Assembly (NCBI GenBank): GCA_947374225.1
Contig: CANCAY010000007.1
Coordinates: forward strand, 1-64,000
Length of the DNA stretch: 64,000 bases
Direction: 5' to 3'
Source of the DNA: Chitinophagaceae bacterium
GTDB lineage: Bacteria; Bacteroidota; Bacteroidia; Chitinophagales; Chitinophagaceae
A program made the translations under genes and the position numbers. Below the pieces are notes generated by a model, which worked only from the letters and a program-made list of their open reading frames with translations, was not told the DNA's origin and searched no databases. Of the stretch, positions 1 through 64,000 are shown piece by piece (position 1 is the first letter of the stretch; each line of letters opens with the position of its first letter).

Positions 1-1617
1 GCATTAACTGTTGTAAAAATAAATGGAACAAGTTTAGCCGGATTGGGTACTGGAATTTTAAAAAATACAACAGGCACAGGTGTTCCAAGTATTGCTGTGG
101 TAAGTGATTTTCCAACGTTGAATCAGTCAACAACAGGCAATGCTGCAACAGCTACAAAACTAACTACTGCAAGGAATATTAACGGTGTATTATTTGATGG
201 AACTGGAGATATCACTATTGCTGCAGCTGCCAATGCTGAAACCTTAGCTGGTAATAATATAAATGCAACTATAACTGGATCTAGCTTAACGAGTGTAGGA
301 GTATTAAATAATGCAACTGTTAATGGGAAGGTAATTGTAGGAACTGTAACGGCTACTAGCACTTCTGCTATATTGGAAGCGAATTCAACTACTCAAGGAT
401 TTCTACCGCCTAGATTGACACTAACGCAGAGAATTGCTATTACAAATCCAGCACAAGGTTTAATTTTATATTGTACAAATTGCGGAATAAATGGAGAACC
501 AGAATATTACAATGGATCAACTTGGTTAAATCTAGCTGGTAATGCTGCTGCAAAAGGTATTCCAACCATAAATATATCTGTTGGAACATATACATACACA
601 TCCGGTGTTGCGCAAGGACCGAATGCTGCAACAAATTCAGGAACTGGAACAGTATATTCTTATAGTTATGCTGGAACTGGGTCAACAACATATACTGCAA
701 ATGCCACTCGTCCTACAAATGCAGGAACCTACAGTGTTACTGCAATTGTAAGTGCAAGTCCAGATGGAAACTATACTGCAACAAGCTCAAGTGCTGCATT
801 TACCATTTCGAAAGTGATTCCAACTGTGACGCCAACAATTGGAAATTATAGTTATAATTTAGCATCGCCTGTTGCTCAAGGACCAAATGCCGCAACAAAT
901 ACAGGCACAGGTACTTCTTATACTTATAGTTATTCAGGTACAGGATACACAACATACGGACCAAGTTCAGCAAGGCCAACTGATGGAGGCACTTATGCCG
1001 TTATTGCAACAGTTGCTGCAAGTTCAGATGGAAATTATGCAGCGGCTAGTTCTAGTCCTACAGCATTTAAAATTACACTCAATTTGTCATTAGGGAATAA
1101 TTATGGCGGGGGTAAAGTAGCATATATACTTCAGTCTGGTGATGTCGGATACGATCCAGCCCAACAGCATGGTTTAATTATTTCAGGTGATTTAACTCCA
1201 AATTTAACAGATATCATTTGGGGAACCTATGGTGTATTTCTTGGTGCTACCGGAGGTCTTGATAATATAGCTCCTAATGGTCTAACGACATTTGTTGAAT
1301 TAGGTGCTGGCATAAATAATTCCAATTTAATTGTTGCAGCAGAAGGTGCTGGAACAAATTATGCTGCAGGTTTAGCAAAAGCTTATACAGGTGGTGGTTA
1401 TACAAACTGGTATTTGCCTAGCTACTCTGAACTTTATGGTATTAGATTTAATAAATCATATATTGGAACAATCAATCGCACATTTTATTGGACATCAACT
1501 GAAGGGGATGGTGATCCATATAATGCATGGCTAGTAGCATTGTCAGGAACATCAGGTTTATATGAAGGAGATAAGGGATATGCAAATGGTGGAGTACGTG
1601 CAGTTCGTGTATTTTAA
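1..1617 (+). CDS. Repetitive surface protein with C-terminal DUF1566-like domain (5' partial)
   Basis: The reading frame is open from base 1, so the N-terminus lies upstream; a start at 43 is only an internal Met. The visible part begins with a tail-fibre or adhesin-like stretch (NAATATKLTTARNINGV) seen in many Bacteroidota surface proteins. Two tandem repeats of about 85 residues follow (nt 556-810 and 823-1075), sharing VAQGPNAATN, YSYSGTG and GTYAV-type motifs and resembling MBG/YDG-type Ig-like repeats. The last 175 residues look like a DUF1566/Lcl domain, with NWYLPSYSELYGI, FYWTSTE and a GGVRAVRVF end. Composition is rich in Thr, Ala, Gly and Asn, as in exported repeats. Probably a cell-surface or secreted protein; the function is unknown and no sorting tail follows the DUF1566-like part. 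Confidence 0.75.
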   Translation, partial: ALTVVKINGTSLAGLGTGILKNTTGTGVPSIAVVSDFPTLNQSTTGNAATATKLTTARNINGVLFDGTGDITIAAAANAETLAGNNINATITGSSLTSVGVLNNATVNGKVIVGTVTATSTSAILEANSTTQGFLPPRLTLTQRIAITNPAQGLILYCTNCGINGEPEYYNGSTWLNLAGNAAAKGIPTINISVGTYTYTSGVAQGPNAATNSGTGTVYSYSYAGTGSTTYTANATRPTNAGTYSVTAIVSASPDGNYTATSSSAAFTISKVIPTVTPTIGNYSYNLASPVAQGPNAATNTGTGTSYTYSYSGTGYTTYGPSSARPTDGGTYAVIATVAASSDGNYAAASSSPTAFKITLNLSLGNNYGGGKVAYILQSGDVGYDPAQQHGLIISGDLTPNLTDIIWGTYGVFLGATGGLDNIAPNGLTTFVELGAGINNSNLIVAAEGAGTNYAAGLAKAYTGGGYTNWYLPSYSELYGIRFNKSYIGTINRTFYWTSTEGDGDPYNAWLVALSGTSGLYEGDKGYANGGVRAVRVF

Positions 1618-1720
1618 AATAACTTTATAAATTTAAACTAATGATTAAGAATTTTAAGATCCTAAATAAGTAAAACTAACTTTAAAAAATTGTGTAAATT
1701 AGCATTATTAAAGCTAGTTT

Positions 1721-3661
1721 ATGAAAAAGAAGGTGCTATTGATTATTGTTATTTTTGCGGCATTTATTAGCCTATTGCAAGCCCAACCCGACCGTTGGCA
1801 ACAGCATATTGACTATACTATTAATGCGGCTTTAAATGTCAATAATAATATCGTTACAGGTACAGAAGAATTGTTGTACACTAATAATTCGCCAGATACT
1901 TTGCGTAAAGTATATTTCCATATGTATTGGAATGCTTTTGCTCCAAACTCTGCAATGGATATTAGAAGTAGAGAGTTGGGAAAAAATTTATTAAGTATCA
2001 AACGTGGAGCCATTACCGCCTCTAATGCTACTAATTTAGGGCAAGACGCAGTACAGGACTGGGATAGAAGGGTTAAGGATCGCATTCAAAAATTAGCACC
2101 TACTGAAATTGGCTATCAAAAAGTGAGTCAGGTTTTCGTGGGTGGAAAGGCGCAGAAATTAATAGAACATGAGACCATATTGGAAGTTCAATTAAACTAT
2201 CCCATCTTACCAAAGTCATCCATTAAAATGTCATTGCAGTTTGAAGCACAAGTGCCTGTTCAAATAAGAAGATCAGGAAGAGATAATGCAGAAGGTGTTC
2301 GATATTCAATGAGCCAATGGTATCCTAAAATGGTGGAATATGATTATCAGGGATGGAATACCAATCCCTATATTGCAAGAGAGTTTTATGGTGTTTGGGG
2401 CAACTACAATGTGAATTTAGAATTAGATAAAAATTACATGGTAGCTGCAACAGGTGTTTTACAAAACCCAACAGCAACGGCAGATGCAGCTGGGTTAAAG
2501 TCTTGGAATTTCAAAGGCAATAATATTCATGATTTTGTTTGGGTAGCGGATAATCACTTTAAACATATTGCTAAAGAAGTTCGAAAAGGATTAACCTTTC
2601 ATGTATACTTTAAAGAAAAAGATGCGGCCTCAGATAGCGCATGGAAAAATGTATTATGGGCTGCAGAAAAAGCGTTGCCTTATATAGAAAAAAAATTCGG
2701 TGCTTATCCTTATCCTCAGTATTCATTTATACAAGGAGGGGATGGCGGCATGGAATATGCGATGGCAACTTTATTAAAAGGGCCAGGTTTAGGCACTGTG
2801 TTTCATGAGTGGATGCACAGCTGGTATCAGCATATACTAGGTACCAATGAAAGTTTATATCCATGGATGGACGAAGGTTTTACCAGTTTTGCAGAGGATG
2901 ATATTTCTTATTGGTACGAGCAAAATATGGCTACTCAGTCACCTTTTATAAGCGATGCTGCAAAGAAACAATTACTAGTAAGTAATGAAAAAGTAAAACA
3001 ACAATTGCCTGCTATACAATATGGTAATTATGGTGGGTATTTAACATTAGCAAAGAGTGGTTTAGAAGAACCCATGAGTACGCACTCCGATCATTATAAT
3101 ACTAACTACGCATATAGTAGTGCTGCATATACTAAAGGAGCGACTTTTTTAGGAGCACTTGGTTATATAGTAGGAGATGCAGTAAGAGATAATATCTTAA
3201 TGAATTATTACAATACCTGGAAATTTAAACACCCTAATGCGAATGACTTTACACGTGTTGCTGAAAAGACAAGTGGTATTCAGTTACAATGGTTTAAAGA
3301 GTATTGGATGAATAGTACCAAGACCATTGACTATGGCTTAAATGATATTCAAGTGGGTAAGCAAGGTGCTATTGTAAGCATCCAACGCGAAGGTAAAATG
3401 CCAATGCCTATTGAAGTGTTAGTGACTTATAAAGACGGTACTAGTGAATTACATTACATTCCATTGGATTTAATGTTAGCTAGTAAAATTGCAGAAGACG
3501 CGCAAAATAGAATAGTACATGAGGAATGGAAATGGGTGCAACCTAATTACACTTTTGAAACCTTGAAACCATTGTCTCAATTGAAGTCTATCGAAATTGA
3601 CCCAAGTCAGCGAATGCCCGATGTTAATAGAACGAATAATAAATTAGAGATACCGAATTAG
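1721..3661 (+). CDS. M1-family zinc metallopeptidase, secreted
   Basis: A 646-residue aminopeptidase-N-like (gluzincin) protein. Residues 1-21 form a Sec signal peptide ending near LLQA, so the enzyme is periplasmic or surface exposed. The zinc site is complete: HEWMH at 362-366 and the third ligand Glu385 (WMDEGF), with the 18-residue spacing typical of M1 enzymes. The substrate-binding GAMEN-type loop is present as GGMEYA, just before the HEXXH helix. The region after about 560 resembles the C-terminal beta and helical part of Bacteroidota M1 homologues. It is read alone; the next gene is convergent. The exact peptide substrate cannot be told from sequence. Confidence 0.93.
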   Translation: MKKKVLLIIVIFAAFISLLQAQPDRWQQHIDYTINAALNVNNNIVTGTEELLYTNNSPDTLRKVYFHMYWNAFAPNSAMDIRSRELGKNLLSIKRGAITASNATNLGQDAVQDWDRRVKDRIQKLAPTEIGYQKVSQVFVGGKAQKLIEHETILEVQLNYPILPKSSIKMSLQFEAQVPVQIRRSGRDNAEGVRYSMSQWYPKMVEYDYQGWNTNPYIAREFYGVWGNYNVNLELDKNYMVAATGVLQNPTATADAAGLKSWNFKGNNIHDFVWVADNHFKHIAKEVRKGLTFHVYFKEKDAASDSAWKNVLWAAEKALPYIEKKFGAYPYPQYSFIQGGDGGMEYAMATLLKGPGLGTVFHEWMHSWYQHILGTNESLYPWMDEGFTSFAEDDISYWYEQNMATQSPFISDAAKKQLLVSNEKVKQQLPAIQYGNYGGYLTLAKSGLEEPMSTHSDHYNTNYAYSSAAYTKGATFLGALGYIVGDAVRDNILMNYYNTWKFKHPNANDFTRVAEKTSGIQLQWFKEYWMNSTKTIDYGLNDIQVGKQGAIVSIQREGKMPMPIEVLVTYKDGTSELHYIPLDLMLASKIAEDAQNRIVHEEWKWVQPNYTFETLKPLSQLKSIEIDPSQRMPDVNRTNNKLEIPN

Positions 3662-3691
3662 CATATATAGAGCATATTGTTTTTATAAGCA

Positions 3692-3775
3692 GAAGAAATA
3701 GATTTTGCTATGAGTGAACATCGAGCCATAGCGTTAAGTGGCGAGTTGAAAACGAATAGTGAAATCTATTTCTTC
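3692..3775. repeat. Long imperfect hairpin between convergent genes
   Basis: Two perfect 14-base arms (3692-3705, GAAGAAATAGATTT, and 3762-3775, its reverse complement) enclose 56 bases that contain a smaller inverted pair, GCTATG/CATAGC. The right arm includes the end of rsmG. It may act as a bidirectional terminator for the M1 peptidase and rsmG, or be a relic of a mobile palindromic element. Confidence 0.5.
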
Positions 3776-4404
3776 ACTTGAATAATAAATTTCTCCATAA
3801 AATATTCTTCCTGAAAAATATCATGAATCGACATCATTTTAGGACGTACACCACTCTCGAAAATTTCTTGGTGTAAGTCGCCACCTTTTAAGCAAATCAA
3901 TCCATTGGGTTGATTTGGCTTTTTAGTTATAATTGGTCCTGCCCATTTCCACAAGTCTTTTAAAGGGGCAACGGCTCTACTTACTGCATAGTCGAACTTT
4001 CTATTCTTAATATCTTCCACACGAGTATGCTGTGTCTTTATATTCTTAATACCCACCATCTCGCAAACTGCATCCACTACTTTCAATTTCTTCGCAATAC
4101 TATCTACGGCTAAGAATTGAACTTCTGGAAAGAATATAGCTAATGGTACGCAAGGGAATCCGCCACCACAGCCAATATCTATTACTTGTGTGCCTTTTTC
4201 CCATTCCACCACTGCAGCAATACTTAAGGAGTGCAATACATGGTGCAAATAGATATGATCAATGTCTTTACGGGACACTACATTAATCTGACTATTCCAC
4301 TCACGGTAGGCAGGTTCTAGCGCAGTAAATTGTGCTAGCTGAGTTGGAGTGAAATCGTCAAAATATTTGGTAATTAATTCCATGTTTTGTGGGGAGCTTT
4401 CCAT
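3766..4404 (-). CDS. rsmG: 16S rRNA (guanine-N7) methyltransferase RsmG
   Basis: A 212-residue class I SAM methyltransferase that makes m7G527 in 16S rRNA, formerly GidB. The SAM-binding motif I is VIDIGCGGGFPCVPLAI at about 75-91, followed by an acidic LAVDS motif II and AVSRAVAPL, which is diagnostic of RsmG. Length fits the family. The listed start gives MESSPQNMEL; a second ATG at 4383 is equally possible. Either start overlaps the end of the upstream glycosyltransferase (stop at 4374), so the two genes are probably co-transcribed. Confidence 0.95.
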   Translation of the reverse strand: MESSPQNMELITKYFDDFTPTQLAQFTALEPAYREWNSQINVVSRKDIDHIYLHHVLHSLSIAAVVEWEKGTQVIDIGCGGGFPCVPLAIFFPEVQFLAVDSIAKKLKVVDAVCEMVGIKNIKTQHTRVEDIKNRKFDYAVSRAVAPLKDLWKWAGPIITKKPNQPNGLICLKGGDLHQEIFESGVRPKMMSIHDIFQEEYFMEKFIIQVKK

Positions 4405-5501
4405 ACGCTAGGCAAAGTAAATAAGTAATAAAATATAGACCATATATCGAATGCAATAAACCAAGGCCAAAGGTCTAGTTCATTTAATTTTTTCATTGTG
4501 CTTCTAAGGATAGTGCCTTGAATAATTGTGCGCAGTCCCCATAAGCTTAATAGGAGTATATACTCTTTAGTTAAAATAAGGGAAGCAATTAAAACAGGGT
4601 ATACTAAAAACTGGCTAACTGCAAATAATGCCAATAAAAAGGAATGTGATTTTTTATAGTATTTACTGGTTGTATAATGTCTATATTTTTGATTCATCCA
4701 TTCGTTGAATGTACGCTTAGGCTCACTAATAGTGTGTGCATCAGGTTCAATTACAATGGCGGTATTATGTTTATTGGCAACTTGATTAATAAATAAATCA
4801 TCGTCTCCACTTGGGATTTGATTGATAGAAGAGAATCCTTTATTTCTATTAAATACTTCTTTTTTATAAGACAGGTTTCTTCCAACACCCATATAAGGCA
4901 AGCCAGCTAAGGCATAAGAGAAGTATTGCAATGCGGTTTGAAAAGTTTCAAAACGAATTAATTTATTAATAATCCCTGGCTTCTTTCTGTAAGCACCATA
5001 GCCTAAAACAATTTCAATACCATCACTATATCCGTCCTGCATTAATTGCATCCAATGCTCACTCGCAGGAACACAGTCAGCGTCAGTCAAAAGTAATATT
5101 TCATTTTTAGCAGATTTAATACCCATAGATAATGGGAATTTTTTTCCGCTAATCATTTTAGCTTCCTGCGTTAAAGTCACAGGATTCAAATTCTTAAATG
5201 ACTTTTTGAATTCTTCTATTAAATATTTAGACTCGTCTTCGGAATTGTCATTTACCAAAACGAATTCATGCGTGGTATTATATTGTTGTACTAAAACACC
5301 TGGCAAATTATTCGCAATATTTTCTGCTTCGTCTCTTGCACAAATCACTACCGAAATAGGGTGCTCCATATGCACTTCTTTTGTAGGCTTTTTGTATAGG
5401 GCTAATCTTAAAAAGAAGAATAAATAGTAAAAGAGTTGAATAGCTATAATAGCAATAAAAGCTACTACCAATATATTAGTAAGCGATAGGTGGATTATCA
5501 T
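4374..5501 (-). CDS. Family 2 glycosyltransferase, membrane bound
   Basis: A GT-A fold transferase of 375 residues. The frame is open upstream to 5591, but that would run into tgt on the other strand. The ATG at 5501 is preferred because it starts MIIHLSLTN, leads straight into a transmembrane helix (about 8-30) and sits 4 bases after a TACTTTTG promoter box. The catalytic part has VVICARDEAENI, the LLTDADCVP metal-binding DxD-like motif and SGDDDLFINQ. Two or three hydrophobic helices follow near the C-terminus. It probably moves a sugar from a nucleotide donor onto a lipid or polysaccharide carrier at the inner membrane; the acceptor is unknown. It overlaps rsmG downstream. Confidence 0.88.
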   Translation of the reverse strand: MIIHLSLTNILVVAFIAIIAIQLFYYLFFFLRLALYKKPTKEVHMEHPISVVICARDEAENIANNLPGVLVQQYNTTHEFVLVNDNSEDESKYLIEEFKKSFKNLNPVTLTQEAKMISGKKFPLSMGIKSAKNEILLLTDADCVPASEHWMQLMQDGYSDGIEIVLGYGAYRKKPGIINKLIRFETFQTALQYFSYALAGLPYMGVGRNLSYKKEVFNRNKGFSSINQIPSGDDDLFINQVANKHNTAIVIEPDAHTISEPKRTFNEWMNQKYRHYTTSKYYKKSHSFLLALFAVSQFLVYPVLIASLILTKEYILLLSLWGLRTIIQGTILRSTMKKLNELDLWPWFIAFDIWSIFYYLFTLPSVWKAPHKTWN

Positions 5502-5505
5502 GGTG

Positions 5506-5513
5506 CAAAAGTA
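5506..5513 (-). promoter_or_regulatory. -7 promoter box of the glycosyltransferase gene
   Basis: On the minus strand this reads TACTTTTG, matching the Bacteroidota -7 consensus TAnnTTTG. It is followed by CACC and then ATG at 5501. The predicted +1 falls on the A of the start codon, so the mRNA would be leaderless. Confidence 0.6.
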
Positions 5514-5527
5514 AAGATTTTTGACCT

Positions 5528-5535
5528 TACCTTTG
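5528..5535 (+). promoter_or_regulatory. -7 promoter box of tgt
   Basis: TACCTTTG followed by CGCC and the tgt ATG at 5540. It mirrors the divergent box at 5506-5513; the two boxes are only 14 bases apart. The predicted +1 is the A of the start codon. Confidence 0.6.
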
Positions 5536-5539
5536 CGCC

Positions 5540-6679
5540 ATGGCGGCATTACAATTTGAATTAGTAAAAGAAAGTACAAATGGCGGGGCAAGGGTAGGTA
5601 CCATTACCACCGATCATGGAGTGATTCAGACACCTATCTTTATGCCTGTGGGTACTATTGGCTCTGTTAAAGCGGTAACACAGCAGCAGTTAAAGCAGGA
5701 CATACACGCTCAAATCATTTTAGGAAATACCTATCATTTGTATTTACGTCCAGGTACGGAAGTACTGGAAGCGGCAGGTGGTTTGCATAAGTTCATGGGA
5801 TGGGATAGACCCATTTTGACAGACAGTGGAGGTTACCAGGTTTTCTCCTTGGCTAATAATAGAAAAATCAAGCCAGAAGGTGTCGTTTTTCAATCCCATA
5901 TTGACGGTAGTAAACATTTGTTTAGTCCTGAGAATGTAATGGATATTCAAAGAACAATTGGAGCAGATATTATTATGGCATTTGATGAATGTCCTCCCAT
6001 TCCAAGTGAATATGAGTATGTTAGAAAAAGTATGGACTTAACACATACTTGGTTGGATAAATGTTTTAACAGATTAGCGGAAACACCCGATAAATATGGG
6101 TATACACAAAATTTATTCCCCATTGTTCAAGGTGGATTATATAAGGATTTGAGAAAAGCTTCTTGTGATTATATTAGTTCAAAAGGAGCTGTAGGGAATG
6201 CTATTGGAGGTTTAAGTGTAGGGGAAACAATGGAAGAAATGTACGAGTTCACTGCTTTATGTTGTGAAAATTTACCCCAGGACAAACCAAGATATTTAAT
6301 GGGAGTAGGTACTCCTTGGAATATATTAGAAGCCATTGACTTAGGGGTGGATATGTTTGATTGTGTCATGCCAACTAGGAATGGAAGAAATGGCATGATA
6401 TTCACCAGTCAGGGGGTGATTAATATTAAAAATTTGAAGTGGGCCAAGGATTTTAGCCCATTAGACCCAGGATTGCCAAATGAAATGAGCCAATATTATA
6501 CCAAAGCGTATATGAGACATTTGTTTGTAGCTGATGAGATATTAGGGCTGGAATTAGCGAGTATTCAAAATCTATCTTTTTATCTTTGGTTAGTAGGTCA
6601 GGCAAGGGAGCATATAATTGCTGGAGATTATGCAAGTTGGAAAGTCGATATGATAGCACAAATTAGTAAGCGTTTATAA
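5540..6679 (+). CDS. tgt: tRNA-guanine transglycosylase, zinc ligands not conserved
   Basis: A 379-residue enzyme that exchanges G34 for preQ1 in GUN-anticodon tRNAs during queuosine synthesis. The active-site motifs are intact: LTDSGGYQVFSL with Asp95, GGLSVGE for substrate binding, and FDCVMPTRNGRNG with the nucleophile candidate Asp274. The C-terminal zinc site of the family (CxCxxC plus His, 26 residues after the last Cys) is not conserved: the aligned positions are Leu312, Asn314, Ser317 and Gln343, around DPGLPNEMSQYYTKAY and SIQNL. The rest of that segment is well conserved, so this is not a frameshift. The downstream permease gene begins 15 bases after the stop. QueA, the next enzyme, is at 56261. 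Confidence 0.95.
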   Translation: MAALQFELVKESTNGGARVGTITTDHGVIQTPIFMPVGTIGSVKAVTQQQLKQDIHAQIILGNTYHLYLRPGTEVLEAAGGLHKFMGWDRPILTDSGGYQVFSLANNRKIKPEGVVFQSHIDGSKHLFSPENVMDIQRTIGADIIMAFDECPPIPSEYEYVRKSMDLTHTWLDKCFNRLAETPDKYGYTQNLFPIVQGGLYKDLRKASCDYISSKGAVGNAIGGLSVGETMEEMYEFTALCCENLPQDKPRYLMGVGTPWNILEAIDLGVDMFDCVMPTRNGRNGMIFTSQGVINIKNLKWAKDFSPLDPGLPNEMSQYYTKAYMRHLFVADEILGLELASIQNLSFYLWLVGQAREHIIAGDYASWKVDMIAQISKRL

Positions 6680-6694
6680 AAGATAAAACAAGTA

Positions 6695-7786
6695 TTGAAA
6701 AAACTAGATTGGTACATATTAAAAAAGTTTTTGGCAGTTTTTTTCTTTGCCATCTTTTTCTTTGCAGTAATCGCAGTAGTGATTGACTTGAGTGAGAAAA
6801 CGGATGACTTTGTAAGATCAGGCTTGTCTGCGGGTGAAATAATCACGCACTACTATATTGGATTTGTACCACATATTTTGGCTTTGCTTTTCCCATTGTT
6901 TGTATTTATTTCCGTTATATTTTTCACTTCTAAAATGGCCGGACAAACAGAGATAGTAGCTATCTTGGCAAGTGGCACTTCTTATAATAGATGGCTTCGT
7001 CCCTATTGGATTGGAGGTGTATTTTTAGGATTGGTATTATGGATTTCAAATCAATGGATTGTTCCTAAGGCAAATAATATTCGTGGCAGTTTTGAAGCAG
7101 CTTATGTGGACAGAAACTCTTCTTACGATGCTTTAATGAGGACTTCCTCTGACATTTATTTCAGAATTGATTCCTTTACGTATGCAGGAATTTATGGCTA
7201 TGATACTGCTAATAAAAGAGGGGGCACGTTTTTTGCCAATACCATTAACAAAGACAAAGTTGTAAAGAATATAAGAGCAGAATCTATTTTATGGGATACT
7301 GCTAAAAAGGATTGGCAATTAACCGAAGTAATTGAGCGAAAAGTAAAAGATAGTAAAGAAGACATTACCTATTACCCCACACTGCATCAAAAATATCCAT
7401 TTAAGCCAGTTGACTTAGGAAAGGACAAGTATACCAAGGATAAGCTCACTACCCCTCAGTTAATAAGACAAATCAAGATTGAGTCCCTAAGAGGCTCCGA
7501 AGGGTTGAATGAATTGAAGATTGAACGCTACAGAAGAGATGCTACACCCGTAACAGTACTTTTATTGACCCTAATTGGAGGCATTATTGCAGGGCGTAAA
7601 GTTAGGGGAGGAAGTGGGTCCCATTTGGCGCTGGGCTTCGTGATAGCCGCTGTTTTTATCATTACAGACCGCTTTTCAACCATCTTCTCCACCAAGGGGA
7701 ATCTGCCTCCTGTAGTGGCTGCTTGGATACCCAATGTGATTTTTATATGGGTGGTATATTATTTGTACAAAAAAGCACCTAAATAA
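6695..7786 (+). CDS. LptG/LptF-type (YjgP/YjgQ) permease of LPS export
   Basis: A 363-residue inner-membrane protein of the LptF/LptG family, which pulls lipopolysaccharide out of the inner membrane with LptB and passes it to LptC. It has two N-terminal transmembrane segments (about 10-32 and 52-80), a soluble periplasmic domain (about 100-270) and transmembrane helices at the C-terminus. The start is TTG: the frame has no ATG between the in-frame tgt stop and residue ~80, and the product MKKLDWYILKKFL matches the family N-terminus. It lies 15 bases after tgt in the same frame, so it is probably in one operon. LptG is more likely than LptF, but this was not settled. Confidence 0.88.
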   Translation: MKKLDWYILKKFLAVFFFAIFFFAVIAVVIDLSEKTDDFVRSGLSAGEIITHYYIGFVPHILALLFPLFVFISVIFFTSKMAGQTEIVAILASGTSYNRWLRPYWIGGVFLGLVLWISNQWIVPKANNIRGSFEAAYVDRNSSYDALMRTSSDIYFRIDSFTYAGIYGYDTANKRGGTFFANTINKDKVVKNIRAESILWDTAKKDWQLTEVIERKVKDSKEDITYYPTLHQKYPFKPVDLGKDKYTKDKLTTPQLIRQIKIESLRGSEGLNELKIERYRRDATPVTVLLLTLIGGIIAGRKVRGGSGSHLALGFVIAAVFIITDRFSTIFSTKGNLPPVVAAWIPNVIFIWVVYYLYKKAPK

Positions 7787-7798
7787 ACTATTCTTAGC

Positions 7799-7806
7799 TA
7801 ACTTTG
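7799..7806 (+). promoter_or_regulatory. -7 promoter box upstream of citrate synthase
   Basis: TAACTTTG matches TAnnTTTG and is followed by TGGCCA. The predicted transcript starts near 7812, giving a leader of about 34 bases before the ATG at 7846. Confidence 0.5.
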
Positions 7807-7845
7807 TGGCCAAAATTAACCGGTTTTTCATTTTTATTTTAGCCT

Positions 7846-9162
7846 ATGGAAGCGATCAAGGATTTATTCAGTGCAAAGGCCACAGCAGCAGCTGCGGAAA
7901 TCAAAGACATTATTAAAGAACATGGCGATAAAAAAATAGGGGAAGTAACCTTAGCACAAGCATATCAAGGTATGCGTGGTATTACAGGTTTAGTTACTGA
8001 AACTAGTTTGTTAGATGCACAGGAAGGTATCCGTTTCCGCGGGTATTCAATTCCAGAGTTACAAGATAAATTACCAAAAGCGCCAGGTGGCGACGAGCCA
8101 TTACCAGAAGGTTTATTTTATTTAATGATGGTGGGAGAAATTCCAACAGCAGAGGATGTAAAAGAAATTACAAATAACTGGCAAAGAAGAAGTCATGTGC
8201 CATCACATGTATTTGATGTGATTGATGCATTCCCATTAAGTGCACATCCAATGACCATGTATGTAGCAGCTGTCATGGCGTTACAAACGGAAAGCAAATT
8301 CTCACAAGAGTATGCTAAAGGAATGAACAAAAAAGATTACTGGCAATATACATATGACGATTCAATGGATTTGATCGCAAGATTACCAAGAATTGCTGCC
8401 TATATATACAGAAGAAAATATAAGAACAACGAACATATTCATCCAAATGGTTTATTAGACTGGGCAGGAAACCTTGCTTATATGATGGGCTTTGAGGACG
8501 ATAGCACAAAAGAATTAATGCGTTTGTACATGACTATCCATGCAGACCATGAAGGAGGAAACGTTTCTGCACACACTACACATTTAGTAGGTTCTGCATT
8601 AAGTGATCCTTATTTAAGTTATGCTGCAGGTATGAATGGTTTAGCAGGTCCTTTACATGGATTAGCAAATCAAGAAGTAATCAAATGGATTTTTGAAATG
8701 CAAGAAGCGATAGGTTCTGATAGTCCAACTAAAGAACAAATTGTGGAGTATGTTCAAAAAACATTGTCTTCTGGTAAAGTAGTTCCAGGTTACGGTCATG
8801 CTGTATTAAGAAAAACAGATCCACGTTTCACAGCACAAATGGCATTTGGTAAAAAACATTTACCAGACGACAAATTAGTGAACACGGTTTGGAATATATA
8901 TGAAACAGTACCTCCAATTTTAGAGTCATTAGGTAAAGTTAAAAATCCATGGCCTAATGTGGATGCACACAGCGGTGCTTTATTAGTACACTATGGTATT
9001 GTTGAATACGAATTCTATACTGTATTATTTGCAGTGAGTAGAGCTTTGGGTGTATTAGCAAGTTTAACATGGGACCGTGCTTTAGGCTTCCCATTAGAGC
9101 GACCAAAATCAGTTACTACAGAAGCAGTAAAGCTTTGGTTAGACGGGAAAGGAGAAATTTAG
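7846..9162 (+). CDS. Citrate synthase, mitochondrial-like type
   Basis: A 438-residue enzyme condensing acetyl-CoA and oxaloacetate. The catalytic residues are all visible: His235 in ADHEGGNVSAH, His271 in GPLHGLANQE and Asp373 in NVDAHSGA. The sequence runs close to the mitochondrial (animal) type, not the hexameric NADH-sensitive enterobacterial type, as shown by the long N-terminal part, GIRFRGYSIPE and GSALSDPYLSYAAGMNGLAGPLHG. It sits alone, with its own promoter box upstream and a strong terminator downstream. Confidence 0.95.
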   Translation: MEAIKDLFSAKATAAAAEIKDIIKEHGDKKIGEVTLAQAYQGMRGITGLVTETSLLDAQEGIRFRGYSIPELQDKLPKAPGGDEPLPEGLFYLMMVGEIPTAEDVKEITNNWQRRSHVPSHVFDVIDAFPLSAHPMTMYVAAVMALQTESKFSQEYAKGMNKKDYWQYTYDDSMDLIARLPRIAAYIYRRKYKNNEHIHPNGLLDWAGNLAYMMGFEDDSTKELMRLYMTIHADHEGGNVSAHTTHLVGSALSDPYLSYAAGMNGLAGPLHGLANQEVIKWIFEMQEAIGSDSPTKEQIVEYVQKTLSSGKVVPGYGHAVLRKTDPRFTAQMAFGKKHLPDDKLVNTVWNIYETVPPILESLGKVKNPWPNVDAHSGALLVHYGIVEYEFYTVLFAVSRALGVLASLTWDRALGFPLERPKSVTTEAVKLWLDGKGEI

Positions 9163-9180
9163 TAAGTTTTGTATTATATA

Positions 9181-9215
9181 AAAATAGCATCGATTTTATC
9201 GGTGCTATTTTTTTG
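9181..9215 (+). terminator. Rho-independent terminator after citrate synthase
   Basis: A 13-bp stem (9181-9193 with 9199-9211, one G-U pair) with a 5-base loop, followed by a run of T. Confidence 0.85.
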
Positions 9216-9350
9216 TCATGTATTTATTTCTATTTGATTAGAATCAAATTTTACTCAGACCCGGGTCATTTAGCACGCTGTTTTATAATTATAGTTTTGT
9301 GTAGTAACTCCTAAAAAAATCGGAGCATTTTTAACATAAAAAACATTTTT

Positions 9351-9863
9351 ATGAAACAGTTTAAATTATTCATGTTCTTACTTGTTTTACTTGTCGGATT
9401 TAACTTAGACGTTTTCGCACAAGAAACATTGCCTTCAGTAACCGTAGCGAGTGTCAACTATAGGTACTTAAGGTCGGTATACGACAATACTGTAGCACAA
9501 CCAGTAAGATTATTAGAACATCAAGCAGCAAGTTATGATGTAAGGGACTCGGAATATTACGACGACGAATATGACGGATATTCTATTTCCTTTTATTTGC
9601 CAAACGGCCGTGTTTTGGCAGCGTATGACAAGGATGGGAAATTATTAAGAACAGCAGAACGGTATAAGAATGTATCAGTGCCTCCAGCTGTTAGAACCTC
9701 CTTGTCAACTAAGTATCCTAATTGGTCACTCACTAAGGATATTTATTTAGTTAATTATTATGGAGACAAGGATTCCAGAAAACTATACAAAATGGTTTTG
9801 GAAAATGGGCCTAAGCGTATTAGAGTAAAGTCTAATGATGCAGGAGAGTTTGTCGAAAGATAA
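9351..9863 (+). CDS. Secreted PepSY-like hypothetical protein
   Basis: A 170-residue protein with a clear signal peptide (residues 1-23, ending VFAQ). The mature part has a repeat-like layout: FYLPNGRVLAAYDKDGKLLRTAERY, then VPPAVRTSLSTKYPNW and a second YYGDKDSRKLYKMVL strand pair. This pattern is typical of small periplasmic PepSY-like (BLIP-like) proteins in Bacteroidota. Those proteins have no assigned reaction. It is monocistronic, with terminators before and after. An acidic YYDDEYDGY patch lies at about 65-73. Confidence 0.7.
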   Translation: MKQFKLFMFLLVLLVGFNLDVFAQETLPSVTVASVNYRYLRSVYDNTVAQPVRLLEHQAASYDVRDSEYYDDEYDGYSISFYLPNGRVLAAYDKDGKLLRTAERYKNVSVPPAVRTSLSTKYPNWSLTKDIYLVNYYGDKDSRKLYKMVLENGPKRIRVKSNDAGEFVER

Positions 9864-9890
9864 TTTTCAGTGCTTAAAAACGCTTAAACG

Positions 9891-9921
9891 AGGCCAGTCT
9901 TATAATTAGGATTGGCCTTTT
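9891..9921 (+). terminator. Rho-independent terminator after the PepSY-like gene
   Basis: Stem AGGCCAGTC (9891-9899) pairs with GATTGGCCT (9910-9918) with one G-U pair, followed by T residues. It also argues that the next gene starts at 9990, not at the upstream in-frame ATG at 9912, which lies inside this hairpin. Confidence 0.8.
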
Positions 9922-9989
9922 TAGTACTTTTTATAATTTTAAAGGAGAAAGTATCCAACAGTATATACTTTTGCATCCAATTTACAAGT

Positions 9990-12386
9990 ATGGTCCAAAT
10001 AGTGAAGTATAGTTTTTTAGTAATTTTTACTTTTTTGAATATTGTTCTTTTTGCTCAAAACAAATCAGTTAAGCTTGAATTTGTGGGTTCAAAAATGAAC
10101 CCAATAGCATTTGCAAACATTTCATTTCAAATAGGAGACACTGCAACAAAGCACAATAAAATAGCGGATAGTAATGGAGTAGCAATATTAATGGTGGATC
10201 CTAGTAAATTGTATAAAATAAAAGTAGATGCAATAGGTTATCAATCTGAAACAAGAAATTTAAAATTTGACATGTCCAATTATGTTAAAATATTATTAAA
10301 AGAGAAAGCAGGGGAACTAAAAGAAGTAATAGTAAGTTCCACGAAATCCTTGATAAGACAGGAAGACGATAAGTCCATTGTAGACCCAGAACCTTTAGCA
10401 GCAAGTTCTACCAATGCTTTAGAGACCATTGAAAAAACACCAGGTATTTTTATTGATGCAGACGGTCAAATATATTTAAATGGATTGTCACCAGCAGGGG
10501 TACAAATTAATGGACGGGATTTAAAAATGAGTCCAGCAGATTTAGCAACACTTTTAAAAAGTTTACCACCTAATGTGATTCAGAAAATTGAATTAATAAG
10601 AACACCTTCTGCAAAATATGATGCATCGGGTGGAGGAGGCGTGGTCAATATTATTTTAAAGAAAGGAGTTAAGTTGGGATTGAACGGTTCTGTGAATTCA
10701 GGGTTCACGCAAGGCAAATATGGCAATCAATTTTTAGGGCTTAATTTGAATAATACCAATGATAAGCTTAGCTCTTATATCAATACACAGTATAATAATA
10801 ATGATGGCTACACTATTAATAATACAGACAGGTATCTTTCAGCTGACACGCTCTTGCAGCAAAAAGCCCGCACACAAAGCCCTAATAAATCATTTTATAT
10901 TGGATATGGTTTAAGTAAGTCTTTAAAGGATAAGTGGGAATTAAGTTATGACGGAAGATTCAGTGTTTCAAATTTTGACAACAAGACTCAAAATCAATCC
11001 TATTTAAAGGATTTATTAAATAGTAATAAACAATTTAATACTACCATTTCATCGGTGAACAATAAAGGGGATAATTATAATATTAATCAATCTTTCCGTT
11101 CTAAACTCAAATTAGATTCTAGTTCAGGAGAATGGATAACAGACCTTTCCTATAATTATTCAAATGCTGCTACCCGTCAAATTTATGCAACTCATTTACT
11201 GGAGTCGGGTGCAAACATTAATGGATTAGGAGATTTTGGGAATGACAGAAACTTATTTATTGCACAGTCTGATATCAAGAAAAAATGGAAGGGGCTAACT
11301 TGGGAAACGGGTATTAAAACTTCTTTATTGTTGTTTAATAATAATTCAAATTATACTAAAACTATTGCGGGGAATACTTCTATCGACCCATTTAGAACCA
11401 GTAATTATAATTTTAAAGAACAAATTAATGCGGCATATTTACAGTCTTCCAAAACATGGGGCGCCATTGTGTTGAAAGTGGGAACCAGGCTGGAACAAAC
11501 CATCATGGAAGGACATCAAATAATTCCGAAAGACACTAATTTTTCTGTAAACAGAACAGACGCATTCCCCTATGTTTATTTAAGTAGAAAAATAATGATG
11601 ATTGCGGGGTATGAGCTAAGGGGCTTTTTGGTGTATCGTAAAACCATAAGCAGGCCTAGTTACGACTTCTTAAATCCTTTCCCAAAGTATATTGACCCCT
11701 TCTTATATGAAATTGGTAATCCAGGCTTAAAGCCACAGTTTACGTCTAATTATGAAGCTAATATAAGTGTAGACGACAAGCCTTTATTTGCTGTAGGGGT
11801 AAATGAGACAAAGGACATTTTTACAAGTGTAGTATATCAGTCGGTTGCCAACAAACAAATTGCCTATAGAACTTACGATAATTTAGGGAAGAGTAAGGAA
11901 GTCTATTTTAGGGCTATTGCTGCAATTCCTCCAGGTAAAAAGTTCTTTGCTGTAATAGGTGCACAGTATAATAGAAATACATACAATGGTTTTTATGAAA
12001 ACAAGCCATTTACTTTTGACAAAGCAACTGTTACCTTCTTTACTTTTCAGTCTCTTAAAATTGATACTAAATCTGTATTTACAATTAATGGATTTTGGAG
12101 AAGCAATGGGCAGCAACAATTTTATGAGTTAGATAATTTTGGGCAAATTAATGCTACTTTAAATAGACAATTCTTAAATAAGAAATTGACTATTACTTTT
12201 GCAATGAATGATATTTTGTTTACGAACAATAATACCTTCACATTACATCAGGGAAGTATTAACACCAATGGGTATCGTGAGAATGATACTAGAAGATGGG
12301 GTATTAATTTGCGCTACAATTTTGGATTTAAACCCAAGGAGAAGAAATTTGAAATGTTAGATACAGAGTCGGCAGATAAAAATTAA
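9990..12386 (+). CDS. Outer-membrane beta-barrel TonB-dependent receptor family protein
   Basis: A 798-residue protein. The start at ATG 9990 gives MVQIVKYSFLVIFTFLN, a good signal peptide ending FAQ. A carboxypeptidase-regulatory-like beta-sandwich follows (about 30-110: FANISFQIGD to YKIKVDAIGYQSE). Next comes a plug domain (about 120-225) with TNALETIEKTPGIFIDADG, INGRDLKM and IELIRTPSAKYDASGGGGVVNIILK. The remainder is a barrel of alternating strands ending WGINLRYNFGF. This is the family often named outer membrane beta-barrel family protein. It has no SusD partner, so its cargo could be a peptide, a metal complex or a small molecule. It is likely monocistronic. Confidence 0.87.
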   Translation: MVQIVKYSFLVIFTFLNIVLFAQNKSVKLEFVGSKMNPIAFANISFQIGDTATKHNKIADSNGVAILMVDPSKLYKIKVDAIGYQSETRNLKFDMSNYVKILLKEKAGELKEVIVSSTKSLIRQEDDKSIVDPEPLAASSTNALETIEKTPGIFIDADGQIYLNGLSPAGVQINGRDLKMSPADLATLLKSLPPNVIQKIELIRTPSAKYDASGGGGVVNIILKKGVKLGLNGSVNSGFTQGKYGNQFLGLNLNNTNDKLSSYINTQYNNNDGYTINNTDRYLSADTLLQQKARTQSPNKSFYIGYGLSKSLKDKWELSYDGRFSVSNFDNKTQNQSYLKDLLNSNKQFNTTISSVNNKGDNYNINQSFRSKLKLDSSSGEWITDLSYNYSNAATRQIYATHLLESGANINGLGDFGNDRNLFIAQSDIKKKWKGLTWETGIKTSLLLFNNNSNYTKTIAGNTSIDPFRTSNYNFKEQINAAYLQSSKTWGAIVLKVGTRLEQTIMEGHQIIPKDTNFSVNRTDAFPYVYLSRKIMMIAGYELRGFLVYRKTISRPSYDFLNPFPKYIDPFLYEIGNPGLKPQFTSNYEANISVDDKPLFAVGVNETKDIFTSVVYQSVANKQIAYRTYDNLGKSKEVYFRAIAAIPPGKKFFAVIGAQYNRNTYNGFYENKPFTFDKATVTFFTFQSLKIDTKSVFTINGFWRSNGQQQFYELDNFGQINATLNRQFLNKKLTITFAMNDILFTNNNTFTLHQGSINTNGYRENDTRRWGINLRYNFGFKPKEKKFEMLDTESADKN

Positions 12387-12449
12387 TTATAATAGTTTTG
12401 GATTACTTTTTCTTAGATATAATTTCTTAAATAAATATAGAAATAAGTT

Positions 12450-13658
12450 TTATTTAAATTTTTCAATAAGTGCAAAGACGCTCATGGAGCCCATTAGACA
12501 AACTACTGCCCAGCCTGAAAGCTCTATCCATAAAGGGTAAGCAAACTGCTTTAATACAGTTAGTCTTCTACTAGCAATTAACATAATGGCTAATGCAAAA
12601 GGAAGAATAAAGCCATTTACCAATCCCGCCATTAAGAGTAGTTCTTTAGGTTTACCTAAAACAATAAATATAGCAGTAGAAAGCACTATGAATAAAGTAA
12701 TCATGATGCGTTCTTTCTGAATCCATTTATTTTGAATATTTTTCACAAAGGTATATGAGGTATAAGAAGCACCTACTACAGAACTAATGGCAGCACTCCA
12801 TAAAACGATACCAAATATAAATAAGCCCCATCTTCCACCTGCAGATTCAAAGACAGTTGCGGCCGGATTATTAGCGTCTAAATGAATGCCTTTACTTACA
12901 ATGCCAACTACCGCAAGGAAAAGGATAAAGCGCATTAAAGAGGAAATCATAATACCCCTACTAGCACTTTTTGTTACAAAGTCCATATGTTCCTCGCCAG
13001 ATATGTCTGCGTCAATTAATCGGTGTGCTCCGGAAAAAGTAATATAACCTCCAACAGTTCCACCAACAATAGTAACAATTGCCAACAATGAAATATGTTC
13101 AGGTACAAAACTATGATGCACAGCTTCTAATAATGGGGGATGGGCTAGGTATACAATAATAAGGGTTAAACTTATCTTGATGATTCCTAGAAACTTGGTG
13201 AGTTGGTCTAATACTTTCCCTACTTCTTCTAGCCAGAATATGATAATAGCAATTAGGCCGCTAATGATTGCTCCATTAGCAAAAGAGATGCCTGTTAAAA
13301 TATTTAAAGCGAGTCCACAGCCTGCGATATTGCCAATATTAAAGGCGAATCCTCCTAAAACTACTAATAAGGACAGTAAATGTCCTAGTCCTGGTAATAG
13401 TTCATTCGCAATTTCCTGCGCGCGCATGCCACTTAATGTAATGGCTCTCCAAATATTAATTTGTGCACCAAAATCTAAAATAATAGAAACTATAATTACG
13501 AATCCAAAACTGGTTAAAAGTTGTTCTGTGTAAAAAGAAGTCTGTGTTAAAAATCCGGGACCAATAGAGGAATTTGCCATTAAAAAAGCGGCCCCCAAAC
13601 TTAAGCCAGTCATGTTTGGGATTACTTTTTTAATTGGATTAGGGATGTTTGATTTCAA
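12450..13658 (-). CDS. NRAMP-fold transporter (YcsG-like) of the 5-oxoproline operon
   Basis: A 402-residue membrane protein with about 11 hydrophobic helices, of the NRAMP/YcsG type. In metal-transporting NRAMPs helix 1 carries DPGN and helix 6 carries MPH. Here helix 1 reads SSIGPGFLTQ (Gly33-Phe36) and helix 6 reads VGGYITFSGAH (about 202-212), so the metal ligands are absent. It is the last gene of a pxpB-pxpC-pxpA operon; B. subtilis has the same kind of neighbour (ycsG beside ycsF). A role in importing 5-oxoproline or a related acid is inferred. The start here is TTG, overlapping pxpA by 20 bases; ATG at 13613 would remove 15 residues and begin right at helix 1. Confidence 0.82.
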   Translation of the reverse strand: MKSNIPNPIKKVIPNMTGLSLGAAFLMANSSIGPGFLTQTSFYTEQLLTSFGFVIIVSIILDFGAQINIWRAITLSGMRAQEIANELLPGLGHLLSLLVVLGGFAFNIGNIAGCGLALNILTGISFANGAIISGLIAIIIFWLEEVGKVLDQLTKFLGIIKISLTLIIVYLAHPPLLEAVHHSFVPEHISLLAIVTIVGGTVGGYITFSGAHRLIDADISGEEHMDFVTKSASRGIMISSLMRFILFLAVVGIVSKGIHLDANNPAATVFESAGGRWGLFIFGIVLWSAAISSVVGASYTSYTFVKNIQNKWIQKERIMITLFIVLSTAIFIVLGKPKELLLMAGLVNGFILPFALAIMLIASRRLTVLKQFAYPLWIELSGWAVVCLMGSMSVFALIEKFK

Positions 13659-14421
13659 TATTATTATTTTTAAGCGTTGTATGAATTGCAGCAGCTAATT
13701 CAATTGCATGAATATTGTCACCATGTAAACAAATTGTTTCAGCATTAATTTTTATAAGGTCACCATAAATAGTGGTAACGCTTTTGTTTAAGACCATTTC
13801 TAAAACTTGATTACAAACAGCATCATTGTCTATTAATAAAGCATTTGCCATTTGTCTTGGTGTAAGCTGTCCGTCCTTCTGATAAGTTCTATCGGCGAAA
13901 ACCTCATTACAATAAGGTTGTCCCAAAATAATTGCTTGTTGAATGGTATGACTTCCACTTAAACCATAAACAATTAAATCAGGGTTAATGGCTTGTATAG
14001 TTTGAATAAAAATTTTACTTTTATTTTCGTCCTTTGCACAGTCATTATACAAAGCACCATGTAGTTTAATATGATGCATATTGACACCCATTGGTTGTGC
14101 AACTTTCTCGAATAAATAAATTTGCTCTGCAATTAATTCAGCAAGATCTAATAAAGAAATGGTTTGAGAAATTCTGCCAAAATTCTCCCTGTCATCATAA
14201 CTAGGATGGGCTCCTATAGCAACATTATGTTGCAACGCTAATTCAATGGTCTGTTTGATAGTGTCTTCATCGCCTGCATGGAAACCGCAGGCAATATTAG
14301 CACTGCTAATAAATGGCATGATAAGCGCTTCATTATCCATTCCTTCGCCCATATCGCAATTTAGGTCAATTTGTAAACCTGTTTTGTAAGGATTTATATT
14401 GTTGTTGTGCACTGTCGACAT
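13639..14421 (-). CDS. pxpA: 5-oxoprolinase subunit A (LamB/YcsF family)
   Basis: A 260-residue subunit of the ATP-dependent enzyme that opens 5-oxoproline (pyroglutamate) to glutamate, together with PxpB and PxpC. Family motifs are visible: IDLNCDMGEG at about 18-27, ANIACGFHAGDE, VAIGAHPSYDD and HIKLHGALYND, which hold the predicted metal and substrate residues. The start codon lies inside the 3' end of pxpC (56-base overlap), and the gene is followed directly by the NRAMP-fold transporter, so all four genes are likely translated from one mRNA. Confidence 0.95.
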   Translation of the reverse strand: MSTVHNNNINPYKTGLQIDLNCDMGEGMDNEALIMPFISSANIACGFHAGDEDTIKQTIELALQHNVAIGAHPSYDDRENFGRISQTISLLDLAELIAEQIYLFEKVAQPMGVNMHHIKLHGALYNDCAKDENKSKIFIQTIQAINPDLIVYGLSGSHTIQQAIILGQPYCNEVFADRTYQKDGQLTPRQMANALLIDNDAVCNQVLEMVLNKSVTTIYGDLIKINAETICLHGDNIHAIELAAAIHTTLKNNNIEIKHP

Positions 14422-15271
14422 TGGTTAAACTAAAATGAATAATACTATCATTGCCTAGTTGAGCAAATCTTGGTAAATCTACCAAAATTATTTGACCCAA
14501 ATTAGGATAGCCTCCAATGGTTTGATGGTCGGCCATTAAAATAATAAGTGCTCCATTGGGTAATAATTGCATGGTGCCTCTAGTTACCGCACTAGACAAA
14601 TAACTTTTGGGTCTAATTAAGTTTAAAGAAGGCCCTGTTAATTGAAAGCCCATTCTATTCGATTGTAGAGTGGTTTTGAATGGAGTGTTTAAAAGTTGCT
14701 GAATGGAAGCGGCATCCAGATCATTCCAAGCAGGGCCTGGTATAAACTGAAAGGCAGCTTGTTTGAAAACCTTAGTTTCTATGGTTTCAAATAAATTATT
14801 TAAAATAGAAGGATCCTTAGGTGTGCGTTCATTCTTGACAATTTCAAGTGTTGATCCAGTATCTAGTCTTTTAGCGAAATAACTAAAACTATTTAACCAT
14901 TTGTCATTGGTCAATTCTCCTTGAAAAGCAATATAAGCAATACGTCCATGTATGGGTTGTAGAAATTGTAAAACATCCCCTTTGTTAACATGGATAGGAG
15001 TTTGCATGGCTATACTTTTTTCATTTAAAACAGGAACAAAATTAGCGCCAGTAATGCAAATAATATTTTCAGATTCAAAACAAAAAGTACTTGTTGGAAA
15101 ATGAATTTCAATAACTGGATTTGTAATTGCGTTATTTAAAATATAGTTTGCTAACTGGGCAGATAAGTAATCCATATAACCGCCTGGTTGAATTCCAATA
15201 TGTTGATATCCATAACGACCAGCATCCTGTATGCTATCTGAAATTCCTTTTTTAATTATGGTAATTGACAT
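14366..15271 (-). CDS. pxpC: 5-oxoprolinase subunit C (biotin-dependent carboxyltransferase/KipA family)
   Basis: A 301-residue protein related to allophanate hydrolase subunit 2 and KipA. Motifs include GISDSIQDAGRYGYQHIGIQPGGYMDY at the N-terminus, FIPGPAWND near 195, and SNRMGFQLTGP with LMADHQTIGGYPNLG in the second half, all typical of the family. It forms the kinase/cyclase-like complex with PxpB. It begins one base after the end of pxpB and overlaps pxpA, so the three are tightly coupled. Confidence 0.94.
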   Translation of the reverse strand: MSITIIKKGISDSIQDAGRYGYQHIGIQPGGYMDYLSAQLANYILNNAITNPVIEIHFPTSTFCFESENIICITGANFVPVLNEKSIAMQTPIHVNKGDVLQFLQPIHGRIAYIAFQGELTNDKWLNSFSYFAKRLDTGSTLEIVKNERTPKDPSILNNLFETIETKVFKQAAFQFIPGPAWNDLDAASIQQLLNTPFKTTLQSNRMGFQLTGPSLNLIRPKSYLSSAVTRGTMQLLPNGALIILMADHQTIGGYPNLGQIILVDLPRFAQLGNDSIIHFSLTNVDSAQQQYKSLQNRFTN

Positions 15272-15272
15272 A

Positions 15273-16025
15273 TTAAATAGTAGGGTATTCGTTAGTTGCT
15301 AAATAAGTTGCCTTGTCAATTGAATAAAATTGAATACGATCGCCCACTTTAAATTTTGCCAAATGAATTGGATCAAAAATTTTGATTGGAGTTCTTCCTA
15401 TAATTTGCCAGCCACCTGGCGCGTTCATAGGATAGATGCCGGTTTGTTCTCCTGCAATACCAACACTCCCTCCATACACTAATGGCCTGGGTTTGGGATG
15501 TCTATTCATTTGAATTAGTGCATCTACTTTTCCCATATAAGCGAAGCCAGGCATGAAACCTAAACAGTAAATATTATAAATTATACTAGTGTGTATTTTA
15601 ATTATTTCGTCGACGTTTATATTTTTTATTTCAGACAAATTTTTCAAATCAATTCCATATTCAATTGCATAACAAACAGGAATTTTTATAATTTCATTTT
15701 TAATTTTATTTTCTTTGACTATTATTGTTTCATTAAAAAATGCTAATAATAATTTATTGCCAAACTCAATCATATCATGACATGCAAAAGAATGCTGCAT
15801 TGTGTTTTGTAATAATAAAATGTCATACACAATAGTCAATGAATGATAGGAGGGAATGATATCTTTTATTCCATTTATTTTTTTTGATTCAATAAAGAAA
15901 TTGAATTGCATTATTTGATCTACTAAACTTTCGTCTATTATTGAGGGCAATAAAAAGACCATTGCATGATCCCCTAAATGTTGAACATGCCAGTCATTAA
16001 TAGTATAGTTTTTGTTTTCTTTCAT
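15273..16025 (-). CDS. pxpB: 5-oxoprolinase subunit B (allophanate hydrolase subunit 1/KipI family)
   Basis: A 250-residue protein, first gene of the operon. Motifs: LGDHAMVFLL near the N-terminus, CLGFMPGFAYMG and RPLVYGGSVGIAGEQTGIYP with PGGWQIIGRTP in the second half, as in KipI/PxpB. A longer frame begins at a TTG (16037); the ATG at 16025 gives the usual short N-terminus and is preferred. The middle of the gene (about 15570-15760) is unusually A+T and Lys/Ile-rich compared with pxpA and pxpC. A TAAATTTG box lies just upstream at 16035-16042. Confidence 0.93.
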   Translation of the reverse strand: MKENKNYTINDWHVQHLGDHAMVFLLPSIIDESLVDQIMQFNFFIESKKINGIKDIIPSYHSLTIVYDILLLQNTMQHSFACHDMIEFGNKLLLAFFNETIIVKENKIKNEIIKIPVCYAIEYGIDLKNLSEIKNINVDEIIKIHTSIIYNIYCLGFMPGFAYMGKVDALIQMNRHPKPRPLVYGGSVGIAGEQTGIYPMNAPGGWQIIGRTPIKIFDPIHLAKFKVGDRIQFYSIDKATYLATNEYPTI

Positions 16026-16034
16026 TGATACTAT

Positions 16035-16042
16035 CAAATTTA
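16035..16042 (-). promoter_or_regulatory. -7 promoter box of the pxp operon
   Basis: Minus-strand TAAATTTG matches TAnnTTTG and ends 9 bases before the pxpB ATG at 16025. The predicted leader is only a few bases long. No clear -33 TTTG was found. Confidence 0.4.
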
Positions 16043-16085
16043 GGTAGTTAACTAACAGAATATCAGCATTTAGACTATTTTATAT

Positions 16086-16133
16086 GTGTAATAAATACAC
16101 AAAGACTATTTCGCGTTAGTGTACATTGTACAC
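16086..16133. promoter_or_regulatory. Tandem palindromic operators GTGTA-N5-TACAC
   Basis: Two perfect inverted repeats of the same form lie at 16086-16100 and 16119-16133, 33 bases apart start to start (about three helical turns). The second is a full 15-base palindrome, GTGTACATTGTACAC. Extra half-sites TACAC occur at 16161-16165 and 16203-16207; the first of these shares TACACAAAG with 16096-16104. They sit between pxpB and susC, about 80-115 bases upstream of the predicted susC start point, which suits an activator of susC. Confidence 0.6.
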
Positions 16134-16170
16134 ATATGAATAAATAAATGAAAAAAAACATACACAAAGG

Positions 16171-16201
16171 TTTGCAATGTTAAGAATCTGTTATATTATT
16201 G
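16171..16201 (+). promoter_or_regulatory. Candidate susC promoter
   Basis: A TTTG at 16171-16174 and TATTATTG (one mismatch to TAnnTTTG) at 16194-16201 are separated by 19 bases, a normal Bacteroidota -33/-7 spacing. The predicted leader of susC is about 35 bases. Confidence 0.45.
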
Positions 16202-16242
16202 GTACACGATTGTATTAAATTTTAAAATCAAACCCGAACACT

Positions 16243-19200
16243 ATGCGAAAATTCCTACGTTTAATTACGGTTCCTTTGTTACTATGGGGTCTTGTTGCGA
16301 GCGCGCAATCAAGAACCATTAAAGGACAAGTAGTTTCAGCGAACGACGGTAAAGCCGTTGCTGGTGCTACTATTTCTGTGAATGGACAAAAAGTCTCTGC
16401 AATTTCTGGAGACGACGGTTCATTTGCTGTAAATGCTTCTGGCACTGTTACTCTTTCTGTAAAGTCTGTTGGCTTTTCTGGAAAGCAAGTACAAGTTGCT
16501 GGCTCTCAAAACACTGTTAGAGTTTCTTTAACAGAAGAATCATCTCAATTAAACGAGATTGTTGTGACAGGTTACACTGCACAAAAAAGAAAAGAAATCA
16601 CAGGTGCGGTTTCTGTTGTTAACGTAAAAGACATGAAGTCTGTTCCTTCTGGAACTGCAGAGCAAATGTTACAAGGTCAAGCTTCTGGTTTGACAATCAT
16701 TGGTTCTGGTAGCCCAGGTGAGCCTTCTAACGTGTTTGTACGTGGTATCACATCTTTCGGTAACTCTACTCCATTAGTAATTGTGGACGGAGTACAGTCA
16801 GCTCCTGGTGATCTAGGTATGTTCCGTGATTTATCTGCAAGTGACATCGAATCAGTACAAGTATTGAAAGATGGTCAAGCAGCTATTTATGGTGCTCGTG
16901 GATCTGCTGGTGTTATCATTGTAACAACAAGAAAAGGTAGAGGTAAAGCTTCTATCACTTACGAATCATACTATGGTGTTCAAACTCCAAAGTCTGGTAA
17001 CGTATGGAATAAATTAGATCCTCAAGGAATGGCTGATTTATATTTCTTGGCTGCTAAGAACACAGGACAAGTTAATGGCAACGGTGATGTTGTTTCAGGA
17101 CAATATGGTACTGGAAAATCTCCAGTATTACCTGACTATATCAAAGTTGGAACTAAGTCTGGTGTGACTGGTGCTGTAGATTTATCTAAATACAACAACA
17201 ACTACTCTAAAGGTGATATTTACTTAATCGTTCCTGCAAACAAAAGAGGAACTGATTGGTGGAAAGAAATCATGAGCAGTGCTCCAATGACAAGTCATAC
17301 TTTGACTGCTACTGGTGGTTCTGAAAAATCTACTTACTTGTACTCTTTGAACTATTTAGATCAAAAAGGTACTTTGTTAAACACTTATTTGAAGCGTTAC
17401 ACAGCTCGTGTTAACACTACATTTAATGTTAAAAACAATATTCGTTTTGGTGAAAATTTAACTATTTTCTTCAAGGACAACCCAAGAGTTGGAAACAACC
17501 AAGAGGGTAATGCAATTAATTTAACAGCTTGGGAGCAACCAATCATTCCTGTATATGATGCAGGTGGTGGATTTGGTGGTACATCTGGTTCTGAGTTAGG
17601 TAACTCATCTAACCCAGTTGCAAACCAAGTTCGTTCTAAAGACAACAAAAACTTTAACTGGCAGATTCAAGGTAATGTATTCGCAGAAGTTGACTTCGCG
17701 AAACACTTCCAAGCTAGAACTGTATTTGGTGGTCGTTTAGACAACTATTATGGATTCGGTCATGGATACAGAAGTTATGAGAACGCTGAAAATGGTTCTT
17801 CTAACTCTTACAATGAATATAGCGGATACAACAACAACTATAACTTCACAAACACATTAAGCTATAACAATGTTTTCAAAGAAAAACATAGCGTTAAATT
17901 AATGGCAGGTTATGAAGTATTAAAAGTTGCTGGTCGTCAAGTTGGTGGTTCTAGAGTAAACTATTTCTCTGATAACACAGATTATTTAAGTTTAAATACT
18001 GGTTCTCCAATTGGTCAATCTAACTATTCTCAATACTACAAAACAACTGGTAATTCTATATTAGCGAAAGTTGACTATGCTTTCAATGATAAGTATTTAA
18101 TCGGTTTGAACGGTCGTCGTGACGGTTCTTCTGTATTCGGTCCTGATAAGCGTTTTGGTAACTTCTGGTCAGCTTCTGCTGGTTGGGTAGTTTCTCAAGA
18201 AGATTTCTTCAAGAATATCAAGTTTATCAATTCATTAAAAGTACGTGGTAGCTATGGTATCTTAGGATCTATATCTAACGTAGGTGCTTTAAACCAATAT
18301 ACTACTTATGGTGGTTCTGGTGGATCTTCTTACTATGACTTAAACGGTACAAGTTCTTCTACAGTTATGGGCTTCTATGCTACTAACTTAGGTAACAAAG
18401 CTACTGGATGGGAAAGAGACAAGATTTTAGACATCGGTTTTGATGCGACTGTTTTAAACAACAAATTAGATATCTCTTTTGATTGGTATAACAAGTCTAT
18501 CGAAGGTTTATTGTTCCAAGACCAAGCGCCTGCTGTTGTAGGTGTGGGTTCTACATTACCTCAGGTTAACATTGGTGATATGAAAAACACTGGTATTGAC
18601 TTAGGTTTGAACTATCGTGGAAGAATCAACAACGATTTAAGTTACTCAATTGGTGTTAATGCTGGTGCTTACAAAAGTACAATCATAAATATCCCAGGTG
18701 CTGCAGGTTTCTTCGAAACTGCTGGTACACACAATACAGGTAATCAAGTAAGAAACCAAATTGGACATCCAGTAGGTGCTTTCTTTGGTTACAAAATTGC
18801 TGGAATTTACAAAGATGCTGCTGACGTAGCTTCTTCTCCAACTGAAGCTGACGCTGCTCCAGGTCGTTTCAAATATGTAGATGTAAATAAAGATGGTAAA
18901 ATTGACGATGCTGATAGAACTTTCTACGGTAATCCAAACCCAGCTTTCACTTTAGGTTTAAACTTAAGTGTTACTTACAAAGCATTTGATTTCTCTACAG
19001 TTATCTACGGTTCTTTTGGAAACGATGTCTTAAACGAAACTCGTTATTTCCAAGATTTCTATCCTCAATTCCAAAACTCAAAGAGTATTGCATTGTTGAC
19101 AAGTTCTTGGATGCCTGCTGATAGAAGCAAGCCAAGAGATCAATGGACTGCTGTTAATCCAAATGCGAAATATCCGATTGTTGAAAACAACTCATATTTC

Positions 19201-19476
19201 TCAACTAATGGAGTATTAAATGATTTCTATAAGGAAGACGGATCTTATGTAAGAATTAAACAATTAAGTATTGGTTACACTATTGAGCCTTCTACATTAA
19301 AGCGTTATGGTATCGACAAAGCACGTATTTATTTACAAGGTGCTAACTTGTTTACTTTAACTAACTACTCTGGATTAGATCCTGAGGTAGCTGGTAGTTC
19401 AGTATCATTTGGTGTTGATTACGGTGTTTATCCTCCTTCTAAGACATTCAATGTTGGGGTAAGCCTTACTTTCTAA
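16243..19476 (+). CDS. SusC-like TonB-linked outer-membrane glycan transporter
   Basis: A 1077-residue TonB-dependent transporter of the SusC/RagA type. Order: signal peptide (1-22, LVASAQS), carboxypeptidase-like domain (about 25-105), a TonB-box-like segment with NEIVVTGYTAQKRKEITGAV, plug (about 115-225) with LQGQASGLTI, FVRGITSFGNSTPLVIVDGV and SVQVLKDGQAAIYGARGSAGVIIVTT, then the barrel. DVNKDGKIDDADRTFYGNPNPAFTLGL near 890 is the calcium-loop signature of SusC proteins. It imports oligosaccharides captured by the SusD partner encoded next. Codon use is strongly biased to C-ending AAC, TTC and TAC plus GGT and GCT, unlike neighbouring genes, suggesting very high expression. Confidence 0.97.
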   Translation: MRKFLRLITVPLLLWGLVASAQSRTIKGQVVSANDGKAVAGATISVNGQKVSAISGDDGSFAVNASGTVTLSVKSVGFSGKQVQVAGSQNTVRVSLTEESSQLNEIVVTGYTAQKRKEITGAVSVVNVKDMKSVPSGTAEQMLQGQASGLTIIGSGSPGEPSNVFVRGITSFGNSTPLVIVDGVQSAPGDLGMFRDLSASDIESVQVLKDGQAAIYGARGSAGVIIVTTRKGRGKASITYESYYGVQTPKSGNVWNKLDPQGMADLYFLAAKNTGQVNGNGDVVSGQYGTGKSPVLPDYIKVGTKSGVTGAVDLSKYNNNYSKGDIYLIVPANKRGTDWWKEIMSSAPMTSHTLTATGGSEKSTYLYSLNYLDQKGTLLNTYLKRYTARVNTTFNVKNNIRFGENLTIFFKDNPRVGNNQEGNAINLTAWEQPIIPVYDAGGGFGGTSGSELGNSSNPVANQVRSKDNKNFNWQIQGNVFAEVDFAKHFQARTVFGGRLDNYYGFGHGYRSYENAENGSSNSYNEYSGYNNNYNFTNTLSYNNVFKEKHSVKLMAGYEVLKVAGRQVGGSRVNYFSDNTDYLSLNTGSPIGQSNYSQYYKTTGNSILAKVDYAFNDKYLIGLNGRRDGSSVFGPDKRFGNFWSASAGWVVSQEDFFKNIKFINSLKVRGSYGILGSISNVGALNQYTTYGGSGGSSYYDLNGTSSSTVMGFYATNLGNKATGWERDKILDIGFDATVLNNKLDISFDWYNKSIEGLLFQDQAPAVVGVGSTLPQVNIGDMKNTGIDLGLNYRGRINNDLSYSIGVNAGAYKSTIINIPGAAGFFETAGTHNTGNQVRNQIGHPVGAFFGYKIAGIYKDAADVASSPTEADAAPGRFKYVDVNKDGKIDDADRTFYGNPNPAFTLGLNLSVTYKAFDFSTVIYGSFGNDVLNETRYFQDFYPQFQNSKSIALLTSSWMPADRSKPRDQWTAVNPNAKYPIVENNSYFSTNGVLNDFYKEDGSYVRIKQLSIGYTIEPSTLKRYGIDKARIYLQGANLFTLTNYSGLDPEVAGSSVSFGVDYGVYPPSKTFNVGVSLTF

Positions 19477-19503
19477 ATTATTTAATTGAAAACTAATTAC
19501 ACT

Positions 19504-21270
19504 ATGAAAAAATATAATTTTAAACATATAATCCCAGTGGCGCTTTCTTCTCTGGTGATTTTATATGCTTGTAATAAATCTTACTTGGAAGTACCGGCTG
19601 CAGGCGCATTAAGCCAAGCAACGTTATCTAACAAGATTGGAGTTGAAGCCCTTTTAGTTGGAGCTTACTCTTTATTAGATGGAGAAGGAAGTAATGCAGG
19701 TACTGGTAACGGTCCTTGGGCAACTTCTTCAAGTAACTGGGTATATGGTTCAGTTGCGGGTGGTGACGCTCACAAAGGATCAGATCCAGGTGACCAAAAC
19801 TTGATCACTCCAATCGAACAATGGAATGCAACTGCATCTAACGGTTATTTAGACCAATTATGGCAACAACGTTATGATGGAGTTCAACGTTCAAATGAGT
19901 CTTTAAGAATGTTAGCTTTAGCTAAAGACGTTACAGCAGCAGACGTTGCTCGTATCTCTGCTGAAGCAAGATTCTTACGTGCTCACTATCATTTCGAATT
20001 AGCTAAGAATTTCAACAATATCCCTTTTATTGATGAAACAGTTACTTATGCAGCAGGTAATTTTGCTGTTGCAAATGGTCCAGCTTTAGCTAAAATTGAA
20101 GCTGATTTCAAATTCGCTTATGACAATTTGCCTGAAACAATGAACGGAGTTGGTCGCGCTAACAAGTGGGCTGCTGCTGCTTACTTAGGTAAAGTTTATA
20201 TGTTCGAAAAGAAGTATGCTGAAGCTGCTGCAATCTTCAAATTAGTAATCGCTAGCGGTAAAACATCTACTGGTGTTAAATACGCTTTGTTATCTAAATT
20301 TGCTGATGTAAACAATGCTGCAACTAAGAATGGTTCTGAGCATATTTTCTCAGTTCAAATGACAGTAAATGATGGTACTGGTGCTGCTAACGCTGCAACA
20401 GGTGACGCCTTAAACTTCCCTTATGGAGGTCAAACAGGATGTTGCGGATTCTACCAACCTTCTTTCTCTTTAGCGAATGCATTTAAAGTAGACGCGAATG
20501 GTTTACCATTCTTAGATGAGTCTTATAATGCAACTCCATTGAAAACAGATATGGGTTTATCTGCTGACCAAGCATACACTCCAGATTCAACAACTCCATT
20601 AGATCCACGTATTGACTGGACAGTTGGTCGTCGTGGTATCCCTTATTTAGACTGGGATATTATGCCAGGTTCTACTTGGGTTCGTAACCAAGCTGCTGCT
20701 GGCCCTTATGAGCCAATCAAGCACGTTTTCTACAAATCTCAAATTGGTACTTTCACCGATGGTTCTTCTTGGACTAACGGTTTCACTGCAAATAACTTCC
20801 CAATTATTCGTTTAGCTGACGTTTTATTAATGGCAGCAGAAGCAGCAGTTGAAACTGGTGATTTAGCAACAGCTTTGACAAACGTTAACTTAGTTCGTGC
20901 TCGTGCTTCAAATCCTGCTGGATTTGTGGGTGCTGGTAAAAACAATGGTGGTTTGACATCTGTAGCTAACTACAAAATTGGATTGTATACTGCATTTGCT
21001 GACGCAGCATATGCTAGAAAAGCAGTTCGTTTTGAGCGTAAACTAGAATTAGCTATGGAAGGTCACCGTTTTTATGACTTAACTCGTTGGGGTGCTGGTA
21101 AAACTGAATTAGATGCCTATGCTAAAAGCGAAGCTAAGCAAGGATACACGTCTATGAGCGGTGTTACTTACACTACAGGAAAGTCTGAATACTTACCTAT
21201 ACCACAGGCTCAAATTGACAAAACACAAAAAGACGGAAAGTCTGTGTTGACTCAAAACCCTGGATACTAA
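19504..21270 (+). CDS. SusD/RagB-family glycan-binding lipoprotein
   Basis: A 588-residue surface lipoprotein that forms the lid of the SusC channel. The upstream in-frame codon at 19486 is TTG; ATG 19504 is chosen because it yields a proper lipoprotein signal with acylated Cys23 (LVILYACNKS). SusD features: an N-terminal TPR-like helical region with ARFLRAHYHFELAKNFNNIP (about 155-175), the central insert, and a C-terminal block with IIRLADVLLMAAEAAVE, RARA, RKLELAMEGHRFYDLTRWG and EYLPIPQAQID. It lies 27 bases after susC and is followed by a strong terminator, so susCD form one transcript. Confidence 0.96.
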   Translation: MKKYNFKHIIPVALSSLVILYACNKSYLEVPAAGALSQATLSNKIGVEALLVGAYSLLDGEGSNAGTGNGPWATSSSNWVYGSVAGGDAHKGSDPGDQNLITPIEQWNATASNGYLDQLWQQRYDGVQRSNESLRMLALAKDVTAADVARISAEARFLRAHYHFELAKNFNNIPFIDETVTYAAGNFAVANGPALAKIEADFKFAYDNLPETMNGVGRANKWAAAAYLGKVYMFEKKYAEAAAIFKLVIASGKTSTGVKYALLSKFADVNNAATKNGSEHIFSVQMTVNDGTGAANAATGDALNFPYGGQTGCCGFYQPSFSLANAFKVDANGLPFLDESYNATPLKTDMGLSADQAYTPDSTTPLDPRIDWTVGRRGIPYLDWDIMPGSTWVRNQAAAGPYEPIKHVFYKSQIGTFTDGSSWTNGFTANNFPIIRLADVLLMAAEAAVETGDLATALTNVNLVRARASNPAGFVGAGKNNGGLTSVANYKIGLYTAFADAAYARKAVRFERKLELAMEGHRFYDLTRWGAGKTELDAYAKSEAKQGYTSMSGVTYTTGKSEYLPIPQAQIDKTQKDGKSVLTQNPGY

Positions 21271-21303
21271 TTTGAATTAAATATTTAATTAATTCTTATA
21301 CAG

Positions 21304-21333
21304 AGAGCCCCGATTTATCGGGGCTCTTTTTTT
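21304..21333 (+). terminator. Rho-independent terminator after susCD
   Basis: A perfect 10-bp stem AGAGCCCCGA/TCGGGGCTCT (21304-21313 with 21318-21327), loop TTTA, then a T run. Readthrough into the downstream lipoprotein and oxidoreductase genes would be limited, which fits higher expression of susCD. Confidence 0.9.
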
Positions 21334-21406
21334 ATGTTATAGAGCAAAAAAACATTTTTGTACGTATCTTTAAGAACGATGTTTTTGTACTAAATTCTAT
21401 TTTACT

Positions 21407-24400
21407 ATGAAGTTGCTTGCTCCCTGTGTTGGACTATTTTTTGTGTTATTTATAGTTGCTTGTAATGGAGAAAAACCATTATTTGAATTAGTAGACTCGA
21501 ATCATTCTGGTATTCAGTTTAACAATGAAGTTAAAGAGTCAGATTCTTTAAATGTATTAGACATCTCTAATGTATATAATGGAGGTGGAGTAGGTATAGG
21601 TGATTTTAATGGAGACGGGTTGCAAGATATTTATTTCACTGGCAATAAAGTGTCCAATAAATTATACTTAAATAAAGGGGAATTTAAATTTGACGACATT
21701 ACTACTTTGGCAGCTGTTACTGGCGAAGGCAAATGGTGTAGAGGTGTTTCGGTAATAGATATTAATAACGACGGTAAGTCAGATTTATATATCAGTGCCA
21801 CATTGGATACCAATGCTGCTAAAAGAGAAAACATTTTATATGTAAACCAAGGGAATGATGCTAATGGAATACCTAGGTTTAAAAATATGGCGGCTGAATA
21901 TGGTTTAGCAGACACTACGTATTCAACCATGGCTAATTTTTTCGATTACGATAATGATGGTGACTTAGATATGTTCTTGGTAGTGAATGAAATTAAAGAC
22001 CCACATATTCCCAATGTATATCATCCAAAAAATCAGAATCCAGAATATTTTAGTAGTTCAAGATTATATCAAAACAATTATGATTCTGCTTTAAAACATC
22101 CTGTATTTGTAGACGTATCTGAAAAAGCAGGAATTATAAAAGAAGGTTTTGGACATAGTGTAGTTGTTACAGACATTAATAAAGACGGATGGAAAGATAT
22201 TTATGTAACAAACGACTATCTGCCTAATGACTATTTATGGATCAATAATCATGACGGTACTTTTACAGATCAATTAGCGGTATACTTCAAACATAGCTCT
22301 GTCAACTCTATGGGAACAGATGTTGGAGATATTAATAATGATGGTTTGATGGACTTCATTACATTAGATATGAATCCTAGGGATAATTATCGTAAGAAAA
22401 TGATGATGAACCCGAACAGCTATCAAACATTTCAAAACAATGATTTATACGGATACCAATATCAGTATGTTCGAAATACTTTACAAATAAACCAAGGTCC
22501 AAGAGTATTACAAAACGATTCCATAGGTGCACCTATTTTTAGTGAGATTGCTTTTTTATCGGGTATTGCAGAAACTGATTGGAGTTGGACTCCTTTATTG
22601 GCGGATGTGGACAATGACGGCAATCGTGATTTATTTGTGACAAATGGTTTTCCAAAAGATGTAACAGACCATGATTTTATTACTTATCGAAACAAGGCGT
22701 ATAGCTTTGCAAGTAAAACACAATTATTAGTTGAAATTCCAGAAGTTAAAATTCATAATTACGCATTCAAAAATAATGCAGATTTAACTTTTACAGACCA
22801 GTCAATAAACTGGGGCTTTACTACTCCTACCTTTTCTAATGGAGCAGTGTATGCGGATTTGGATAATGACGGAGATTTAGATTTAGTTATAAATAATATC
22901 AATGACCCAGCTAGTATTTATCAAAATAAGGAAAGACAATTGCAGCCTGAAAAAAGCCACTATTTAGATATTGCTTTTAAAGGTACTGCACAAAACATGC
23001 AAGCTATAGGTGCTACAGTTGAATTATATTATGATCACGGTAAAAAGCAAATAGCAGACCAAAGTCCATTTAGAGGTTATTTGTCAACTGTTCAAAACAA
23101 CATTCACTTTGGACTAGGTGTTATTCAACAAATAGACTCAGCCATTATTCAATGGCCAAATCAAAAAATACAAGTATTAAAAAACATAAAGTCGGATCAA
23201 GAATTGACTGTTGATATAAAAAATGGAAATCCAGTTACTGATAACATTCAAAATACATTTGCAACCAATAGTTTATTTAAGGAAGTAACCAATGCTGTTG
23301 GTATAAATTATGTGCATAATCAAACTGATTTTGTTGATTTTAATATTCAAAAATTATTACCTCATAAGTTTTCAGAATATGGTCCTGCCATTGCTGTTGG
23401 TGATATGAATGGAGATGGATTAGACGATATGATTGTAGGTGGCGCAAGTAATAATAGTGCACAATTATTCTTCCAACAAAAGAACAATCAGTTTGTTCAA
23501 AAAGCTTTACTACCAGCTATACATTTTAATAAACCAAATAGTGACGAAGGCGTTTTATTAATAGATGTAGACGGAGACCAAGACTTGGATTTATATATTA
23601 GTAGTGGTGGATTTGAAAATCAACCCAATGCGGCAAGTTATCAAGACCAATTATATATTAATGACGGGAAAGGTTATTTTAAACAAGACTTAACGGCGCT
23701 TCCTTTAAATAATACCAGTAAACTTTGTGTTAAAGCAGCTGACTATGATCATGATGGTGATTTAGATTTATTTGTAGGAGGCAGGGTAGATCCATGGAAT
23801 TACCCAAAGCCAGTTAACAGTTTTATATACAGAAATGACTCTAAAAATGGTCAAGTAAAATACACAGACGTTACTAAAACTATTGCGAAGGGCTTAAATC
23901 AAATTGGCTTAGTATGCGATGCTTTATTTACTGATTTTAATAACGATGGTTGGACGGATTTAATAATTACTGGCGAGTGGATGCCAATAACTTTTTTAAC
24001 GAATGACAAAGGAGTATTTAAAAATAGCTCAAGTATGTCTGGTGTGCATGATAAAGTTGGATGGTGGAATTCGATTCAATCAGGCGACTTTGACGGAGAT
24101 GGAGACATGGACTATATAGTTGGAAATTTGGGGCTTAATTCTTTTTATAAAGCCTCTAGTGTTTATCCTGCTCAGATATATGCCAAGGACTTTGATAATA
24201 ATGGTAGTTATGATGCTTTTCCTGCATTGTATATTCCTACTAGTCATGAGGATACAATCAAAAAATTATTCCCAGCCCAAACAAGAGACGATATTGTTAA
24301 ACAGATGATTAGTACTCGTGCCAAATATCAGAATTATAAAAGTTTTGCAAGTGCAAGAATTGATCAATTATTCACACCAGAACAATTAAAGGGAGCACAA

Positions 24401-24982
24401 ATATTAAAAGCGAATTATTTAGAGTCTAGTTATTTAAAAAATAAGGGGAATGGGAAATTCGAGTTAAGTGTATTGCCCAAATCAGCACAGGTTTCTATTT
24501 TAAATGGAATGGAAGTAGATGATTTTGATGGAGATGGCAATTTAGATGTACTTATTAATGGAAATGATTATGGTACAGAAGTTTCAGTTGGAAGATATGA
24601 TGCTATGAACGGATTATTGTTGAAAGGGGATGGTAAAGGTGGCTTTGCTCCATTAAGCATTCTCGAAAGTGGTATATTTATTCCAGGAAATGGAAAGGCA
24701 TTAGTTAAGCTAAAAAGTGCCAGCGGTAGTTATCTAATAGCAGCATCTCAAAATAAAGGTGCAATGAAAGTATTTGAATTAAAAGCTAAAGAACGTCTTA
24801 TTCCAATTAATGCAAATGAAATGAGTGCTTCAGTTTTGTATAAAAATGGGAAGGGTCGAAAGCTTGAGTTCTATTATGGTAGTTCTTTCTTATCACAGTC
24901 TGCAAGATTTGTAAGGTTTACTAGCAATATAAAATCAATAACTGTAGCAGATTCAAAAGGTGTTAAGAGAGTTCTCGAGTAG
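21407..24982 (+). CDS. FG-GAP/VCBS-repeat lipoprotein with ASPIC/UnbV domain (CRTAC1-like)
   Basis: A 1191-residue lipoprotein (Cys19 in FIVACNGEK), probably on the outer surface. About fourteen calcium-binding DxDxDG-type loops are spread through it (DFNGDGLQD, DINNDG, DYDNDGDLD, DLDNDGDLD, DFDGDGDMD), forming two stretches of integrin-alpha-like beta-propeller blades (about 60-500 and 650-1100). Between them an ASPIC/UnbV-type segment (about 520-600) carries GATVELYYDHGKKQ and IQWPNQKIQVL. Such proteins often accompany SusCD pairs and are thought to bind glycans or proteins; no enzymatic role is established. It may be the surface glycan-binding protein of this locus. Confidence 0.9.
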   Translation: MKLLAPCVGLFFVLFIVACNGEKPLFELVDSNHSGIQFNNEVKESDSLNVLDISNVYNGGGVGIGDFNGDGLQDIYFTGNKVSNKLYLNKGEFKFDDITTLAAVTGEGKWCRGVSVIDINNDGKSDLYISATLDTNAAKRENILYVNQGNDANGIPRFKNMAAEYGLADTTYSTMANFFDYDNDGDLDMFLVVNEIKDPHIPNVYHPKNQNPEYFSSSRLYQNNYDSALKHPVFVDVSEKAGIIKEGFGHSVVVTDINKDGWKDIYVTNDYLPNDYLWINNHDGTFTDQLAVYFKHSSVNSMGTDVGDINNDGLMDFITLDMNPRDNYRKKMMMNPNSYQTFQNNDLYGYQYQYVRNTLQINQGPRVLQNDSIGAPIFSEIAFLSGIAETDWSWTPLLADVDNDGNRDLFVTNGFPKDVTDHDFITYRNKAYSFASKTQLLVEIPEVKIHNYAFKNNADLTFTDQSINWGFTTPTFSNGAVYADLDNDGDLDLVINNINDPASIYQNKERQLQPEKSHYLDIAFKGTAQNMQAIGATVELYYDHGKKQIADQSPFRGYLSTVQNNIHFGLGVIQQIDSAIIQWPNQKIQVLKNIKSDQELTVDIKNGNPVTDNIQNTFATNSLFKEVTNAVGINYVHNQTDFVDFNIQKLLPHKFSEYGPAIAVGDMNGDGLDDMIVGGASNNSAQLFFQQKNNQFVQKALLPAIHFNKPNSDEGVLLIDVDGDQDLDLYISSGGFENQPNAASYQDQLYINDGKGYFKQDLTALPLNNTSKLCVKAADYDHDGDLDLFVGGRVDPWNYPKPVNSFIYRNDSKNGQVKYTDVTKTIAKGLNQIGLVCDALFTDFNNDGWTDLIITGEWMPITFLTNDKGVFKNSSSMSGVHDKVGWWNSIQSGDFDGDGDMDYIVGNLGLNSFYKASSVYPAQIYAKDFDNNGSYDAFPALYIPTSHEDTIKKLFPAQTRDDIVKQMISTRAKYQNYKSFASARIDQLFTPEQLKGAQILKANYLESSYLKNKGNGKFELSVLPKSAQVSILNGMEVDDFDGDGNLDVLINGNDYGTEVSVGRYDAMNGLLLKGDGKGGFAPLSILESGIFIPGNGKALVKLKSASGSYLIAASQNKGAMKVFELKAKERLIPINANEMSASVLYKNGKGRKLEFYYGSSFLSQSARFVRFTSNIKSITVADSKGVKRVLE

Positions 24983-25052
24983 GTAACAGTTCAAATGTAT
25001 AAACATAATTTTAAAATTAAAAGTTTGGTTTTAAATTCTAATTCAGTGTACT

Positions 25053-26405
25053 ATGAAAATGTGTAAAATGATGATTAATATTAAATGGGGAACTAAGTCT
25101 GTTGGTCTTTTAAGTGTAGTAATGATTTTTGCTTTTTTTACATCATGTAAACAAGAGAAGCAAGTTGCCTTAAATCCGGTTGATGTTTTAATAGCAAATG
25201 AGGACCAGTTGACGCAGATTATTATTTACGATGTATTTACTCCTCCTGTGGCAAGTAGAATTTACGTGTATTCTTCCATAGCAGCATACGAAGCTATGCG
25301 ACATGCTAAAAAAGACGCTCCTTCTATTACAGAGAAACTAAATGGTTTTGGTAAAATGCCTTTACCGGATAAGGATAAAAAGTATGACTATACTTTAGCA
25401 GCGACCAAAGCATTTTTTAAAGTGGCAAGAAATGTAAAAGTGTTTTCAGTGGATTCATTAGATCAATATGAAAAGAATATATATAATAATTTCAAACAAA
25501 ATTTAGATCCTGCTACTTATGAAGCTTCTATAGCTTTTGGAGATACAATAGCTTCTGTAGTATTAGCAAGAGCTAAAACGGACGGTTATGCTGCTTCAAG
25601 AGGGAAGGCCAAATTCTTAGGTAGCAATGAGCCAGGTAAATGGCGTCCTACACCACCAGATTATTTAGATGGGGTAGAATGGTGTTGGAATACCATGAAG
25701 CCAATGGTGTTGGACTCGGCATCTCAATTTAAACCTGCATTACCACCTCCTTTTAGTACTAAGCCAGGTTCGGTTTTTCATAATATGGTGAAAGAGGTGT
25801 ATGAAATAAATAAAAACTTAACAGCAGAACAAAAAATGATTGCTAAGTATTGGGATGACAATCCATTTGTATTAGAACATGCTGGACATATGACTTTTGG
25901 GAATAAAAAGATTACACCGGGTGGACATTGGATAGGAATAGCTGGTCAAATTATTAAACAAGAAAAAGCAGATCCAGTTAAAGCTGCTCAAACTTTTGCA
26001 TTAACGTCTATTGCTTTATATGATGGTTTTATTGCTTGTTGGGATGAAAAGTACAGAAGTAATTACGTACGTCCAGTAACTGTAATTAAAGATATGATTG
26101 ACAAAGACTGGATGCCTTTTTTACAAACTCCTCCATTCCCTGAATATACAAGTGGGCATAGTACCATTACCGCATCTGCGGCAACAGTGTTAACAAAGTT
26201 GTATAGAGACAATTTATCATTCGAAGATTCTAGTGATTATAAATACATTGGAATGAAACGAAAGTTCAACTCTTTGCACGAAGCCGCTGCAGAATGTTCT
26301 ATTAGTAGAGTATATGGTGGTATTCATTATACATTAAGTGTAAATACGGGTGCAGAAGCTGGGAAGAAAGTGGGTGGTTTAGTGGTGAAGAAAATATTGG
26401 AATAA
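25053..26405 (+). CDS. Vanadium-dependent haloperoxidase/PAP2-like lipoprotein
   Basis: A 450-residue all-helical protein with a lipoprotein signal (Cys32 in FFTSCKQEK). It belongs to the vanadium haloperoxidase and PAP2 phosphatase superfamily. All seven vanadate/phosphate-pocket positions of the chloroperoxidase are present at the right spacing: Lys333 and Arg340 (KYRSNYVRP), Ser367-Gly368-His369 (TSGHST), and Arg419 and His425 (SRVYGGIHY). It could oxidise halides with peroxide or be a phosphatase; sequence alone does not decide. It lies between the FG-GAP lipoprotein (70 bases) and the first GMC oxidoreductase (10 bases), so it is in the sugar operon. Confidence 0.88.
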   Translation: MKMCKMMINIKWGTKSVGLLSVVMIFAFFTSCKQEKQVALNPVDVLIANEDQLTQIIIYDVFTPPVASRIYVYSSIAAYEAMRHAKKDAPSITEKLNGFGKMPLPDKDKKYDYTLAATKAFFKVARNVKVFSVDSLDQYEKNIYNNFKQNLDPATYEASIAFGDTIASVVLARAKTDGYAASRGKAKFLGSNEPGKWRPTPPDYLDGVEWCWNTMKPMVLDSASQFKPALPPPFSTKPGSVFHNMVKEVYEINKNLTAEQKMIAKYWDDNPFVLEHAGHMTFGNKKITPGGHWIGIAGQIIKQEKADPVKAAQTFALTSIALYDGFIACWDEKYRSNYVRPVTVIKDMIDKDWMPFLQTPPFPEYTSGHSTITASAATVLTKLYRDNLSFEDSSDYKYIGMKRKFNSLHEAAAECSISRVYGGIHYTLSVNTGAEAGKKVGGLVVKKILE

Positions 26406-26415
26406 AACGATTGCT

Positions 26416-28107
26416 ATGTCTACAAAAAATAACAGCTTTGACGCCATTGTTATTGGCTCCGGTATTAGTGGAGGATGGGCAGCCAAAGAACTCTGTGAGA
26501 AAGGACTAAAAACTTTGGTACTAGAAAGAGGGAGAGATGTAGTGCACTTAAAAGATTATCCAACGGCTACCATGCCGCCATGGGAATTTCCGCATAGAAA
26601 AGGAAAGACTTTGGCAATGCAAAAAGAGAATCCCATAGCAAACAAATGCTATGCATACAATGAAACCTCGGAACATTTTTTCGTGAAGGACAGTGAGCAT
26701 CCATATGTTCAAGAGAAGCCATATGATTGGATTAGAGGATATCAGGTTGGGGGAAAGTCCTTATTATGGGCAAGACAGACCCAAAGATGGAGTAAGTATG
26801 ATTTTGAAGGACCTGCTAGAGATGGTTTTGGAAACTGGCCTATAACTTATGACGAACTAGCACCTTGGTATACGCATGTTGAATTTTTCGCTGTAATAAG
26901 TGGCAACTATGATAAATTAGATACTTTACCCGATGGTCATTTTTTACCTGCTTGGGAAATGAATGATGTAGAAAAGTCCATGCAAAAAGGAATCATGAAT
27001 AAGTTTGCAAATCGTAATGTAGTACAAGGACGTTGCGCACACTTAACAAAACCGGCTCCTATTCATATAGAACAAGGAAGGAATCAATGTCAAGCAAGAA
27101 ATATGTGTGAGCGAGGATGTCCATTTGGAGGCTATTTTAGTTCAAATGCTTCCACTATTCCTTGGGCTGCAAAAACAGGTAATTTAACATTGCAAACAAA
27201 TAGTGTAGTGCATTCGATTATATATGACGAGTCTACACAGAAAGCAAAAGGGGTTCGAGTAATAGATGCGATTACAAAAAAAGAGACTGAATATTTTGCA
27301 AAAATAATTTTTGTAAATGCGTCCACTTTAAATACGAATTTGATATTATTAAATTCCACTTCAAAACGTTTCCCAAATGGCATGGGTAATGACAATGGAC
27401 TCTTGGGTAAGTATATTGCTTTTCATAATTATAGAGGAAGTTTATCGGCAAGCATTGACGGCCCTTTAGATTCCTATTATTATGGAAGACGACCAACCCA
27501 ACCTATGATGCCTAATTTTAGAAATGTTCATAAACAAGAAACTGATTTTCAAAGAGGGTATATGACATTTTTCGGTGCAGGAAGAGGTAATGCTGGCGGC
27601 GAAGGAACAGAAGGTATTGGCGGTGCCTATAAGGACGCTATTGGGGAAGTTGGTGGATGGTATGTGTCCATGATGATGCAAGGAGAGACCATTCCAAAAG
27701 CAACAAATCATGTAAGACTAAGCAAAGACAAAAAAGATGCATGGGGTATACCTCAACTTATTACCTCGGTTGACTATGATGACAATGATATCAAGTCCAT
27801 GAAAGATTTTATGGAACAAGGATCTGAAATGTTAGCGGCTGCTGGATGTAAAAATATCATTTCCAATGACTCTAAGCAGGCTCCAGGTTTGGATATACAT
27901 GAAATGGGAGGAGTGCGCATGGGAAAGGATCCTAAAACTTCTTTATTAAATGAATGGAATCAAATGCACCATTGTAAAAATTTGTTTGTTACCGATGGTG
28001 CCTGTATGGTAAGTACAAGTACTCAGAATCCATCTCTCACATTTATGGCCATTACTGCAAGAGCCGCAAATTACGCAGTGGAAGCCTTAAAAAAAGGACT
28101 ATTATAA
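26416..28107 (+). CDS. GMC-family FAD oxidoreductase, first of a tandem pair
   Basis: A 563-residue flavoprotein. The FAD-binding motif AIVIGSGISGGWAAKEL lies at residues 10-26, with no signal peptide before it, so a cytoplasmic enzyme is likely. A Cys-rich CQARNMCERGCPFGGYFSS segment (about 227-245) is typical of the gluconate/glucoside dehydrogenase branch. The C-terminal active-site pair is His495 (HEMGGVRMG) and Asn538 (TQNPSLTFMA). Related enzymes oxidise a sugar hydroxyl, for example to 3-keto-glycosides, often with a small Tat subunit and a cytochrome; neither is encoded here. One base separates it from its paralogue. Confidence 0.92.
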   Translation: MSTKNNSFDAIVIGSGISGGWAAKELCEKGLKTLVLERGRDVVHLKDYPTATMPPWEFPHRKGKTLAMQKENPIANKCYAYNETSEHFFVKDSEHPYVQEKPYDWIRGYQVGGKSLLWARQTQRWSKYDFEGPARDGFGNWPITYDELAPWYTHVEFFAVISGNYDKLDTLPDGHFLPAWEMNDVEKSMQKGIMNKFANRNVVQGRCAHLTKPAPIHIEQGRNQCQARNMCERGCPFGGYFSSNASTIPWAAKTGNLTLQTNSVVHSIIYDESTQKAKGVRVIDAITKKETEYFAKIIFVNASTLNTNLILLNSTSKRFPNGMGNDNGLLGKYIAFHNYRGSLSASIDGPLDSYYYGRRPTQPMMPNFRNVHKQETDFQRGYMTFFGAGRGNAGGEGTEGIGGAYKDAIGEVGGWYVSMMMQGETIPKATNHVRLSKDKKDAWGIPQLITSVDYDDNDIKSMKDFMEQGSEMLAAAGCKNIISNDSKQAPGLDIHEMGGVRMGKDPKTSLLNEWNQMHHCKNLFVTDGACMVSTSTQNPSLTFMAITARAANYAVEALKKGLL

Positions 28108-28108
28108 A

Positions 28109-29830
28109 ATGAATCCAATTACCTACCAAACCAATGAAACGATAGTTATAAAGTCTTATAACGCAATTGTTGTAGGCTCAGGTATTAGTGGAGGATGGGC
28201 AGCCAAAGAGCTTTGTGAAAAAGGCTTAAAAACATTGGTAATAGAGAGAGGGCGAAAAGTAGAACATATAAAAGATTACCCAACTGCAACACTGGCTCCC
28301 TGGGAATTAAAACATAGAGGAAATATTACCACGGAGTTTAAAAATAAGAATCCACTCATTACCAAGTCTGCAGGATTTGGAGAAGACAATGCGCACTTTT
28401 TTATTGAAGACGCAATACAACCTTATATACAAGAAAAACCTTTTGACTGGATAAGAGGATATCAGGTAGGAGGGAAGTCCATCATTTGGGGTAGGGCCTG
28501 TCAACGTTGGAGTGATCATGAATTTGCAGCACCCGCTAAGTTTGGATATGGACTTGATTGGCCCATTCGATATAAGGACGTTGCAGCTTGGTATTCACAT
28601 GTTGAAAAATTTATCGGCGTATGTGGTAATGCAGATGGTATTGAAGCAATGCCAGACGGTGAGTTTATGAAACCATTTGATTTGACTATTGTAGAATCTC
28701 ATATTAAACAAATAGTAGCAGCAAAATTTGGCAGACATTTAGTGCACGCAAGATGGGCTCATATTACAGAGCCTCAACCAATACATTTGGAGCAAGGAAG
28801 GGGTAAATGTCAAGCTAGAAATTTATGCATGAGAGGCTGTCCCTTTGGAGGTTATTTTAGTTCTGTTTCCTCTACTTTGCCATGGGCAGCCAATACTGGA
28901 AACTTAACTATTTTAACAGATGCAGTTGCACATTCAATTATATATGATGAAACAAAACAAAAAGCGATTGGGGTAAAAGTAATTGATGCCAATAATAAAA
29001 AGACCTATGAGTACTATGCTGATATTATTTTTATGAATGCTTCTGCATTAAATACCAATCTGATTTTATTAAATTCAAAATCAAAACGATTCCCTAATGG
29101 AATTGGGAATGACTCTGGAGTATTAGGACAATATATTTGTCATCACAATTATCGAGCGAGTGTTTGGGGTAAGATGCCAGGGTTTGAAGAAACTTATGTT
29201 TTTGGTCGCAATCCAACCGATTCAATTATTGCTAACTACCGAAATTTAGGAAAACAAGAAACGGATTTTAAAGGAGGTTATACCACATTTGTTGGGGCGT
29301 ATCGTCAGCGGAATGACGAAACTACTATCGATGAAACTATTGGTGATAATTTTAAAGAAGCTATGCAAGAACCAGGAGCTTGGCATGTATATGCTTACTT
29401 GCAAGGGGAAACGATTCCTAAAAAAGAAAATCATGTGAGACTAAGTACTGATAAAAAAGACCCTTATGGCTTGCCTTTATTAATAACGTCGGTTGGGTAT
29501 GATGACAATGATGATAAACTCACTGCAGATTTTTTAAAAGAGACTACTAATATGTTAACTGCTGCTGGCGTGGTAGATATAGGATCCAAGGACAATCATC
29601 AAGCACCTGGATTAGACATACATGAAATGGGAGGTTGCAGGATGGGTAAAGATGCTTCCGATTCAATTTTGAACGAATACAATCAAATGCATTTATGTAA
29701 AAATGTATTTATAACAGATGGCGCATGCATGACTAGTACAGGGAATCAAAGCCCTTCTATTTTATACATGGCCCTAACAGCGAGAGCAGTGGACTATGCA
29801 GTAGCTCAATGGAAAGAACATAAAATATAA
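28109..29830 (+). CDS. GMC-family FAD oxidoreductase, second paralogue with altered active site
   Basis: A 573-residue paralogue of the preceding gene. Long stretches are identical, such as SGISGGWAAKELCEKGLKTL and DWIRGYQVGGKS, and the Cys-rich CQARNLCMRGCPFGGYFSS block is kept. The N-terminus is about 10 residues longer, before FAD motif AIVVGSGISGG. The catalytic His is kept as His505 (HEMGGCRMG), but the usual Asn of the NP motif is Ser548 (GNQSPSILYMA). That change may alter substrate or reaction, or leave a non-catalytic partner for the first copy. It is followed 11 bases later by the GH30 gene. Confidence 0.92.
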   Translation: MNPITYQTNETIVIKSYNAIVVGSGISGGWAAKELCEKGLKTLVIERGRKVEHIKDYPTATLAPWELKHRGNITTEFKNKNPLITKSAGFGEDNAHFFIEDAIQPYIQEKPFDWIRGYQVGGKSIIWGRACQRWSDHEFAAPAKFGYGLDWPIRYKDVAAWYSHVEKFIGVCGNADGIEAMPDGEFMKPFDLTIVESHIKQIVAAKFGRHLVHARWAHITEPQPIHLEQGRGKCQARNLCMRGCPFGGYFSSVSSTLPWAANTGNLTILTDAVAHSIIYDETKQKAIGVKVIDANNKKTYEYYADIIFMNASALNTNLILLNSKSKRFPNGIGNDSGVLGQYICHHNYRASVWGKMPGFEETYVFGRNPTDSIIANYRNLGKQETDFKGGYTTFVGAYRQRNDETTIDETIGDNFKEAMQEPGAWHVYAYLQGETIPKKENHVRLSTDKKDPYGLPLLITSVGYDDNDDKLTADFLKETTNMLTAAGVVDIGSKDNHQAPGLDIHEMGGCRMGKDASDSILNEYNQMHLCKNVFITDGACMTSTGNQSPSILYMALTARAVDYAVAQWKEHKI

Positions 29831-29841
29831 AAATCAAAAGA

Positions 29842-31275
29842 ATGAAATCCAATTCGACTAATCATCTTGATAAGTGTTTCCCATATAAAGAAGCTACTTT
29901 AATTCTTTTGTTATTTTTAATGTTTTCAAAAAGTGGCTTATTGAAAGCGCAGGGAATACAATATATTACTACTGCAAATGGGGGTAATAAGTTTAGTGGA
30001 AAAAAAATAAAACTTAATCCAGCTAATAATGTTAATACTGTCATGGCGACGATACATTTTAAGTCTAAAGAACGCTTTCAAAAAATAGAAGGTTTTGGAT
30101 ATGCATTAACAGGAGGGTCTGCGGCATTAATTGATCAATTGTCTGCCCCAAAAAAGCAAGCCATTTTACAAGAAGTTTTTGGTAACAGTAAAGCCGACTT
30201 AGGGGTTAGTTATATCCGCATTAGTATGGGGGCTTCCGATTTAGATGCCAATGTTTTTAGCTATTGTGATGTTCCAAAAGGGGAAACAGATTCTTTACTA
30301 ACCCATTTTAATTTGTCAGAAGACACGCTTCATTTAATACCAATTTTAAAGAAAGCATTAGCTATCCGTCCTGCACTTAAAATAATGGCTTCGCCTTGGT
30401 CTCCTCCAATTTGGATGAAGTCCAATGGATTGTCAAAGGGTGGACACCTGCTTAAAAAATATTATGCTTCTTATGCAAATTATTTTGTGAAGTATATTAA
30501 AGCAATGAAAAAGCAAGGTATTATTATAGCTGCAGTAACCATGCAGAATGAACCAGAACATGGCGGCAATAATCCAAGCTTATTAATGGATGCGCAAGAG
30601 CAAACAGATTTTTTAAAAAATTATTTAGGTCCACAATTTAAAAAAGAGAATATTAAAACAGAGATCGTATTATTTGATCATAATGCTGACCATCCTAATT
30701 ATCCAATTTCTATATTGGATGATTCCATTGCAAAATCTTATGCATCAGCGTCAGCTTTTCATTTGTATTTAGGCAATGAGTCTGCTTTATCAAAAGTGCA
30801 CGAAGCGCATCCTGATAAAAAAATATATTTCACTGAACAATGGACTGGCGCAAAGGGTGAGTTTGCCGGTGATTTAATGTGGCATTTAGAACATATTGTT
30901 ATTGGTACTATTAATAACTGGAGTAGTTTAGTTTTAGAGTGGAATTTAGCAGCCAATGCAAAATTTGAACCATATACTCCAGGCGGCTGCACAGAATGTA
31001 AAGGCGCATTTACAATACAAGGCGATACAGTGTCTAGAAATGTGAGTTATTATATTATTGGACAAGCGTCTAAATATATTCCGGCAGGAGCTCAAAGGGT
31101 GGCAACTACTACCAATGCGAATAGTATTAAAACTACAGGATTTATACTGCCTAATGGTAAAAAGGTTAGCTTAGTACTTAATACGGGTATGGCTCAAAAG
31201 GTTAAATTAGTTGTTGACAATAAGCAAATGGTTTTTGAACTACCGGCAGCCTCAGCTTCTACATTAGTTTGGTAA
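29842..31275 (+). CDS. Glycoside hydrolase family 30 (beta-glucanase/glucosylceramidase-like), secreted
   Basis: A 477-residue (beta/alpha)8 retaining glycosidase with a C-terminal beta-sandwich. The N-terminus has a long signal peptide ending near LLKAQG (about residue 37). The acid/base is Glu237 in MQNEPEHGG and the nucleophile Glu332 in FTEQWTG; EGFGYALTGGSAALI and ASPWSPPIWMK are further GH30 hallmarks. Bacteroidota enzymes of this look, next to a GH3, include endo-beta-1,6-glucanases, so beta-1,6-glucan is the leading substrate guess; beta-1,3 or glucosylceramide cannot be excluded. It is the last but one gene of the oxidoreductase operon. Confidence 0.92.
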   Translation: MKSNSTNHLDKCFPYKEATLILLLFLMFSKSGLLKAQGIQYITTANGGNKFSGKKIKLNPANNVNTVMATIHFKSKERFQKIEGFGYALTGGSAALIDQLSAPKKQAILQEVFGNSKADLGVSYIRISMGASDLDANVFSYCDVPKGETDSLLTHFNLSEDTLHLIPILKKALAIRPALKIMASPWSPPIWMKSNGLSKGGHLLKKYYASYANYFVKYIKAMKKQGIIIAAVTMQNEPEHGGNNPSLLMDAQEQTDFLKNYLGPQFKKENIKTEIVLFDHNADHPNYPISILDDSIAKSYASASAFHLYLGNESALSKVHEAHPDKKIYFTEQWTGAKGEFAGDLMWHLEHIVIGTINNWSSLVLEWNLAANAKFEPYTPGGCTECKGAFTIQGDTVSRNVSYYIIGQASKYIPAGAQRVATTTNANSIKTTGFILPNGKKVSLVLNTGMAQKVKLVVDNKQMVFELPAASASTLVW

Positions 31276-31346
31276 CAAACTTTACCAAGTAAAACGCATA
31301 CTAGGAAAATAAAATATAAAAATTATAAAATAGCAAATACGATTAC

Positions 31347-33635
31347 ATGAAAAAGAATCTTTTAATTATTGCTTCAGTTTTAATAACGACTGTAGCTATA
31401 GCACAATCAAGTTCACAAACAAGTAAAGATGTAAAAATGCATCAGTTTGTAAATGGTTTATTGGCTAAAATGACACTGGAGGAAAAACTAGGCCAGTTAA
31501 ACTTACCGGCTTCTAGTGATTTTGTAACAGGTAGTGTAAGTAGTTCTGATATTGCGGAGAAAGTAAAAGCGGGTAAAGTGGGAGGTGTTTTCAATATCCG
31601 TTCTGTAACAAAAATTAAAGAATTGCAACAGTTTGCAGTGAATAATACAAGACTTCATATTCCTTTATTATTTGGGATGGACGTCATACACGGTTATCGT
31701 ACTATTTTCCCTATACCATTAGGCATGTCTGCTACATGGGACATGCAATTGGTAGAACGCTCTGCAAGAATTGCAGCGAGCGAAGCGAGTGCAGATGGAA
31801 TACAATGGACATTTTCTCCTATGGTGGATTTAACAAGAGATCCAAGATGGGGAAGGGTATCTGAAGGTAACGGGGAAGATGCATTCTTAAGTTCTGCTAT
31901 TGCCAAAGCGATGGTTCATGGATATCAAGGGGATGACTTAGCAGCACCCAATACTATACTTTCATGTGTGAAGCATTATGCATTATATGGTGCAGCAGAA
32001 GGCGGCAGAGATTATAATACTACCGACATGAGTCGTGTGAGAATGTACAATGAATATTTTCCACCATATAAAGCAGCAGTAGATGCTGGTGTAGCGTCGG
32101 TGATGGTTTCATTTAATGAAATTGACGGGGTTCCGGCATCCGGCAATAAATGGTTAGTAGACGACGTGTTAAGAAAACAATGGAAGTTTGGTGGTTTCGT
32201 AGTGTCAGATTACACAGGTATTCCAGAAATGACCAATCATGGTATGGGAGATTTTCAAACTGTGAATGCACTTTCTTTAAATGCAGGGGTTGACATGGAC
32301 ATGGTAGGAGAAGGATTTTTAACAACGTTAAAAAAGTCAATGCAAGAAGGCAAAGTGACATTGGCTCAAATTAATAAAGCTTGCGAAAGAATTTTAATTT
32401 CAAAATACGAATTAGGTTTATTTGATGATCCATATCGTTATTGCAATGAGCAAAGATCTGCAACAGAAGTATTTACCGCTACTAATCGTGCTGAAGCAAG
32501 AAATATTGCAGCACAAAGTTTTGTATTATTGAAAAATAATAATGTATTACCAATCGCAGCAGGAAAGAAGATTGCTTTAGTCGGGCCACTTGCAAATGCG
32601 AAAGAAAATATGACAGGCACTTGGAGTGTGGGAGCAGATAATACTATGTCAATTACATTATTAAAAGGATTGTCTGATGCGATAGGCACTAACGGTAAAG
32701 TAGTCTATGCATTAGGTGCTAATTTGGAAGACGACGTAGAAATGCAAAAAAGACAAACTATGTTCGGTAAGGATATTGCAAGAGACGGGCGTACTGCAGC
32801 ACAATTAATTCAAGAAGCTATTTCAGTGAGTGCCGATGCTGACGTGATTGTAGCTGCATTAGGAGAAGGGGCGGAGAGTAGCGGGGAAAGTGCTTCTAAG
32901 TCTAATATAGACATGCCAGAGGCTCAAAAACGCTTATTAAAGGCATTAGTTGCAACAGGGAAGCCAGTTGTATTGGTTTTGTTTAATGGTCGTCCAATAA
33001 CATTAAACTGGGAAAACGAAAATGTACCAGCTATTTTAGATGTATGGTTCGCAGGTTCAGAAGCAGGAGATGCAATTGCGGATGCATTATTAGGTAAAGT
33101 AAACCCGTCAGGAAAATTGAGTATGAGTTTCCCTCAGAATGTGGGCCAAATTCCTTTGTACTATAATCACAAAAATACAGGCCGTCCGTTAACAGGAAAA
33201 TGGTTCTCTAAATTCCAATCTAATTATATCGACGTAAGCAATGAACCATTATATCCATTTGGATATGGCTTAAGCTATACTAAATTTGAATATGGCGATA
33301 TTCAGTTGTCAGCTAAGCAATTAAAAGGTAATCAAAAATTAACAGTATCGGTGAATGTTAAAAATACTGGTACGGTTGCAGGCAAGGAAGTGGTTCAGTT
33401 GTATATTAGAGACGAAGTAGGAACTATAACAAGACCAGTGCAAGAACTAAAAGGCTTTAATAAAGTAGAATTAGCTGCAGGAGAAAGTAAAAATATCAAC
33501 TTCGAAATTACTCCTGAATTATTAAAATTCTACAACAGCAATTTAAAGTATGACTGGGAAGCAGGTGATTTTCAAATCATGGTGGGACCTAATTCACGCG
33601 ACGTGAAAACTGTTAAAATAAATTGGAGTAAATAG
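31347..33635 (+). CDS. Glycoside hydrolase family 3 beta-glucosidase, periplasmic
   Basis: A 762-residue BglX-like enzyme with signal peptide (1-19, TTVAIAQ). The N-terminal TIM-barrel has GMDVIHGYRTIFPIPLG and the catalytic nucleophile Asp288 in VVSDYTGI. The alpha/beta sandwich domain (about 400-620) has LLKNNNVLPI, GEGAESSGES carrying the acid/base Glu candidate, and NPSGKLSMSFP. A fibronectin III-like C-terminal domain follows (about 665-760). It would release glucose from oligosaccharides produced by the GH30 enzyme and imported through SusC. It lies 71 bases after the GH30 gene; no terminator is visible between them. Confidence 0.94.
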   Translation: MKKNLLIIASVLITTVAIAQSSSQTSKDVKMHQFVNGLLAKMTLEEKLGQLNLPASSDFVTGSVSSSDIAEKVKAGKVGGVFNIRSVTKIKELQQFAVNNTRLHIPLLFGMDVIHGYRTIFPIPLGMSATWDMQLVERSARIAASEASADGIQWTFSPMVDLTRDPRWGRVSEGNGEDAFLSSAIAKAMVHGYQGDDLAAPNTILSCVKHYALYGAAEGGRDYNTTDMSRVRMYNEYFPPYKAAVDAGVASVMVSFNEIDGVPASGNKWLVDDVLRKQWKFGGFVVSDYTGIPEMTNHGMGDFQTVNALSLNAGVDMDMVGEGFLTTLKKSMQEGKVTLAQINKACERILISKYELGLFDDPYRYCNEQRSATEVFTATNRAEARNIAAQSFVLLKNNNVLPIAAGKKIALVGPLANAKENMTGTWSVGADNTMSITLLKGLSDAIGTNGKVVYALGANLEDDVEMQKRQTMFGKDIARDGRTAAQLIQEAISVSADADVIVAALGEGAESSGESASKSNIDMPEAQKRLLKALVATGKPVVLVLFNGRPITLNWENENVPAILDVWFAGSEAGDAIADALLGKVNPSGKLSMSFPQNVGQIPLYYNHKNTGRPLTGKWFSKFQSNYIDVSNEPLYPFGYGLSYTKFEYGDIQLSAKQLKGNQKLTVSVNVKNTGTVAGKEVVQLYIRDEVGTITRPVQELKGFNKVELAAGESKNINFEITPELLKFYNSNLKYDWEAGDFQIMVGPNSRDVKTVKINWSK

Positions 33636-33661
33636 TTCTTGCCCAATTCAATAAAGAAAAT

Positions 33662-34447
33662 TTACCAGGAACCATACAGCCCTTCCTTCAATGCTTTTTG
33701 ATATTTTTTATCATGGAATGTATACAAGAAGGGGGCTTTATGGGCGCCACCTTTTTTAGTTTCATTGAGTCTATTCAAAATACCAAAACCTAACATTTTT
33801 CTTTGAAAATTACGACGGTCTAGCTTTTGAGCTAAGATGGTTTCATATAATTTTTGAAGCTCCGGCATGGTGAACTTCTTTGGCAGCAAATTGCGGCCAA
33901 TGGGTAAGTAAGCTAATTGAGTTCTAAGGGCTTCTAGTGCATTTAAAATAATAGCTTCATGGTCCATCATTAAATTCTCCAATTTATTAATGTCAATCCA
34001 CTCGCAACCTTCTTCAAAAATAACATCTCCATATTTAACTTCGGTAAAATCTATTAAAGCATAGTATCCAACGGTTATAAACCTTTGTAATAACCAATTG
34101 TCCTTAGGTATTTTTACACCATACTCTAAATAAGCAGCTTGATGTACAGTAGCGTCAGAACGTTCTGGATTTCCAAACACATTAAACTGTTGTAAAAATA
34201 TATTATTCACGCCGGTACGTTCTTGTAGTACACGATAAGCTGCTTGTTCAATGGGTTCGTCTCTTAAAATGAATCCTCCAGGCAATGCCAATTTGTTCAC
34301 ATATTTAACCTGCAATAATAATATTTTAAGCACATTTTCATGAAAGCCAAAAATGACACAATCAACAGAAATTCCTGGTTGATATAGCTTGTCCCCTTTG
34401 TCTAAAATTTGCTTTAGATTAGGTGGAATAATGTTCTTTTTTGCCAT
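33662..34447 (-). CDS. Nudix-domain transcription regulator (NrtR/AraR-like)
   Basis: A 261-residue protein: an N-terminal Nudix fold (about 25-150) followed by a winged helix (about 165-235: TMPELQKLYETIL, LDRRNFQRKML). The Nudix box is degenerate: GGFILRDEPIEQAAYRVLQERTGV has RV...ER where catalytic enzymes have RE...EE, so hydrolysis is unlikely and the domain probably senses a ligand. In Bacteroides this family includes AraR, a sugar-pathway regulator. Its place between the GH3 gene and the sugar-isomerase gene makes it the likely regulator of this island, perhaps through the palindromes at 16086-16133. Confidence 0.88.
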   Translation of the reverse strand: MAKKNIIPPNLKQILDKGDKLYQPGISVDCVIFGFHENVLKILLLQVKYVNKLALPGGFILRDEPIEQAAYRVLQERTGVNNIFLQQFNVFGNPERSDATVHQAAYLEYGVKIPKDNWLLQRFITVGYYALIDFTEVKYGDVIFEEGCEWIDINKLENLMMDHEAIILNALEALRTQLAYLPIGRNLLPKKFTMPELQKLYETILAQKLDRRNFQRKMLGFGILNRLNETKKGGAHKAPFLYTFHDKKYQKALKEGLYGSW

Positions 34448-34462
34448 AGTTTTTAAAGAAGA

Positions 34463-34478
34463 AGACGCGAAAGCGTCT
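34463..34478. promoter_or_regulatory. Perfect hairpin/palindrome in the leader of the Nudix regulator
   Basis: AGACGC-GAAA-GCGTCT lies 16 bases upstream of the regulator's ATG. It could be a leader hairpin or an autoregulatory operator. It does not resemble the GTGTA-N5-TACAC sites. Confidence 0.4.
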
Positions 34479-34601
34479 GATGAATGTAAGATGATTATTT
34501 TAATTAATTTAAAGTTATAATTATTTGTGAAACTCCCCCAAATTTTTTATATTGTGTCATAGTAACGCATTGTAGTCTTATTCACTTTATAAAAAGCCAT
34601 T

Positions 34602-35531
34602 ATGAATTCAAGAAGAAAATTTTTACAACAAGCAGCTGCCTTATCGGTAGGAACTGCTTTATTAAGCAAGTCAAGTTGGGCTAATAGTTTTGCAGGCCCC
34701 AATTTGCCAGCTCCAGGTATTCAGCTATTTACTTTATTCAATGAAATGGATATTGACACAGTTGATACCTTAAAAAAAGTAGCAGCTGCAGGATATAAAA
34801 ACATTGAATCTGCTTTTAGTAAGCAGGGTGGTTTTTATGGTAGAAAGCCTAAAGAGTTTAAAGCTTTACTGCATGATATGGGTATGGATTGGAAATCACA
34901 CCATGTGTTAGGGACGCCTTTTAAAATGCCAGCCAATGCGAAATTACCAAATGGTCCAGACGGCAAGCCAGTGACTATCCCAGTAATGAAAAACCTTAAA
35001 GACAATAGCCAAGAGTTAATTGATCAGGTTGCCGAAGCAGGTATTCCATATATCGTGTGTGCGAATATTAATATTGAAACAGGCGATGATATTAAAATTG
35101 CTGCGGAGGTATTACAACGAGCTGGAGAACAAGCAAAAAAAGCGGGTTTACAATTAGCTTATCATAACCATGCAACTGAATTTGATAAGACAGATGGCAT
35201 CATTTCTTTTGACTATTTTACAAGTCAAGTAAGTGCCGATATTTTAAAAATGGAATTGGACTTAGGTTGGGTATTTAAAGCAGGAAAGGATCCAGTAGCA
35301 ATATTCAAAAAACATAAAGGTCGCTTCCCATTATTACATGTAAAAGATATGACCACTGCAGGGGAGATTGTGCCTTTTGGAGAGGGTGCTTATGACTTTA
35401 AAGACACATTTAAAAATGTAGATATTGCTGGAATGAAATACTTCTTCTTAGAGCAAGATTTTCCTAAAAAGCCTTTTGAGAATATTGTTTCAGCGGTACA
35501 AAACTTTAATAAGTTCAAAAAATCTTTATAG
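34602..35531 (+). CDS. Sugar-phosphate-isomerase/epimerase-like TIM barrel, Tat-exported
   Basis: A 309-residue xylose-isomerase-like (AP endonuclease 2) TIM barrel. The N-terminus has a twin-arginine signal (MNSRRKFLQQAAALSVG, cleavage near SWANS), so the folded enzyme, probably carrying a metal, is sent to the periplasm. Candidate metal and catalytic residues lie in NIESAF, LAYHNHATEFD, MELDLGWVF, LLHVKDM and FLEQDFP. Related Bacteroidota proteins act on sugars, including as 3-keto-glycoside lyases or epimerases. Placed beside GMC and Gfo/Idh oxidoreductases, a role on oxidised glycosides is likely but unproven. It reads divergently from the Nudix regulator and ends at a strong terminator. 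Confidence 0.88.
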   Translation: MNSRRKFLQQAAALSVGTALLSKSSWANSFAGPNLPAPGIQLFTLFNEMDIDTVDTLKKVAAAGYKNIESAFSKQGGFYGRKPKEFKALLHDMGMDWKSHHVLGTPFKMPANAKLPNGPDGKPVTIPVMKNLKDNSQELIDQVAEAGIPYIVCANINIETGDDIKIAAEVLQRAGEQAKKAGLQLAYHNHATEFDKTDGIISFDYFTSQVSADILKMELDLGWVFKAGKDPVAIFKKHKGRFPLLHVKDMTTAGEIVPFGEGAYDFKDTFKNVDIAGMKYFFLEQDFPKKPFENIVSAVQNFNKFKKSL

Positions 35532-35599
35532 AAATATATTAAACTGGCATGATTTGATATTTGTTTAGTATCAAAAAAATGTAAAAAGGTTAAAATAAA

Positions 35600-35635
35600 A
35601 AAAAAGAGCGTCTTCAAAAGGAGACGCTCTTTTTT
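35600..35635. terminator. Bidirectional terminator between convergent genes
   Basis: Stem AGAGCGTCT/AGACGCTCT (35605-35613 with 35622-35630), extended by A-rich and T-rich flanks on both sides, so it can work for the TIM-barrel gene (+) and the Gfo/Idh gene (-). Confidence 0.85.
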
Positions 35636-35699
35636 ATGAAATTATAATGTAATATTTAGCTAGCTCAAGTTGGTAGTTGGTTTTTAAATTACTAATATA

Positions 35700-36890
35700 T
35701 TAATTAATTGTTTGCTCTGTAATTTTTCCAGTTGTCTTATGCTTTAGAATTAATTTTTTAGCACCATAATGCGTCATTTCTTCTTTTACTAAATAATGGT
35801 CTGCATCATATTCAACTAAATGACTTTCTTTAGTTAATCCAACTTTACCTCTCCAAATGTCTAAATTAACTGGTTCCCATAATTTAGTTTTTGCAGAGCG
35901 GTAGGCTGCATCTAAAATACAGTTCACTACATAGCCGTCGTAAAAAGTTTCTTTTGGGGCTTCTCCTTTTTCTAATGAATTGAACATGTCCATGAACATA
36001 TGGTTATAACCTAATTCATTTAATTCATCTCCAACAGGGAATAACCAACCGCGATCGCTCTCAGCTTTTTCAGCAATATAGTCGCCACCTTTTCCAGTAG
36101 TAAACATTTCAAAACCAGTTCTTAAAAAACTATTAATCCAAATGGTTCCTTCTGTTCCCATTACTTCATCACGTAAATCTAAACCTCCTCTAAAAGTCCA
36201 GCTTACTTCAAATTGGCCAATAGCGCCATTCTCGTATTTAACTAAACCAATAGCATGGTCTTCTGCGTCAATAGGTTTTACTTGCGTATCTGCCCAACAC
36301 ATTACTTCTACTGGTTTAATATCTTTTCCAATATAGCTTCTAGATATCTCTACACAATGACAACCAAGGTCTAAAATACAACCACCACCTGCTTGCGTAA
36401 TATCCCAGAACCATTCACTATGGGGGCCAGGATGTGTTTCACGAGACTTAGCCCAAAGAATACGGCCTACAGCCCCTTCTTTAACGCTCTGGTTCGCTTT
36501 TATGAATTTTGGAGTATACACTAAGTCTTCTAAGTAGCCGTTAAAAATGCCCGCTTCTTCCACAGCAATCAACATTCTCTTTGCCTCTTCACCATTGCGT
36601 CCTAATGGCTTAGTAGTCATGACTGCTTTTTTGTGTTTGCAACAAAGCATTACAGCTATTTCATGAATATGATTAGGTAATGAAATACAAACTACGTCCA
36701 CATCAGGGTGGGCGATAGCTTCTTCCATTTCTGTAGTCCAGTGTGCACAGTTATAGTCTTCGGCAAATTTCTTTGCAGCTTCCTCACGTCGTGCATAAAT
36801 ACTTACTACTTTGTCTTTACTTCTATATCCTTGCAGTGCATCGGCATAAAAACGGCCAATGAATCCTGCTCCTAACATTGCTATACGCAT
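35700..36890 (-). CDS. Gfo/Idh/MocA-family NAD(P)-dependent sugar dehydrogenase
   Basis: A 396-residue oxidoreductase. The Rossmann motif MLGAGFIGRFYADAL is at the N-terminus, without a signal peptide. The usual EKP active-site motif is TTKPLGR (about 92-98), keeping the Lys. Further family features are GGGCILDLGCHCVEISRS (about 165-182), with the catalytic-position histidine, and FEVSWTFRGG. The C-terminal domain is the mixed beta sheet. It may oxidise or reduce C3 of a sugar in step with the TIM barrel and GMC enzymes. It lies downstream of the MFS gene on the same strand, but a terminator stands between them. Confidence 0.9.
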   Translation of the reverse strand: MRIAMLGAGFIGRFYADALQGYRSKDKVVSIYARREEAAKKFAEDYNCAHWTTEMEEAIAHPDVDVVCISLPNHIHEIAVMLCCKHKKAVMTTKPLGRNGEEAKRMLIAVEEAGIFNGYLEDLVYTPKFIKANQSVKEGAVGRILWAKSRETHPGPHSEWFWDITQAGGGCILDLGCHCVEISRSYIGKDIKPVEVMCWADTQVKPIDAEDHAIGLVKYENGAIGQFEVSWTFRGGLDLRDEVMGTEGTIWINSFLRTGFEMFTTGKGGDYIAEKAESDRGWLFPVGDELNELGYNHMFMDMFNSLEKGEAPKETFYDGYVVNCILDAAYRSAKTKLWEPVNLDIWRGKVGLTKESHLVEYDADHYLVKEEMTHYGAKKLILKHKTTGKITEQTIN

Positions 36891-36927
36891 ATTTGTTAAA
36901 TTAAGTGTTTGATAAAAATGAGGATAA

Positions 36928-36957
36928 AAAAAGCCTACCCAAAAGGATAGGCTTTTG
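36928..36957 (-). terminator. Terminator after the MFS transporter gene
   Basis: On the minus strand the stem AAGCCTATCC pairs with GGGTAGGCTT (one G-U pair), loop TTTT, followed by a T run. It separates the transporter from the Gfo/Idh gene, which probably relies on readthrough or its own promoter. Confidence 0.75.
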
Positions 36958-36969
36958 AAAATTTATTTA

Positions 36970-38160
36970 TTAAGCGGTAGCAACTTCTTTCTTTTCTTTA
37001 AATGTAAAGATGAAAGCAATTAATACTGCACCAGCAATAGCTGCAGGCATTAACCAGATACTAGTCCAGTCATGTCCAGTTGCAGTCTTGTGTTGGTCTA
37101 CTACATAACCACTATACCAAGTACCAATAAACATACCTACACCATAAGTAGCAAATGTAAATAATCCTTGTGCTGCGTTTTTAATTTGTTCGCCCGCTTT
37201 TTTCTCTGTGTACATATAGCCAGTAACAAAGAAGAAGTCATAACAAACACCATGTAAAATGATACCTGCATATAGCATCCAGCTTGCGTCCATACTGCCA
37301 TAAGCAAAACAAACATAACGTAATACCCATGCACCCATTCCTAAAATAAGCATTTTCTTAACGCCAATTTTATTGAACATAAATGGTATAGCTAATATAA
37401 ATAAGGCTTCAGACATTTGACCTAAAGTCATTTTACCTGCAGCATTTTCTAAACCCACTTCATTTAAGAAAGGATTTGCAAAACCATAGTAGAATGAAAG
37501 TGGTATACAAATTAAGATAGCGGCACCAAAGAATATTAAGTAAGATTTTTCTTTTAATAATACGAATGCCTCTTTACCTAAAATACTTGCAAATGAAGTT
37601 TTAGTACCAACCCCTTTTGGTGGTGTGTTAGGTAAGATGAAGCTAATTACGCCTAATACCAATGAAACTGCAGCAGCTACATGGAATGTACCAGCCGTTT
37701 TTTCAATACCTACTTTTGCAATAATTAATCCAGCTACAATCCAGCCTAATGTTCCAAATACACGGATCCAAGGAAATTGTTTTCCTGGGTCAGTCATTTG
37801 AGCAAATGCAACGCTATTACTTAAAGCAATAGTTGGCATATATAACATAGAGTATACTAAGATAACCCAGTAAAAACTTGAGTTGTCTACTTTAGTTGCG
37901 TAAAATAATAAGGCAGCTCCTACTAAGTGCAATACGCCCATAATTTTTTGAGCAGCGAAGAACTTATCTGCAATCATACCTACAAAGAAGGGAGAAATAA
38001 TAGTAGCAATGGCACCTGCACTATAAGCAGCTCCAATATCAATACCTGAAGATTTTAGGACTTCACCCATGTAAGTTCCCATTGTTACGTACCATGCACC
38101 CCAGATATAATACTGAAGAAACATCATGGCAGAAAGTAATACGCCAGTTTTTAATTTCAT
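36970..38160 (-). CDS. MFS transporter, nucleoside/sugar:proton symporter (NupG-like)
   Basis: A 396-residue permease with 12 predicted helices, of the nucleoside:H+ symporter family. Family signs: MKLKTGVLLSAMMFLQYYIWGAWYVTMGTYM at the N-terminus (first helix), SPFFVGMIADKFF, FPWIRVFGTLGWI and HGVCYDFFFVTGYMY. In Bacteroidota, members of this family are often found beside Gfo/Idh and sugar-isomerase genes and are thought to carry sugars or glycosides, not nucleosides. Here it would take up the product of periplasmic steps. Two direct TAATCGTTAG repeats sit just before its start. Confidence 0.88.
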   Translation of the reverse strand: MKLKTGVLLSAMMFLQYYIWGAWYVTMGTYMGEVLKSSGIDIGAAYSAGAIATIISPFFVGMIADKFFAAQKIMGVLHLVGAALLFYATKVDNSSFYWVILVYSMLYMPTIALSNSVAFAQMTDPGKQFPWIRVFGTLGWIVAGLIIAKVGIEKTAGTFHVAAAVSLVLGVISFILPNTPPKGVGTKTSFASILGKEAFVLLKEKSYLIFFGAAILICIPLSFYYGFANPFLNEVGLENAAGKMTLGQMSEALFILAIPFMFNKIGVKKMLILGMGAWVLRYVCFAYGSMDASWMLYAGIILHGVCYDFFFVTGYMYTEKKAGEQIKNAAQGLFTFATYGVGMFIGTWYSGYVVDQHKTATGHDWTSIWLMPAAIAGAVLIAFIFTFKEKKEVATA

Positions 38161-38171
38161 TTGGTTGGTTT

Positions 38172-38191
38172 TAATCGTTAGTAATCGTTAG
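38172..38191. repeat. Tandem 10-bp direct repeat upstream of the MFS gene
   Basis: TAATCGTTAG occurs twice with no spacer, ending 12 bases from the transporter start codon. One helical turn per repeat suggests a two-site operator or a leader element. Confidence 0.45.
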
Positions 38192-38256
38192 ATCAGTTTT
38201 AAAGCGGATTCAATATACGTATAAATCCGAAAAACTAAGACTAAATACCTCGGAAA

Positions 38257-39423
38257 TTAAGCTTCTAATGCTAGTAAAATATCAGCTAAAATGTCTTCAC
38301 GGTGTTCAAGGCCACAACTGATCCTAATTAAGCCTGGTGTGATACTTACCGCTTGTCGTTCCGCTTCCGATAATTTTGCATGAGTAGTACTTGCAGGATG
38401 AGAAGCGATACTTCTTGTATCCCCTAAATTGGCAGTTAAAGAAAGCATTTTCAAATGGTCTAAAAATTTTCTTCCTGCTTCAATGCCTCCTTTAATTTCA
38501 AAACAAACAATACCGCCTCCATTTGACATTTGCTTTTTAGCAATCGCATAATGAGGGTGGCTTGTTAAGAATGGATATTTAACAAAATTGATATTGGCAT
38601 GACCTTCTAATTTTTCGGCAAGGAATAAAGCATTACTGCAATGACGTTCCATGCGAACTTCTAATGTCTCTAAGCTTTTACTTAATACCCATGCGTTAAA
38701 TGCAGAAAGGGAAGGGCCAGTACTTCTGCAAAATAAATAAATGTCATGAATCAAATCTTTTCTTCCAACAATGGCACCACCTAAAACTCTGCCTTGTCCG
38801 TCAATCCATTTAGTAGCAGAATGCACTACTAAGTCGGCACCTAAGTCAATAGGGGTTTGACCAATAGGCGTAGCAAAACAATTGTCAACGTTTAAAATGA
38901 CATTATGTTTTTTGGCAACAGCACTAACCATTGCAATATCTATTACTTCCAAACCCGGATTCGTAGGGGTTTCTAAATAAATCATTTTTGTGTTTGGCTG
39001 AATAGCAGCGTTCCATTCTTCTGCTGTTGCATTCGCGCTTACATAACTAAAATCAATACCATATTTAGGTAAGTACTTTGATATTACAGTATGGGTACTT
39101 CCAAAAATAGAGTTACAAGATAAAATATGATCCCCTTTTTTTAATAAAGCCATAAAAGATCCAAACACGGCACTCATTCCACTCGCCGTAGCAAAGCCAG
39201 CTTCTGCATTTTCAAGCACACATAGGCGGTCTACAAATTCATTCACATTTGGGTTTGAGAAGCGACTATAAATATTGTCGTCCGACTCGTCTGCAAACGC
39301 TGCACGCATTTCTTCTGCGTTATCAAAAGTAAAACTACTTGTCAAATACATTGGTGTAGAATGTTCCCCTTGTTCAGTTTGCTTGATTTGTGTTCTTATT
39401 AATTTGGACTGATTATGCTTCAT
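38257..39423 (-). CDS. metZ: O-succinylhomoserine/O-acetylhomoserine sulfhydrylase (MetZ-like)
   Basis: A 388-residue PLP enzyme of the Cys/Met metabolism family that joins sulfide to an activated homoserine to give homocysteine. Motifs: YSRFSNPNVNEF, ASGMSAVF for the cofactor phosphate, LETPTNPGLEV, NVDNCFATP and the Schiff-base Lys in SATKWIDGQGRVLGG, the last being typical of MetZ. The frame extends to a TTG at 39444, but ATG 39423 is preferred. The divergently placed metX (40002) would supply the activated homoserine, with osmC between them. Whether acetyl or succinyl is used was not resolved. Confidence 0.9.
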   Translation of the reverse strand: MKHNQSKLIRTQIKQTEQGEHSTPMYLTSSFTFDNAEEMRAAFADESDDNIYSRFSNPNVNEFVDRLCVLENAEAGFATASGMSAVFGSFMALLKKGDHILSCNSIFGSTHTVISKYLPKYGIDFSYVSANATAEEWNAAIQPNTKMIYLETPTNPGLEVIDIAMVSAVAKKHNVILNVDNCFATPIGQTPIDLGADLVVHSATKWIDGQGRVLGGAIVGRKDLIHDIYLFCRSTGPSLSAFNAWVLSKSLETLEVRMERHCSNALFLAEKLEGHANINFVKYPFLTSHPHYAIAKKQMSNGGGIVCFEIKGGIEAGRKFLDHLKMLSLTANLGDTRSIASHPASTTHAKLSEAERQAVSITPGLIRISCGLEHREDILADILLALEA

Positions 39424-39486
39424 ATGCTTGGTCTTCTTTTTCAAATAAAGAATTGATTCTTTATTTTTCTAATTAATTATTTCGAA

Positions 39487-39906
39487 TTATAATATTTCAA
39501 CATCCCATGTGATAACGGCACCCGCTGCTCTTAAAGTGGCTGCTACAGAGCAGTATTTATCCATAGACAAACTACATGCTTTTTCTGCACGCTCTTTAGT
39601 CATGGTTCCTTTAAATTTAAAGTTAACATGAATAGTTTCCCATAAAGCAGGTTCTTTGCCTACAGCACGTTCTCCGTTGATTACCATTTCTAATTGTTCA
39701 ATGGTTTCTTTCTGTTTCTTTAATATCATTACAATATCCACACCACTACAACCACCTAATGCACTAAGTAAAGCTTGCATAGGTCTAACGCCATTGCCAT
39801 GTCCACCTTGATCTATAGGAATATCCATTTTTACAACTTGACCTGCTTCGTCTGTAGTTTCAAATTGATAGTCGTCGTCAATTCTTTTAAGTGTTATAGT
39901 TGCCAT
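39487..39906 (-). CDS. OsmC-family peroxiredoxin-like protein
   Basis: A 139-residue OsmC/Ohr fold protein. The longer frame to 40035 would run through the promoter and into metX; the ATG at 39906 starts MATITLKRIDDDYQ and gives the normal length. The two redox cysteines are visible in ALGGCSGVDIVM and DKYCSVAATL. It probably reduces organic hydroperoxides or reactive thiol species in the cytoplasm. It shares an overlapping palindromic promoter with metX. Confidence 0.9.
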   Translation of the reverse strand: MATITLKRIDDDYQFETTDEAGQVVKMDIPIDQGGHGNGVRPMQALLSALGGCSGVDIVMILKKQKETIEQLEMVINGERAVGKEPALWETIHVNFKFKGTMTKERAEKACSLSMDKYCSVAATLRAAGAVITWDVEIL

Positions 39907-39945
39907 AGTATAATATTTGGTAGTATAAAGGAAGTATAAAATTTG

Positions 39946-39962
39946 TACCTTTGGCAAAGGTA
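39946..39962. promoter_or_regulatory. Overlapping osmC/metX -7 boxes forming a 17-bp palindrome
   Basis: TACCTTTGGCAAAGGTA carries a -7 box on each strand: 39946-39953 (+, for metX) and 39962-39955 (-, for osmC). Both transcripts would begin inside the opposite box, so the two promoters must compete for polymerase. The TTG at 39951, the longest metX start, lies inside this palindrome, which argues against it. Confidence 0.55.
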
Positions 39963-40001
39963 ATTCAAATAGATACTTACTCAGCAATAGAATACGAAAA
40001 A

Positions 40002-41027
40002 ATGGGTCCATTAGTATATCAATATAATCAGCCATTTACCCTTGAATGTGGGGTAAACTTGCCTAAACTTAAATTGGCATATCATACTTACGGTGAATAC
40101 TCACCAACTAAGAAAGTGGTGTGGGTTTGTCATGCATTAACAGCGAATTCAGATGTGGCAGATTGGTGGAAAGGGTTAGTTGGTCCAGGCTATTTAATTA
40201 ATCCTGACGAATACTTTATTGTATGTGCTAATATTTTAGGTTCATGTTATGGATCTACTGGTCCATTAAGTGTAGAGGACTTAGGCACTGAAATAAGTTT
40301 GAATAATTTTCCAACGGTGACTATTAGAGATATGGTGCAAGCACATATTTTATTAAGGGAACATTTAGGAATAGAGCAAATAGATTTATTATTAGGAGGC
40401 AGTATGGGAGGATATCAAGCATTAGAATGGTCTATAATGGAGCCTTCCGTAATACAGAAAATGTTTTTGATTTCTACCTCTCCTTCTGAGAGTGCATGGG
40501 GTGTTGCAGTTCATACGGCACAACGTTTAGCAATAGAAGCAGATTGCACTTGGAAAGAAGCTACGCCCAATGCAGGTGCTAAAGGTTTAAAAGCAGCTCG
40601 TGCAATTGGTATGTTGACTTATCGGAACTATGCTATTTTCCAAGAAAGACAAACCGACGATGATCCTGAGAAAATTGATAATTTTAAAGCATCTTCCTAT
40701 ATTAATTATCAAGGAGACAAATTAGTTAAACGTTTCAATGCATATAGCTATTGGTTATTAACAAAATCAATGGATAGTCATCACTTGGCACGTAAGAGAG
40801 GAGGGGATTTGATGACAACATTAGCGGGTATTAAAATTCCAACTTTGATAATTGGAATTAATAGTGATATTCTTTGTCCATTAGACGAACAAAGGTTTAT
40901 GGAAAATCATATGCCAGATGCGACTTTGGTGGCTATTGATTCCTTATATGGACATGATGGGTTTATTATAGAAACAGTTCAAATTACCAATATATTAAAG
41001 CATTGGTTGGTTTCACAGCATGCTTAA
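40002..41027 (+). CDS. metX: Homoserine O-acyltransferase (MetX)
   Basis: A 341-residue alpha/beta hydrolase that activates homoserine with acetyl-CoA (or succinyl-CoA in some members). The nucleophile elbow is LLGGSMGGYQALEW with the catalytic Ser; the Asp/His of the triad are expected in IGINSDILCP and SLYGHDGFII near the C-terminus. The ATG at 40002 is preferred to the TTG at 39951, which lies in the promoter, and gives the usual N-terminus GPLVYQYNQPFTLECG. It feeds the MetZ-like enzyme in methionine synthesis. Confidence 0.92.
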   Translation: MGPLVYQYNQPFTLECGVNLPKLKLAYHTYGEYSPTKKVVWVCHALTANSDVADWWKGLVGPGYLINPDEYFIVCANILGSCYGSTGPLSVEDLGTEISLNNFPTVTIRDMVQAHILLREHLGIEQIDLLLGGSMGGYQALEWSIMEPSVIQKMFLISTSPSESAWGVAVHTAQRLAIEADCTWKEATPNAGAKGLKAARAIGMLTYRNYAIFQERQTDDDPEKIDNFKASSYINYQGDKLVKRFNAYSYWLLTKSMDSHHLARKRGGDLMTTLAGIKIPTLIIGINSDILCPLDEQRFMENHMPDATLVAIDSLYGHDGFIIETVQITNILKHWLVSQHA

Positions 41028-41044
41028 CTTTTAAATAGAAAACT

Positions 41045-41206
41045 ATGGGTATTTTAAGACAATTAGGAGAGTACTTATTTATTGTTAAGCGCGATCCTAA
41101 ACAAGAACGAACTACTATGATGAAAGCCATGCATGGCATGAACCGCATCACGGTAATTATATTCATATTAGCCTTGCTATTTATGATTATTAGAAAGTTC
41201 CTCTAG
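41045..41206 (+). CDS. Small membrane protein, DUF6728-like
   Basis: A 53-residue product beginning MGILRQLGEYLFIVKRDP, then a basic/polar segment with MKAMHGMNRI and one hydrophobic helix (VIIFILALLFMIIR). This layout resembles the small Bacteroidota proteins called DUF6728; recognition is from memory. It begins 17 bases after metX and its end overlaps the convergent lpxB by 30 bases. The function is unknown; an inner-membrane location is likely. Confidence 0.65.
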   Translation: MGILRQLGEYLFIVKRDPKQERTTMMKAMHGMNRITVIIFILALLFMIIRKFL

Positions 41207-42298
41207 TATAATTCCTGCAGCAACTTCGCTTGCACTTTGTCCAGTGTATAATTTTTCCTTAAGAAGGGTATAGTCAGAAGCTATCTGAGCTTGCTTATTT
41301 TTGTCGTTTAAGATCTTGTTTAATTCGGCTACTAAGTTTTTCGTGTTTAGGTCCTCTTGAATTAATTCTTTCACTACTTCCTTGTCCATGATTAAATTGA
41401 CTAAGGCAATGTATTTAATTTTTACAAAGCGTTTCGCTAAAGCCAAAGTAATGGGGTTGCCCTTGTAGCAAACAATTTCAGGAACGCCTAATAAAGCAGT
41501 TTCTAAAGTAGCAGTACCGCTAGTGACTAAGGCAGCTTTACTATGATTTAATATGCCATAAGTATTGCCTTTTACAATATGAACATTTTTTTCTTTTGGC
41601 ACTAAACTTGCGAACCAATTATCGTCTAGTCCTGGAGCCTGAGCTATTGCAAAATGATATTCCGGAAACTGAGCAACCACACTTAACATGACAGGTAGTT
41701 TTTTTAGAATCTCTTGCTGTCGACTCCCTGGTAATAATGCAATAATATTTTCACCTTGAATACTAGGAATAGGGTGCGGCAAATTGGTTTGTGATGCTAA
41801 AACCTGCATTAAAGGGTGGCCAATGTAATCAACGTCCCAGTCCCATCTGTCCTTAAAATATTTTTTCTCGAAAGGAAGAATACAAAGTAGCCGGTCAATA
41901 GTTGCACGCATAGCAGGCACGCGATTTTCTTTCCATGCCCAAACCTGAGGTGCAATAAAATAAATCACTTTCAAGTTTTTAGCCTTAGCCCATTTAGCAA
42001 TACGTAAATTAAATCCTGGATAATCAATACAAATTAACACGTCAGGCTGGAATGCTTCTATGTCTTTTTTGCAAAATTTTATATTCGAAAAAATAGTACG
42101 AATATTCATGAGCACTTCAACAAAACCCATAAATGCTAGGCTTCTGTAATGCTTTACCAGATTGCCTCCTGCAGCTTCCATTAAATCACCGCCCCAGCAT
42201 TGTATCACTGCATTTGGGTCCTGCTGGATAATGGCTTTAATTAAATTAGAACCGTGTAAATCGCCGCTAGCTTCGCCAGCTATAATATAATATCTCAT
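41177..42298 (-). CDS. lpxB: Lipid-A-disaccharide synthase
   Basis: A 373-residue GT19 enzyme that joins UDP-2,3-diacylglucosamine and lipid X to form the lipid A disaccharide at the inner membrane. Motifs: AGEASGDLHGSNL at the N-terminus, ICIDYPGFNLRIA, VDYIGHPLMQ, LLPGSRQQEI and SGTATLETAL. It follows a small membrane-protein gene with no gap and surE further upstream, so the three are likely one operon. Confidence 0.96.
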   Translation of the reverse strand: MRYYIIAGEASGDLHGSNLIKAIIQQDPNAVIQCWGGDLMEAAGGNLVKHYRSLAFMGFVEVLMNIRTIFSNIKFCKKDIEAFQPDVLICIDYPGFNLRIAKWAKAKNLKVIYFIAPQVWAWKENRVPAMRATIDRLLCILPFEKKYFKDRWDWDVDYIGHPLMQVLASQTNLPHPIPSIQGENIIALLPGSRQQEILKKLPVMLSVVAQFPEYHFAIAQAPGLDDNWFASLVPKEKNVHIVKGNTYGILNHSKAALVTSGTATLETALLGVPEIVCYKGNPITLALAKRFVKIKYIALVNLIMDKEVVKELIQEDLNTKNLVAELNKILNDKNKQAQIASDYTLLKEKLYTGQSASEVAAGIILEELSNNHK

Positions 42299-42589
42299 TT
42301 ACAAAAACCATTTACATGCAATAGCAACTATTGCATAAATACAAGTAGTGAAAAATATTCCTTTAGCAGTTTTGTCATTCTTTTTTTGAATAAAAAAAGT
42401 AAGTACGCCTGCATTGATTAATAAAGAAACACTAATCATTGCAGAAAGAATAGACTTTTGTTGTCTTAATAGTTCTAAAAATTCTGCTAACGGGAATACG
42501 CTAAACTTCCATTCGTAAAATCCTAGGAAACCTAAAAAGGGTAGTGCTAAACCAAGCAGCACGCCAAGTACATAATTATCTCTTTGCAT
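42299..42589 (-). CDS. Small three-helix membrane protein, conserved hypothetical
   Basis: A 96-residue protein with three hydrophobic segments (about 7-25, 45-65 and 78-94) and basic loops, including IQKKNDKTAKG. Its stop abuts the lpxB start codon, and surE ends 19 bases before its own start neighbourhood, so it belongs to a surE-lpxB operon. A role near the lipid A pathway is only suggested by context. Confidence 0.7.
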   Translation of the reverse strand: MQRDNYVLGVLLGLALPFLGFLGFYEWKFSVFPLAEFLELLRQQKSILSAMISVSLLINAGVLTFFIQKKNDKTAKGIFFTTCIYAIVAIACKWFL

Positions 42590-42608
42590 GATTATTTATT
42601 TCCAGTTT

Positions 42609-43394
42609 TTACCATTTCCATTTTTTACTTAATTGTGTTTTAAGGGGATGATTGGTTAAGTCAAATTGTACTGGAACCACACTCACGTAATTATTTTTTA
42701 AAGCCCACACATCCGTGTCCTTTGATTTGTCAAAGTTCTTAAACTCTCCAGTTAGCCAATAATATTTCTTTCCATGAGGATCCGTTCTTGCCACGAATTT
42801 CTCTTCGTATTTAGCATATGCTTGCTTACAAATTTTGATGCCTTTTATTAAGTTAGTTGCCACTTTAGGGAAGTTAACGTTAAGGCATAAATGTTTGTCT
42901 AGCTTTTTATCAGACAACACTTTCTCTATAATAATAGCAGCAAAATGCTTGGCCGCTGTAAAGTCTGCTTCAATGCTTAAGTCCAATAAACTAAATCCAA
43001 TACTAGGAATGCTTTCAATAGAAGCTTCCAAGGCAGCGGACATGGTACCAGAGTATATCACATTTATGGAGTGATTGGCTCCATGATTAATACCACTTAA
43101 GCAAATTGTAGGTTTGCGGTGCAATACCTTGTCTACAGCTAGTTTCACACAATCCACAGGAGTCCCACTACAAGAATAAGCTTCCACACCTTCCATATAA
43201 GCTACTTTTTGAAGTCTCAAATGGTGTCCAATGGTAATGGCATGTCCCATACCACTTTGAGGCTTGTCTGGCGCAACTACCACTACTTTACCAAATGGAA
43301 TTGCTGCTTCCACTAATGCTCTAATACCAGGGGCACTTATACCGTCGTCGTTTGTAATTAGGATGACTGGTTTTTCAATTTTCGTTTTAGCCAT
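42609..43394 (-). CDS. surE: 5'/3'-nucleotidase SurE
   Basis: A 261-residue metal-dependent nucleotidase acting on nucleoside monophosphates. Motifs: LITNDDGISAPGIRAL carrying the metal-binding Asp pair, VVAPDKPQSGMGHAIT, LSGINHGANHSINVIYSGTMSAALEA with metal-binding Asn. Length fits the family. First gene of the surE-(small membrane protein)-lpxB operon. Confidence 0.96.
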   Translation of the reverse strand: MAKTKIEKPVILITNDDGISAPGIRALVEAAIPFGKVVVVAPDKPQSGMGHAITIGHHLRLQKVAYMEGVEAYSCSGTPVDCVKLAVDKVLHRKPTICLSGINHGANHSINVIYSGTMSAALEASIESIPSIGFSLLDLSIEADFTAAKHFAAIIIEKVLSDKKLDKHLCLNVNFPKVATNLIKGIKICKQAYAKYEEKFVARTDPHGKKYYWLTGEFKNFDKSKDTDVWALKNNYVSVVPVQFDLTNHPLKTQLSKKWKW

Positions 43395-43541
43395 ACTGCA
43401 AGTTACTATGCCAGACCCTTGTCACAAAAATTAAAAACGAACTAGGGGTAGAAATGATGGCAACGAAATTATTTTATAAAAATTGCTAAAAATATTTGGT
43501 AATACTAAATATATTAGTAAATTGCACTAAAATCATTAGTT

Positions 43542-44330
43542 ATGTCATACGCAGGTAAGAATTTAAAATACATCAGAAAGCAGCGCGAATGGACACAAGA
43601 AGAAATGGCCAATCAACTTCAAATTAAACGTTCCTTGGTGGGTGCTTATGAAGAAGAAAGAGCGGAGCCAAGACTAGAAGTACAAGAAGCCATATGTGCT
43701 TTATTTAGTATAAGTCTTGAAGAATTCCTTTTCCAGGATTTATCCCTAGTAGGGAATTTTGGAGAAGAATCGGGATCAAATAGTAAATCCTATTTAGATC
43801 GTCGACGATCATTAAAGTCGGATAAGTCAAATTCCAATAGTTCAATAGTTACATTTGTGCCTGTCAAAGCGGCAGCTGGATATTTAGCTGGTTACGCAGA
43901 TCCTGAGTTTTTGGACGAGTTAAATACCTTCACTTTGCCAATGTTAGCTCCTGGAGATTACCGTGCTTTTGAGATTATTGGCGACAGTATGTTGCCAACT
44001 CCAAGTGGAAGTGTGATAGTTGGTGAGAAAGTAGACAGTATTAAGGAGGTAAAGAACAGCAATACCTATATTGTTATTTCAAGTGCTGACGGTGTTGTAT
44101 ATAAAAGAATCATTACCAACGACGACCATAAAGATCGACTTACTTTACTGAGTGACAATCCATTATACGAGCCATATCAAGTAAATAGTCAAGATATAGT
44201 AGAGATATGGAAGGCGGTGTATATCATCAATAAAGCAGGATCACAACCTATGTGGAATGTGGATCAGCTAGCAGGTGTAGTAAATAACCTTCAAGACCAA
44301 ATCACTAGTTTGAAGCGTAAAATGAACTAA
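43542..44330 (+). CDS. XRE-family regulator with S24 (LexA/CI-like) peptidase domain
   Basis: A 262-residue repressor-like protein. An N-terminal helix-turn-helix (about 6-60: MANQLQIKRSLVGAYEEERAEPRL) is followed by a linker and an S24 domain with the Ser149/Lys188 dyad (GDSMLP and VVYKRI). A possible Ala-Gly cleavage site lies in KAAAGYLAGY. The C-terminal tail (about 235-262) could form a short coiled coil (VVNNLQDQITSLKRKMN). It may be a stress or SOS-type regulator; it stands alone, not beside phage genes. Good terminator downstream. Confidence 0.9.
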   Translation: MSYAGKNLKYIRKQREWTQEEMANQLQIKRSLVGAYEEERAEPRLEVQEAICALFSISLEEFLFQDLSLVGNFGEESGSNSKSYLDRRRSLKSDKSNSNSSIVTFVPVKAAAGYLAGYADPEFLDELNTFTLPMLAPGDYRAFEIIGDSMLPTPSGSVIVGEKVDSIKEVKNSNTYIVISSADGVVYKRIITNDDHKDRLTLLSDNPLYEPYQVNSQDIVEIWKAVYIINKAGSQPMWNVDQLAGVVNNLQDQITSLKRKMN

Positions 44331-44350
44331 AAGTCCTTTAATTATACTCA

Positions 44351-44380
44351 AATCCCGAACTAATCATTCGGGATTTTTTT
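44351..44380 (+). terminator. Rho-independent terminator after the XRE/S24 gene
   Basis: Stem AATCCCGAA/TTCGGGATT (44351-44359 with 44367-44375), 7-base loop, then a T run. Confidence 0.85.
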
Positions 44381-44446
44381 TGCCTGTCTTCATTTTTATC
44401 ATTTGCAATGGCTTGTCTAAATATCCCACTCCATCTTACTTTCTTC

Positions 44447-44577
44447 AATAAAGAGCTTTATAAAACAAACTATCGCTCTCTGTTCGCCCTGCCCGCTAAA
44501 AATGACCGCGTCCATCTAAAATCGCGAACTCGCTGCGCTCAGAGTTCGCGAGTAGTTTATTTTATTCACTCTTTATT
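44447..44577. repeat. Imperfect inverted-repeat element (MITE-like or relic palindrome)
   Basis: Outer arms of about 30 bases are inverted copies: 44447-44476 and 44548-44577 share AATAAAGAG, TAAAAYAAACTA and TCGC blocks. Inside is a perfect GC-rich pair, CGCGAACTC/GAGTTCGCG (44523-44531 with 44542-44550). The inner sequence is much richer in G+C than its surroundings. No coding capacity. Confidence 0.55.
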
Positions 44578-44634
44578 TAACTATAAAATGAAAGCTAAGT
44601 AATGTCGAGCTTCAGTTAAATAGTACTTTAAATA

Positions 44635-44675
44635 AAATAGCCTAAGCAAATGATTAACATATACTTAGGCTATTT
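44635..44675 (-). terminator. Terminator after guaA
   Basis: A 12-bp perfect stem AAATAGCCTAAG/CTTAGGCTATTT (44635-44646 with 44664-44675) with a 17-base loop and a moderate T run on the minus strand. Confidence 0.7.
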
Positions 44676-44696
44676 ATATTAAAATTAAATTTTAGC

Positions 44697-46232
44697 TTAT
44701 TCCCACTCAATAGTAGCAGGAGGCTTACTACTTATATCATATACAACACGGTTAATTCCTCTTACCTCATTGATTATAGAATTGCTCATATGTGCTAGGA
44801 ACTCGTATGGTAGATGAGCCCAGTCGGCAGTCATTCCGTCTACAGAAGTTACCGCTCTTAGGGCTACTGTAAATTCATAAGTACGTTCGTCTCCCATAAC
44901 TCCTACGCTTTTTACAGGTAATAGGATGGTTCCAGCCTGCCATACCTTATCGTATAAGCCGAACTCTTTCAATCCGTTTATATAGATAGCGTCTGCTCTT
45001 TGTAATAAGTCAACTTTCTCAGGTGTGATATCCCCTAAAATACGAATTGCCAAGCCTGGTCCAGGAAATGGATGCCTAGCAATCATGTCTTTAGGTATGC
45101 CTAACTCAAGTCCTACTTTACGTACTTCATCTTTAAATAGGCTTCTTAATGGCTCTACAAGTGTTAAATGTAAGGTATCGGGAAGTCCACCTACGTTATG
45201 GTGTGACTTAATAGTCTGAGAAGGTCCATGAACACTAACACTTTCGATTACATCAGGGTATATAGTTCCTTGTCCTAAAAACTTGGCTTCCAACATATTA
45301 GATGCTTCTACTTGAAATACATCTATAAATAGTTTTCCAATAATTTTACGCTTTTCTTCAGGATCAGATTTACCAGCTAAGGCATCATAGAACATTTCTT
45401 TAGCATCAATGCCTTTTACGTTCAACCCAATATTATTATACATGTCTAACACTTGTTGAAACTCGTCTTTTCTCAAAACCCCGTTATCAACAAAAATTCC
45501 ATGTAATCTATCTCCAATTGCTTTATGAATTAGGGTAGCAGCAACAGTGCTATCCACCCCTCCACTTAACGCCATAATGACATGTCCGTCTCCAATCTGC
45601 GCTTTTAGTTTTTCAACTGTTTCATTCACAAAAGAGGCTGGTGTCCAATTTTGTTTACAACCACAAATATCAACTAGGAAGTTTTGGATCATTTTTTTAC
45701 CCTCGGTAGAGTGGTAAACTTCTGGGTGAAACTGTAAACCGTGTAAGCTATTTCCGTCGTCTTCTTTCTTTCGAAAAGCGGCAACTGGAATACTATCAGT
45801 GTCGGCTAATAGCTCAAAATTGTCTGGTAATTTGGTAATGGAGTCACTATGACTCATCCAAACCTGGCTATTATTAGGTATATTTTTAAATAAAACGTCC
45901 TCTTTTTGAATTCTTAATTGAGCACGACCGTATTCTCTTTTATTAGATTTCTCTACTTTCCCCCCAAAATTCTTAGCACTTAATTGGGCACCGTAGCATA
46001 CAGTTAGCACTGGTATCTTATCTAAAATGGATTGAATATCTACATTTGGGGCTTCGTCTTCGTTTACACTAGCAGGAGAACCACTTAATATGACCCCTTT
46101 TAAGGTACTGTCGAACACAATAGGATGGTGGAATGGGGTGATTTCGCAATATACATTGGCTTCTCTTACAGCCCTAGCAATTAATTGAGTGTATTGGCTC
46201 CCAAAATCGAGGATTAGTATTTTTTCAGTCAT
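44697..46232 (-). CDS. guaA: GMP synthase (glutamine-hydrolysing)
   Basis: A 511-residue enzyme converting XMP to GMP. The N-terminal class I amidotransferase domain has [17 protein letters not shown], the catalytic Cys in VCYGAQ and HFHPEV-like [10 protein letters not shown]. The ATP pyrophosphatase domain has the P-loop [13 protein letters not shown], and the C-terminal dimerisation domain ends KPPATIEWE. The full length is intact. A TATCTTCG box lies 4 bases before the ATG, right after the rpsT terminator, suggesting a leaderless transcript. Confidence 0.97.
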
Positions 46233-46236
46233 GGGG

Positions 46237-46244
46237 CGAAGATA
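46237..46244 (-). promoter_or_regulatory. -7 promoter box of guaA
   Basis: Minus-strand TATCTTCG (one mismatch to TAnnTTTG), followed by CCCC and the guaA ATG. The same 4-base spacing is seen at tgt and the 5501 gene. Confidence 0.45.
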
Positions 46245-46250
46245 CGCAAA

Positions 46251-46279
46251 AAAAAATCCTACCGAAAGGGTAGGATTTT
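46251..46279 (-). terminator. Terminator after rpsT
   Basis: Stem AAAATCCTACC/GGTAGGATTTT (46253-46263 with 46269-46279), 5-base loop, then a long T run on the minus strand. Confidence 0.85.
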
Positions 46280-46315
46280 GAAGTGTATAAGTTTAATCGC
46301 GCTTAGCGGATATAA

Positions 46316-46588
46316 TTATCTTTTCTTAACAACAACTGCTTTAACTGCAGTGTGTTTAGCTAACTTACTTTTCAAATTAGCAGCTTTGTTTTTGTGGATA
46401 ATTCCACGTTTTGCTAATTTGTCAATTTGAGAGATGATATTAGGTAACTTCTCGTCATAAGTTTTTTGTTCTTCGATAGTTTTCAACTCACGAATTGCAT
46501 TACGTGTAGTTTTACCATAATAACGGTTTCTATCGCGACGTTTAGTTGCTTGTCTTACATCTTTTTTGGTAGCCGAATGATTTGCCAT
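46316..46588 (-). CDS. rpsT: 30S ribosomal protein bS20
   Basis: A 90-residue, highly basic protein (about one quarter Lys+Arg) starting MANHSATKKDVRQATKRRDRN. The central helix region is NAIRELKTIEE and the tail GIIHKNKAANLKSKLAKH is the bS20 signature that contacts 16S rRNA. It is read alone, between its own promoter box and a strong terminator. Confidence 0.95.
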   Translation of the reverse strand: MANHSATKKDVRQATKRRDRNRYYGKTTRNAIRELKTIEEQKTYDEKLPNIISQIDKLAKRGIIHKNKAANLKSKLAKHTAVKAVVVKKR

Positions 46589-46611
46589 GTACTAATTAAT
46601 TTTCAGGAGGG

Positions 46612-46619
46612 CAAAGGTA
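46612..46619 (-). promoter_or_regulatory. -7 promoter box of rpsT
   Basis: Minus-strand TACCTTTG followed by CCCTCCTGA. The predicted leader is about 17-20 bases before the ATG at 46588. Confidence 0.55.
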
Positions 46620-46870
46620 AGGTACTTCGGCAAATAATTAAAATTAAAATTGAAAAAAAATAAAATTCAATGTAATTGACTGATTATCAGTTATTTAAAA
46701 TGCATGCATTTAGTCCTAATTTCTTAAATAGGCCCTAAAAGGCCAGTTTAAAATCAGAATCAGTAATAATATAAAATACATGCAGCATTTCTATGCCTTT
46801 TACTTTATAAATCAATCTTTTAAACCGATATTTGCCCTCCAGAATTTTAAATAAATAGAAAGGCATTTTA

Positions 46871-49621
46871 ATGAAGGACTTTTCATACATCACCAACTCG
46901 CATCCAACCTTTATAGAAGGTTTGTATAAACAATTTTTAGAAGCACCTGAATCTATCGATCCAGACATCAAAAAGTTTTTTGAAGGTTTTGATTTTGCAA
47001 TGCAAAATGGAGCATCAACAAACTTAAGTGCTACTACTGCAACAACAAATGTAGCTAGTGGTAACATTGACTGGATGAGTGAAATAAAAGTGTATCGTTT
47101 AATCTTAGGTTACCGCAATAAAGGTCATTTAATAGCGACTACCAATCCAATTCGTGAAAGAAAGGATCGACAAGCAAATTTAGATCTTGGCTTTTTTGGT
47201 TTAACCGATGCGGATTTAACTAAAACATTTAATGCAGGAAGCTTAATAGGTTTAGGAGCGACTACTTTGAAAAATATATTGGCGCATTTACAAAAAGCGT
47301 ACGCTAATAACATTGGAATTGAGTATAAGTATTTGTCCGATCAACAAAGAGTAGATTGGTTAACGAACGAAATGGAGAATACTTTTTCCGAACCCATTTC
47401 TTTAGATCAAAAAAGAAGAATCTTAGAAAAACTAAATCAAGGAGTGATCTTTGAAAAGTTTTTACACACAAAATATATTGGCCAAAAACGTTTCTCATTA
47501 GAAGGTGGAGAGTCTACCATTGCAGCTTTAGATGCAATCATTAATATAGCTGCAGACAAAGGCGTAGAGGAAGTGGTAATAGGTATGGCACATAGAGGAC
47601 GTTTAAATGTGTTAGCTAATATTATGGGTAAAACCTATGAGCAAATATTTAGCGAGTTTGAAGGCACTGCAGTATTAGACCAAACAATGGGAAGCGGTGA
47701 TGTTAAATACCATATGGGCTTTAGCTCTGAGGTGGAAACATTGAACAATAAAAAAGTGCATTTAAAATTAATGCAAAACCCGTCACACTTAGAGGCAGTA
47801 GATCCAGTTGTTTTAGGATTTGCGCGTGCTAAGGCAGATGTATTGTATGAAAAAGATTTTAATAAAATTTTACCAATATTAATTCATGGGGATGCTTCTG
47901 TAGCTGGACAAGGAATTGTCTATGAGATTTTACAGATGTGTGATTTACATGGATACAGAACAGGAGGTACCATTCATTTTGTAATCAATAATCAAATTGG
48001 ATTTACTACCGATTTTGATGATGCTCGAAGTGCGAACTATTGTACATCGGTTGCTGCTATGGTGCAAGCGCCTGTACTGCATGTGAATGGAGATGATGCT
48101 GAGGCTGTTTACAAAGCAGTGGTGATTGCAACAAAATATAGACAAACTTATCAAAGTGATATATTCATTGACATGGTTTGTTATAGAAAGCATGGACACA
48201 ATGAAGGTGACGATCCTAAGTATACGCAACCTCAATTGTATAGCTTAATTGAAAAGCATAAGAATCCAAGAGAGATGTATGTTGAATTTTTATTGCAAAA
48301 TGGAGAATCAACAGCACAGGGTTTAGCAAAAGAAATGGAGCAAAAGTTCTGGTCAGACTTACAAGCAAGATTGGACGAGGTAAAACAAAATCCATTACCA
48401 TACAAATATCAAGCACCAGAATTAGCATGGAAAGCAATGCACAAAGCAAAGCCAGAAGACTTTAATGCTTCTCCTGCTACCGCTATTTCTAAGGAATCTG
48501 CTAAAAGTATTTTTGATTCATTAATGACATGGCCTGCCAATTTTACTCCATTAAAAAAAGTGGAAAAATTAATTCAGGAGAAATTAAAATTATATGAGTC
48601 TGAAAATAAAATAGATTGGGCAACTGGTGAATTGATGGCTTATGCTTCTTTATTAGCAGAAGGTAAGACAGTTAGAATGAGTGGACAAGACGTTAAGCGT
48701 GGTACATTTAGTCATAGACACGCAGTGTTATTTGACGAAAATACCAATGAGCAATATTGTAGATTAGACCAGGTAGCAGAAGGACAACAACCTTTTAGAA
48801 TTTACAATTCATTGTTAAGCGAATATGGAGTACTAGGATTTGAATATGGATATGCATTAGCCAATGCGGATGCTTTGGTTATATGGGAAGCACAGTTTGG
48901 AGATTTCTCTAATGGTGCGCAAACTATCATCGATCAGTTCATTGCAGCAGGGGAACAAAAATGGCAAAGACAAAATGGTTTAGTCATGTTGTTACCTCAC
49001 GGTTATGAAGGTCAGGGTCCAGAGCATAGTAGTGCACGTTTAGAGCGTTATTTACAATTATGTGCAGAGTATAATATGGTTATTACTAATATTACGACTG
49101 CTGCCAACTTGTTCCATGCATTAAGACGTCAGTTAACTTGGAACTTCCGTAAACCAATGATTAATTTTTCTCCTAAAGCTAATTTGAGAAGTCCTTGGAC
49201 ATTTAGCAAAATGGAAGATTTAACTAATGGCGCTTTCCAAGAAGTGATTGACGATAATTTTGTTGCAGACCCTACACAAGTTAAAAAAGTATTGTTCTGC
49301 TCTGGTAAAATTTATTATGAATTAGCTGAAAAGCAAAAGTCAGAAAACAGACAAGACATTGCCATTGTAAGATTAGAGCAAATTTATCCTTTGCCAGTAA
49401 ATCAAATTACAGCATTGAATCAAAAATATGGTAAGGCTATTTGGTTTTGGGTACAAGAAGAACCAATGAATATGGGTGCGGCAAGTTTCTTGCAAATGAA
49501 TCTGAAAGCAATAAAGTATGGTGTAATTAGCAGACAAGCTAGTGCATCAACTGCAACTGGATATTCTAAAGTGCATGCGAAAGAACAAAATGAAATAATA
49601 ACAACAGCGTTTTCTATTTAA
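46871..49621 (+). CDS. sucA: 2-oxoglutarate dehydrogenase E1 component
   Basis: A 916-residue thiamine-diphosphate enzyme of the TCA cycle. The N-terminal ~45 residues ([32 protein letters not shown]) match the E2-binding region of the family. Core motifs: [38 protein letters not shown] and INNQIGFTT for cofactor binding, and [13 protein letters not shown]. The C-terminal transketolase-like half has [19 protein letters not shown]. It lies 11 bases before sucB, so both form one operon; the E3 gene is not nearby. Confidence 0.97.
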
Positions 49622-49632
49622 AAAATATCAAG

Positions 49633-50844
49633 ATGATTTCTATAAAAGTACCAACAGTAGGAGAATCAATTACAGAAGTAACTTTGTTAAAATGGACAAA
49701 GAAAGAAGGAGCTTGGGTAGACCGTGATGAAGTAATTGCAGAATTAGAAAGTGAGAAAGCTACATTCGAAGTGAATGCAGAACAAGCTGGTATTCTATTT
49801 CAAAAAGCAAAGGAAGGGGATAGTATATTAATTGGAGATATCTTAGCTGATATTGACGAAACAGCGGCTAAGCCTGCACAAGCGGAAGCGCCTGTAGCTC
49901 CTGCTCAAACTGCTGCCCCAGCAGCTGTAGCGCCAACTGCATCTGCTCCAAGCAATGTTAAAACGACTCCAGTAGCGGCAGCAATCATTGCAGATAAGAA
50001 AGTAGACACTACTCAAATTAAAGCAAGTGGATATGCTGGAAAAATAACAAAGACAGATGTATTAGAAGCATTGTCTCATCCTGGTAAGAATGCATTTCCT
50101 GGTCAAGAACTATTCACTCGTGAAGTACGTTCTGAGAAAATGAGCAACTTAAGAAAAACAATTAGTCGTCGTTTAGTAGAGTCAAAAAACACGACAGCGA
50201 TGTTGACTACTTTTAATGAAGTAGACATGACTGCTATTATGAATATCAGAAAGCAGTTTAAAGATAAATTCAAAGAAGCACATGGTGTGAACTTAGGCTT
50301 TATGAGTTTCTTTACAAAAGCTTGTGCGATTGCTTTAAGCGAATGGCCTTCTGTAAATGCTTTTATTGACGGTGATCAGGTTTTATACCATGACTACGCT
50401 GATATTAGTATTGCAGTGAGTACTCCAAGAGGTTTAACGGTTCCAGTATTAAGAAATGTAGAAAGCTTAAGTATGGCCGACGTGGAGAAAAAAATTATTG
50501 AATTAGCTGGTAAAGCACGTGATAGTAAATTAACAGCTGACGAATTAACTGGTGGTACATTCACTATTACCAATGGTGGTGTATTTGGAAGTTTAATGAG
50601 TACGCCAATTATAAATATTCCTCAGTCTGCAATATTAGGAATGCATAAAATTCAAGATCGTCCAATGGCAGTAAATGGTAAGGTTGAAATTTTACCAATG
50701 ATGTATTTGGCTTTGAGTTATGATCACCGTATTATTGACGGTCGTGAGAGCGTTGGATTCTTAGTACGTGTGAAAGCATTATTAGAAAGCCCCGCATTAT
50801 TATTAATGGGAAAAGATCCTGTAGCAAGTTTATTAGAATTATAA
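49633..50844 (+). CDS. sucB: Dihydrolipoyl succinyltransferase (2-oxoglutarate dehydrogenase E2)
   Basis: A 403-residue E2 subunit. One lipoyl domain (1-76) carries the modified Lys42 in [11 protein letters not shown]. An Ala/Pro-rich flexible linker follows (about 77-108). The E3-binding domain is at about 110-150 ([22 protein letters not shown]). The catalytic domain ends with the active-site [12 protein letters not shown]. All parts fit a normal E2. A 14-bp stem terminator follows. Confidence 0.96.
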
Positions 50845-50855
50845 AATAAAAAAAT

Positions 50856-50890
50856 AAAAGAAAGTCATGCAAAACATGACTTTCTTTTTT
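50856..50890 (+). terminator. Rho-independent terminator after sucAB
   Basis: A perfect 14-bp stem (50856-50869 with 50875-50888) with loop CAAAA and a T run. The next gene begins 6 bases later, so it must have its own promoter or use readthrough. Confidence 0.9.
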
Positions 50891-50895
50891 ATAGC

Positions 50896-51900
50896 ATGTC
50901 ACATCAAAATCAACATCAAGAAGTCGCTCAGAAATTAATTGCTGCTTATGAAGGGCAGGAGCCCTTGGCTGCCTATTTGAAAAAATATTTTGCTGCAAAT
51001 AAAAAACATGGAAGTCGTGATAGAAAGAGTATCAGTGCTTTTTGTTATGCTCATTTTAGAGAAACAACAACTCAATTCCCTTTTGAAGCATTGATATCTA
51101 AAGAAATAGATATTCCAGTATTTATAGAATCTCATAAAACGCAGCCTTTATTATTCATTCGTGCTCGTCCTTGGCAAAAGGAAAATGTTATTAAAAAATT
51201 ACAAGCTGCGAATATTGTTTTTAATGAAATAGGAGAAAATACATTGTCATTTGCCAATACCACTTCTTTACAAAATGTATTAGAACTTAATAAAGAAGCG
51301 GTAATTCAAGACCTTAATTCACAAGCACTAATTAGCTTGTTAAAACTAGTGCCCACTAGTTTGGACAAAGTAATTCAGGTTTGGGATGCTTGTGCGGCAA
51401 GTGGTGGCAAGACCATTCTGATGTTTGATTGCATGGATAATATAAAAATGCATGTATCTGATGTGCGTGAAAGTATATTATTTAATTGCGAAAACAGATT
51501 ACAAGAAGCAGGTATTCGTCCAGCTTCCTTACAAGTAATTGACTTAACTGAAGCGTTTGATATTAAGGAGCAATTTGATTTTGTTTTTGCAGACGTACCT
51601 TGTTCAGGTAGTGGAACCTGGGGTCGTACTCCAGAGCAATTAAAGTATTTTACAGAAGCACAGTTAAATAAATACACCAAACTACAAGCACAAATAGTTC
51701 ATAATTTATTGCCAACTGTAAAGTTGAATGGGCATTTATTATACGTTACTTGTTCTGTTTATGAAAAAGAAAACGAACAAAATGTAGCAGCAATTGTAGC
51801 AACTGGAAAGTATAAAGTAGTGAAACTACAATACTTTAAAGGCTATGAACAACAAGCGGATACAATGTTTGGAGCATTACTTCAAAAAGTCGCAGAATAA
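50896..51900 (+). CDS. RsmB/NOP2/Sun-family RNA cytosine methyltransferase
   Basis: A 334-residue protein shorter than RsmB itself. The SAM-binding motif is WDACAASGGKTILMF (about 165-180), and the two m5C catalytic cysteines are in FADVPCSGSGTWGRTPEQ and LYVTCSVYEKENE. The N-terminal ~120 residues are less conserved and include a NusB-like or leader helix region. It should methylate C5 of cytosine in rRNA or tRNA; the target site is unknown. Convergent with mnmA. Confidence 0.9.
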   Translation: MSHQNQHQEVAQKLIAAYEGQEPLAAYLKKYFAANKKHGSRDRKSISAFCYAHFRETTTQFPFEALISKEIDIPVFIESHKTQPLLFIRARPWQKENVIKKLQAANIVFNEIGENTLSFANTTSLQNVLELNKEAVIQDLNSQALISLLKLVPTSLDKVIQVWDACAASGGKTILMFDCMDNIKMHVSDVRESILFNCENRLQEAGIRPASLQVIDLTEAFDIKEQFDFVFADVPCSGSGTWGRTPEQLKYFTEAQLNKYTKLQAQIVHNLLPTVKLNGHLLYVTCSVYEKENEQNVAAIVATGKYKVVKLQYFKGYEQQADTMFGALLQKVAE

Positions 51901-51930
51901 AAGTGGCTTGAATTTAAGAAATAGTGAAAT

Positions 51931-53034
51931 TTAAATCAATTTCCCGCCCTGTATAATTCCTCCCGCTACCACATCGTCTCCCTCATAAAATACAGCACTT
52001 TGTCCTGGCGCAATACTTTTTACATTTTCGTAAAACTTAGCTTGTACACCATTGTCAGTATGAGATAGGGTACATAATGCACCAGCATCATGGTATCTAA
52101 TTTTAGCCATCAAGTCCATAGGTCCGTCTAAATGATCGTATTTTATCCAATTCAATTTTGCCACCATCATATCATTTTGGTCTAAATCAGATTCGTCGCC
52201 AATTACAACAATATTTTTCACTGGGTCAATAGCTGTTACATAAACAGGACGTCCCATTGCAATTTCTAAACCTTTCCTTTGTCCAATAGTATAAAAAGGA
52301 TAGCCCTTGTGTTTACCTAATCTTTTTCCTTTTGTATCCACAAACCAACCGCCATTTACTTTTTCTTCTAATCCTTCCACACGTCTTTTTAAGAAACCAC
52401 GGTAGTCATTGTCTGGCACAAAACAAATCTCATAACTCTCACTTTTCTTAGCCAATTCTGGATAGCCTAAGTCAATAGCCATTTGACGAATTTCTGTTTT
52501 ATGCATGCCACCTAATGGTAAAATAGTACGAGCAAGTAAATCTTGGTCCACTCCCCATAATACATAACTCTGGTCCTTGGTTTGGTCTAAGCCTTTTGAA
52601 ATTACATAGCGACCATTGGTATGCTGGCGAATTTTTGCATAATGACCTGTGGCAATAAACTCACATCCTAGGGCGTCTGCTCTTTTTAATAAAGCCCTCC
52701 ATTTAATATGGGTATTGCACATAACGCAAGGGTTAGGGGTGCGACCCGCTAAATATTCTTCTACAAAATTTTCTATTACAAAATCGCCGAATTCCTCCCT
52801 AATGTCTAATATATAATGTGGAAATCCGTTATTAACCGCTGCTAAACGAGCGTCATTAAAGGAGTCAATATTACAACATCCTGTCTCTTTTCCGTTGGTG
52901 TTACTAGTAGCATAATCCCAGGTTTTCATGGTAATTCCCACTACTTCATACCCTTCATTATGTAACATTAAAGCTGCTACTGTACTATCGATACCGCCAC
53001 TCATGGCTACTAAAACCTTTCCTTTTTTACTCAT
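51931..53034 (-). CDS. mnmA: tRNA-specific 2-thiouridylase MnmA
   Basis: A 367-residue enzyme that thiolates U34 of Lys, Glu and Gln tRNAs. The PP-loop is VAMSGGIDSTVAAL; catalytic cysteines lie in TPNPCVMCNTHIKW (the Cys of MCN) and SYEICFVPD. The C-terminal beta barrel ends GQSAVFYEGDDVVAGG. The open frame extends to 53100, but the ATG at 53034 (MSKKGKVLVAMSGG) is the family start, and a promoter box lies within the extension. Confidence 0.95.
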   Translation of the reverse strand: MSKKGKVLVAMSGGIDSTVAALMLHNEGYEVVGITMKTWDYATSNTNGKETGCCNIDSFNDARLAAVNNGFPHYILDIREEFGDFVIENFVEEYLAGRTPNPCVMCNTHIKWRALLKRADALGCEFIATGHYAKIRQHTNGRYVISKGLDQTKDQSYVLWGVDQDLLARTILPLGGMHKTEIRQMAIDLGYPELAKKSESYEICFVPDNDYRGFLKRRVEGLEEKVNGGWFVDTKGKRLGKHKGYPFYTIGQRKGLEIAMGRPVYVTAIDPVKNIVVIGDESDLDQNDMMVAKLNWIKYDHLDGPMDLMAKIRYHDAGALCTLSHTDNGVQAKFYENVKSIAPGQSAVFYEGDDVVAGGIIQGGKLI

Positions 53035-53065
53035 AGTGTTTGGCCAGTTAAATGTTGGCTTGGCA

Positions 53066-53073
53066 CAAAAGTA
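53066..53073 (-). promoter_or_regulatory. -7 promoter box of mnmA
   Basis: Minus-strand TACTTTTG followed by TGCCA; predicted start near 53061 and a leader of about 27 bases. Confidence 0.55.
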
Positions 53074-53121
53074 AACGAAAAATCCTATCTTCACCCTCAT
53101 ATAACGACAAAATACAAGAAA

Positions 53122-53538
53122 ATGATCAAGTTACAAGTAATCGGAAATTTAGGTAAAGACGCCTTAGTAAACAACGTAAACGGAAAGTCTGTAATCAATT
53201 TTAATGTGGCACACACAGAACGTTTCAAGGACGCTCAAGGCAATCAAAAAGACAGAACTACATGGGTAGACTGTTCTTATTGGACAGACAGAACCGCAGT
53301 AGCTCCTTATTTAAAGAAAGGTACGCAGGTTTATGTAGAAGGTACTCCAGACGTGAGATCTTATACAACAGCTGACGGAAGACAAGGTGCTTCTTTAACA
53401 TTACGTATCACTTCTGTTCAATTATTAGGTGCTAAGCCAGGTGGCACAACTGCTCCTGATCAAAGTGCAGGTGCTTCATATGCGCCAAGTACATCACAAG
53501 CAGGAGATGACTCTCCAGTGGACGATTTACCATTCTAG
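53122..53538 (+). CDS. ssb: Single-stranded DNA-binding protein
   Basis: A 138-residue SSB. The OB fold covers residues 1-103 (VIGNLGKDA, VINFNVAHTER, TTWVDCSYW and VYVEGTPDVRSYTTADGRQGASLTL). A disordered linker with Gly, Thr, Ser and Gln follows, and the acidic tip DDSPVDDLPF is the partner-binding motif. It should coat single-stranded DNA in replication and repair. Own terminator downstream. Confidence 0.95.
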   Translation: MIKLQVIGNLGKDALVNNVNGKSVINFNVAHTERFKDAQGNQKDRTTWVDCSYWTDRTAVAPYLKKGTQVYVEGTPDVRSYTTADGRQGASLTLRITSVQLLGAKPGGTTAPDQSAGASYAPSTSQAGDDSPVDDLPF

Positions 53539-53568
53539 TATAATTTTCCTAAGAAAATATAATTTCAT

Positions 53569-53597
53569 AAAGGTGTACTTCGGTGCACCTTTTTTTA
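53569..53597 (+). terminator. Rho-independent terminator after ssb, UUCG loop
   Basis: Stem of 10 bp (53569-53578 with 53583-53592, one G-U pair), closed by the very stable C(TTCG)G tetraloop, then T residues. Confidence 0.9.
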
Positions 53598-53649
53598 TGC
53601 GTAAATTTGCAACTAAGTATTTAATTATTTTGAATATCAATTTATAAGT

Positions 53650-54729
53650 ATGAGTGATAAAATATATTCCTATCAACAGTTGTATCAATTTGCCTTACAT
53701 GTTTTTAAAACAATGGGATGTTCAGAAGCCGATGCAATTTTAGCAACAGATGTTTTATTATCGGCAGACTTAAGAGGCATTGATAGTCATGGGATTGCTC
53801 GTTTAGTGGGTTATGTAAGACTGTGGGAAGTGGGAAGAATTAATCCAACACCTAATATTCAAATCGTACACGAAACTCCTTCTACTGCAGTAGTGGATGG
53901 AGATAAAGGATTGGGCTTAGTAGTTGCACCAAGAGCTATGCAGATTGCAATGGAGAAAGCAAAGCAGGTTGGTACAGGATGGGTGAGTGTAAAAAATAGT
54001 AATCATTTTGGTATTGCAGGGTATCATGCAATGATGGCATTGTCACAGGATATGATTGGTATGGCCATGACCAATGCAAGTGCTTTAGTAGCACCAACAT
54101 ATTCAGCAGAGAAATTATTAGGGACTAATCCAATAGCTGTTGCAGTACCTGCAGGGAATCAAGCTCCATTTGTTGCAGATTTTGCAACCACTACCGCGGC
54201 CAATGGTAAACTTGAAATTGCACAAAGGAATAATGCACCTATTCCAACTGGATGGGCACAGGATGCGCAGGGTAATCCTACAACGGATGCAGCTATATTA
54301 AAAAAAGGTGGTGCATTATTACCATTAGGTTCAGAGAAGGAACAGGGTAGTCATAAAGGGTATGCATTGGGCAGTATTGTAGACATTTTTTCTGGGGTAT
54401 TAAGTGGAGCAAGTTTTGGTCCATGGGCGCCTCCTTTTCCAGCATATGTTGCCATGCCAGAAAATATGCCAGGTGAAGGCTTAGGCCATTTTGTAGGTGC
54501 CATGCGCATTGATGCATTTAGGCCAGCAAAGGACTTTAAAGACAATATGGATAAATGGTTGAATCGTTTTAGAACAGCAACACCTATTGAAGGAAAAGAC
54601 CAAGTATATGTAGCGGGAGATTTGGAAAGAATCATGGAAGCAGCAAGGAAAAAAGAGGGAATTCCATTGGTGATGGAAGTGGTAAAAGATTTAGAAGCAT
54701 TGTCTAGTAAAATGAATATTCCATTATAG
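53650..54729 (+). CDS. Ldh-family malate/L-lactate/ureidoglycolate-type dehydrogenase
   Basis: A 359-residue NAD(P)-dependent 2-hydroxyacid dehydrogenase of the Ldh_2 fold, unrelated to classical LDH. Motifs: DLRGIDSHGIARL (about 37-49), VSVKNSNHFGIAGYHAM with the catalytic His, LLGTNPIAVAVPAG and KEQGSHKGYALG. Members reduce or oxidise malate, lactate, ureidoglycolate or sulfolactate; the substrate cannot be chosen here. It stands alone between ssb and aspartate kinase. Confidence 0.9.
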   Translation: MSDKIYSYQQLYQFALHVFKTMGCSEADAILATDVLLSADLRGIDSHGIARLVGYVRLWEVGRINPTPNIQIVHETPSTAVVDGDKGLGLVVAPRAMQIAMEKAKQVGTGWVSVKNSNHFGIAGYHAMMALSQDMIGMAMTNASALVAPTYSAEKLLGTNPIAVAVPAGNQAPFVADFATTTAANGKLEIAQRNNAPIPTGWAQDAQGNPTTDAAILKKGGALLPLGSEKEQGSHKGYALGSIVDIFSGVLSGASFGPWAPPFPAYVAMPENMPGEGLGHFVGAMRIDAFRPAKDFKDNMDKWLNRFRTATPIEGKDQVYVAGDLERIMEAARKKEGIPLVMEVVKDLEALSSKMNIPL

Positions 54730-54820
54730 GCTAACGCATGTTTTCAAAAATCCTAATTACCTTTGAGTCTCGTTAAATTGAGATAGAAAATTTTAAATTG
54801 AAATAGAAAATTCTTGTAGT

Positions 54821-56140
54821 ATGAAAGTAATGAAGTTCGGTGGTACAAGTGTAGGCAAGCCAGAAAGAATGCATCAAGTGTCTCAATTAATTACACGTGA
54901 TGACGAATCTACCATTGTGGTATTAAGTGCATTGAGTGGAACCACTAATGCATTAGTAGGCATAAGTGATTTTTTAGCAAAAGCGGATAAACAAGGTGCT
55001 ACCAATCAAATAGAAACATTAGAAAAACATTATCGTGCCTTTATTTTAGATTTATTAAAATCAGATGAATTAAGAGCTAAAGCGAATTCAATTATTGACG
55101 AGCATTTTGAGTTTTTAAAAATCACACAAAGAATTTCTTTGAGTGATGCTTTGAATAGAGATATTTTAGCACAAGGAGAATTAATGAGTACAAAATTATT
55201 CTCATTATATTTAGATCAAGAAAAAATTGAACATGCATTAATTCCGGCTTTGGAGTTCATGAGATTAGACGCTAATGAGGAGCCTGATTTAGCTTTGATA
55301 AGAGAAAAACTCGAAGTAGTATTAGCTGCACATTCAAGTAAGAAATTATTTATTACACAAGGTTATATTTGTCGTAATGCAAAAGGGGAAGTGGATAATT
55401 TAAAAAGAGGAGGTAGTGATTATACCGCTTCATTAATAGCAGCAGCTATAAAAGCATCTGTTTGTGAAATATGGACAGATATTGACGGCATGCATAATAA
55501 TGATCCTAGAGTAGTAGACAAGACGGTTGCTATAGAGCAATTAAGTTTTGACGAAGCTGCTGAGTTAGCCTATTTTGGTGCAAAAATTTTACATCCAACA
55601 TGTATTTGGCCAGCACAACAAGAAAACATTCCAGTAAAATTATTGAATACCATGCAGCCATCTGCATTGGGCACGGTTATTAAAAAAGAAGCGGGTACAG
55701 TAGGTGTGAAAGCAGTAGCGGCAAAGGATGGCATCACTGCCGTTAAAATTAAGAGTAGTAGAATGTTATTGGCTTATGGATTCTTAAGAAAAATATTTGA
55801 AGTTTTTGAAAAGTATAAAACACCAATTGACATGATTACTACGTCGGAAGTAGCGGTGTCAGTGACTATAGATAATGAATTACATTTAGCTGAAATTATA
55901 GAAGAATTAAGTAATATAGCTTCTGTTGAAGTTGAGAGAGAGCAGACTATTGTTTCTATTGTAGGTAATGAAATTGCAAAAACAGATGCGGTATTGAAAA
56001 AATTATTTGATGCAATAAATGAAGTTCCAGTTACCATGGTAAGTTATGGAGGTAGCCCACATAATATCACTTTGTTATTGCCAAGTGCTTACAAGACAAA
56101 AACATTACAGTTAATTAATAAGGGCTTATTTAATTTATAA
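54821..56140 (+). CDS. lysC: Aspartate kinase (monofunctional)
   Basis: A 439-residue kinase for the first step to Lys, Met and Thr. The N-terminal motif MKVMKFGGTSVG and the FITQGYIC, RGGSDYTASLIAAAI and EIWTDIDGM blocks form the amino-acid kinase domain (1-280). Two ACT domains follow (about 300-435: GITAVKIKSSRMLLAYGFLRK and TIVSIVGNEIAKT), the usual site of feedback control. There is no fused homoserine dehydrogenase, unlike ThrA. Confidence 0.95.
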   Translation: MKVMKFGGTSVGKPERMHQVSQLITRDDESTIVVLSALSGTTNALVGISDFLAKADKQGATNQIETLEKHYRAFILDLLKSDELRAKANSIIDEHFEFLKITQRISLSDALNRDILAQGELMSTKLFSLYLDQEKIEHALIPALEFMRLDANEEPDLALIREKLEVVLAAHSSKKLFITQGYICRNAKGEVDNLKRGGSDYTASLIAAAIKASVCEIWTDIDGMHNNDPRVVDKTVAIEQLSFDEAAELAYFGAKILHPTCIWPAQQENIPVKLLNTMQPSALGTVIKKEAGTVGVKAVAAKDGITAVKIKSSRMLLAYGFLRKIFEVFEKYKTPIDMITTSEVAVSVTIDNELHLAEIIEELSNIASVEVEREQTIVSIVGNEIAKTDAVLKKLFDAINEVPVTMVSYGGSPHNITLLLPSAYKTKTLQLINKGLFNL

Positions 56141-56197
56141 GAAAATAATTAATTCTTACATTACAATTAACTTTAGGAGTTAAAACTTCCTTGAAAC

Positions 56198-56231
56198 AAA
56201 AAGGCTCCGATTTTTAATCGGAGCCTTTTTT
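56198..56231. terminator. Bidirectional terminator between lysC and queA
   Basis: Stem AAAAAGGCTCCGATT/AATCGGAGCCTTTTT (56198-56212 with 56216-56230) with a TTT loop, A run on one side and T run on the other, so it serves both convergent genes. Confidence 0.9.
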
Positions 56232-56260
56232 AGTTGTAGGTCAAATAATAGTCGGTGCTA

Positions 56261-57310
56261 TTAGATGAACAATAACGCATCTCCATAACTGAAGAAACGA
56301 TATTTATCTTTAATTGCTTTTTTGTAAGCTTCCATTGCTAATTCATATCCTGCAAATGCACAAGACATAATTAATAAACTTGTTTTAGGCAAGTGAAAAT
56401 TGGTTACTAAACTGTCAGCAATATTGAAATTATAAGGAGGGTGGATAAAATGGTTTGTCCATCCTTCTGCTGGTTTCAACAAACGTTGAGCGGTAACACT
56501 ACTTTCCATTGCGCGCATTGCGGTAGTTCCAATTGAACATACACGGCGACCATTTTCTTTAGCAGTATTGATAATCTTACAAGCTTCTTCGTCAATTTTA
56601 AAGTACTCAGCATCCATTTTATGTTTGCTTAAATCTTCTACTTCAATTGGACGGAAAGTACTTAATCCTGTATGTAAGGTTACTTCAGCAAAACGAATAC
56701 CTAAGATCTCAGAACGCTTAATTAACTCTTTACTAAAGTGTAAACCAGCAGTAGGAGCAGCAACTGCACCTTCATGCTTTGCATAAACGGTTTGGTATCT
56801 TTCTTTATCGTCTTCATCAGGCTTACGCTTAATGTATTTTGGTAAAGGTGTTTCACCTAAAAACTCTAACATTTTTTTAAATCCTTCGTCATCACCTTCC
56901 CAAAGGAAACGGATAGTACGTCCACGGCTAGTAGTGTTGTCAATAACTTCTGCTACTAACTCTTCATTTTCTCCAAAATACAATTTGTTTCCAACACGAA
57001 TTTTTCTTGCGGGATCAACAATGACATCCCAAAGGCGGTTTGGCTTGTTCAATTCTCTTAATAAGAATACTTCAATTTTTGCACCTGTTTTTTCCTTACG
57101 ACCATACATTCTAGCAGGGAAGACTTTTGTGTTATTTACCACAAATACGTCCTTGTCATCATAATACTCCAATAAATCAGAGAAATGGCGATTTTCCATG
57201 TGACCGTTTTTACGGTTTACCACCATCAATCTACTGTCTTCTCTTCGTTTTGTGGGGTACTGTGCAATCAGGTTTAAAGGTAGGTCATACCTAAATTGGG
57301 AGAGTTTCAT
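56261..57310 (-). CDS. queA: tRNA preQ1 ribosyltransferase-isomerase QueA
   Basis: A 349-residue enzyme that transfers ribose from SAM to preQ1 in tRNA, making epoxyqueuosine after Tgt acts. Motifs: [23 protein letters not shown] at the start (first part of the active site), [42 protein letters not shown] and [13 protein letters not shown]. Length is typical. Its leader carries two small hairpins with identical loops (57351-57389). Confidence 0.96.
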
Positions 57311-57350
57311 TTGTGTCTATTTTAAAATGATAGCCACATTAAGTTTACTA

Positions 57351-57389
57351 CAGCCTTACGGGGCAGTTCGCTTCATGTTACGGCATGAA
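57351..57389 (-). promoter_or_regulatory. Tandem hairpins with identical CCGTAA loops in the queA leader
   Basis: Read on the minus strand, the first stem is TTCATG/CATGAA (57389-57372) and the second CTGCC/GGCTG with one U-U mismatch (57366-57351). Both expose the hexaloop CCGTAA and are 5 bases apart. They lie inside the predicted 84-base queA leader. Confidence 0.5.
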
Positions 57390-57400
57390 AATTATGGAGG

Positions 57401-57408
57401 CAAATATA
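57401..57408 (-). promoter_or_regulatory. -7 promoter box of queA
   Basis: Minus-strand TATATTTG, followed by CCTCCA; predicted leader of about 84 bases. Confidence 0.5.
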
Positions 57409-57420
57409 CGACTTATACAG

Positions 57421-57428
57421 TAAATTTG
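57421..57428 (+). promoter_or_regulatory. -7 promoter box of ccmC
   Basis: TAAATTTG, divergent from the queA box 12 bases away; predicted leader of about 95 bases before the ATG at 57531. No clear -33 element. Confidence 0.4.
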
Positions 57429-57530
57429 TAGGAACAACTTACACCCAGAAATTGGCTATTTGATTGAAAGTTTGTAATATTGCAAACAATTGTTAGTTTT
57501 TGAAAGTGTTGGTTTTAAACTTGTTAAACT

Positions 57531-58211
57531 ATGTTGAGAGCTAAATGGTGGAAAATTTTATCCTTTGTCTTGTTATTATATACATGTACTTATGGCTTTT
57601 TAGTTAAAGTGCCTAAGTTGGACGACCGCATGCAAGAGTCCATTCGTAATTTCTTTTTTCATGTTCCCATGTGGTTTGGTATGATGATACTATTTTTTGT
57701 GTCATTATGGTATGCCATCAAATTTTTACGAACTGCAAATCCCATACATGATGTTTATTCAATGGCCTATGCTTCCATTGGTTTGCTATTTGGAACCTTA
57801 GGAATTATCACTGGTGCAATATGGGCTAATTATCAATGGGGAAGCCCTTGGGTTGGAGATCCTAAACAAAATGGAGCAGCTATCGCTTTACTTATATACT
57901 TCGCTTATTTCGTTTTAAGAGGTAGTGTAATAGATATGGAAAAAAGAGCACGTATTTCCGCTGTGTATAATGTATTTGCATTCTTCATGTTATTCCCTAC
58001 ACTTTGGATATTGCCGAGACTATCAGAATCATTGCATCCTGGAGGACAGGGCAGTGAAGGCAATCCTGGAATAAATGGGAAAGACATGTCTGCTACAATG
58101 CGAACTGTATTTTATCCTGCGGTAATTGGCTGGACACTTTTAGGAGTTTGGATAAGCACATTGCAAATAAGATATCAAGTTATTAAATTAAAAAAAGAGG
58201 GATTATTGTAA
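57531..58211 (+). CDS. ccmC: Cytochrome c biogenesis heme-handling protein CcmC
   Basis: A 226-residue membrane protein with six predicted helices. The heme-binding WWD-type signature is WGSPWVGDPKQN (about 108-119), a variant of WGxxWxxD; His residues in FFFHVPMW (about 44) and SESLHPGG (about 167) flank it as axial heme ligands. It passes heme to CcmE in cytochrome c maturation. A small ccmD-like gene follows 78 bases later. The other subunit, CcmB, is at 61177, and ccmA is not in the window. Confidence 0.92.
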   Translation: MLRAKWWKILSFVLLLYTCTYGFLVKVPKLDDRMQESIRNFFFHVPMWFGMMILFFVSLWYAIKFLRTANPIHDVYSMAYASIGLLFGTLGIITGAIWANYQWGSPWVGDPKQNGAAIALLIYFAYFVLRGSVIDMEKRARISAVYNVFAFFMLFPTLWILPRLSESLHPGGQGSEGNPGINGKDMSATMRTVFYPAVIGWTLLGVWISTLQIRYQVIKLKKEGLL

Positions 58212-58289
58212 AAGCCTTTTTCAAGTAGGGTGCTAAAAATAAAATACTCAAATCAATTTAACATTTCAATCAATTCATAATTCAATTCT

Positions 58290-58445
58290 ATGTTTCAATT
58301 ATTACAATCAACAGCAGCCAATAATGGCATCATGGTACAACAAGGTAAAATATACTTAGTAATGACCATTGTGTCTATTATATTAGTGGGACTTTTCCTT
58401 TATGTTGCAAGCATTGATAAAAAAATTAGTCAATTAGAAAAATAA
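58290..58445 (+). CDS. Small CcmD-like membrane protein
   Basis: A 51-residue protein: a polar N-terminus (MFQLLQSTAANNGIMVQQGK), one hydrophobic helix (IYLVMTIVSIILVGLFLYVA) and a charged tail (SIDKKISQLEK). This is the CcmD layout, and it directly follows ccmC, where ccmD is found. It would help release heme-loaded CcmE. Sequence conservation of CcmD is weak, so the call rests on context and topology. Confidence 0.7.
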   Translation: MFQLLQSTAANNGIMVQQGKIYLVMTIVSIILVGLFLYVASIDKKISQLEK

Positions 58446-58498
58446 TTTAATAAAGAGTTTATCTGTTTATTAAAAACAAATCATTTAAAATAAAATTT

Positions 58499-59920
58499 AT
58501 GTCAGTAGAAACAGAATATAGTTTTTTTCATAGCGTAGAACAAAGCTTCGATAAAGCATCAAAATATACAAAGTGGGAGAAAGGAATTTTAGAGCAAATT
58601 AAAGCTTGTAATAGCATTTATAGCATGCGTTTTCCAGTAAAAATGGATGATGGTCGTATTGAGGTAATTGAAGCATACAGAGTACAACACTCTCAACATA
58701 AATCTCCATGTAAAGGTGGTATACGTTTTAGTATGGCGGTTAACCAAGACGAGGTGATGGCATTAGCTGCTTTAATGACTTATAAATGTGCTATTGTGAA
58801 TGTGCCATTTGGTGGGGCTAAGGGTGGTATTAAAATTAGTCCAAGATCATTGAGTCCTTATGAATTAGAAAAAATAACAAGACGTTATACTTCAGAGTTA
58901 GTTAAGAAAAACTTTATTGGCCCAGGTATTGATGTACCTGCTCCAGATTATGGAACTGGTGAAAGAGAGATGGCATGGATCGTGGATACTTATCAATCAT
59001 TAAAGCCAGGTGAGATAGATGCCGCGGGTTGTGTAACAGGAAAGCCAATTTCATTAGGGGGCGTTAGAGGTCGTAAAGAAGCTACAGGCTTAGGTGTATT
59101 CTACGGTGTTAGAGAAGTTTGTTTGATGCCAGATGTAATGGAAAAACAAGGTTTAACTGTGGGCATTGAAAATAAAAATGTAATAGTGCAAGGCTTAGGA
59201 AATGTAGGATATTATTCTGCTAAATTCTTTAGAGAGCATGGTGCAAAAGTTATTGCCATTGCAGAATATGAAGGTGCCATTTATTGCAAAGATGGATTAA
59301 ATGAGGAAGCAGTTTTTCAACATCGTAAAGCAACTGGAAGTATATTAAATTTTCCAGGAGCGTCTAATATTGAAAAAAGCAGCGATGCGTTAGAATTAGA
59401 ATGTGATATTTTAATTCCTGCAGCATTAGAAAATGTAATAGATGTAAATAATGCTCCACGTATTAAAGCAAAAATAATAGGAGAAGCAGCGAATGGTCCT
59501 TTGACTCCTGAGGCAGATGATATTTTTGCAAAGAGAGGTATTTTAGTTATACCTGATATGTATTTAAACGCAGGTGGTGTTACTGTATCTTATTTTGAGT
59601 GGTTGAAAAACTTAAGCCACGTAAGATATGGTCGTTTAGAAAAAAGATTTACTGAAAATGCGAATATCAATATCTTAAATCAGATCGAAGAATTAACTGG
59701 AAAAAAAGTTACACAGTCTGAAAAGAATATTATTGCACATGGTCCAGACGAAATTGATTTAGTGCATAGTGGTTTAGAAGAAACCATGATTAATGCAACT
59801 AGAGAGATCATGGATATCTGGAAAGCGAATCCTTCTATTCCAGATATGAGAACAGCTGCTTATGTTTGTGCTATTGACAAAGTAGGAACTTCTTATGCTG
59901 AATTGGGAATCTTCCCTTAA
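58499..59920 (+). CDS. Glu/Leu/Phe/Val-family glutamate dehydrogenase
   Basis: A 473-residue dehydrogenase linking 2-oxoglutarate and glutamate. Motifs: [40 protein letters not shown] with the catalytic Lys, [21 protein letters not shown] with catalytic Asp, [17 protein letters not shown] and the Rossmann [12 protein letters not shown]. The family is the Bacteroidota GDH type of about 470 residues. Its TAA shares the TTAA tetramer with the stop of the convergent nuclease gene. Confidence 0.94.
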
Positions 59921-60351
59921 AAATATTCGGGGAAATTTTGCAATGCTTGCAGTTTCCCCGATTCTATTTTAGCTCCATAAGTACTATGCCCATTACTCAT
60001 AACTAAATAAGTAGCAGTTAATACTTGTTGATACTGTAGAATCTGTTGCATTGTTTTTTCTGAAATTTCAACCTGCGCTTCCTTACATTCAATAATCATC
60101 CAAGGACTGTCATTTTTATACACAACAATATCAAATCGCTTTTTTAGTTCGCCTAGTTGAATTGTTTTTTCAACTGCAATCAAAGCAGCAGGGTACTTGC
60201 AAGTCTGCACTAAGTATTGTAATATATTTTGTCTCACCCATTCTTCTGGAGTCAATATAATCCATGACTTTCTAAATGGATCAAAAATTTGATCCCTGCC
60301 TTCAATAGATTGAATTTTAAAAGGATAGGGTGGGTAATTTAGAATGATCAT
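59917..60351 (-). CDS. Stand-alone HsdR N-terminal-like (PD-(D/E)xK) protein
   Basis: A 144-residue protein that resembles the N-terminal nuclease domain of type I restriction R subunits (HSDR_N). The core is [25 protein letters not shown], with Asp...Glu-x-Lys nuclease residues, preceded by [13 protein letters not shown]. There is no helicase and no restriction genes nearby. Such stand-alone proteins are common in Bacteroidota and of unknown function. It ends on the same TTAA as gdh. Confidence 0.78.
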
Positions 60352-60409
60352 TTATGAAATCGAATAAATTTTGTATTTTTATATATTAACCGGATTCAAA
60401 GATAGCATT

Positions 60410-61180
60410 ATGAAAACAAAACAAGAAATAGTAGACAATTGGCTTCCTAGATATACAGGCGCTAGTTTAGATCAATTTGGAAAATTTGTATTGTTAACCA
60501 ACTTTAGCAACTATGTAAATATGTTTGCTAAAATTCATAATGTAGAAGTCATTGGTAAGGAAAGACCTATGCAGTGTGCTACTGCGGAAGGAATTACTAT
60601 TATAAATTTTGGTATGGGAAGTCCTGGTGCAGCAACGGTTATGGATTTATTAACTGCAATACAACCGGAAGCAGTTTTATTTTTAGGGAAATGTGGTGGT
60701 TTAAAAAAACGTAATAAAATTGGAGATTTAATATTGCCAATTGCTGCCATAAGAGGGGAAGGAACGTCAAATGACTATTTCCCAGCTGAAGTACCAGCAA
60801 TGCCTGCATTCGCATTGCAGAAGGCGATTTCTACTACCATTCGAGATAATGGAGTTGATTACTGGACGGGAACTGTGTACACTACCAACCGTCGCGTATG
60901 GGAGCATGATGAAGAATTTAAGGAGTACTTGACAAAAGTAAGAGCCTATGCAATTGATATGGAAACTGCTACTATTTTTACAGTAGGATTTTACAATAAA
61001 ATTCCAACAGGTGCTTTGTTATTAGTGAGTGATTCTCCAATGATTCCAGAAGGTGTAAAAACAGAAGCAAGTGATAGTTTAGTAACTGCAGAATTTGTGG
61101 AGCGACATTTAAAAATTGGAATTGAGTCGTTGAAGCAATTAATCAATAACGGACAGACTGTACGACACTTAAGATTTTAA
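60410..61180 (+). CDS. amn: AMP nucleosidase
   Basis: A 256-residue enzyme that splits AMP to adenine and ribose 5-phosphate. It has the purine-nucleoside-phosphorylase fold with INFGMGSPGAATVMDLL, LFLGKCGGLKKRNKIGDLILPIAAIRGEGTS and AIDMETATIF (the last marking nucleosides). An in-frame TTG upstream at 60371 is rejected in favour of ATG 60410, which begins MKTKQEIVDNWLPRYTG. It is the short, single-domain Bacteroidota form. Confidence 0.92.
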   Translation: MKTKQEIVDNWLPRYTGASLDQFGKFVLLTNFSNYVNMFAKIHNVEVIGKERPMQCATAEGITIINFGMGSPGAATVMDLLTAIQPEAVLFLGKCGGLKKRNKIGDLILPIAAIRGEGTSNDYFPAEVPAMPAFALQKAISTTIRDNGVDYWTGTVYTTNRRVWEHDEEFKEYLTKVRAYAIDMETATIFTVGFYNKIPTGALLLVSDSPMIPEGVKTEASDSLVTAEFVERHLKIGIESLKQLINNGQTVRHLRF

Positions 61181-61839
61181 TCCTTCCAAAGAAAAGGAAA
61201 TAAGATATAAGCAAGTGCAACAATCATTGCATCAAATCCGCAAAGTAAACCTACTAATTGAGGAAGTCCATTTTGTACTATGTCTGAAAAGGCAATATTT
61301 GCTATTTTCATAAGTAACATTATTTGAGGAATAATTAATGGGAATCCTAGAATTGCCATAATAGCAGAAGGCTGAGAAGCTTTAGCAGCAATAGCTGCCA
61401 AGAAGCTAAATACTAAGCTTAAGCTAATGCCACCTAAGCAACTAATCCCAAAAAACAATAATGCATGCTCTAATGGGTTACCTAATAATATGGTAAACAA
61501 TAATAAGCTTAATCCACTCATTAACATCATTAAAATGCTATTGTAAATTAATTTAGAGAATATAAAATTAATAGGGCTTGCAATAGTATAAAAATATAAC
61601 ATGCGGCCGCGACCTTCTTGTAGGAAACTTCTTGCAACAGCATTGATACAAATAAATAAAAGAATTACCCAATACAATCCGTTCCATACCTTATCCTCGG
61701 GTTGCCCCATGGTTAAGTAAATTACAAAAGTGGTTGAAGCAATATATAATAAGATTCCAAAAAAAGTATACTGCTGCCTAAACTCAAGTAAAATATCTTT
61801 TTTGAGTAGGGTGTACATATTTTGTAAATCTTTCTTCAT
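61177..61839 (-). CDS. ccmB: Heme exporter permease CcmB
   Basis: A 220-residue inner-membrane protein with six helices, the permease of the CcmAB transporter. Motifs: LLKKDILLEFRQQYTFFGILLYI at the start and ARSFLQEGRGRMLYFYTIASP (about 75-95), the CcmB signature; the C-terminal helices end PFLWKD. It shares its stop TTAA with amn, which is convergent. Upstream on the same strand is tdk, one base away. ccmC is 3 kb distant and ccmA is not seen. Confidence 0.9.
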   Translation of the reverse strand: MKKDLQNMYTLLKKDILLEFRQQYTFFGILLYIASTTFVIYLTMGQPEDKVWNGLYWVILLFICINAVARSFLQEGRGRMLYFYTIASPINFIFSKLIYNSILMMLMSGLSLLLFTILLGNPLEHALLFFGISCLGGISLSLVFSFLAAIAAKASQPSAIMAILGFPLIIPQIMLLMKIANIAFSDIVQNGLPQLVGLLCGFDAMIVALAYILFPFLWKD

Positions 61840-61840
61840 A

Positions 61841-62404
61841 TTATTTGCTTGCGCACAAACGGCATCTTGGTTCGTAATTATTCTTTTCTCCTAATACGAC
61901 TGTGCCTTCTTCTTCGCTGGTGCGGTATGATATATTGGCTAAATGGCCACATTGAACACAAATAGCATGAAGTTTAGTAATGAAATCTGCAATAGCTAAA
62001 AGAGGTCCCATGGGTCCAAATGGTTTGCCCAAATAGTCCATGTCTAATCCAGCTACAATGACTCTTTTACCTTGGCTCACTAAAGTCTCACAAACACGAA
62101 TAATGTCTTCATCAAAGAACTGAGCTTCGTCTATACCTATAACATCAGCATTTTCAGCTAATAATAGGATATTGATGGCTTTATCCACTGGAGTGGAAGC
62201 AATACTATTAGCGTCATGACTTACTACCTTATTTACATCATAACGGGTGTCAGTAGCAGGTTTGTATATTTCTACTTTCAAATTAGCAATTCTAGCACGT
62301 TTTAGTCGACGGATCAATTCCTCCGTTTTTCCACTAAACATACTACCGCAAATAACTTCAATCCATCCTCTTTTCTCACTCGATAAATGTTGTTCAATAA
62401 ACAT
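61841..62404 (-). CDS. tdk: Thymidine kinase
   Basis: A 187-residue class II thymidine kinase for the pyrimidine salvage path. P-loop [12 protein letters not shown], lid and base-binding [10 protein letters not shown], and zinc-binding cysteines in [14 protein letters not shown] and PRCRLC at the C-terminus. ATG at 62404 is used in place of an in-frame TTG at 62410. A minus-strand TACTTTTG box at 62457-62464 gives a leader of about 50 bases. The gene ends one base before ccmB. Confidence 0.95.
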
Positions 62405-62456
62405 AGACAATAATTAAATAAATTTGTGCGTTAACACTATAGGTCGTTTAAGCCTA

Positions 62457-62464
62457 CAAAAGTA
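62457..62464 (-). promoter_or_regulatory. -7 promoter box of tdk
   Basis: Minus-strand TACTTTTG. It lies 10 bases before the start of the divergent hypothetical gene at 62474. Confidence 0.5.
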
Positions 62465-62473
62465 AACATTACA

Positions 62474-62986
62474 ATGGAAAGAGTCCAAGCTTTAGCTGAA
62501 AAATTCAAGAATCAATTAGCTCAGCATGCAAATAAATCTGAATTAAGACAAACTTTGCTCTTAATGTTATCGGAGTTGGACCCATCGCCTCCCATTTCCA
62601 ACTATCCAAATAATGTGTCGGTAATTATGCCTTATGGAATCACGGAGTCAGTTTCAATTAATGAGCTTGTTCCTGATATTGAATTAGTTCCAGTAATTGA
62701 ACCTGTTGCTGTTGAGCTTCCAGAAGTCGCGGAACATATTGCGTTGGAGCCTATAAAGGATTTAAAAGCGGCAATTGGAATAAACGATAAATTTCAATTT
62801 ATTCAAGAACTATTTGCAGGAGATGAGAAAGATTTTGAATTAAGTTTAAAAACGATAAACGCTTTCAATATTTATGCAGAAGCTCAATTCTGGATAAAAA
62901 AAGAATTAAGAATTAAAAACAATTGGAATGAAGATTCTTCAGTTGTAAAGTCTTTTGATCAATTAGTTAAAAGACGTTTTTCTTGA
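62474..62986 (+). CDS. Conserved hypothetical protein with C-terminal domain
   Basis: A 170-residue protein in two parts: an N-terminal helical part (1-37), a low-complexity Pro/Glu/Val linker (about 55-95), and a C-terminal ~75-residue module (LKAAIGINDKFQFIQELFAGDEKDFELSLKTIN... ending QLVKRRFS) that I recognise as a recurring Bacteroidota motif of unknown role. No signal peptide or helix is seen, so a cytoplasmic protein is likely. It overlaps the 3' end of waaA by 28 bases and reads convergently with it. Confidence 0.7.
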   Translation: MERVQALAEKFKNQLAQHANKSELRQTLLLMLSELDPSPPISNYPNNVSVIMPYGITESVSINELVPDIELVPVIEPVAVELPEVAEHIALEPIKDLKAAIGINDKFQFIQELFAGDEKDFELSLKTINAFNIYAEAQFWIKKELRIKNNWNEDSSVVKSFDQLVKRRFS

Positions 62987-64000
62987 ATTAGTTCAATGGT
63001 TTTTTGAGTGCCTCCTGCATTTTCATTAATGTATTTCAATGCCGCATTGCCCATTTTTTCCTTTTTAGCATTGTCAAATAATAACTCAGTAATTGTGCTG
63101 GTTAGTTCATTAGCATTATTAATTTGAAAGCCTCCTTTAGCGTTTTTCAATCCAATAGCTTCCCTGTATTTACTATCATTGGGTCCCCAAATTACAGGTA
63201 CGCCAAATGCAGCAGGCTCCAATGTATTATGTATACCGTCCTTTGTATAACCGCCGCCTATATAGGTTATTGTAGCATATTGATACAGGTTTCTTAATAA
63301 ACCAATCCTATCAATTATTACTATAGAAGGAGTTGTAAATGGGATTGTTTTTGAATTTGACGCAATTGATTTTTCTAATTCAGTAAGTGTAATACTATTT
63401 TCAAAAATTGCTTTACATGCATTTATTGCACTTGCATCTACATGATGAGGTACAATTATCCAATTGGCATTTATCTTAGTTGAAATTACCTTTTGTAAAA
63501 TTGCATGGTCCGAGGGCCAAGTACTACCAGCTATAATAATGGGAGTATTATTGAAAACAGAAATCCAATTATTAGTAACCTCATTATTGGCTGTTGTAAT
63601 GACTCTATCAAAACGAGTATCACCTGTTAAGTATAATTTATTGGGATCTACTTTATTTTTAATAAGCTCATAGGAAATAGGGTCTTGAACTAATATATAA
63701 GTAAACCAGTTTAGCATCTTTCTATATAGCCCACCATACCATTTGAAAAATAGCTGATCTTCTCTAAAAATGGCAGCGGCTAATAAAACTGGAATCTGTT
63801 TTTGATGCGCAATTTTTAAATAGTAATACCAAAATTCATATTTTATAAATACGATTAATTTAGGCTGAATAGTTTCAATAAATTGTGCTGCATTTTTTGC
63901 TCCGTCAAATGGGAGATAGGTAACTGCATCAACCGACGGGTCGTCTTTTCTATGTAAATAGCCCGACGGGGAAAAAAAGGTTAACCATATTTGATAATTG
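62959..64000 (-). CDS. waaA: 3-deoxy-D-manno-octulosonic acid transferase (5' partial)
   Basis: The frame continues past the Met at 63717 to the end of the window, so the N-terminus is missing. The visible product includes FFSPSGYLHRKDDPSVDAVTYLP, FIKYEFWYYYLK and IPVLLAAAIFR, then LYLTGDTRFDRV, AGSTWPSDHAIL, IPHHVDASAINA, TYIGGGYTKDGIHNTLEPAAFGVPVIWGPN, the GT30/KdtA hallmarks. It adds Kdo sugars to lipid IVA, working after LpxB (41177) in lipid A synthesis. It is convergent with the preceding gene. Confidence 0.92.
   Translation of the reverse strand, partial: NYQIWLTFFSPSGYLHRKDDPSVDAVTYLPFDGAKNAAQFIETIQPKLIVFIKYEFWYYYLKIAHQKQIPVLLAAAIFREDQLFFKWYGGLYRKMLNWFTYILVQDPISYELIKNKVDPNKLYLTGDTRFDRVITTANNEVTNNWISVFNNTPIIIAGSTWPSDHAILQKVISTKINANWIIVPHHVDASAINACKAIFENSITLTELEKSIASNSKTIPFTTPSIVIIDRIGLLRNLYQYATITYIGGGYTKDGIHNTLEPAAFGVPVIWGPNDSKYREAIGLKNAKGGFQINNANELTSTITELLFDNAKKEKMGNAALKYINENAGGTQKTIELIQEKRLLTN

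Follow-up and report, generated by a model that had tools for sequence, protein, structure and literature searches.

A vanadium-haloperoxidase-family lipoprotein in a composite SusCD glycan locus of a Chitinophagaceae bacterium

Why should a bacterial glycan-uptake locus encode a haloperoxidase? The question is raised by a 64,000-nucleotide stretch of DNA from an uncultured Chitinophagaceae bacterium (henceforth the window; assembly GCA_947374225.1, contig CANCAY010000007.1), in which a vanadium haloperoxidase (VHPO)-family lipoprotein is encoded among a SusCD pair, glycoside hydrolases and sugar-type oxidoreductases. An earlier note, made from the sequence alone, had described the gene content and order at 16086-38160, and open reading frames together with Pfam assignments place the genes as it stated. 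The features are as follows.

16085..16101 (no strand): predicted operator 1, TGTGTAATAAATACACA, AraR-type palindrome; sole exact match in the genome
16118..16134 (no strand): predicted operator 2, AGTGTACATTGTACACA, 33 bp from operator 1; 1 mismatch
16243..19476 (+): SusC, TonB-dependent outer-membrane transporter; NCBIfam TIGR04056, 754 bits (cut-off 368); Pfam Plug, CarbopepD_reg_2
19486..21270 (+): SusD-like lipoprotein; Pfam SusD_RagB, E=5e-46
21304..21333 (+): terminator-like hairpin and T-run in the SusD/UnbV gap; from sequence and same-gap hairpins in relatives
21407..24982 (+): UnbV/ASPIC FG-GAP lipoprotein, 1191 aa; Pfam FG-GAP_3, UnbV_ASPIC; CRTAC1-like propellers
25053..26405 (+): VHPO-family lipoprotein, 450 aa, PAP2/VCPO-type, Zobellia VIPO1 relative; Pfam; PDB 4cit/4usz, E=2.3e-114
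26416..28107 (+): GMC1, FDH/FAD-GDH-type dehydrogenase large subunit; PDB FDH 8k6k, E=9e-33
28109..29830 (+): GMC2, GMC1 paralogue (59%); Pfam and alignment
29842..31275 (+): GH30, BT3312-like endo-1,6-beta-glucanase; PDB 5ngk, E=2.3e-80
31347..33635 (+): GH3 beta-glucosidase; NCBIfam BglX, 906 bits (cut-off 666)
33662..34447 (-): AraR-like Nudix/NrtR-family regulator; PDB BtAraR 5bs6, E=2.3e-38; Pfam NrtR_WHD
34602..35531 (+): Tat-type TIM barrel, sugar isomerase/epimerase-like (xylose-isomerase-like); PDB 8tct, E=4e-24, and 8tcd, 3e-23
35700..36890 (-): Gfo/Idh/MocA oxidoreductase; Pfam; best PDB 6nor, E=9e-40, others including DgpA 9m3d and 7xr9
36970..38160 (-): MFS (Nuc_H_symport) transporter; Pfam, E=4e-118

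Conservation and composition of the locus

The eight genes from SusC to GH3 all lie on the plus strand (open reading frame list and Pfam), with gaps of 10, 1 and 11 bp along the series VHPO-GMC1-GMC2-GH30. With an adjacent susC-susD pair and carbohydrate-active enzymes, the locus has the gene content of a SusCD-type PUL. The intrinsic-terminator-like hairpin at 21304-21333, which by eye has counterparts in the same gap of related loci L116-L119, L129, L123 and L126, implies that the eight genes need not form one uniform transcript. As judged by eye from the translations, the N-termini of UnbV and the VHPO are lipobox-type, and that of the TIM barrel carries SRRKFL, a Tat-type motif.

Conservation was counted over the best 80 of 590 confirmed VHPO loci, with neighbouring genes labelled by their best, uncurated BLASTP matches (E <=1e-5) to proteins of the window or the loci; 40 other VHPO loci that overlap the 80 were left out of the counts, and a separate 40-locus set, chosen partly by GMC/GH30 proximity, gives no frequencies. 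In the five closest of these best 80 loci (L116-L119 and L127; VHPO 75-81% identical to that of the window), the order SusC-SusD-UnbV-VHPO-GMC(one or two)-GH30-GH3 is kept without exception, indicating that the locus is real and selected; the same order in five other assemblies rules out a chance assembly artefact.

The locus is a composite of a core plus added modules. Among those of the best 80 loci whose VHPO reaches 50% identity and which have 9 kb or more of upstream sequence, SusC, SusD and UnbV together precede the VHPO in 39 of 44, and UnbV alone is found upstream in 41 of 44. For VHPO relatives below 50% identity within the same 80, UnbV lies nearby in 10/27, or 10/17 where at least 9 kb lies upstream. 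GH30 accompanies the VHPO in 5 of the best 80 loci, all from the clade of the window, and a GMC gene is present in 11 and absent from 69 of the 80 stretches, 29 of the 80 being shorter than 20.5 kb, which bears on the count of absences. In L123/L076 and in L129, the latter from the culturable Sediminibacterium magnilacihabitans, the GMC gene is placed upstream of SusC, and in Mucilaginibacter the core is accompanied by GH3 and GH2 genes. The conservation of gene order that the earlier note proposed to check therefore holds for the closest relatives but does not extend to the association of GH30 with the VHPO, and the co-occurrence of haloperoxidase and SusCD is not in itself exceptional but the usual arrangement among the closer homologues. 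VHPO relatives (E up to 1e-20) occur in 101 of 195 sampled genomes of this bacterial family.

Predicted operators and the candidate regulator

New here is a tandem predicted operator of the form TGTGTA-N5-TACACA upstream of susC, which recurs in related loci. A site of this class precedes SusC in 23 of 35 related loci, these being mostly from Mucilaginibacter and the window's own group and hence not independent, and the remaining 12 of 35 have no operator at <=1 mismatch; L165 and L166, with SusC too close to the end of the contig, were left out of the count. In 1,430,243 bases, 27 sites were found at <=1 mismatch, 26 of them lying no more than 450 bp ahead of SusC and the other between an NrtR and a GH3 gene; a reversed control pattern gave 2 sites. 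Start codons were set mechanically, so distances to SusC are approximate. The genome holds a second SusCD-UnbV-VHPO locus, adjoining LacI, HAD and alpha-amylase genes, whose VHPO is more distant (41% identical), and an operator of the same site class stands before its SusC.

The operators of BtAraR, an NrtR-family regulator (BT0354), have the form GTGTA-N5-TACAC (PMC4666351). The window regulator is homologous to BtAraR (E=2.3e-38), has a Nudix-like domain and winged helix as in AraR, and lies in a locus with tandem operators of matching form; the candidate target here, in contrast to the BtAraR system (PMC4666351), is the SusCD-UnbV-VHPO operon. In an alignment read by eye, the arabinose-binding Arg34 of BtAraR is replaced by Val while Arg86 and His131 are kept, which disfavours arabinose as the effector. 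The genome encodes four NrtR_WHD proteins, so the adjacent regulator may not be the operator binder. No operator at <=1 mismatch was found in the window outside the region upstream of SusC, and the two halves of the locus share no site; in genome G164, a split-off GMC/NrtR/TIM/GH3 locus likewise has none at <=1 mismatch.

Hydrolytic and oxidative genes

The pairing of GH30 and GH3 on beta-1,6-glucan that the earlier note had suggested is supported by alignment to BT3312, with 9 of its 10 active-site residues kept in the putative glucanase, including the catalytic Glu238/Glu339 and the -1 subsite with Asn244 and Asp131 (BT3312 numbering); Asp286 aligns to a gap. At 379.8 bits the GH30 falls short of the 700 bits that NCBIfam sets for BT3312 equivalogs, and its exact activity may therefore differ. 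Its N-terminus, by eye, resembles a plain signal peptide and not that of a surface lipoprotein. The window shares SusCD, GH30 and GH3 with the 1,6-beta-glucan PUL of B. thetaiotaomicron (BT3312 GH30_3, GH3 and SusCD; PMC5481569), from which it differs by the addition of UnbV, the VHPO, two GMC enzymes and an AraR-type regulator, and by a GH30 that, unlike BT3312, scores under the equivalog cut-off.

A cysteine triad, C-x5-C-x3-C (Cys225/231/235 in GMC1), is invariant in 103/103 aligned GMC sequences, of which the 101 relatives came partly from the 40 hand-chosen loci. Its spacing is that of Cys212/218/222, the 3Fe-4S ligands of B. cepacia GDH (PMC6719666). The invariant triad favours dehydrogenases over H2O2-making oxidases, which are thereby disfavoured for these GMC proteins.

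The window TIM barrel matches 8tct and 8tcd, which we take to be keto-glycoside enzymes. These structure matches and the triad comparison agree with the earlier note in pointing to GMC, Gfo/Idh and TIM-barrel genes as probable keto-glycoside-type functions. Inside the window locus there are no Gluconate_2-dh3, cytochrome or DUF1080 genes. Elsewhere in the genome, two PF13618 (small hitchhiker subunit) genes lie on contigs C1 and C9, and a keto-glycoside locus on C1 contains DUF1080, cytochrome c and Gluconate_2-dh3 genes. GMC catalytic subunits with a 3Fe-4S triad, a TIM barrel and a Gfo/Idh protein are common to the window and the LacABC/FAD-GDH/FDH systems with their 3-keto-glycoside pathway (PMC9007349, PMC6719666), whereas the window locus lacks the small subunit and cytochrome of LacABC-type systems, both being found on C1 instead.

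To these genes we give an even chance of forming an AraR-type-controlled beta-1,6-glucan locus of three portable modules under a sugar-responsive repressor, with a keto-glycoside branch and the VHPO as an accessory. In the core module, SusC-SusD import would be joined by two anchored lipoproteins, UnbV and the vanadium peroxidase related to VIPO1, with the two tandem AraR-type operators preceding this transcription unit. In the hydrolytic module, GH30 would cut beta-1,6-linked glucan and GH3 would then free glucose. In the oxidative module, the substrates of GMC1 and GMC2 would be gluco-oligosaccharides or glucosides, with oxidation probably at C3 and the electrons travelling via the 3Fe-4S cluster to cytochrome c. 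The Gluconate_2-dh3 subunit, the cytochrome c and a DUF1080 3-keto-disaccharide hydrolase would be supplied in trans from contig C1, and the keto products may be handled by the TIM barrel, Gfo/Idh and MFS proteins.

The haloperoxidase and its likely role

By far the best solved-structure match of the VHPO-family protein, near full-length, is the iodoperoxidase VIPO1 of Zobellia galactanivorans (4cit/4usz, E=2.3e-114). K333, R340, H369, R419 and H425 are invariant in 28/28 aligned sequences and occupy what we take to be the vanadate-binding positions (Lys, Arg, SGH, Arg, His); VIPO1 and the window protein have the vanadate-site residues in common and differ in the motif WDCNPY, in which Tyr is replaced by Phe in the window. 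That the protein is instead a PAP2-fold acid phosphatase for cell-surface sugars or glycans is the least probable of the readings weighed here: fold and phosphate/vanadate site are held in common, and the position of Ser367, Ser in the window protein, is variable (S 23, A 3, C 2; n=28), yet no phosphatase is listed among the structure matches at E up to 1, and Asp occurs at His+4 in 0/28, leaving incomplete the motif SRX5HX3D, which we take to be that of PAP2 phosphatases. Zobellia VIPO1 is called an iodoperoxidase (PMC5064120) and was compared as a protein alone, whereas the window VHPO belongs to a SusCD-UnbV operon in a genome of Chitinophagaceae type. For UnbV, the predicted structure (pLDDT 91.4) has CRTAC1 as its best PDB fold (9etn, E=2.6e-26), and the fold search gave no functional clue.

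Local H2O2 might be thought to come from sugar oxidation by GMC1/GMC2, with the neighbouring VHPO using it on halide. The 10 bp gap between VHPO and GMC1, the GMC gene that follows the VHPO in 5/5 closest loci (best 80 of 590) and the GMC genes upstream of SusC noted above all fit such a pair. A membrane glucose oxidase and a haloperoxidase have also been proposed to underlie glucose-dependent iodine uptake in Arenibacter C-21 (PMC5064120), and H2O2-making GMC glycoside 3-oxidases exist (PMC10646112). We nevertheless regard this pairing as quite unlikely, since the triad of electron-transferring dehydrogenases is universal among the aligned GMC proteins, the best PDB match of GMC1 is a fructose dehydrogenase, and 69 of the best 80 VHPO stretches, with the caveat on length given above, lack a GMC gene.

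Phenols are oxidized indirectly by haloperoxidases. The earlier note had proposed a single glycoside substrate, its aromatic or halogenated portion being handled by the VHPO or UnbV and its sugar removed by the hydrolases and GMC enzymes, a model that we consider slightly less probable again. Salicin, a phenolic glucoside, is a substrate of LacABC-type GMC dehydrogenases (PMC9007349), and for the Zobellia iodoperoxidase vIPO3 upregulation with a brown alga is reported in a context of algal halogen defence (PMC9296495). Against it, no aromatic-degradation Pfam family is among those in the locus, and the like cassette by the alpha-amylase gene of the same genome does not support a dedicated aromatic or halogenated substrate. 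Together with the Mucilaginibacter core and its GH3/GH2 genes, that cassette suggests that the core serves several glycan loci as an accessory.

Most likely, then, the VHPO is bound to the envelope, is induced by sugar and uses H2O2 to oxidize halide (iodide/bromide), as a general companion of glycan feeding without one special substrate. A wider reading, which we find unlikely though worth stating, would make a vanadium haloperoxidase induced by sugar a regular component of many loci for glycan uptake throughout the Bacteroidota. In this reading an AraR-type switch would turn on SusCD jointly with the peroxidase and a lipoprotein resembling CRTAC1, and halides would be oxidized at the cell surface during feeding on certain glycans, whatever their linkage, so as to modify the food or deter competitors. 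In the open-licence literature we found no described SusCD-haloperoxidase system: one paper names both haloperoxidase and SusD, but separately, and UnbV was not found with SusD.

VHPOs close to the window gene go together with SusCD glycan uptake and, in many cases, with a defined operator. If this association is functional, halide oxidation would be coupled to carbohydrate feeding, linking sugar turnover and environmental halogen chemistry, and the poorly understood UnbV/FG-GAP lipoproteins would gain a testable context. A recurring core with a recognisable control switch makes the role of the VHPO itself testable.

The SusCD-UnbV-VHPO core and its neighbours

ORF listing and Pfam/NCBIfam scans recovered in place every gene that an earlier note had named in this locus: SusC, SusD, an FG-GAP/UnbV lipoprotein of 1191 residues (UnbV), a vanadium-haloperoxidase-family lipoprotein (VHPO), two tandem FDH/FAD-GDH-type large subunits (GMC1 and GMC2), GH30, GH3, an AraR-like Nudix/NrtR regulator, a TIM barrel, Gfo/Idh and MFS. 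Among the best 80 of 590 confirmed named VHPO loci (L numbers below denote fetched loci), UnbV lies upstream of VHPO on the same strand in 56; where the upstream DNA extends to 9 kb or more (61 loci), the figure is 51, and 45 of these 61 carry SusC, SusD and UnbV all upstream. Within this sample and at the same upstream length, loci with a VHPO at least 50% identical contain UnbV in 41 of 44 cases and SusC, SusD and UnbV together in 39, while those below 50% identity do so in 10 and 6 of 17. SusCD-UnbV-VHPO is the core unit, and hosts of the 80 loci include Chitinophagaceae, Mucilaginibacter, Pedobacter, Dyadobacter, Spirosoma and Flagellimonas flava (L195).

Beside the core, 30 of these best 80 of 590 loci carry an FG-GAP protein that has a CxxCH haem motif near its N-terminus; in all 40 such ORFs the motif falls within the first 160 residues. 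DUF1573 is another recurring redox-type neighbour; a DUF1573-type lipoprotein and a CxxCH FG-GAP protein lie between UnbV and VHPO in L045 (7011-9207), L047, L048, L052 and L036. A Pedobacter MAG (L161) has a DUF1080 protein next to the core, and Dyadobacter (L124) has planctomycete-type cytochromes there. In Mucilaginibacter, GH3-SusC-SusD-UnbV-VHPO-haem/FG-GAP is a frequent order, and a protein of ca. 930 residues (GH2 by Pfam in L138) occurs in 10 of the same best 80 of 590 loci, chiefly from this genus. A more distant VHPO group (L067, L070, L072-L074) has a context different from the SusCD core, with VHPO followed by a ca. 370-residue protein for which no Pfam match was found in L072; in four of these five loci a ca. 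320-residue protein (Phenol_MetA_deg in L072) is also present, as is another VHPO-like gene.

Gene order around the core

All genes from SusC (16243) through GH3 (33635) run in the same direction, with gaps of 10, 1 and 11 bp between VHPO, GMC1, GMC2 and GH30. A terminator-like hairpin with a T-run, overlooked in the earlier note, lies between SusD and UnbV (21304-21333) and is likewise present, by eye, in the corresponding gap of L116-L119, L129, L123 and L126; it may separate SusCD from the downstream genes. Divergent neighbours at 12450-16037 encode an NRAMP-type transporter and CT_C_D, CT_A_B and LamB/YcsF proteins, which we take to be of the 5-oxoprolinase PxpBCA type; CT genes also lie upstream of SusC in L116-L119. 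The source genome is a 2.46-Mb draft in 83 contigs, 92% complete, and its nearest named VHPO loci among the best 80 of 590 confirmed belong to Bacteroidetes and Sediminibacterium MAGs. The likely source is a Sediminibacterium-like Chitinophagaceae species, and the record names hint at a possible freshwater habitat.

Conservation of the full gene order, the test set by the earlier note, held among close relatives only: SusC-SusD-UnbV-VHPO-GMC-GH30-GH3 is retained in all five named loci whose VHPO is 75-81% identical (L116, L117, L118, L119, L127), and GH30 was found with VHPO in five of the best 80 of 590 named loci in all and in none of the rest. Even the closest five vary, with both GMC genes in L117 and L118, GMC2 alone in L116 and L127, and GMC1 alone in L119. 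Four of them have the regulator (absent from L119), two the TIM barrel (L117, L127) and all five Gfo/Idh at 93-96% identity; MFS occurs in all four whose fetched stretch extends that far. Two GMC genes in the Chitinophagaceae bacterium BSSC1 (L123, L076), and at least one in Sediminibacterium magnilacihabitans (L129), lie directly upstream of SusC-SusD-UnbV-VHPO; GH30 was not found in the stretches covered of these loci.

In 20 kb regions of our choosing, a GH30 locus recurs with variations as SusC-SusD-LamG-UnbV-GH30-GH30-PF10091 proteins-Gfo-DoxX-GMC-GH43-GH3 (L088-L103, L112-L115), as do arrays of three to seven GMC genes with Gluconate_2-dh3, TIM and MFS. Of 120 GH30-bearing genomes, at least 16, including the one that holds the window, have GH30 and GMC matches no more than 20 kb apart (tables read by eye). 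This proximity and the recurrent UnbV/GH30/GMC loci thus make SusCD, UnbV, GH30 and GMC a recurring combination, to which the window adds the VHPO core; every individual part of the locus is already known. The GMC arrays of L078-L087 and L105-L111 usually hold one Gluconate_2-dh3-sized gene, TIM barrels, MFS and Gfo/Idh.

A putative AraR-type operator upstream of SusC

A tandem pair of AraR-type palindromes, TGTGTA-N5-TACACA, precedes the window susC.

Operator sites upstream of susC in the window
16085-16101, operator 1, palindrome: TGTGTAATAAATACACA
16118-16134, operator 2, palindrome: AGTGTACATTGTACACA

Allowing at most one mismatch and using the reversed pattern as control, we found nine matches in the whole genome against three for the control, two of the nine being the susC pair. 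Another of the nine, at 32897-32913 of contig C13, is ca. 25 bp ahead of the probable ATG start of SusC in a second VHPO locus, which has its own TGTGTATTTTGTACACG site before SusC. The best 80 of 590 named loci (1,430,243 bases) contain 27 sites against two for the control, 26 of them at most 450 bp upstream of SusC and the remaining one between the NrtR gene and GH3 (L136). Of 35 VHPO operons whose upstream DNA is long enough, 23 have the operator (25 at two mismatches), a count that excludes two operons too close to an edge; the operator-bearing loci come mostly from Mucilaginibacter or the window's own group and are therefore not independent of one another. The operator is present in each of the six loci where an NrtR gene is adjacent and the start of SusC can be seen (L116, L117, L118, L129, L136, L141). 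Two further genomes gave 13 matches (G164; control 1) and 15 (G087, which belongs to the same genus as the window genome; control 4). In each, one match closely precedes the SusC gene of the VHPO operon (G164 C13:93743; G087 C2:94532); a separate GMC/NrtR/TIM/GH3 locus in G164 yielded no operator match.

The best solved relative of the window regulator is BtAraR (5bs6, E=2.3e-38), whose published sites contain GTGTATTTGATACAC, GTGTTACTTTTACAC and GTGTAAAAAAGACAC and include tandem sites at one promoter (PMC4666351). By eye, the arabinose-binding Arg34 is replaced by Val and Arg86 and His131 are retained; given the Arg34 replacement, the effector is probably a sugar other than arabinose. The genome encodes four NrtR_WHD proteins. 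We found no description of a SusCD-UnbV-VHPO core with an AraR-type operator in the open-licence papers searched.

Enzymes, the second locus and the haloperoxidase step

GMC1 matches fructose dehydrogenase best. In an alignment of both window GMC proteins with 101 relatives from fetched loci, Cys225, Cys231 and Cys235 are invariant (103/103) and spaced like Cys212, Cys218 and Cys222, the 3Fe-4S ligands of B. cepacia glucose dehydrogenase (PMC6719666); Cys213, not a ligand there, corresponds to Gln in GMC1 (by eye, via the related fructose dehydrogenase). This invariant triad with ligand spacing makes GMC1 and GMC2 likely dehydrogenases. No small subunit was found in the window locus; PF13618 genes lie on contigs C1 and C9. 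The C1 gene is the Gluconate_2-dh3 of a keto-glycoside-type locus (L198, 6901-17536) made up of Gfo/Idh, TIM, GMC, Gluconate_2-dh3, TIM, cytochrome c and DUF1080.

GH30 shares nine of ten BT3312 active-site residues, among them Asn244, a position that is aromatic in the two other GH30 enzymes compared in PMC5481569, and scores below the NCBIfam equivalog cut-off (380 vs 700 bits). The AlphaFold model of UnbV (pLDDT 91.4) matches CRTAC1 (9etn, E=2.6e-26). VHPO best matches Zobellia VIPO1 in the PDB over nearly its whole length (E=2.3e-114); Lys333, Arg340, His369, Arg419 and His425 are invariant in 28/28 sequences, and the Ser367 position holds Ser in 23, Ala in 3 and Cys in 2.

At the search cut-offs, the genome contains two VHPO, three UnbV, four SusD and four GMC genes.

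Second VHPO locus
Contig C13 (L200, 2880-19991): SusC-SusD-UnbV-UnbV-x188-VHPO-x377, beside LacI regulator, HAD-family and alpha-amylase genes

The C13 VHPO is 41% identical to the window VHPO and belongs to a more distant group. The two SusCD-UnbV-VHPO loci are of beta-glucan type in the window and probably of alpha-glucan type on C13. The earlier note had hydrolytic and oxidative routes acting on one substrate, with the haloperoxidase or FG-GAP protein handling an aromatic or halogenated part; the C13 copy beside an alpha-amylase gene argues against such handling. A substrate-specific aromatic role is disfavoured because every UnbV and VHPO gene found in this draft lies in a SusCD locus, one of beta-glucan and one of probable alpha-glucan type.

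In the proposed mechanism, the part played by VHPO is the weakest step. Since the GMC enzymes look like dehydrogenases, its H2O2 would have to come from elsewhere or from leakage. Arenibacter C-21, for which a model has glucose oxidase supplying a haloperoxidase for iodine uptake (PMC5064120), is a precedent in this phylum for sugar-linked halide oxidation. Where it discusses halogen defence by algae, PMC9296495 reports upregulation of one Zobellia iodoperoxidase, vIPO3, with a brown alga, which is compatible with a role tied to feeding or with one in halogen defence.
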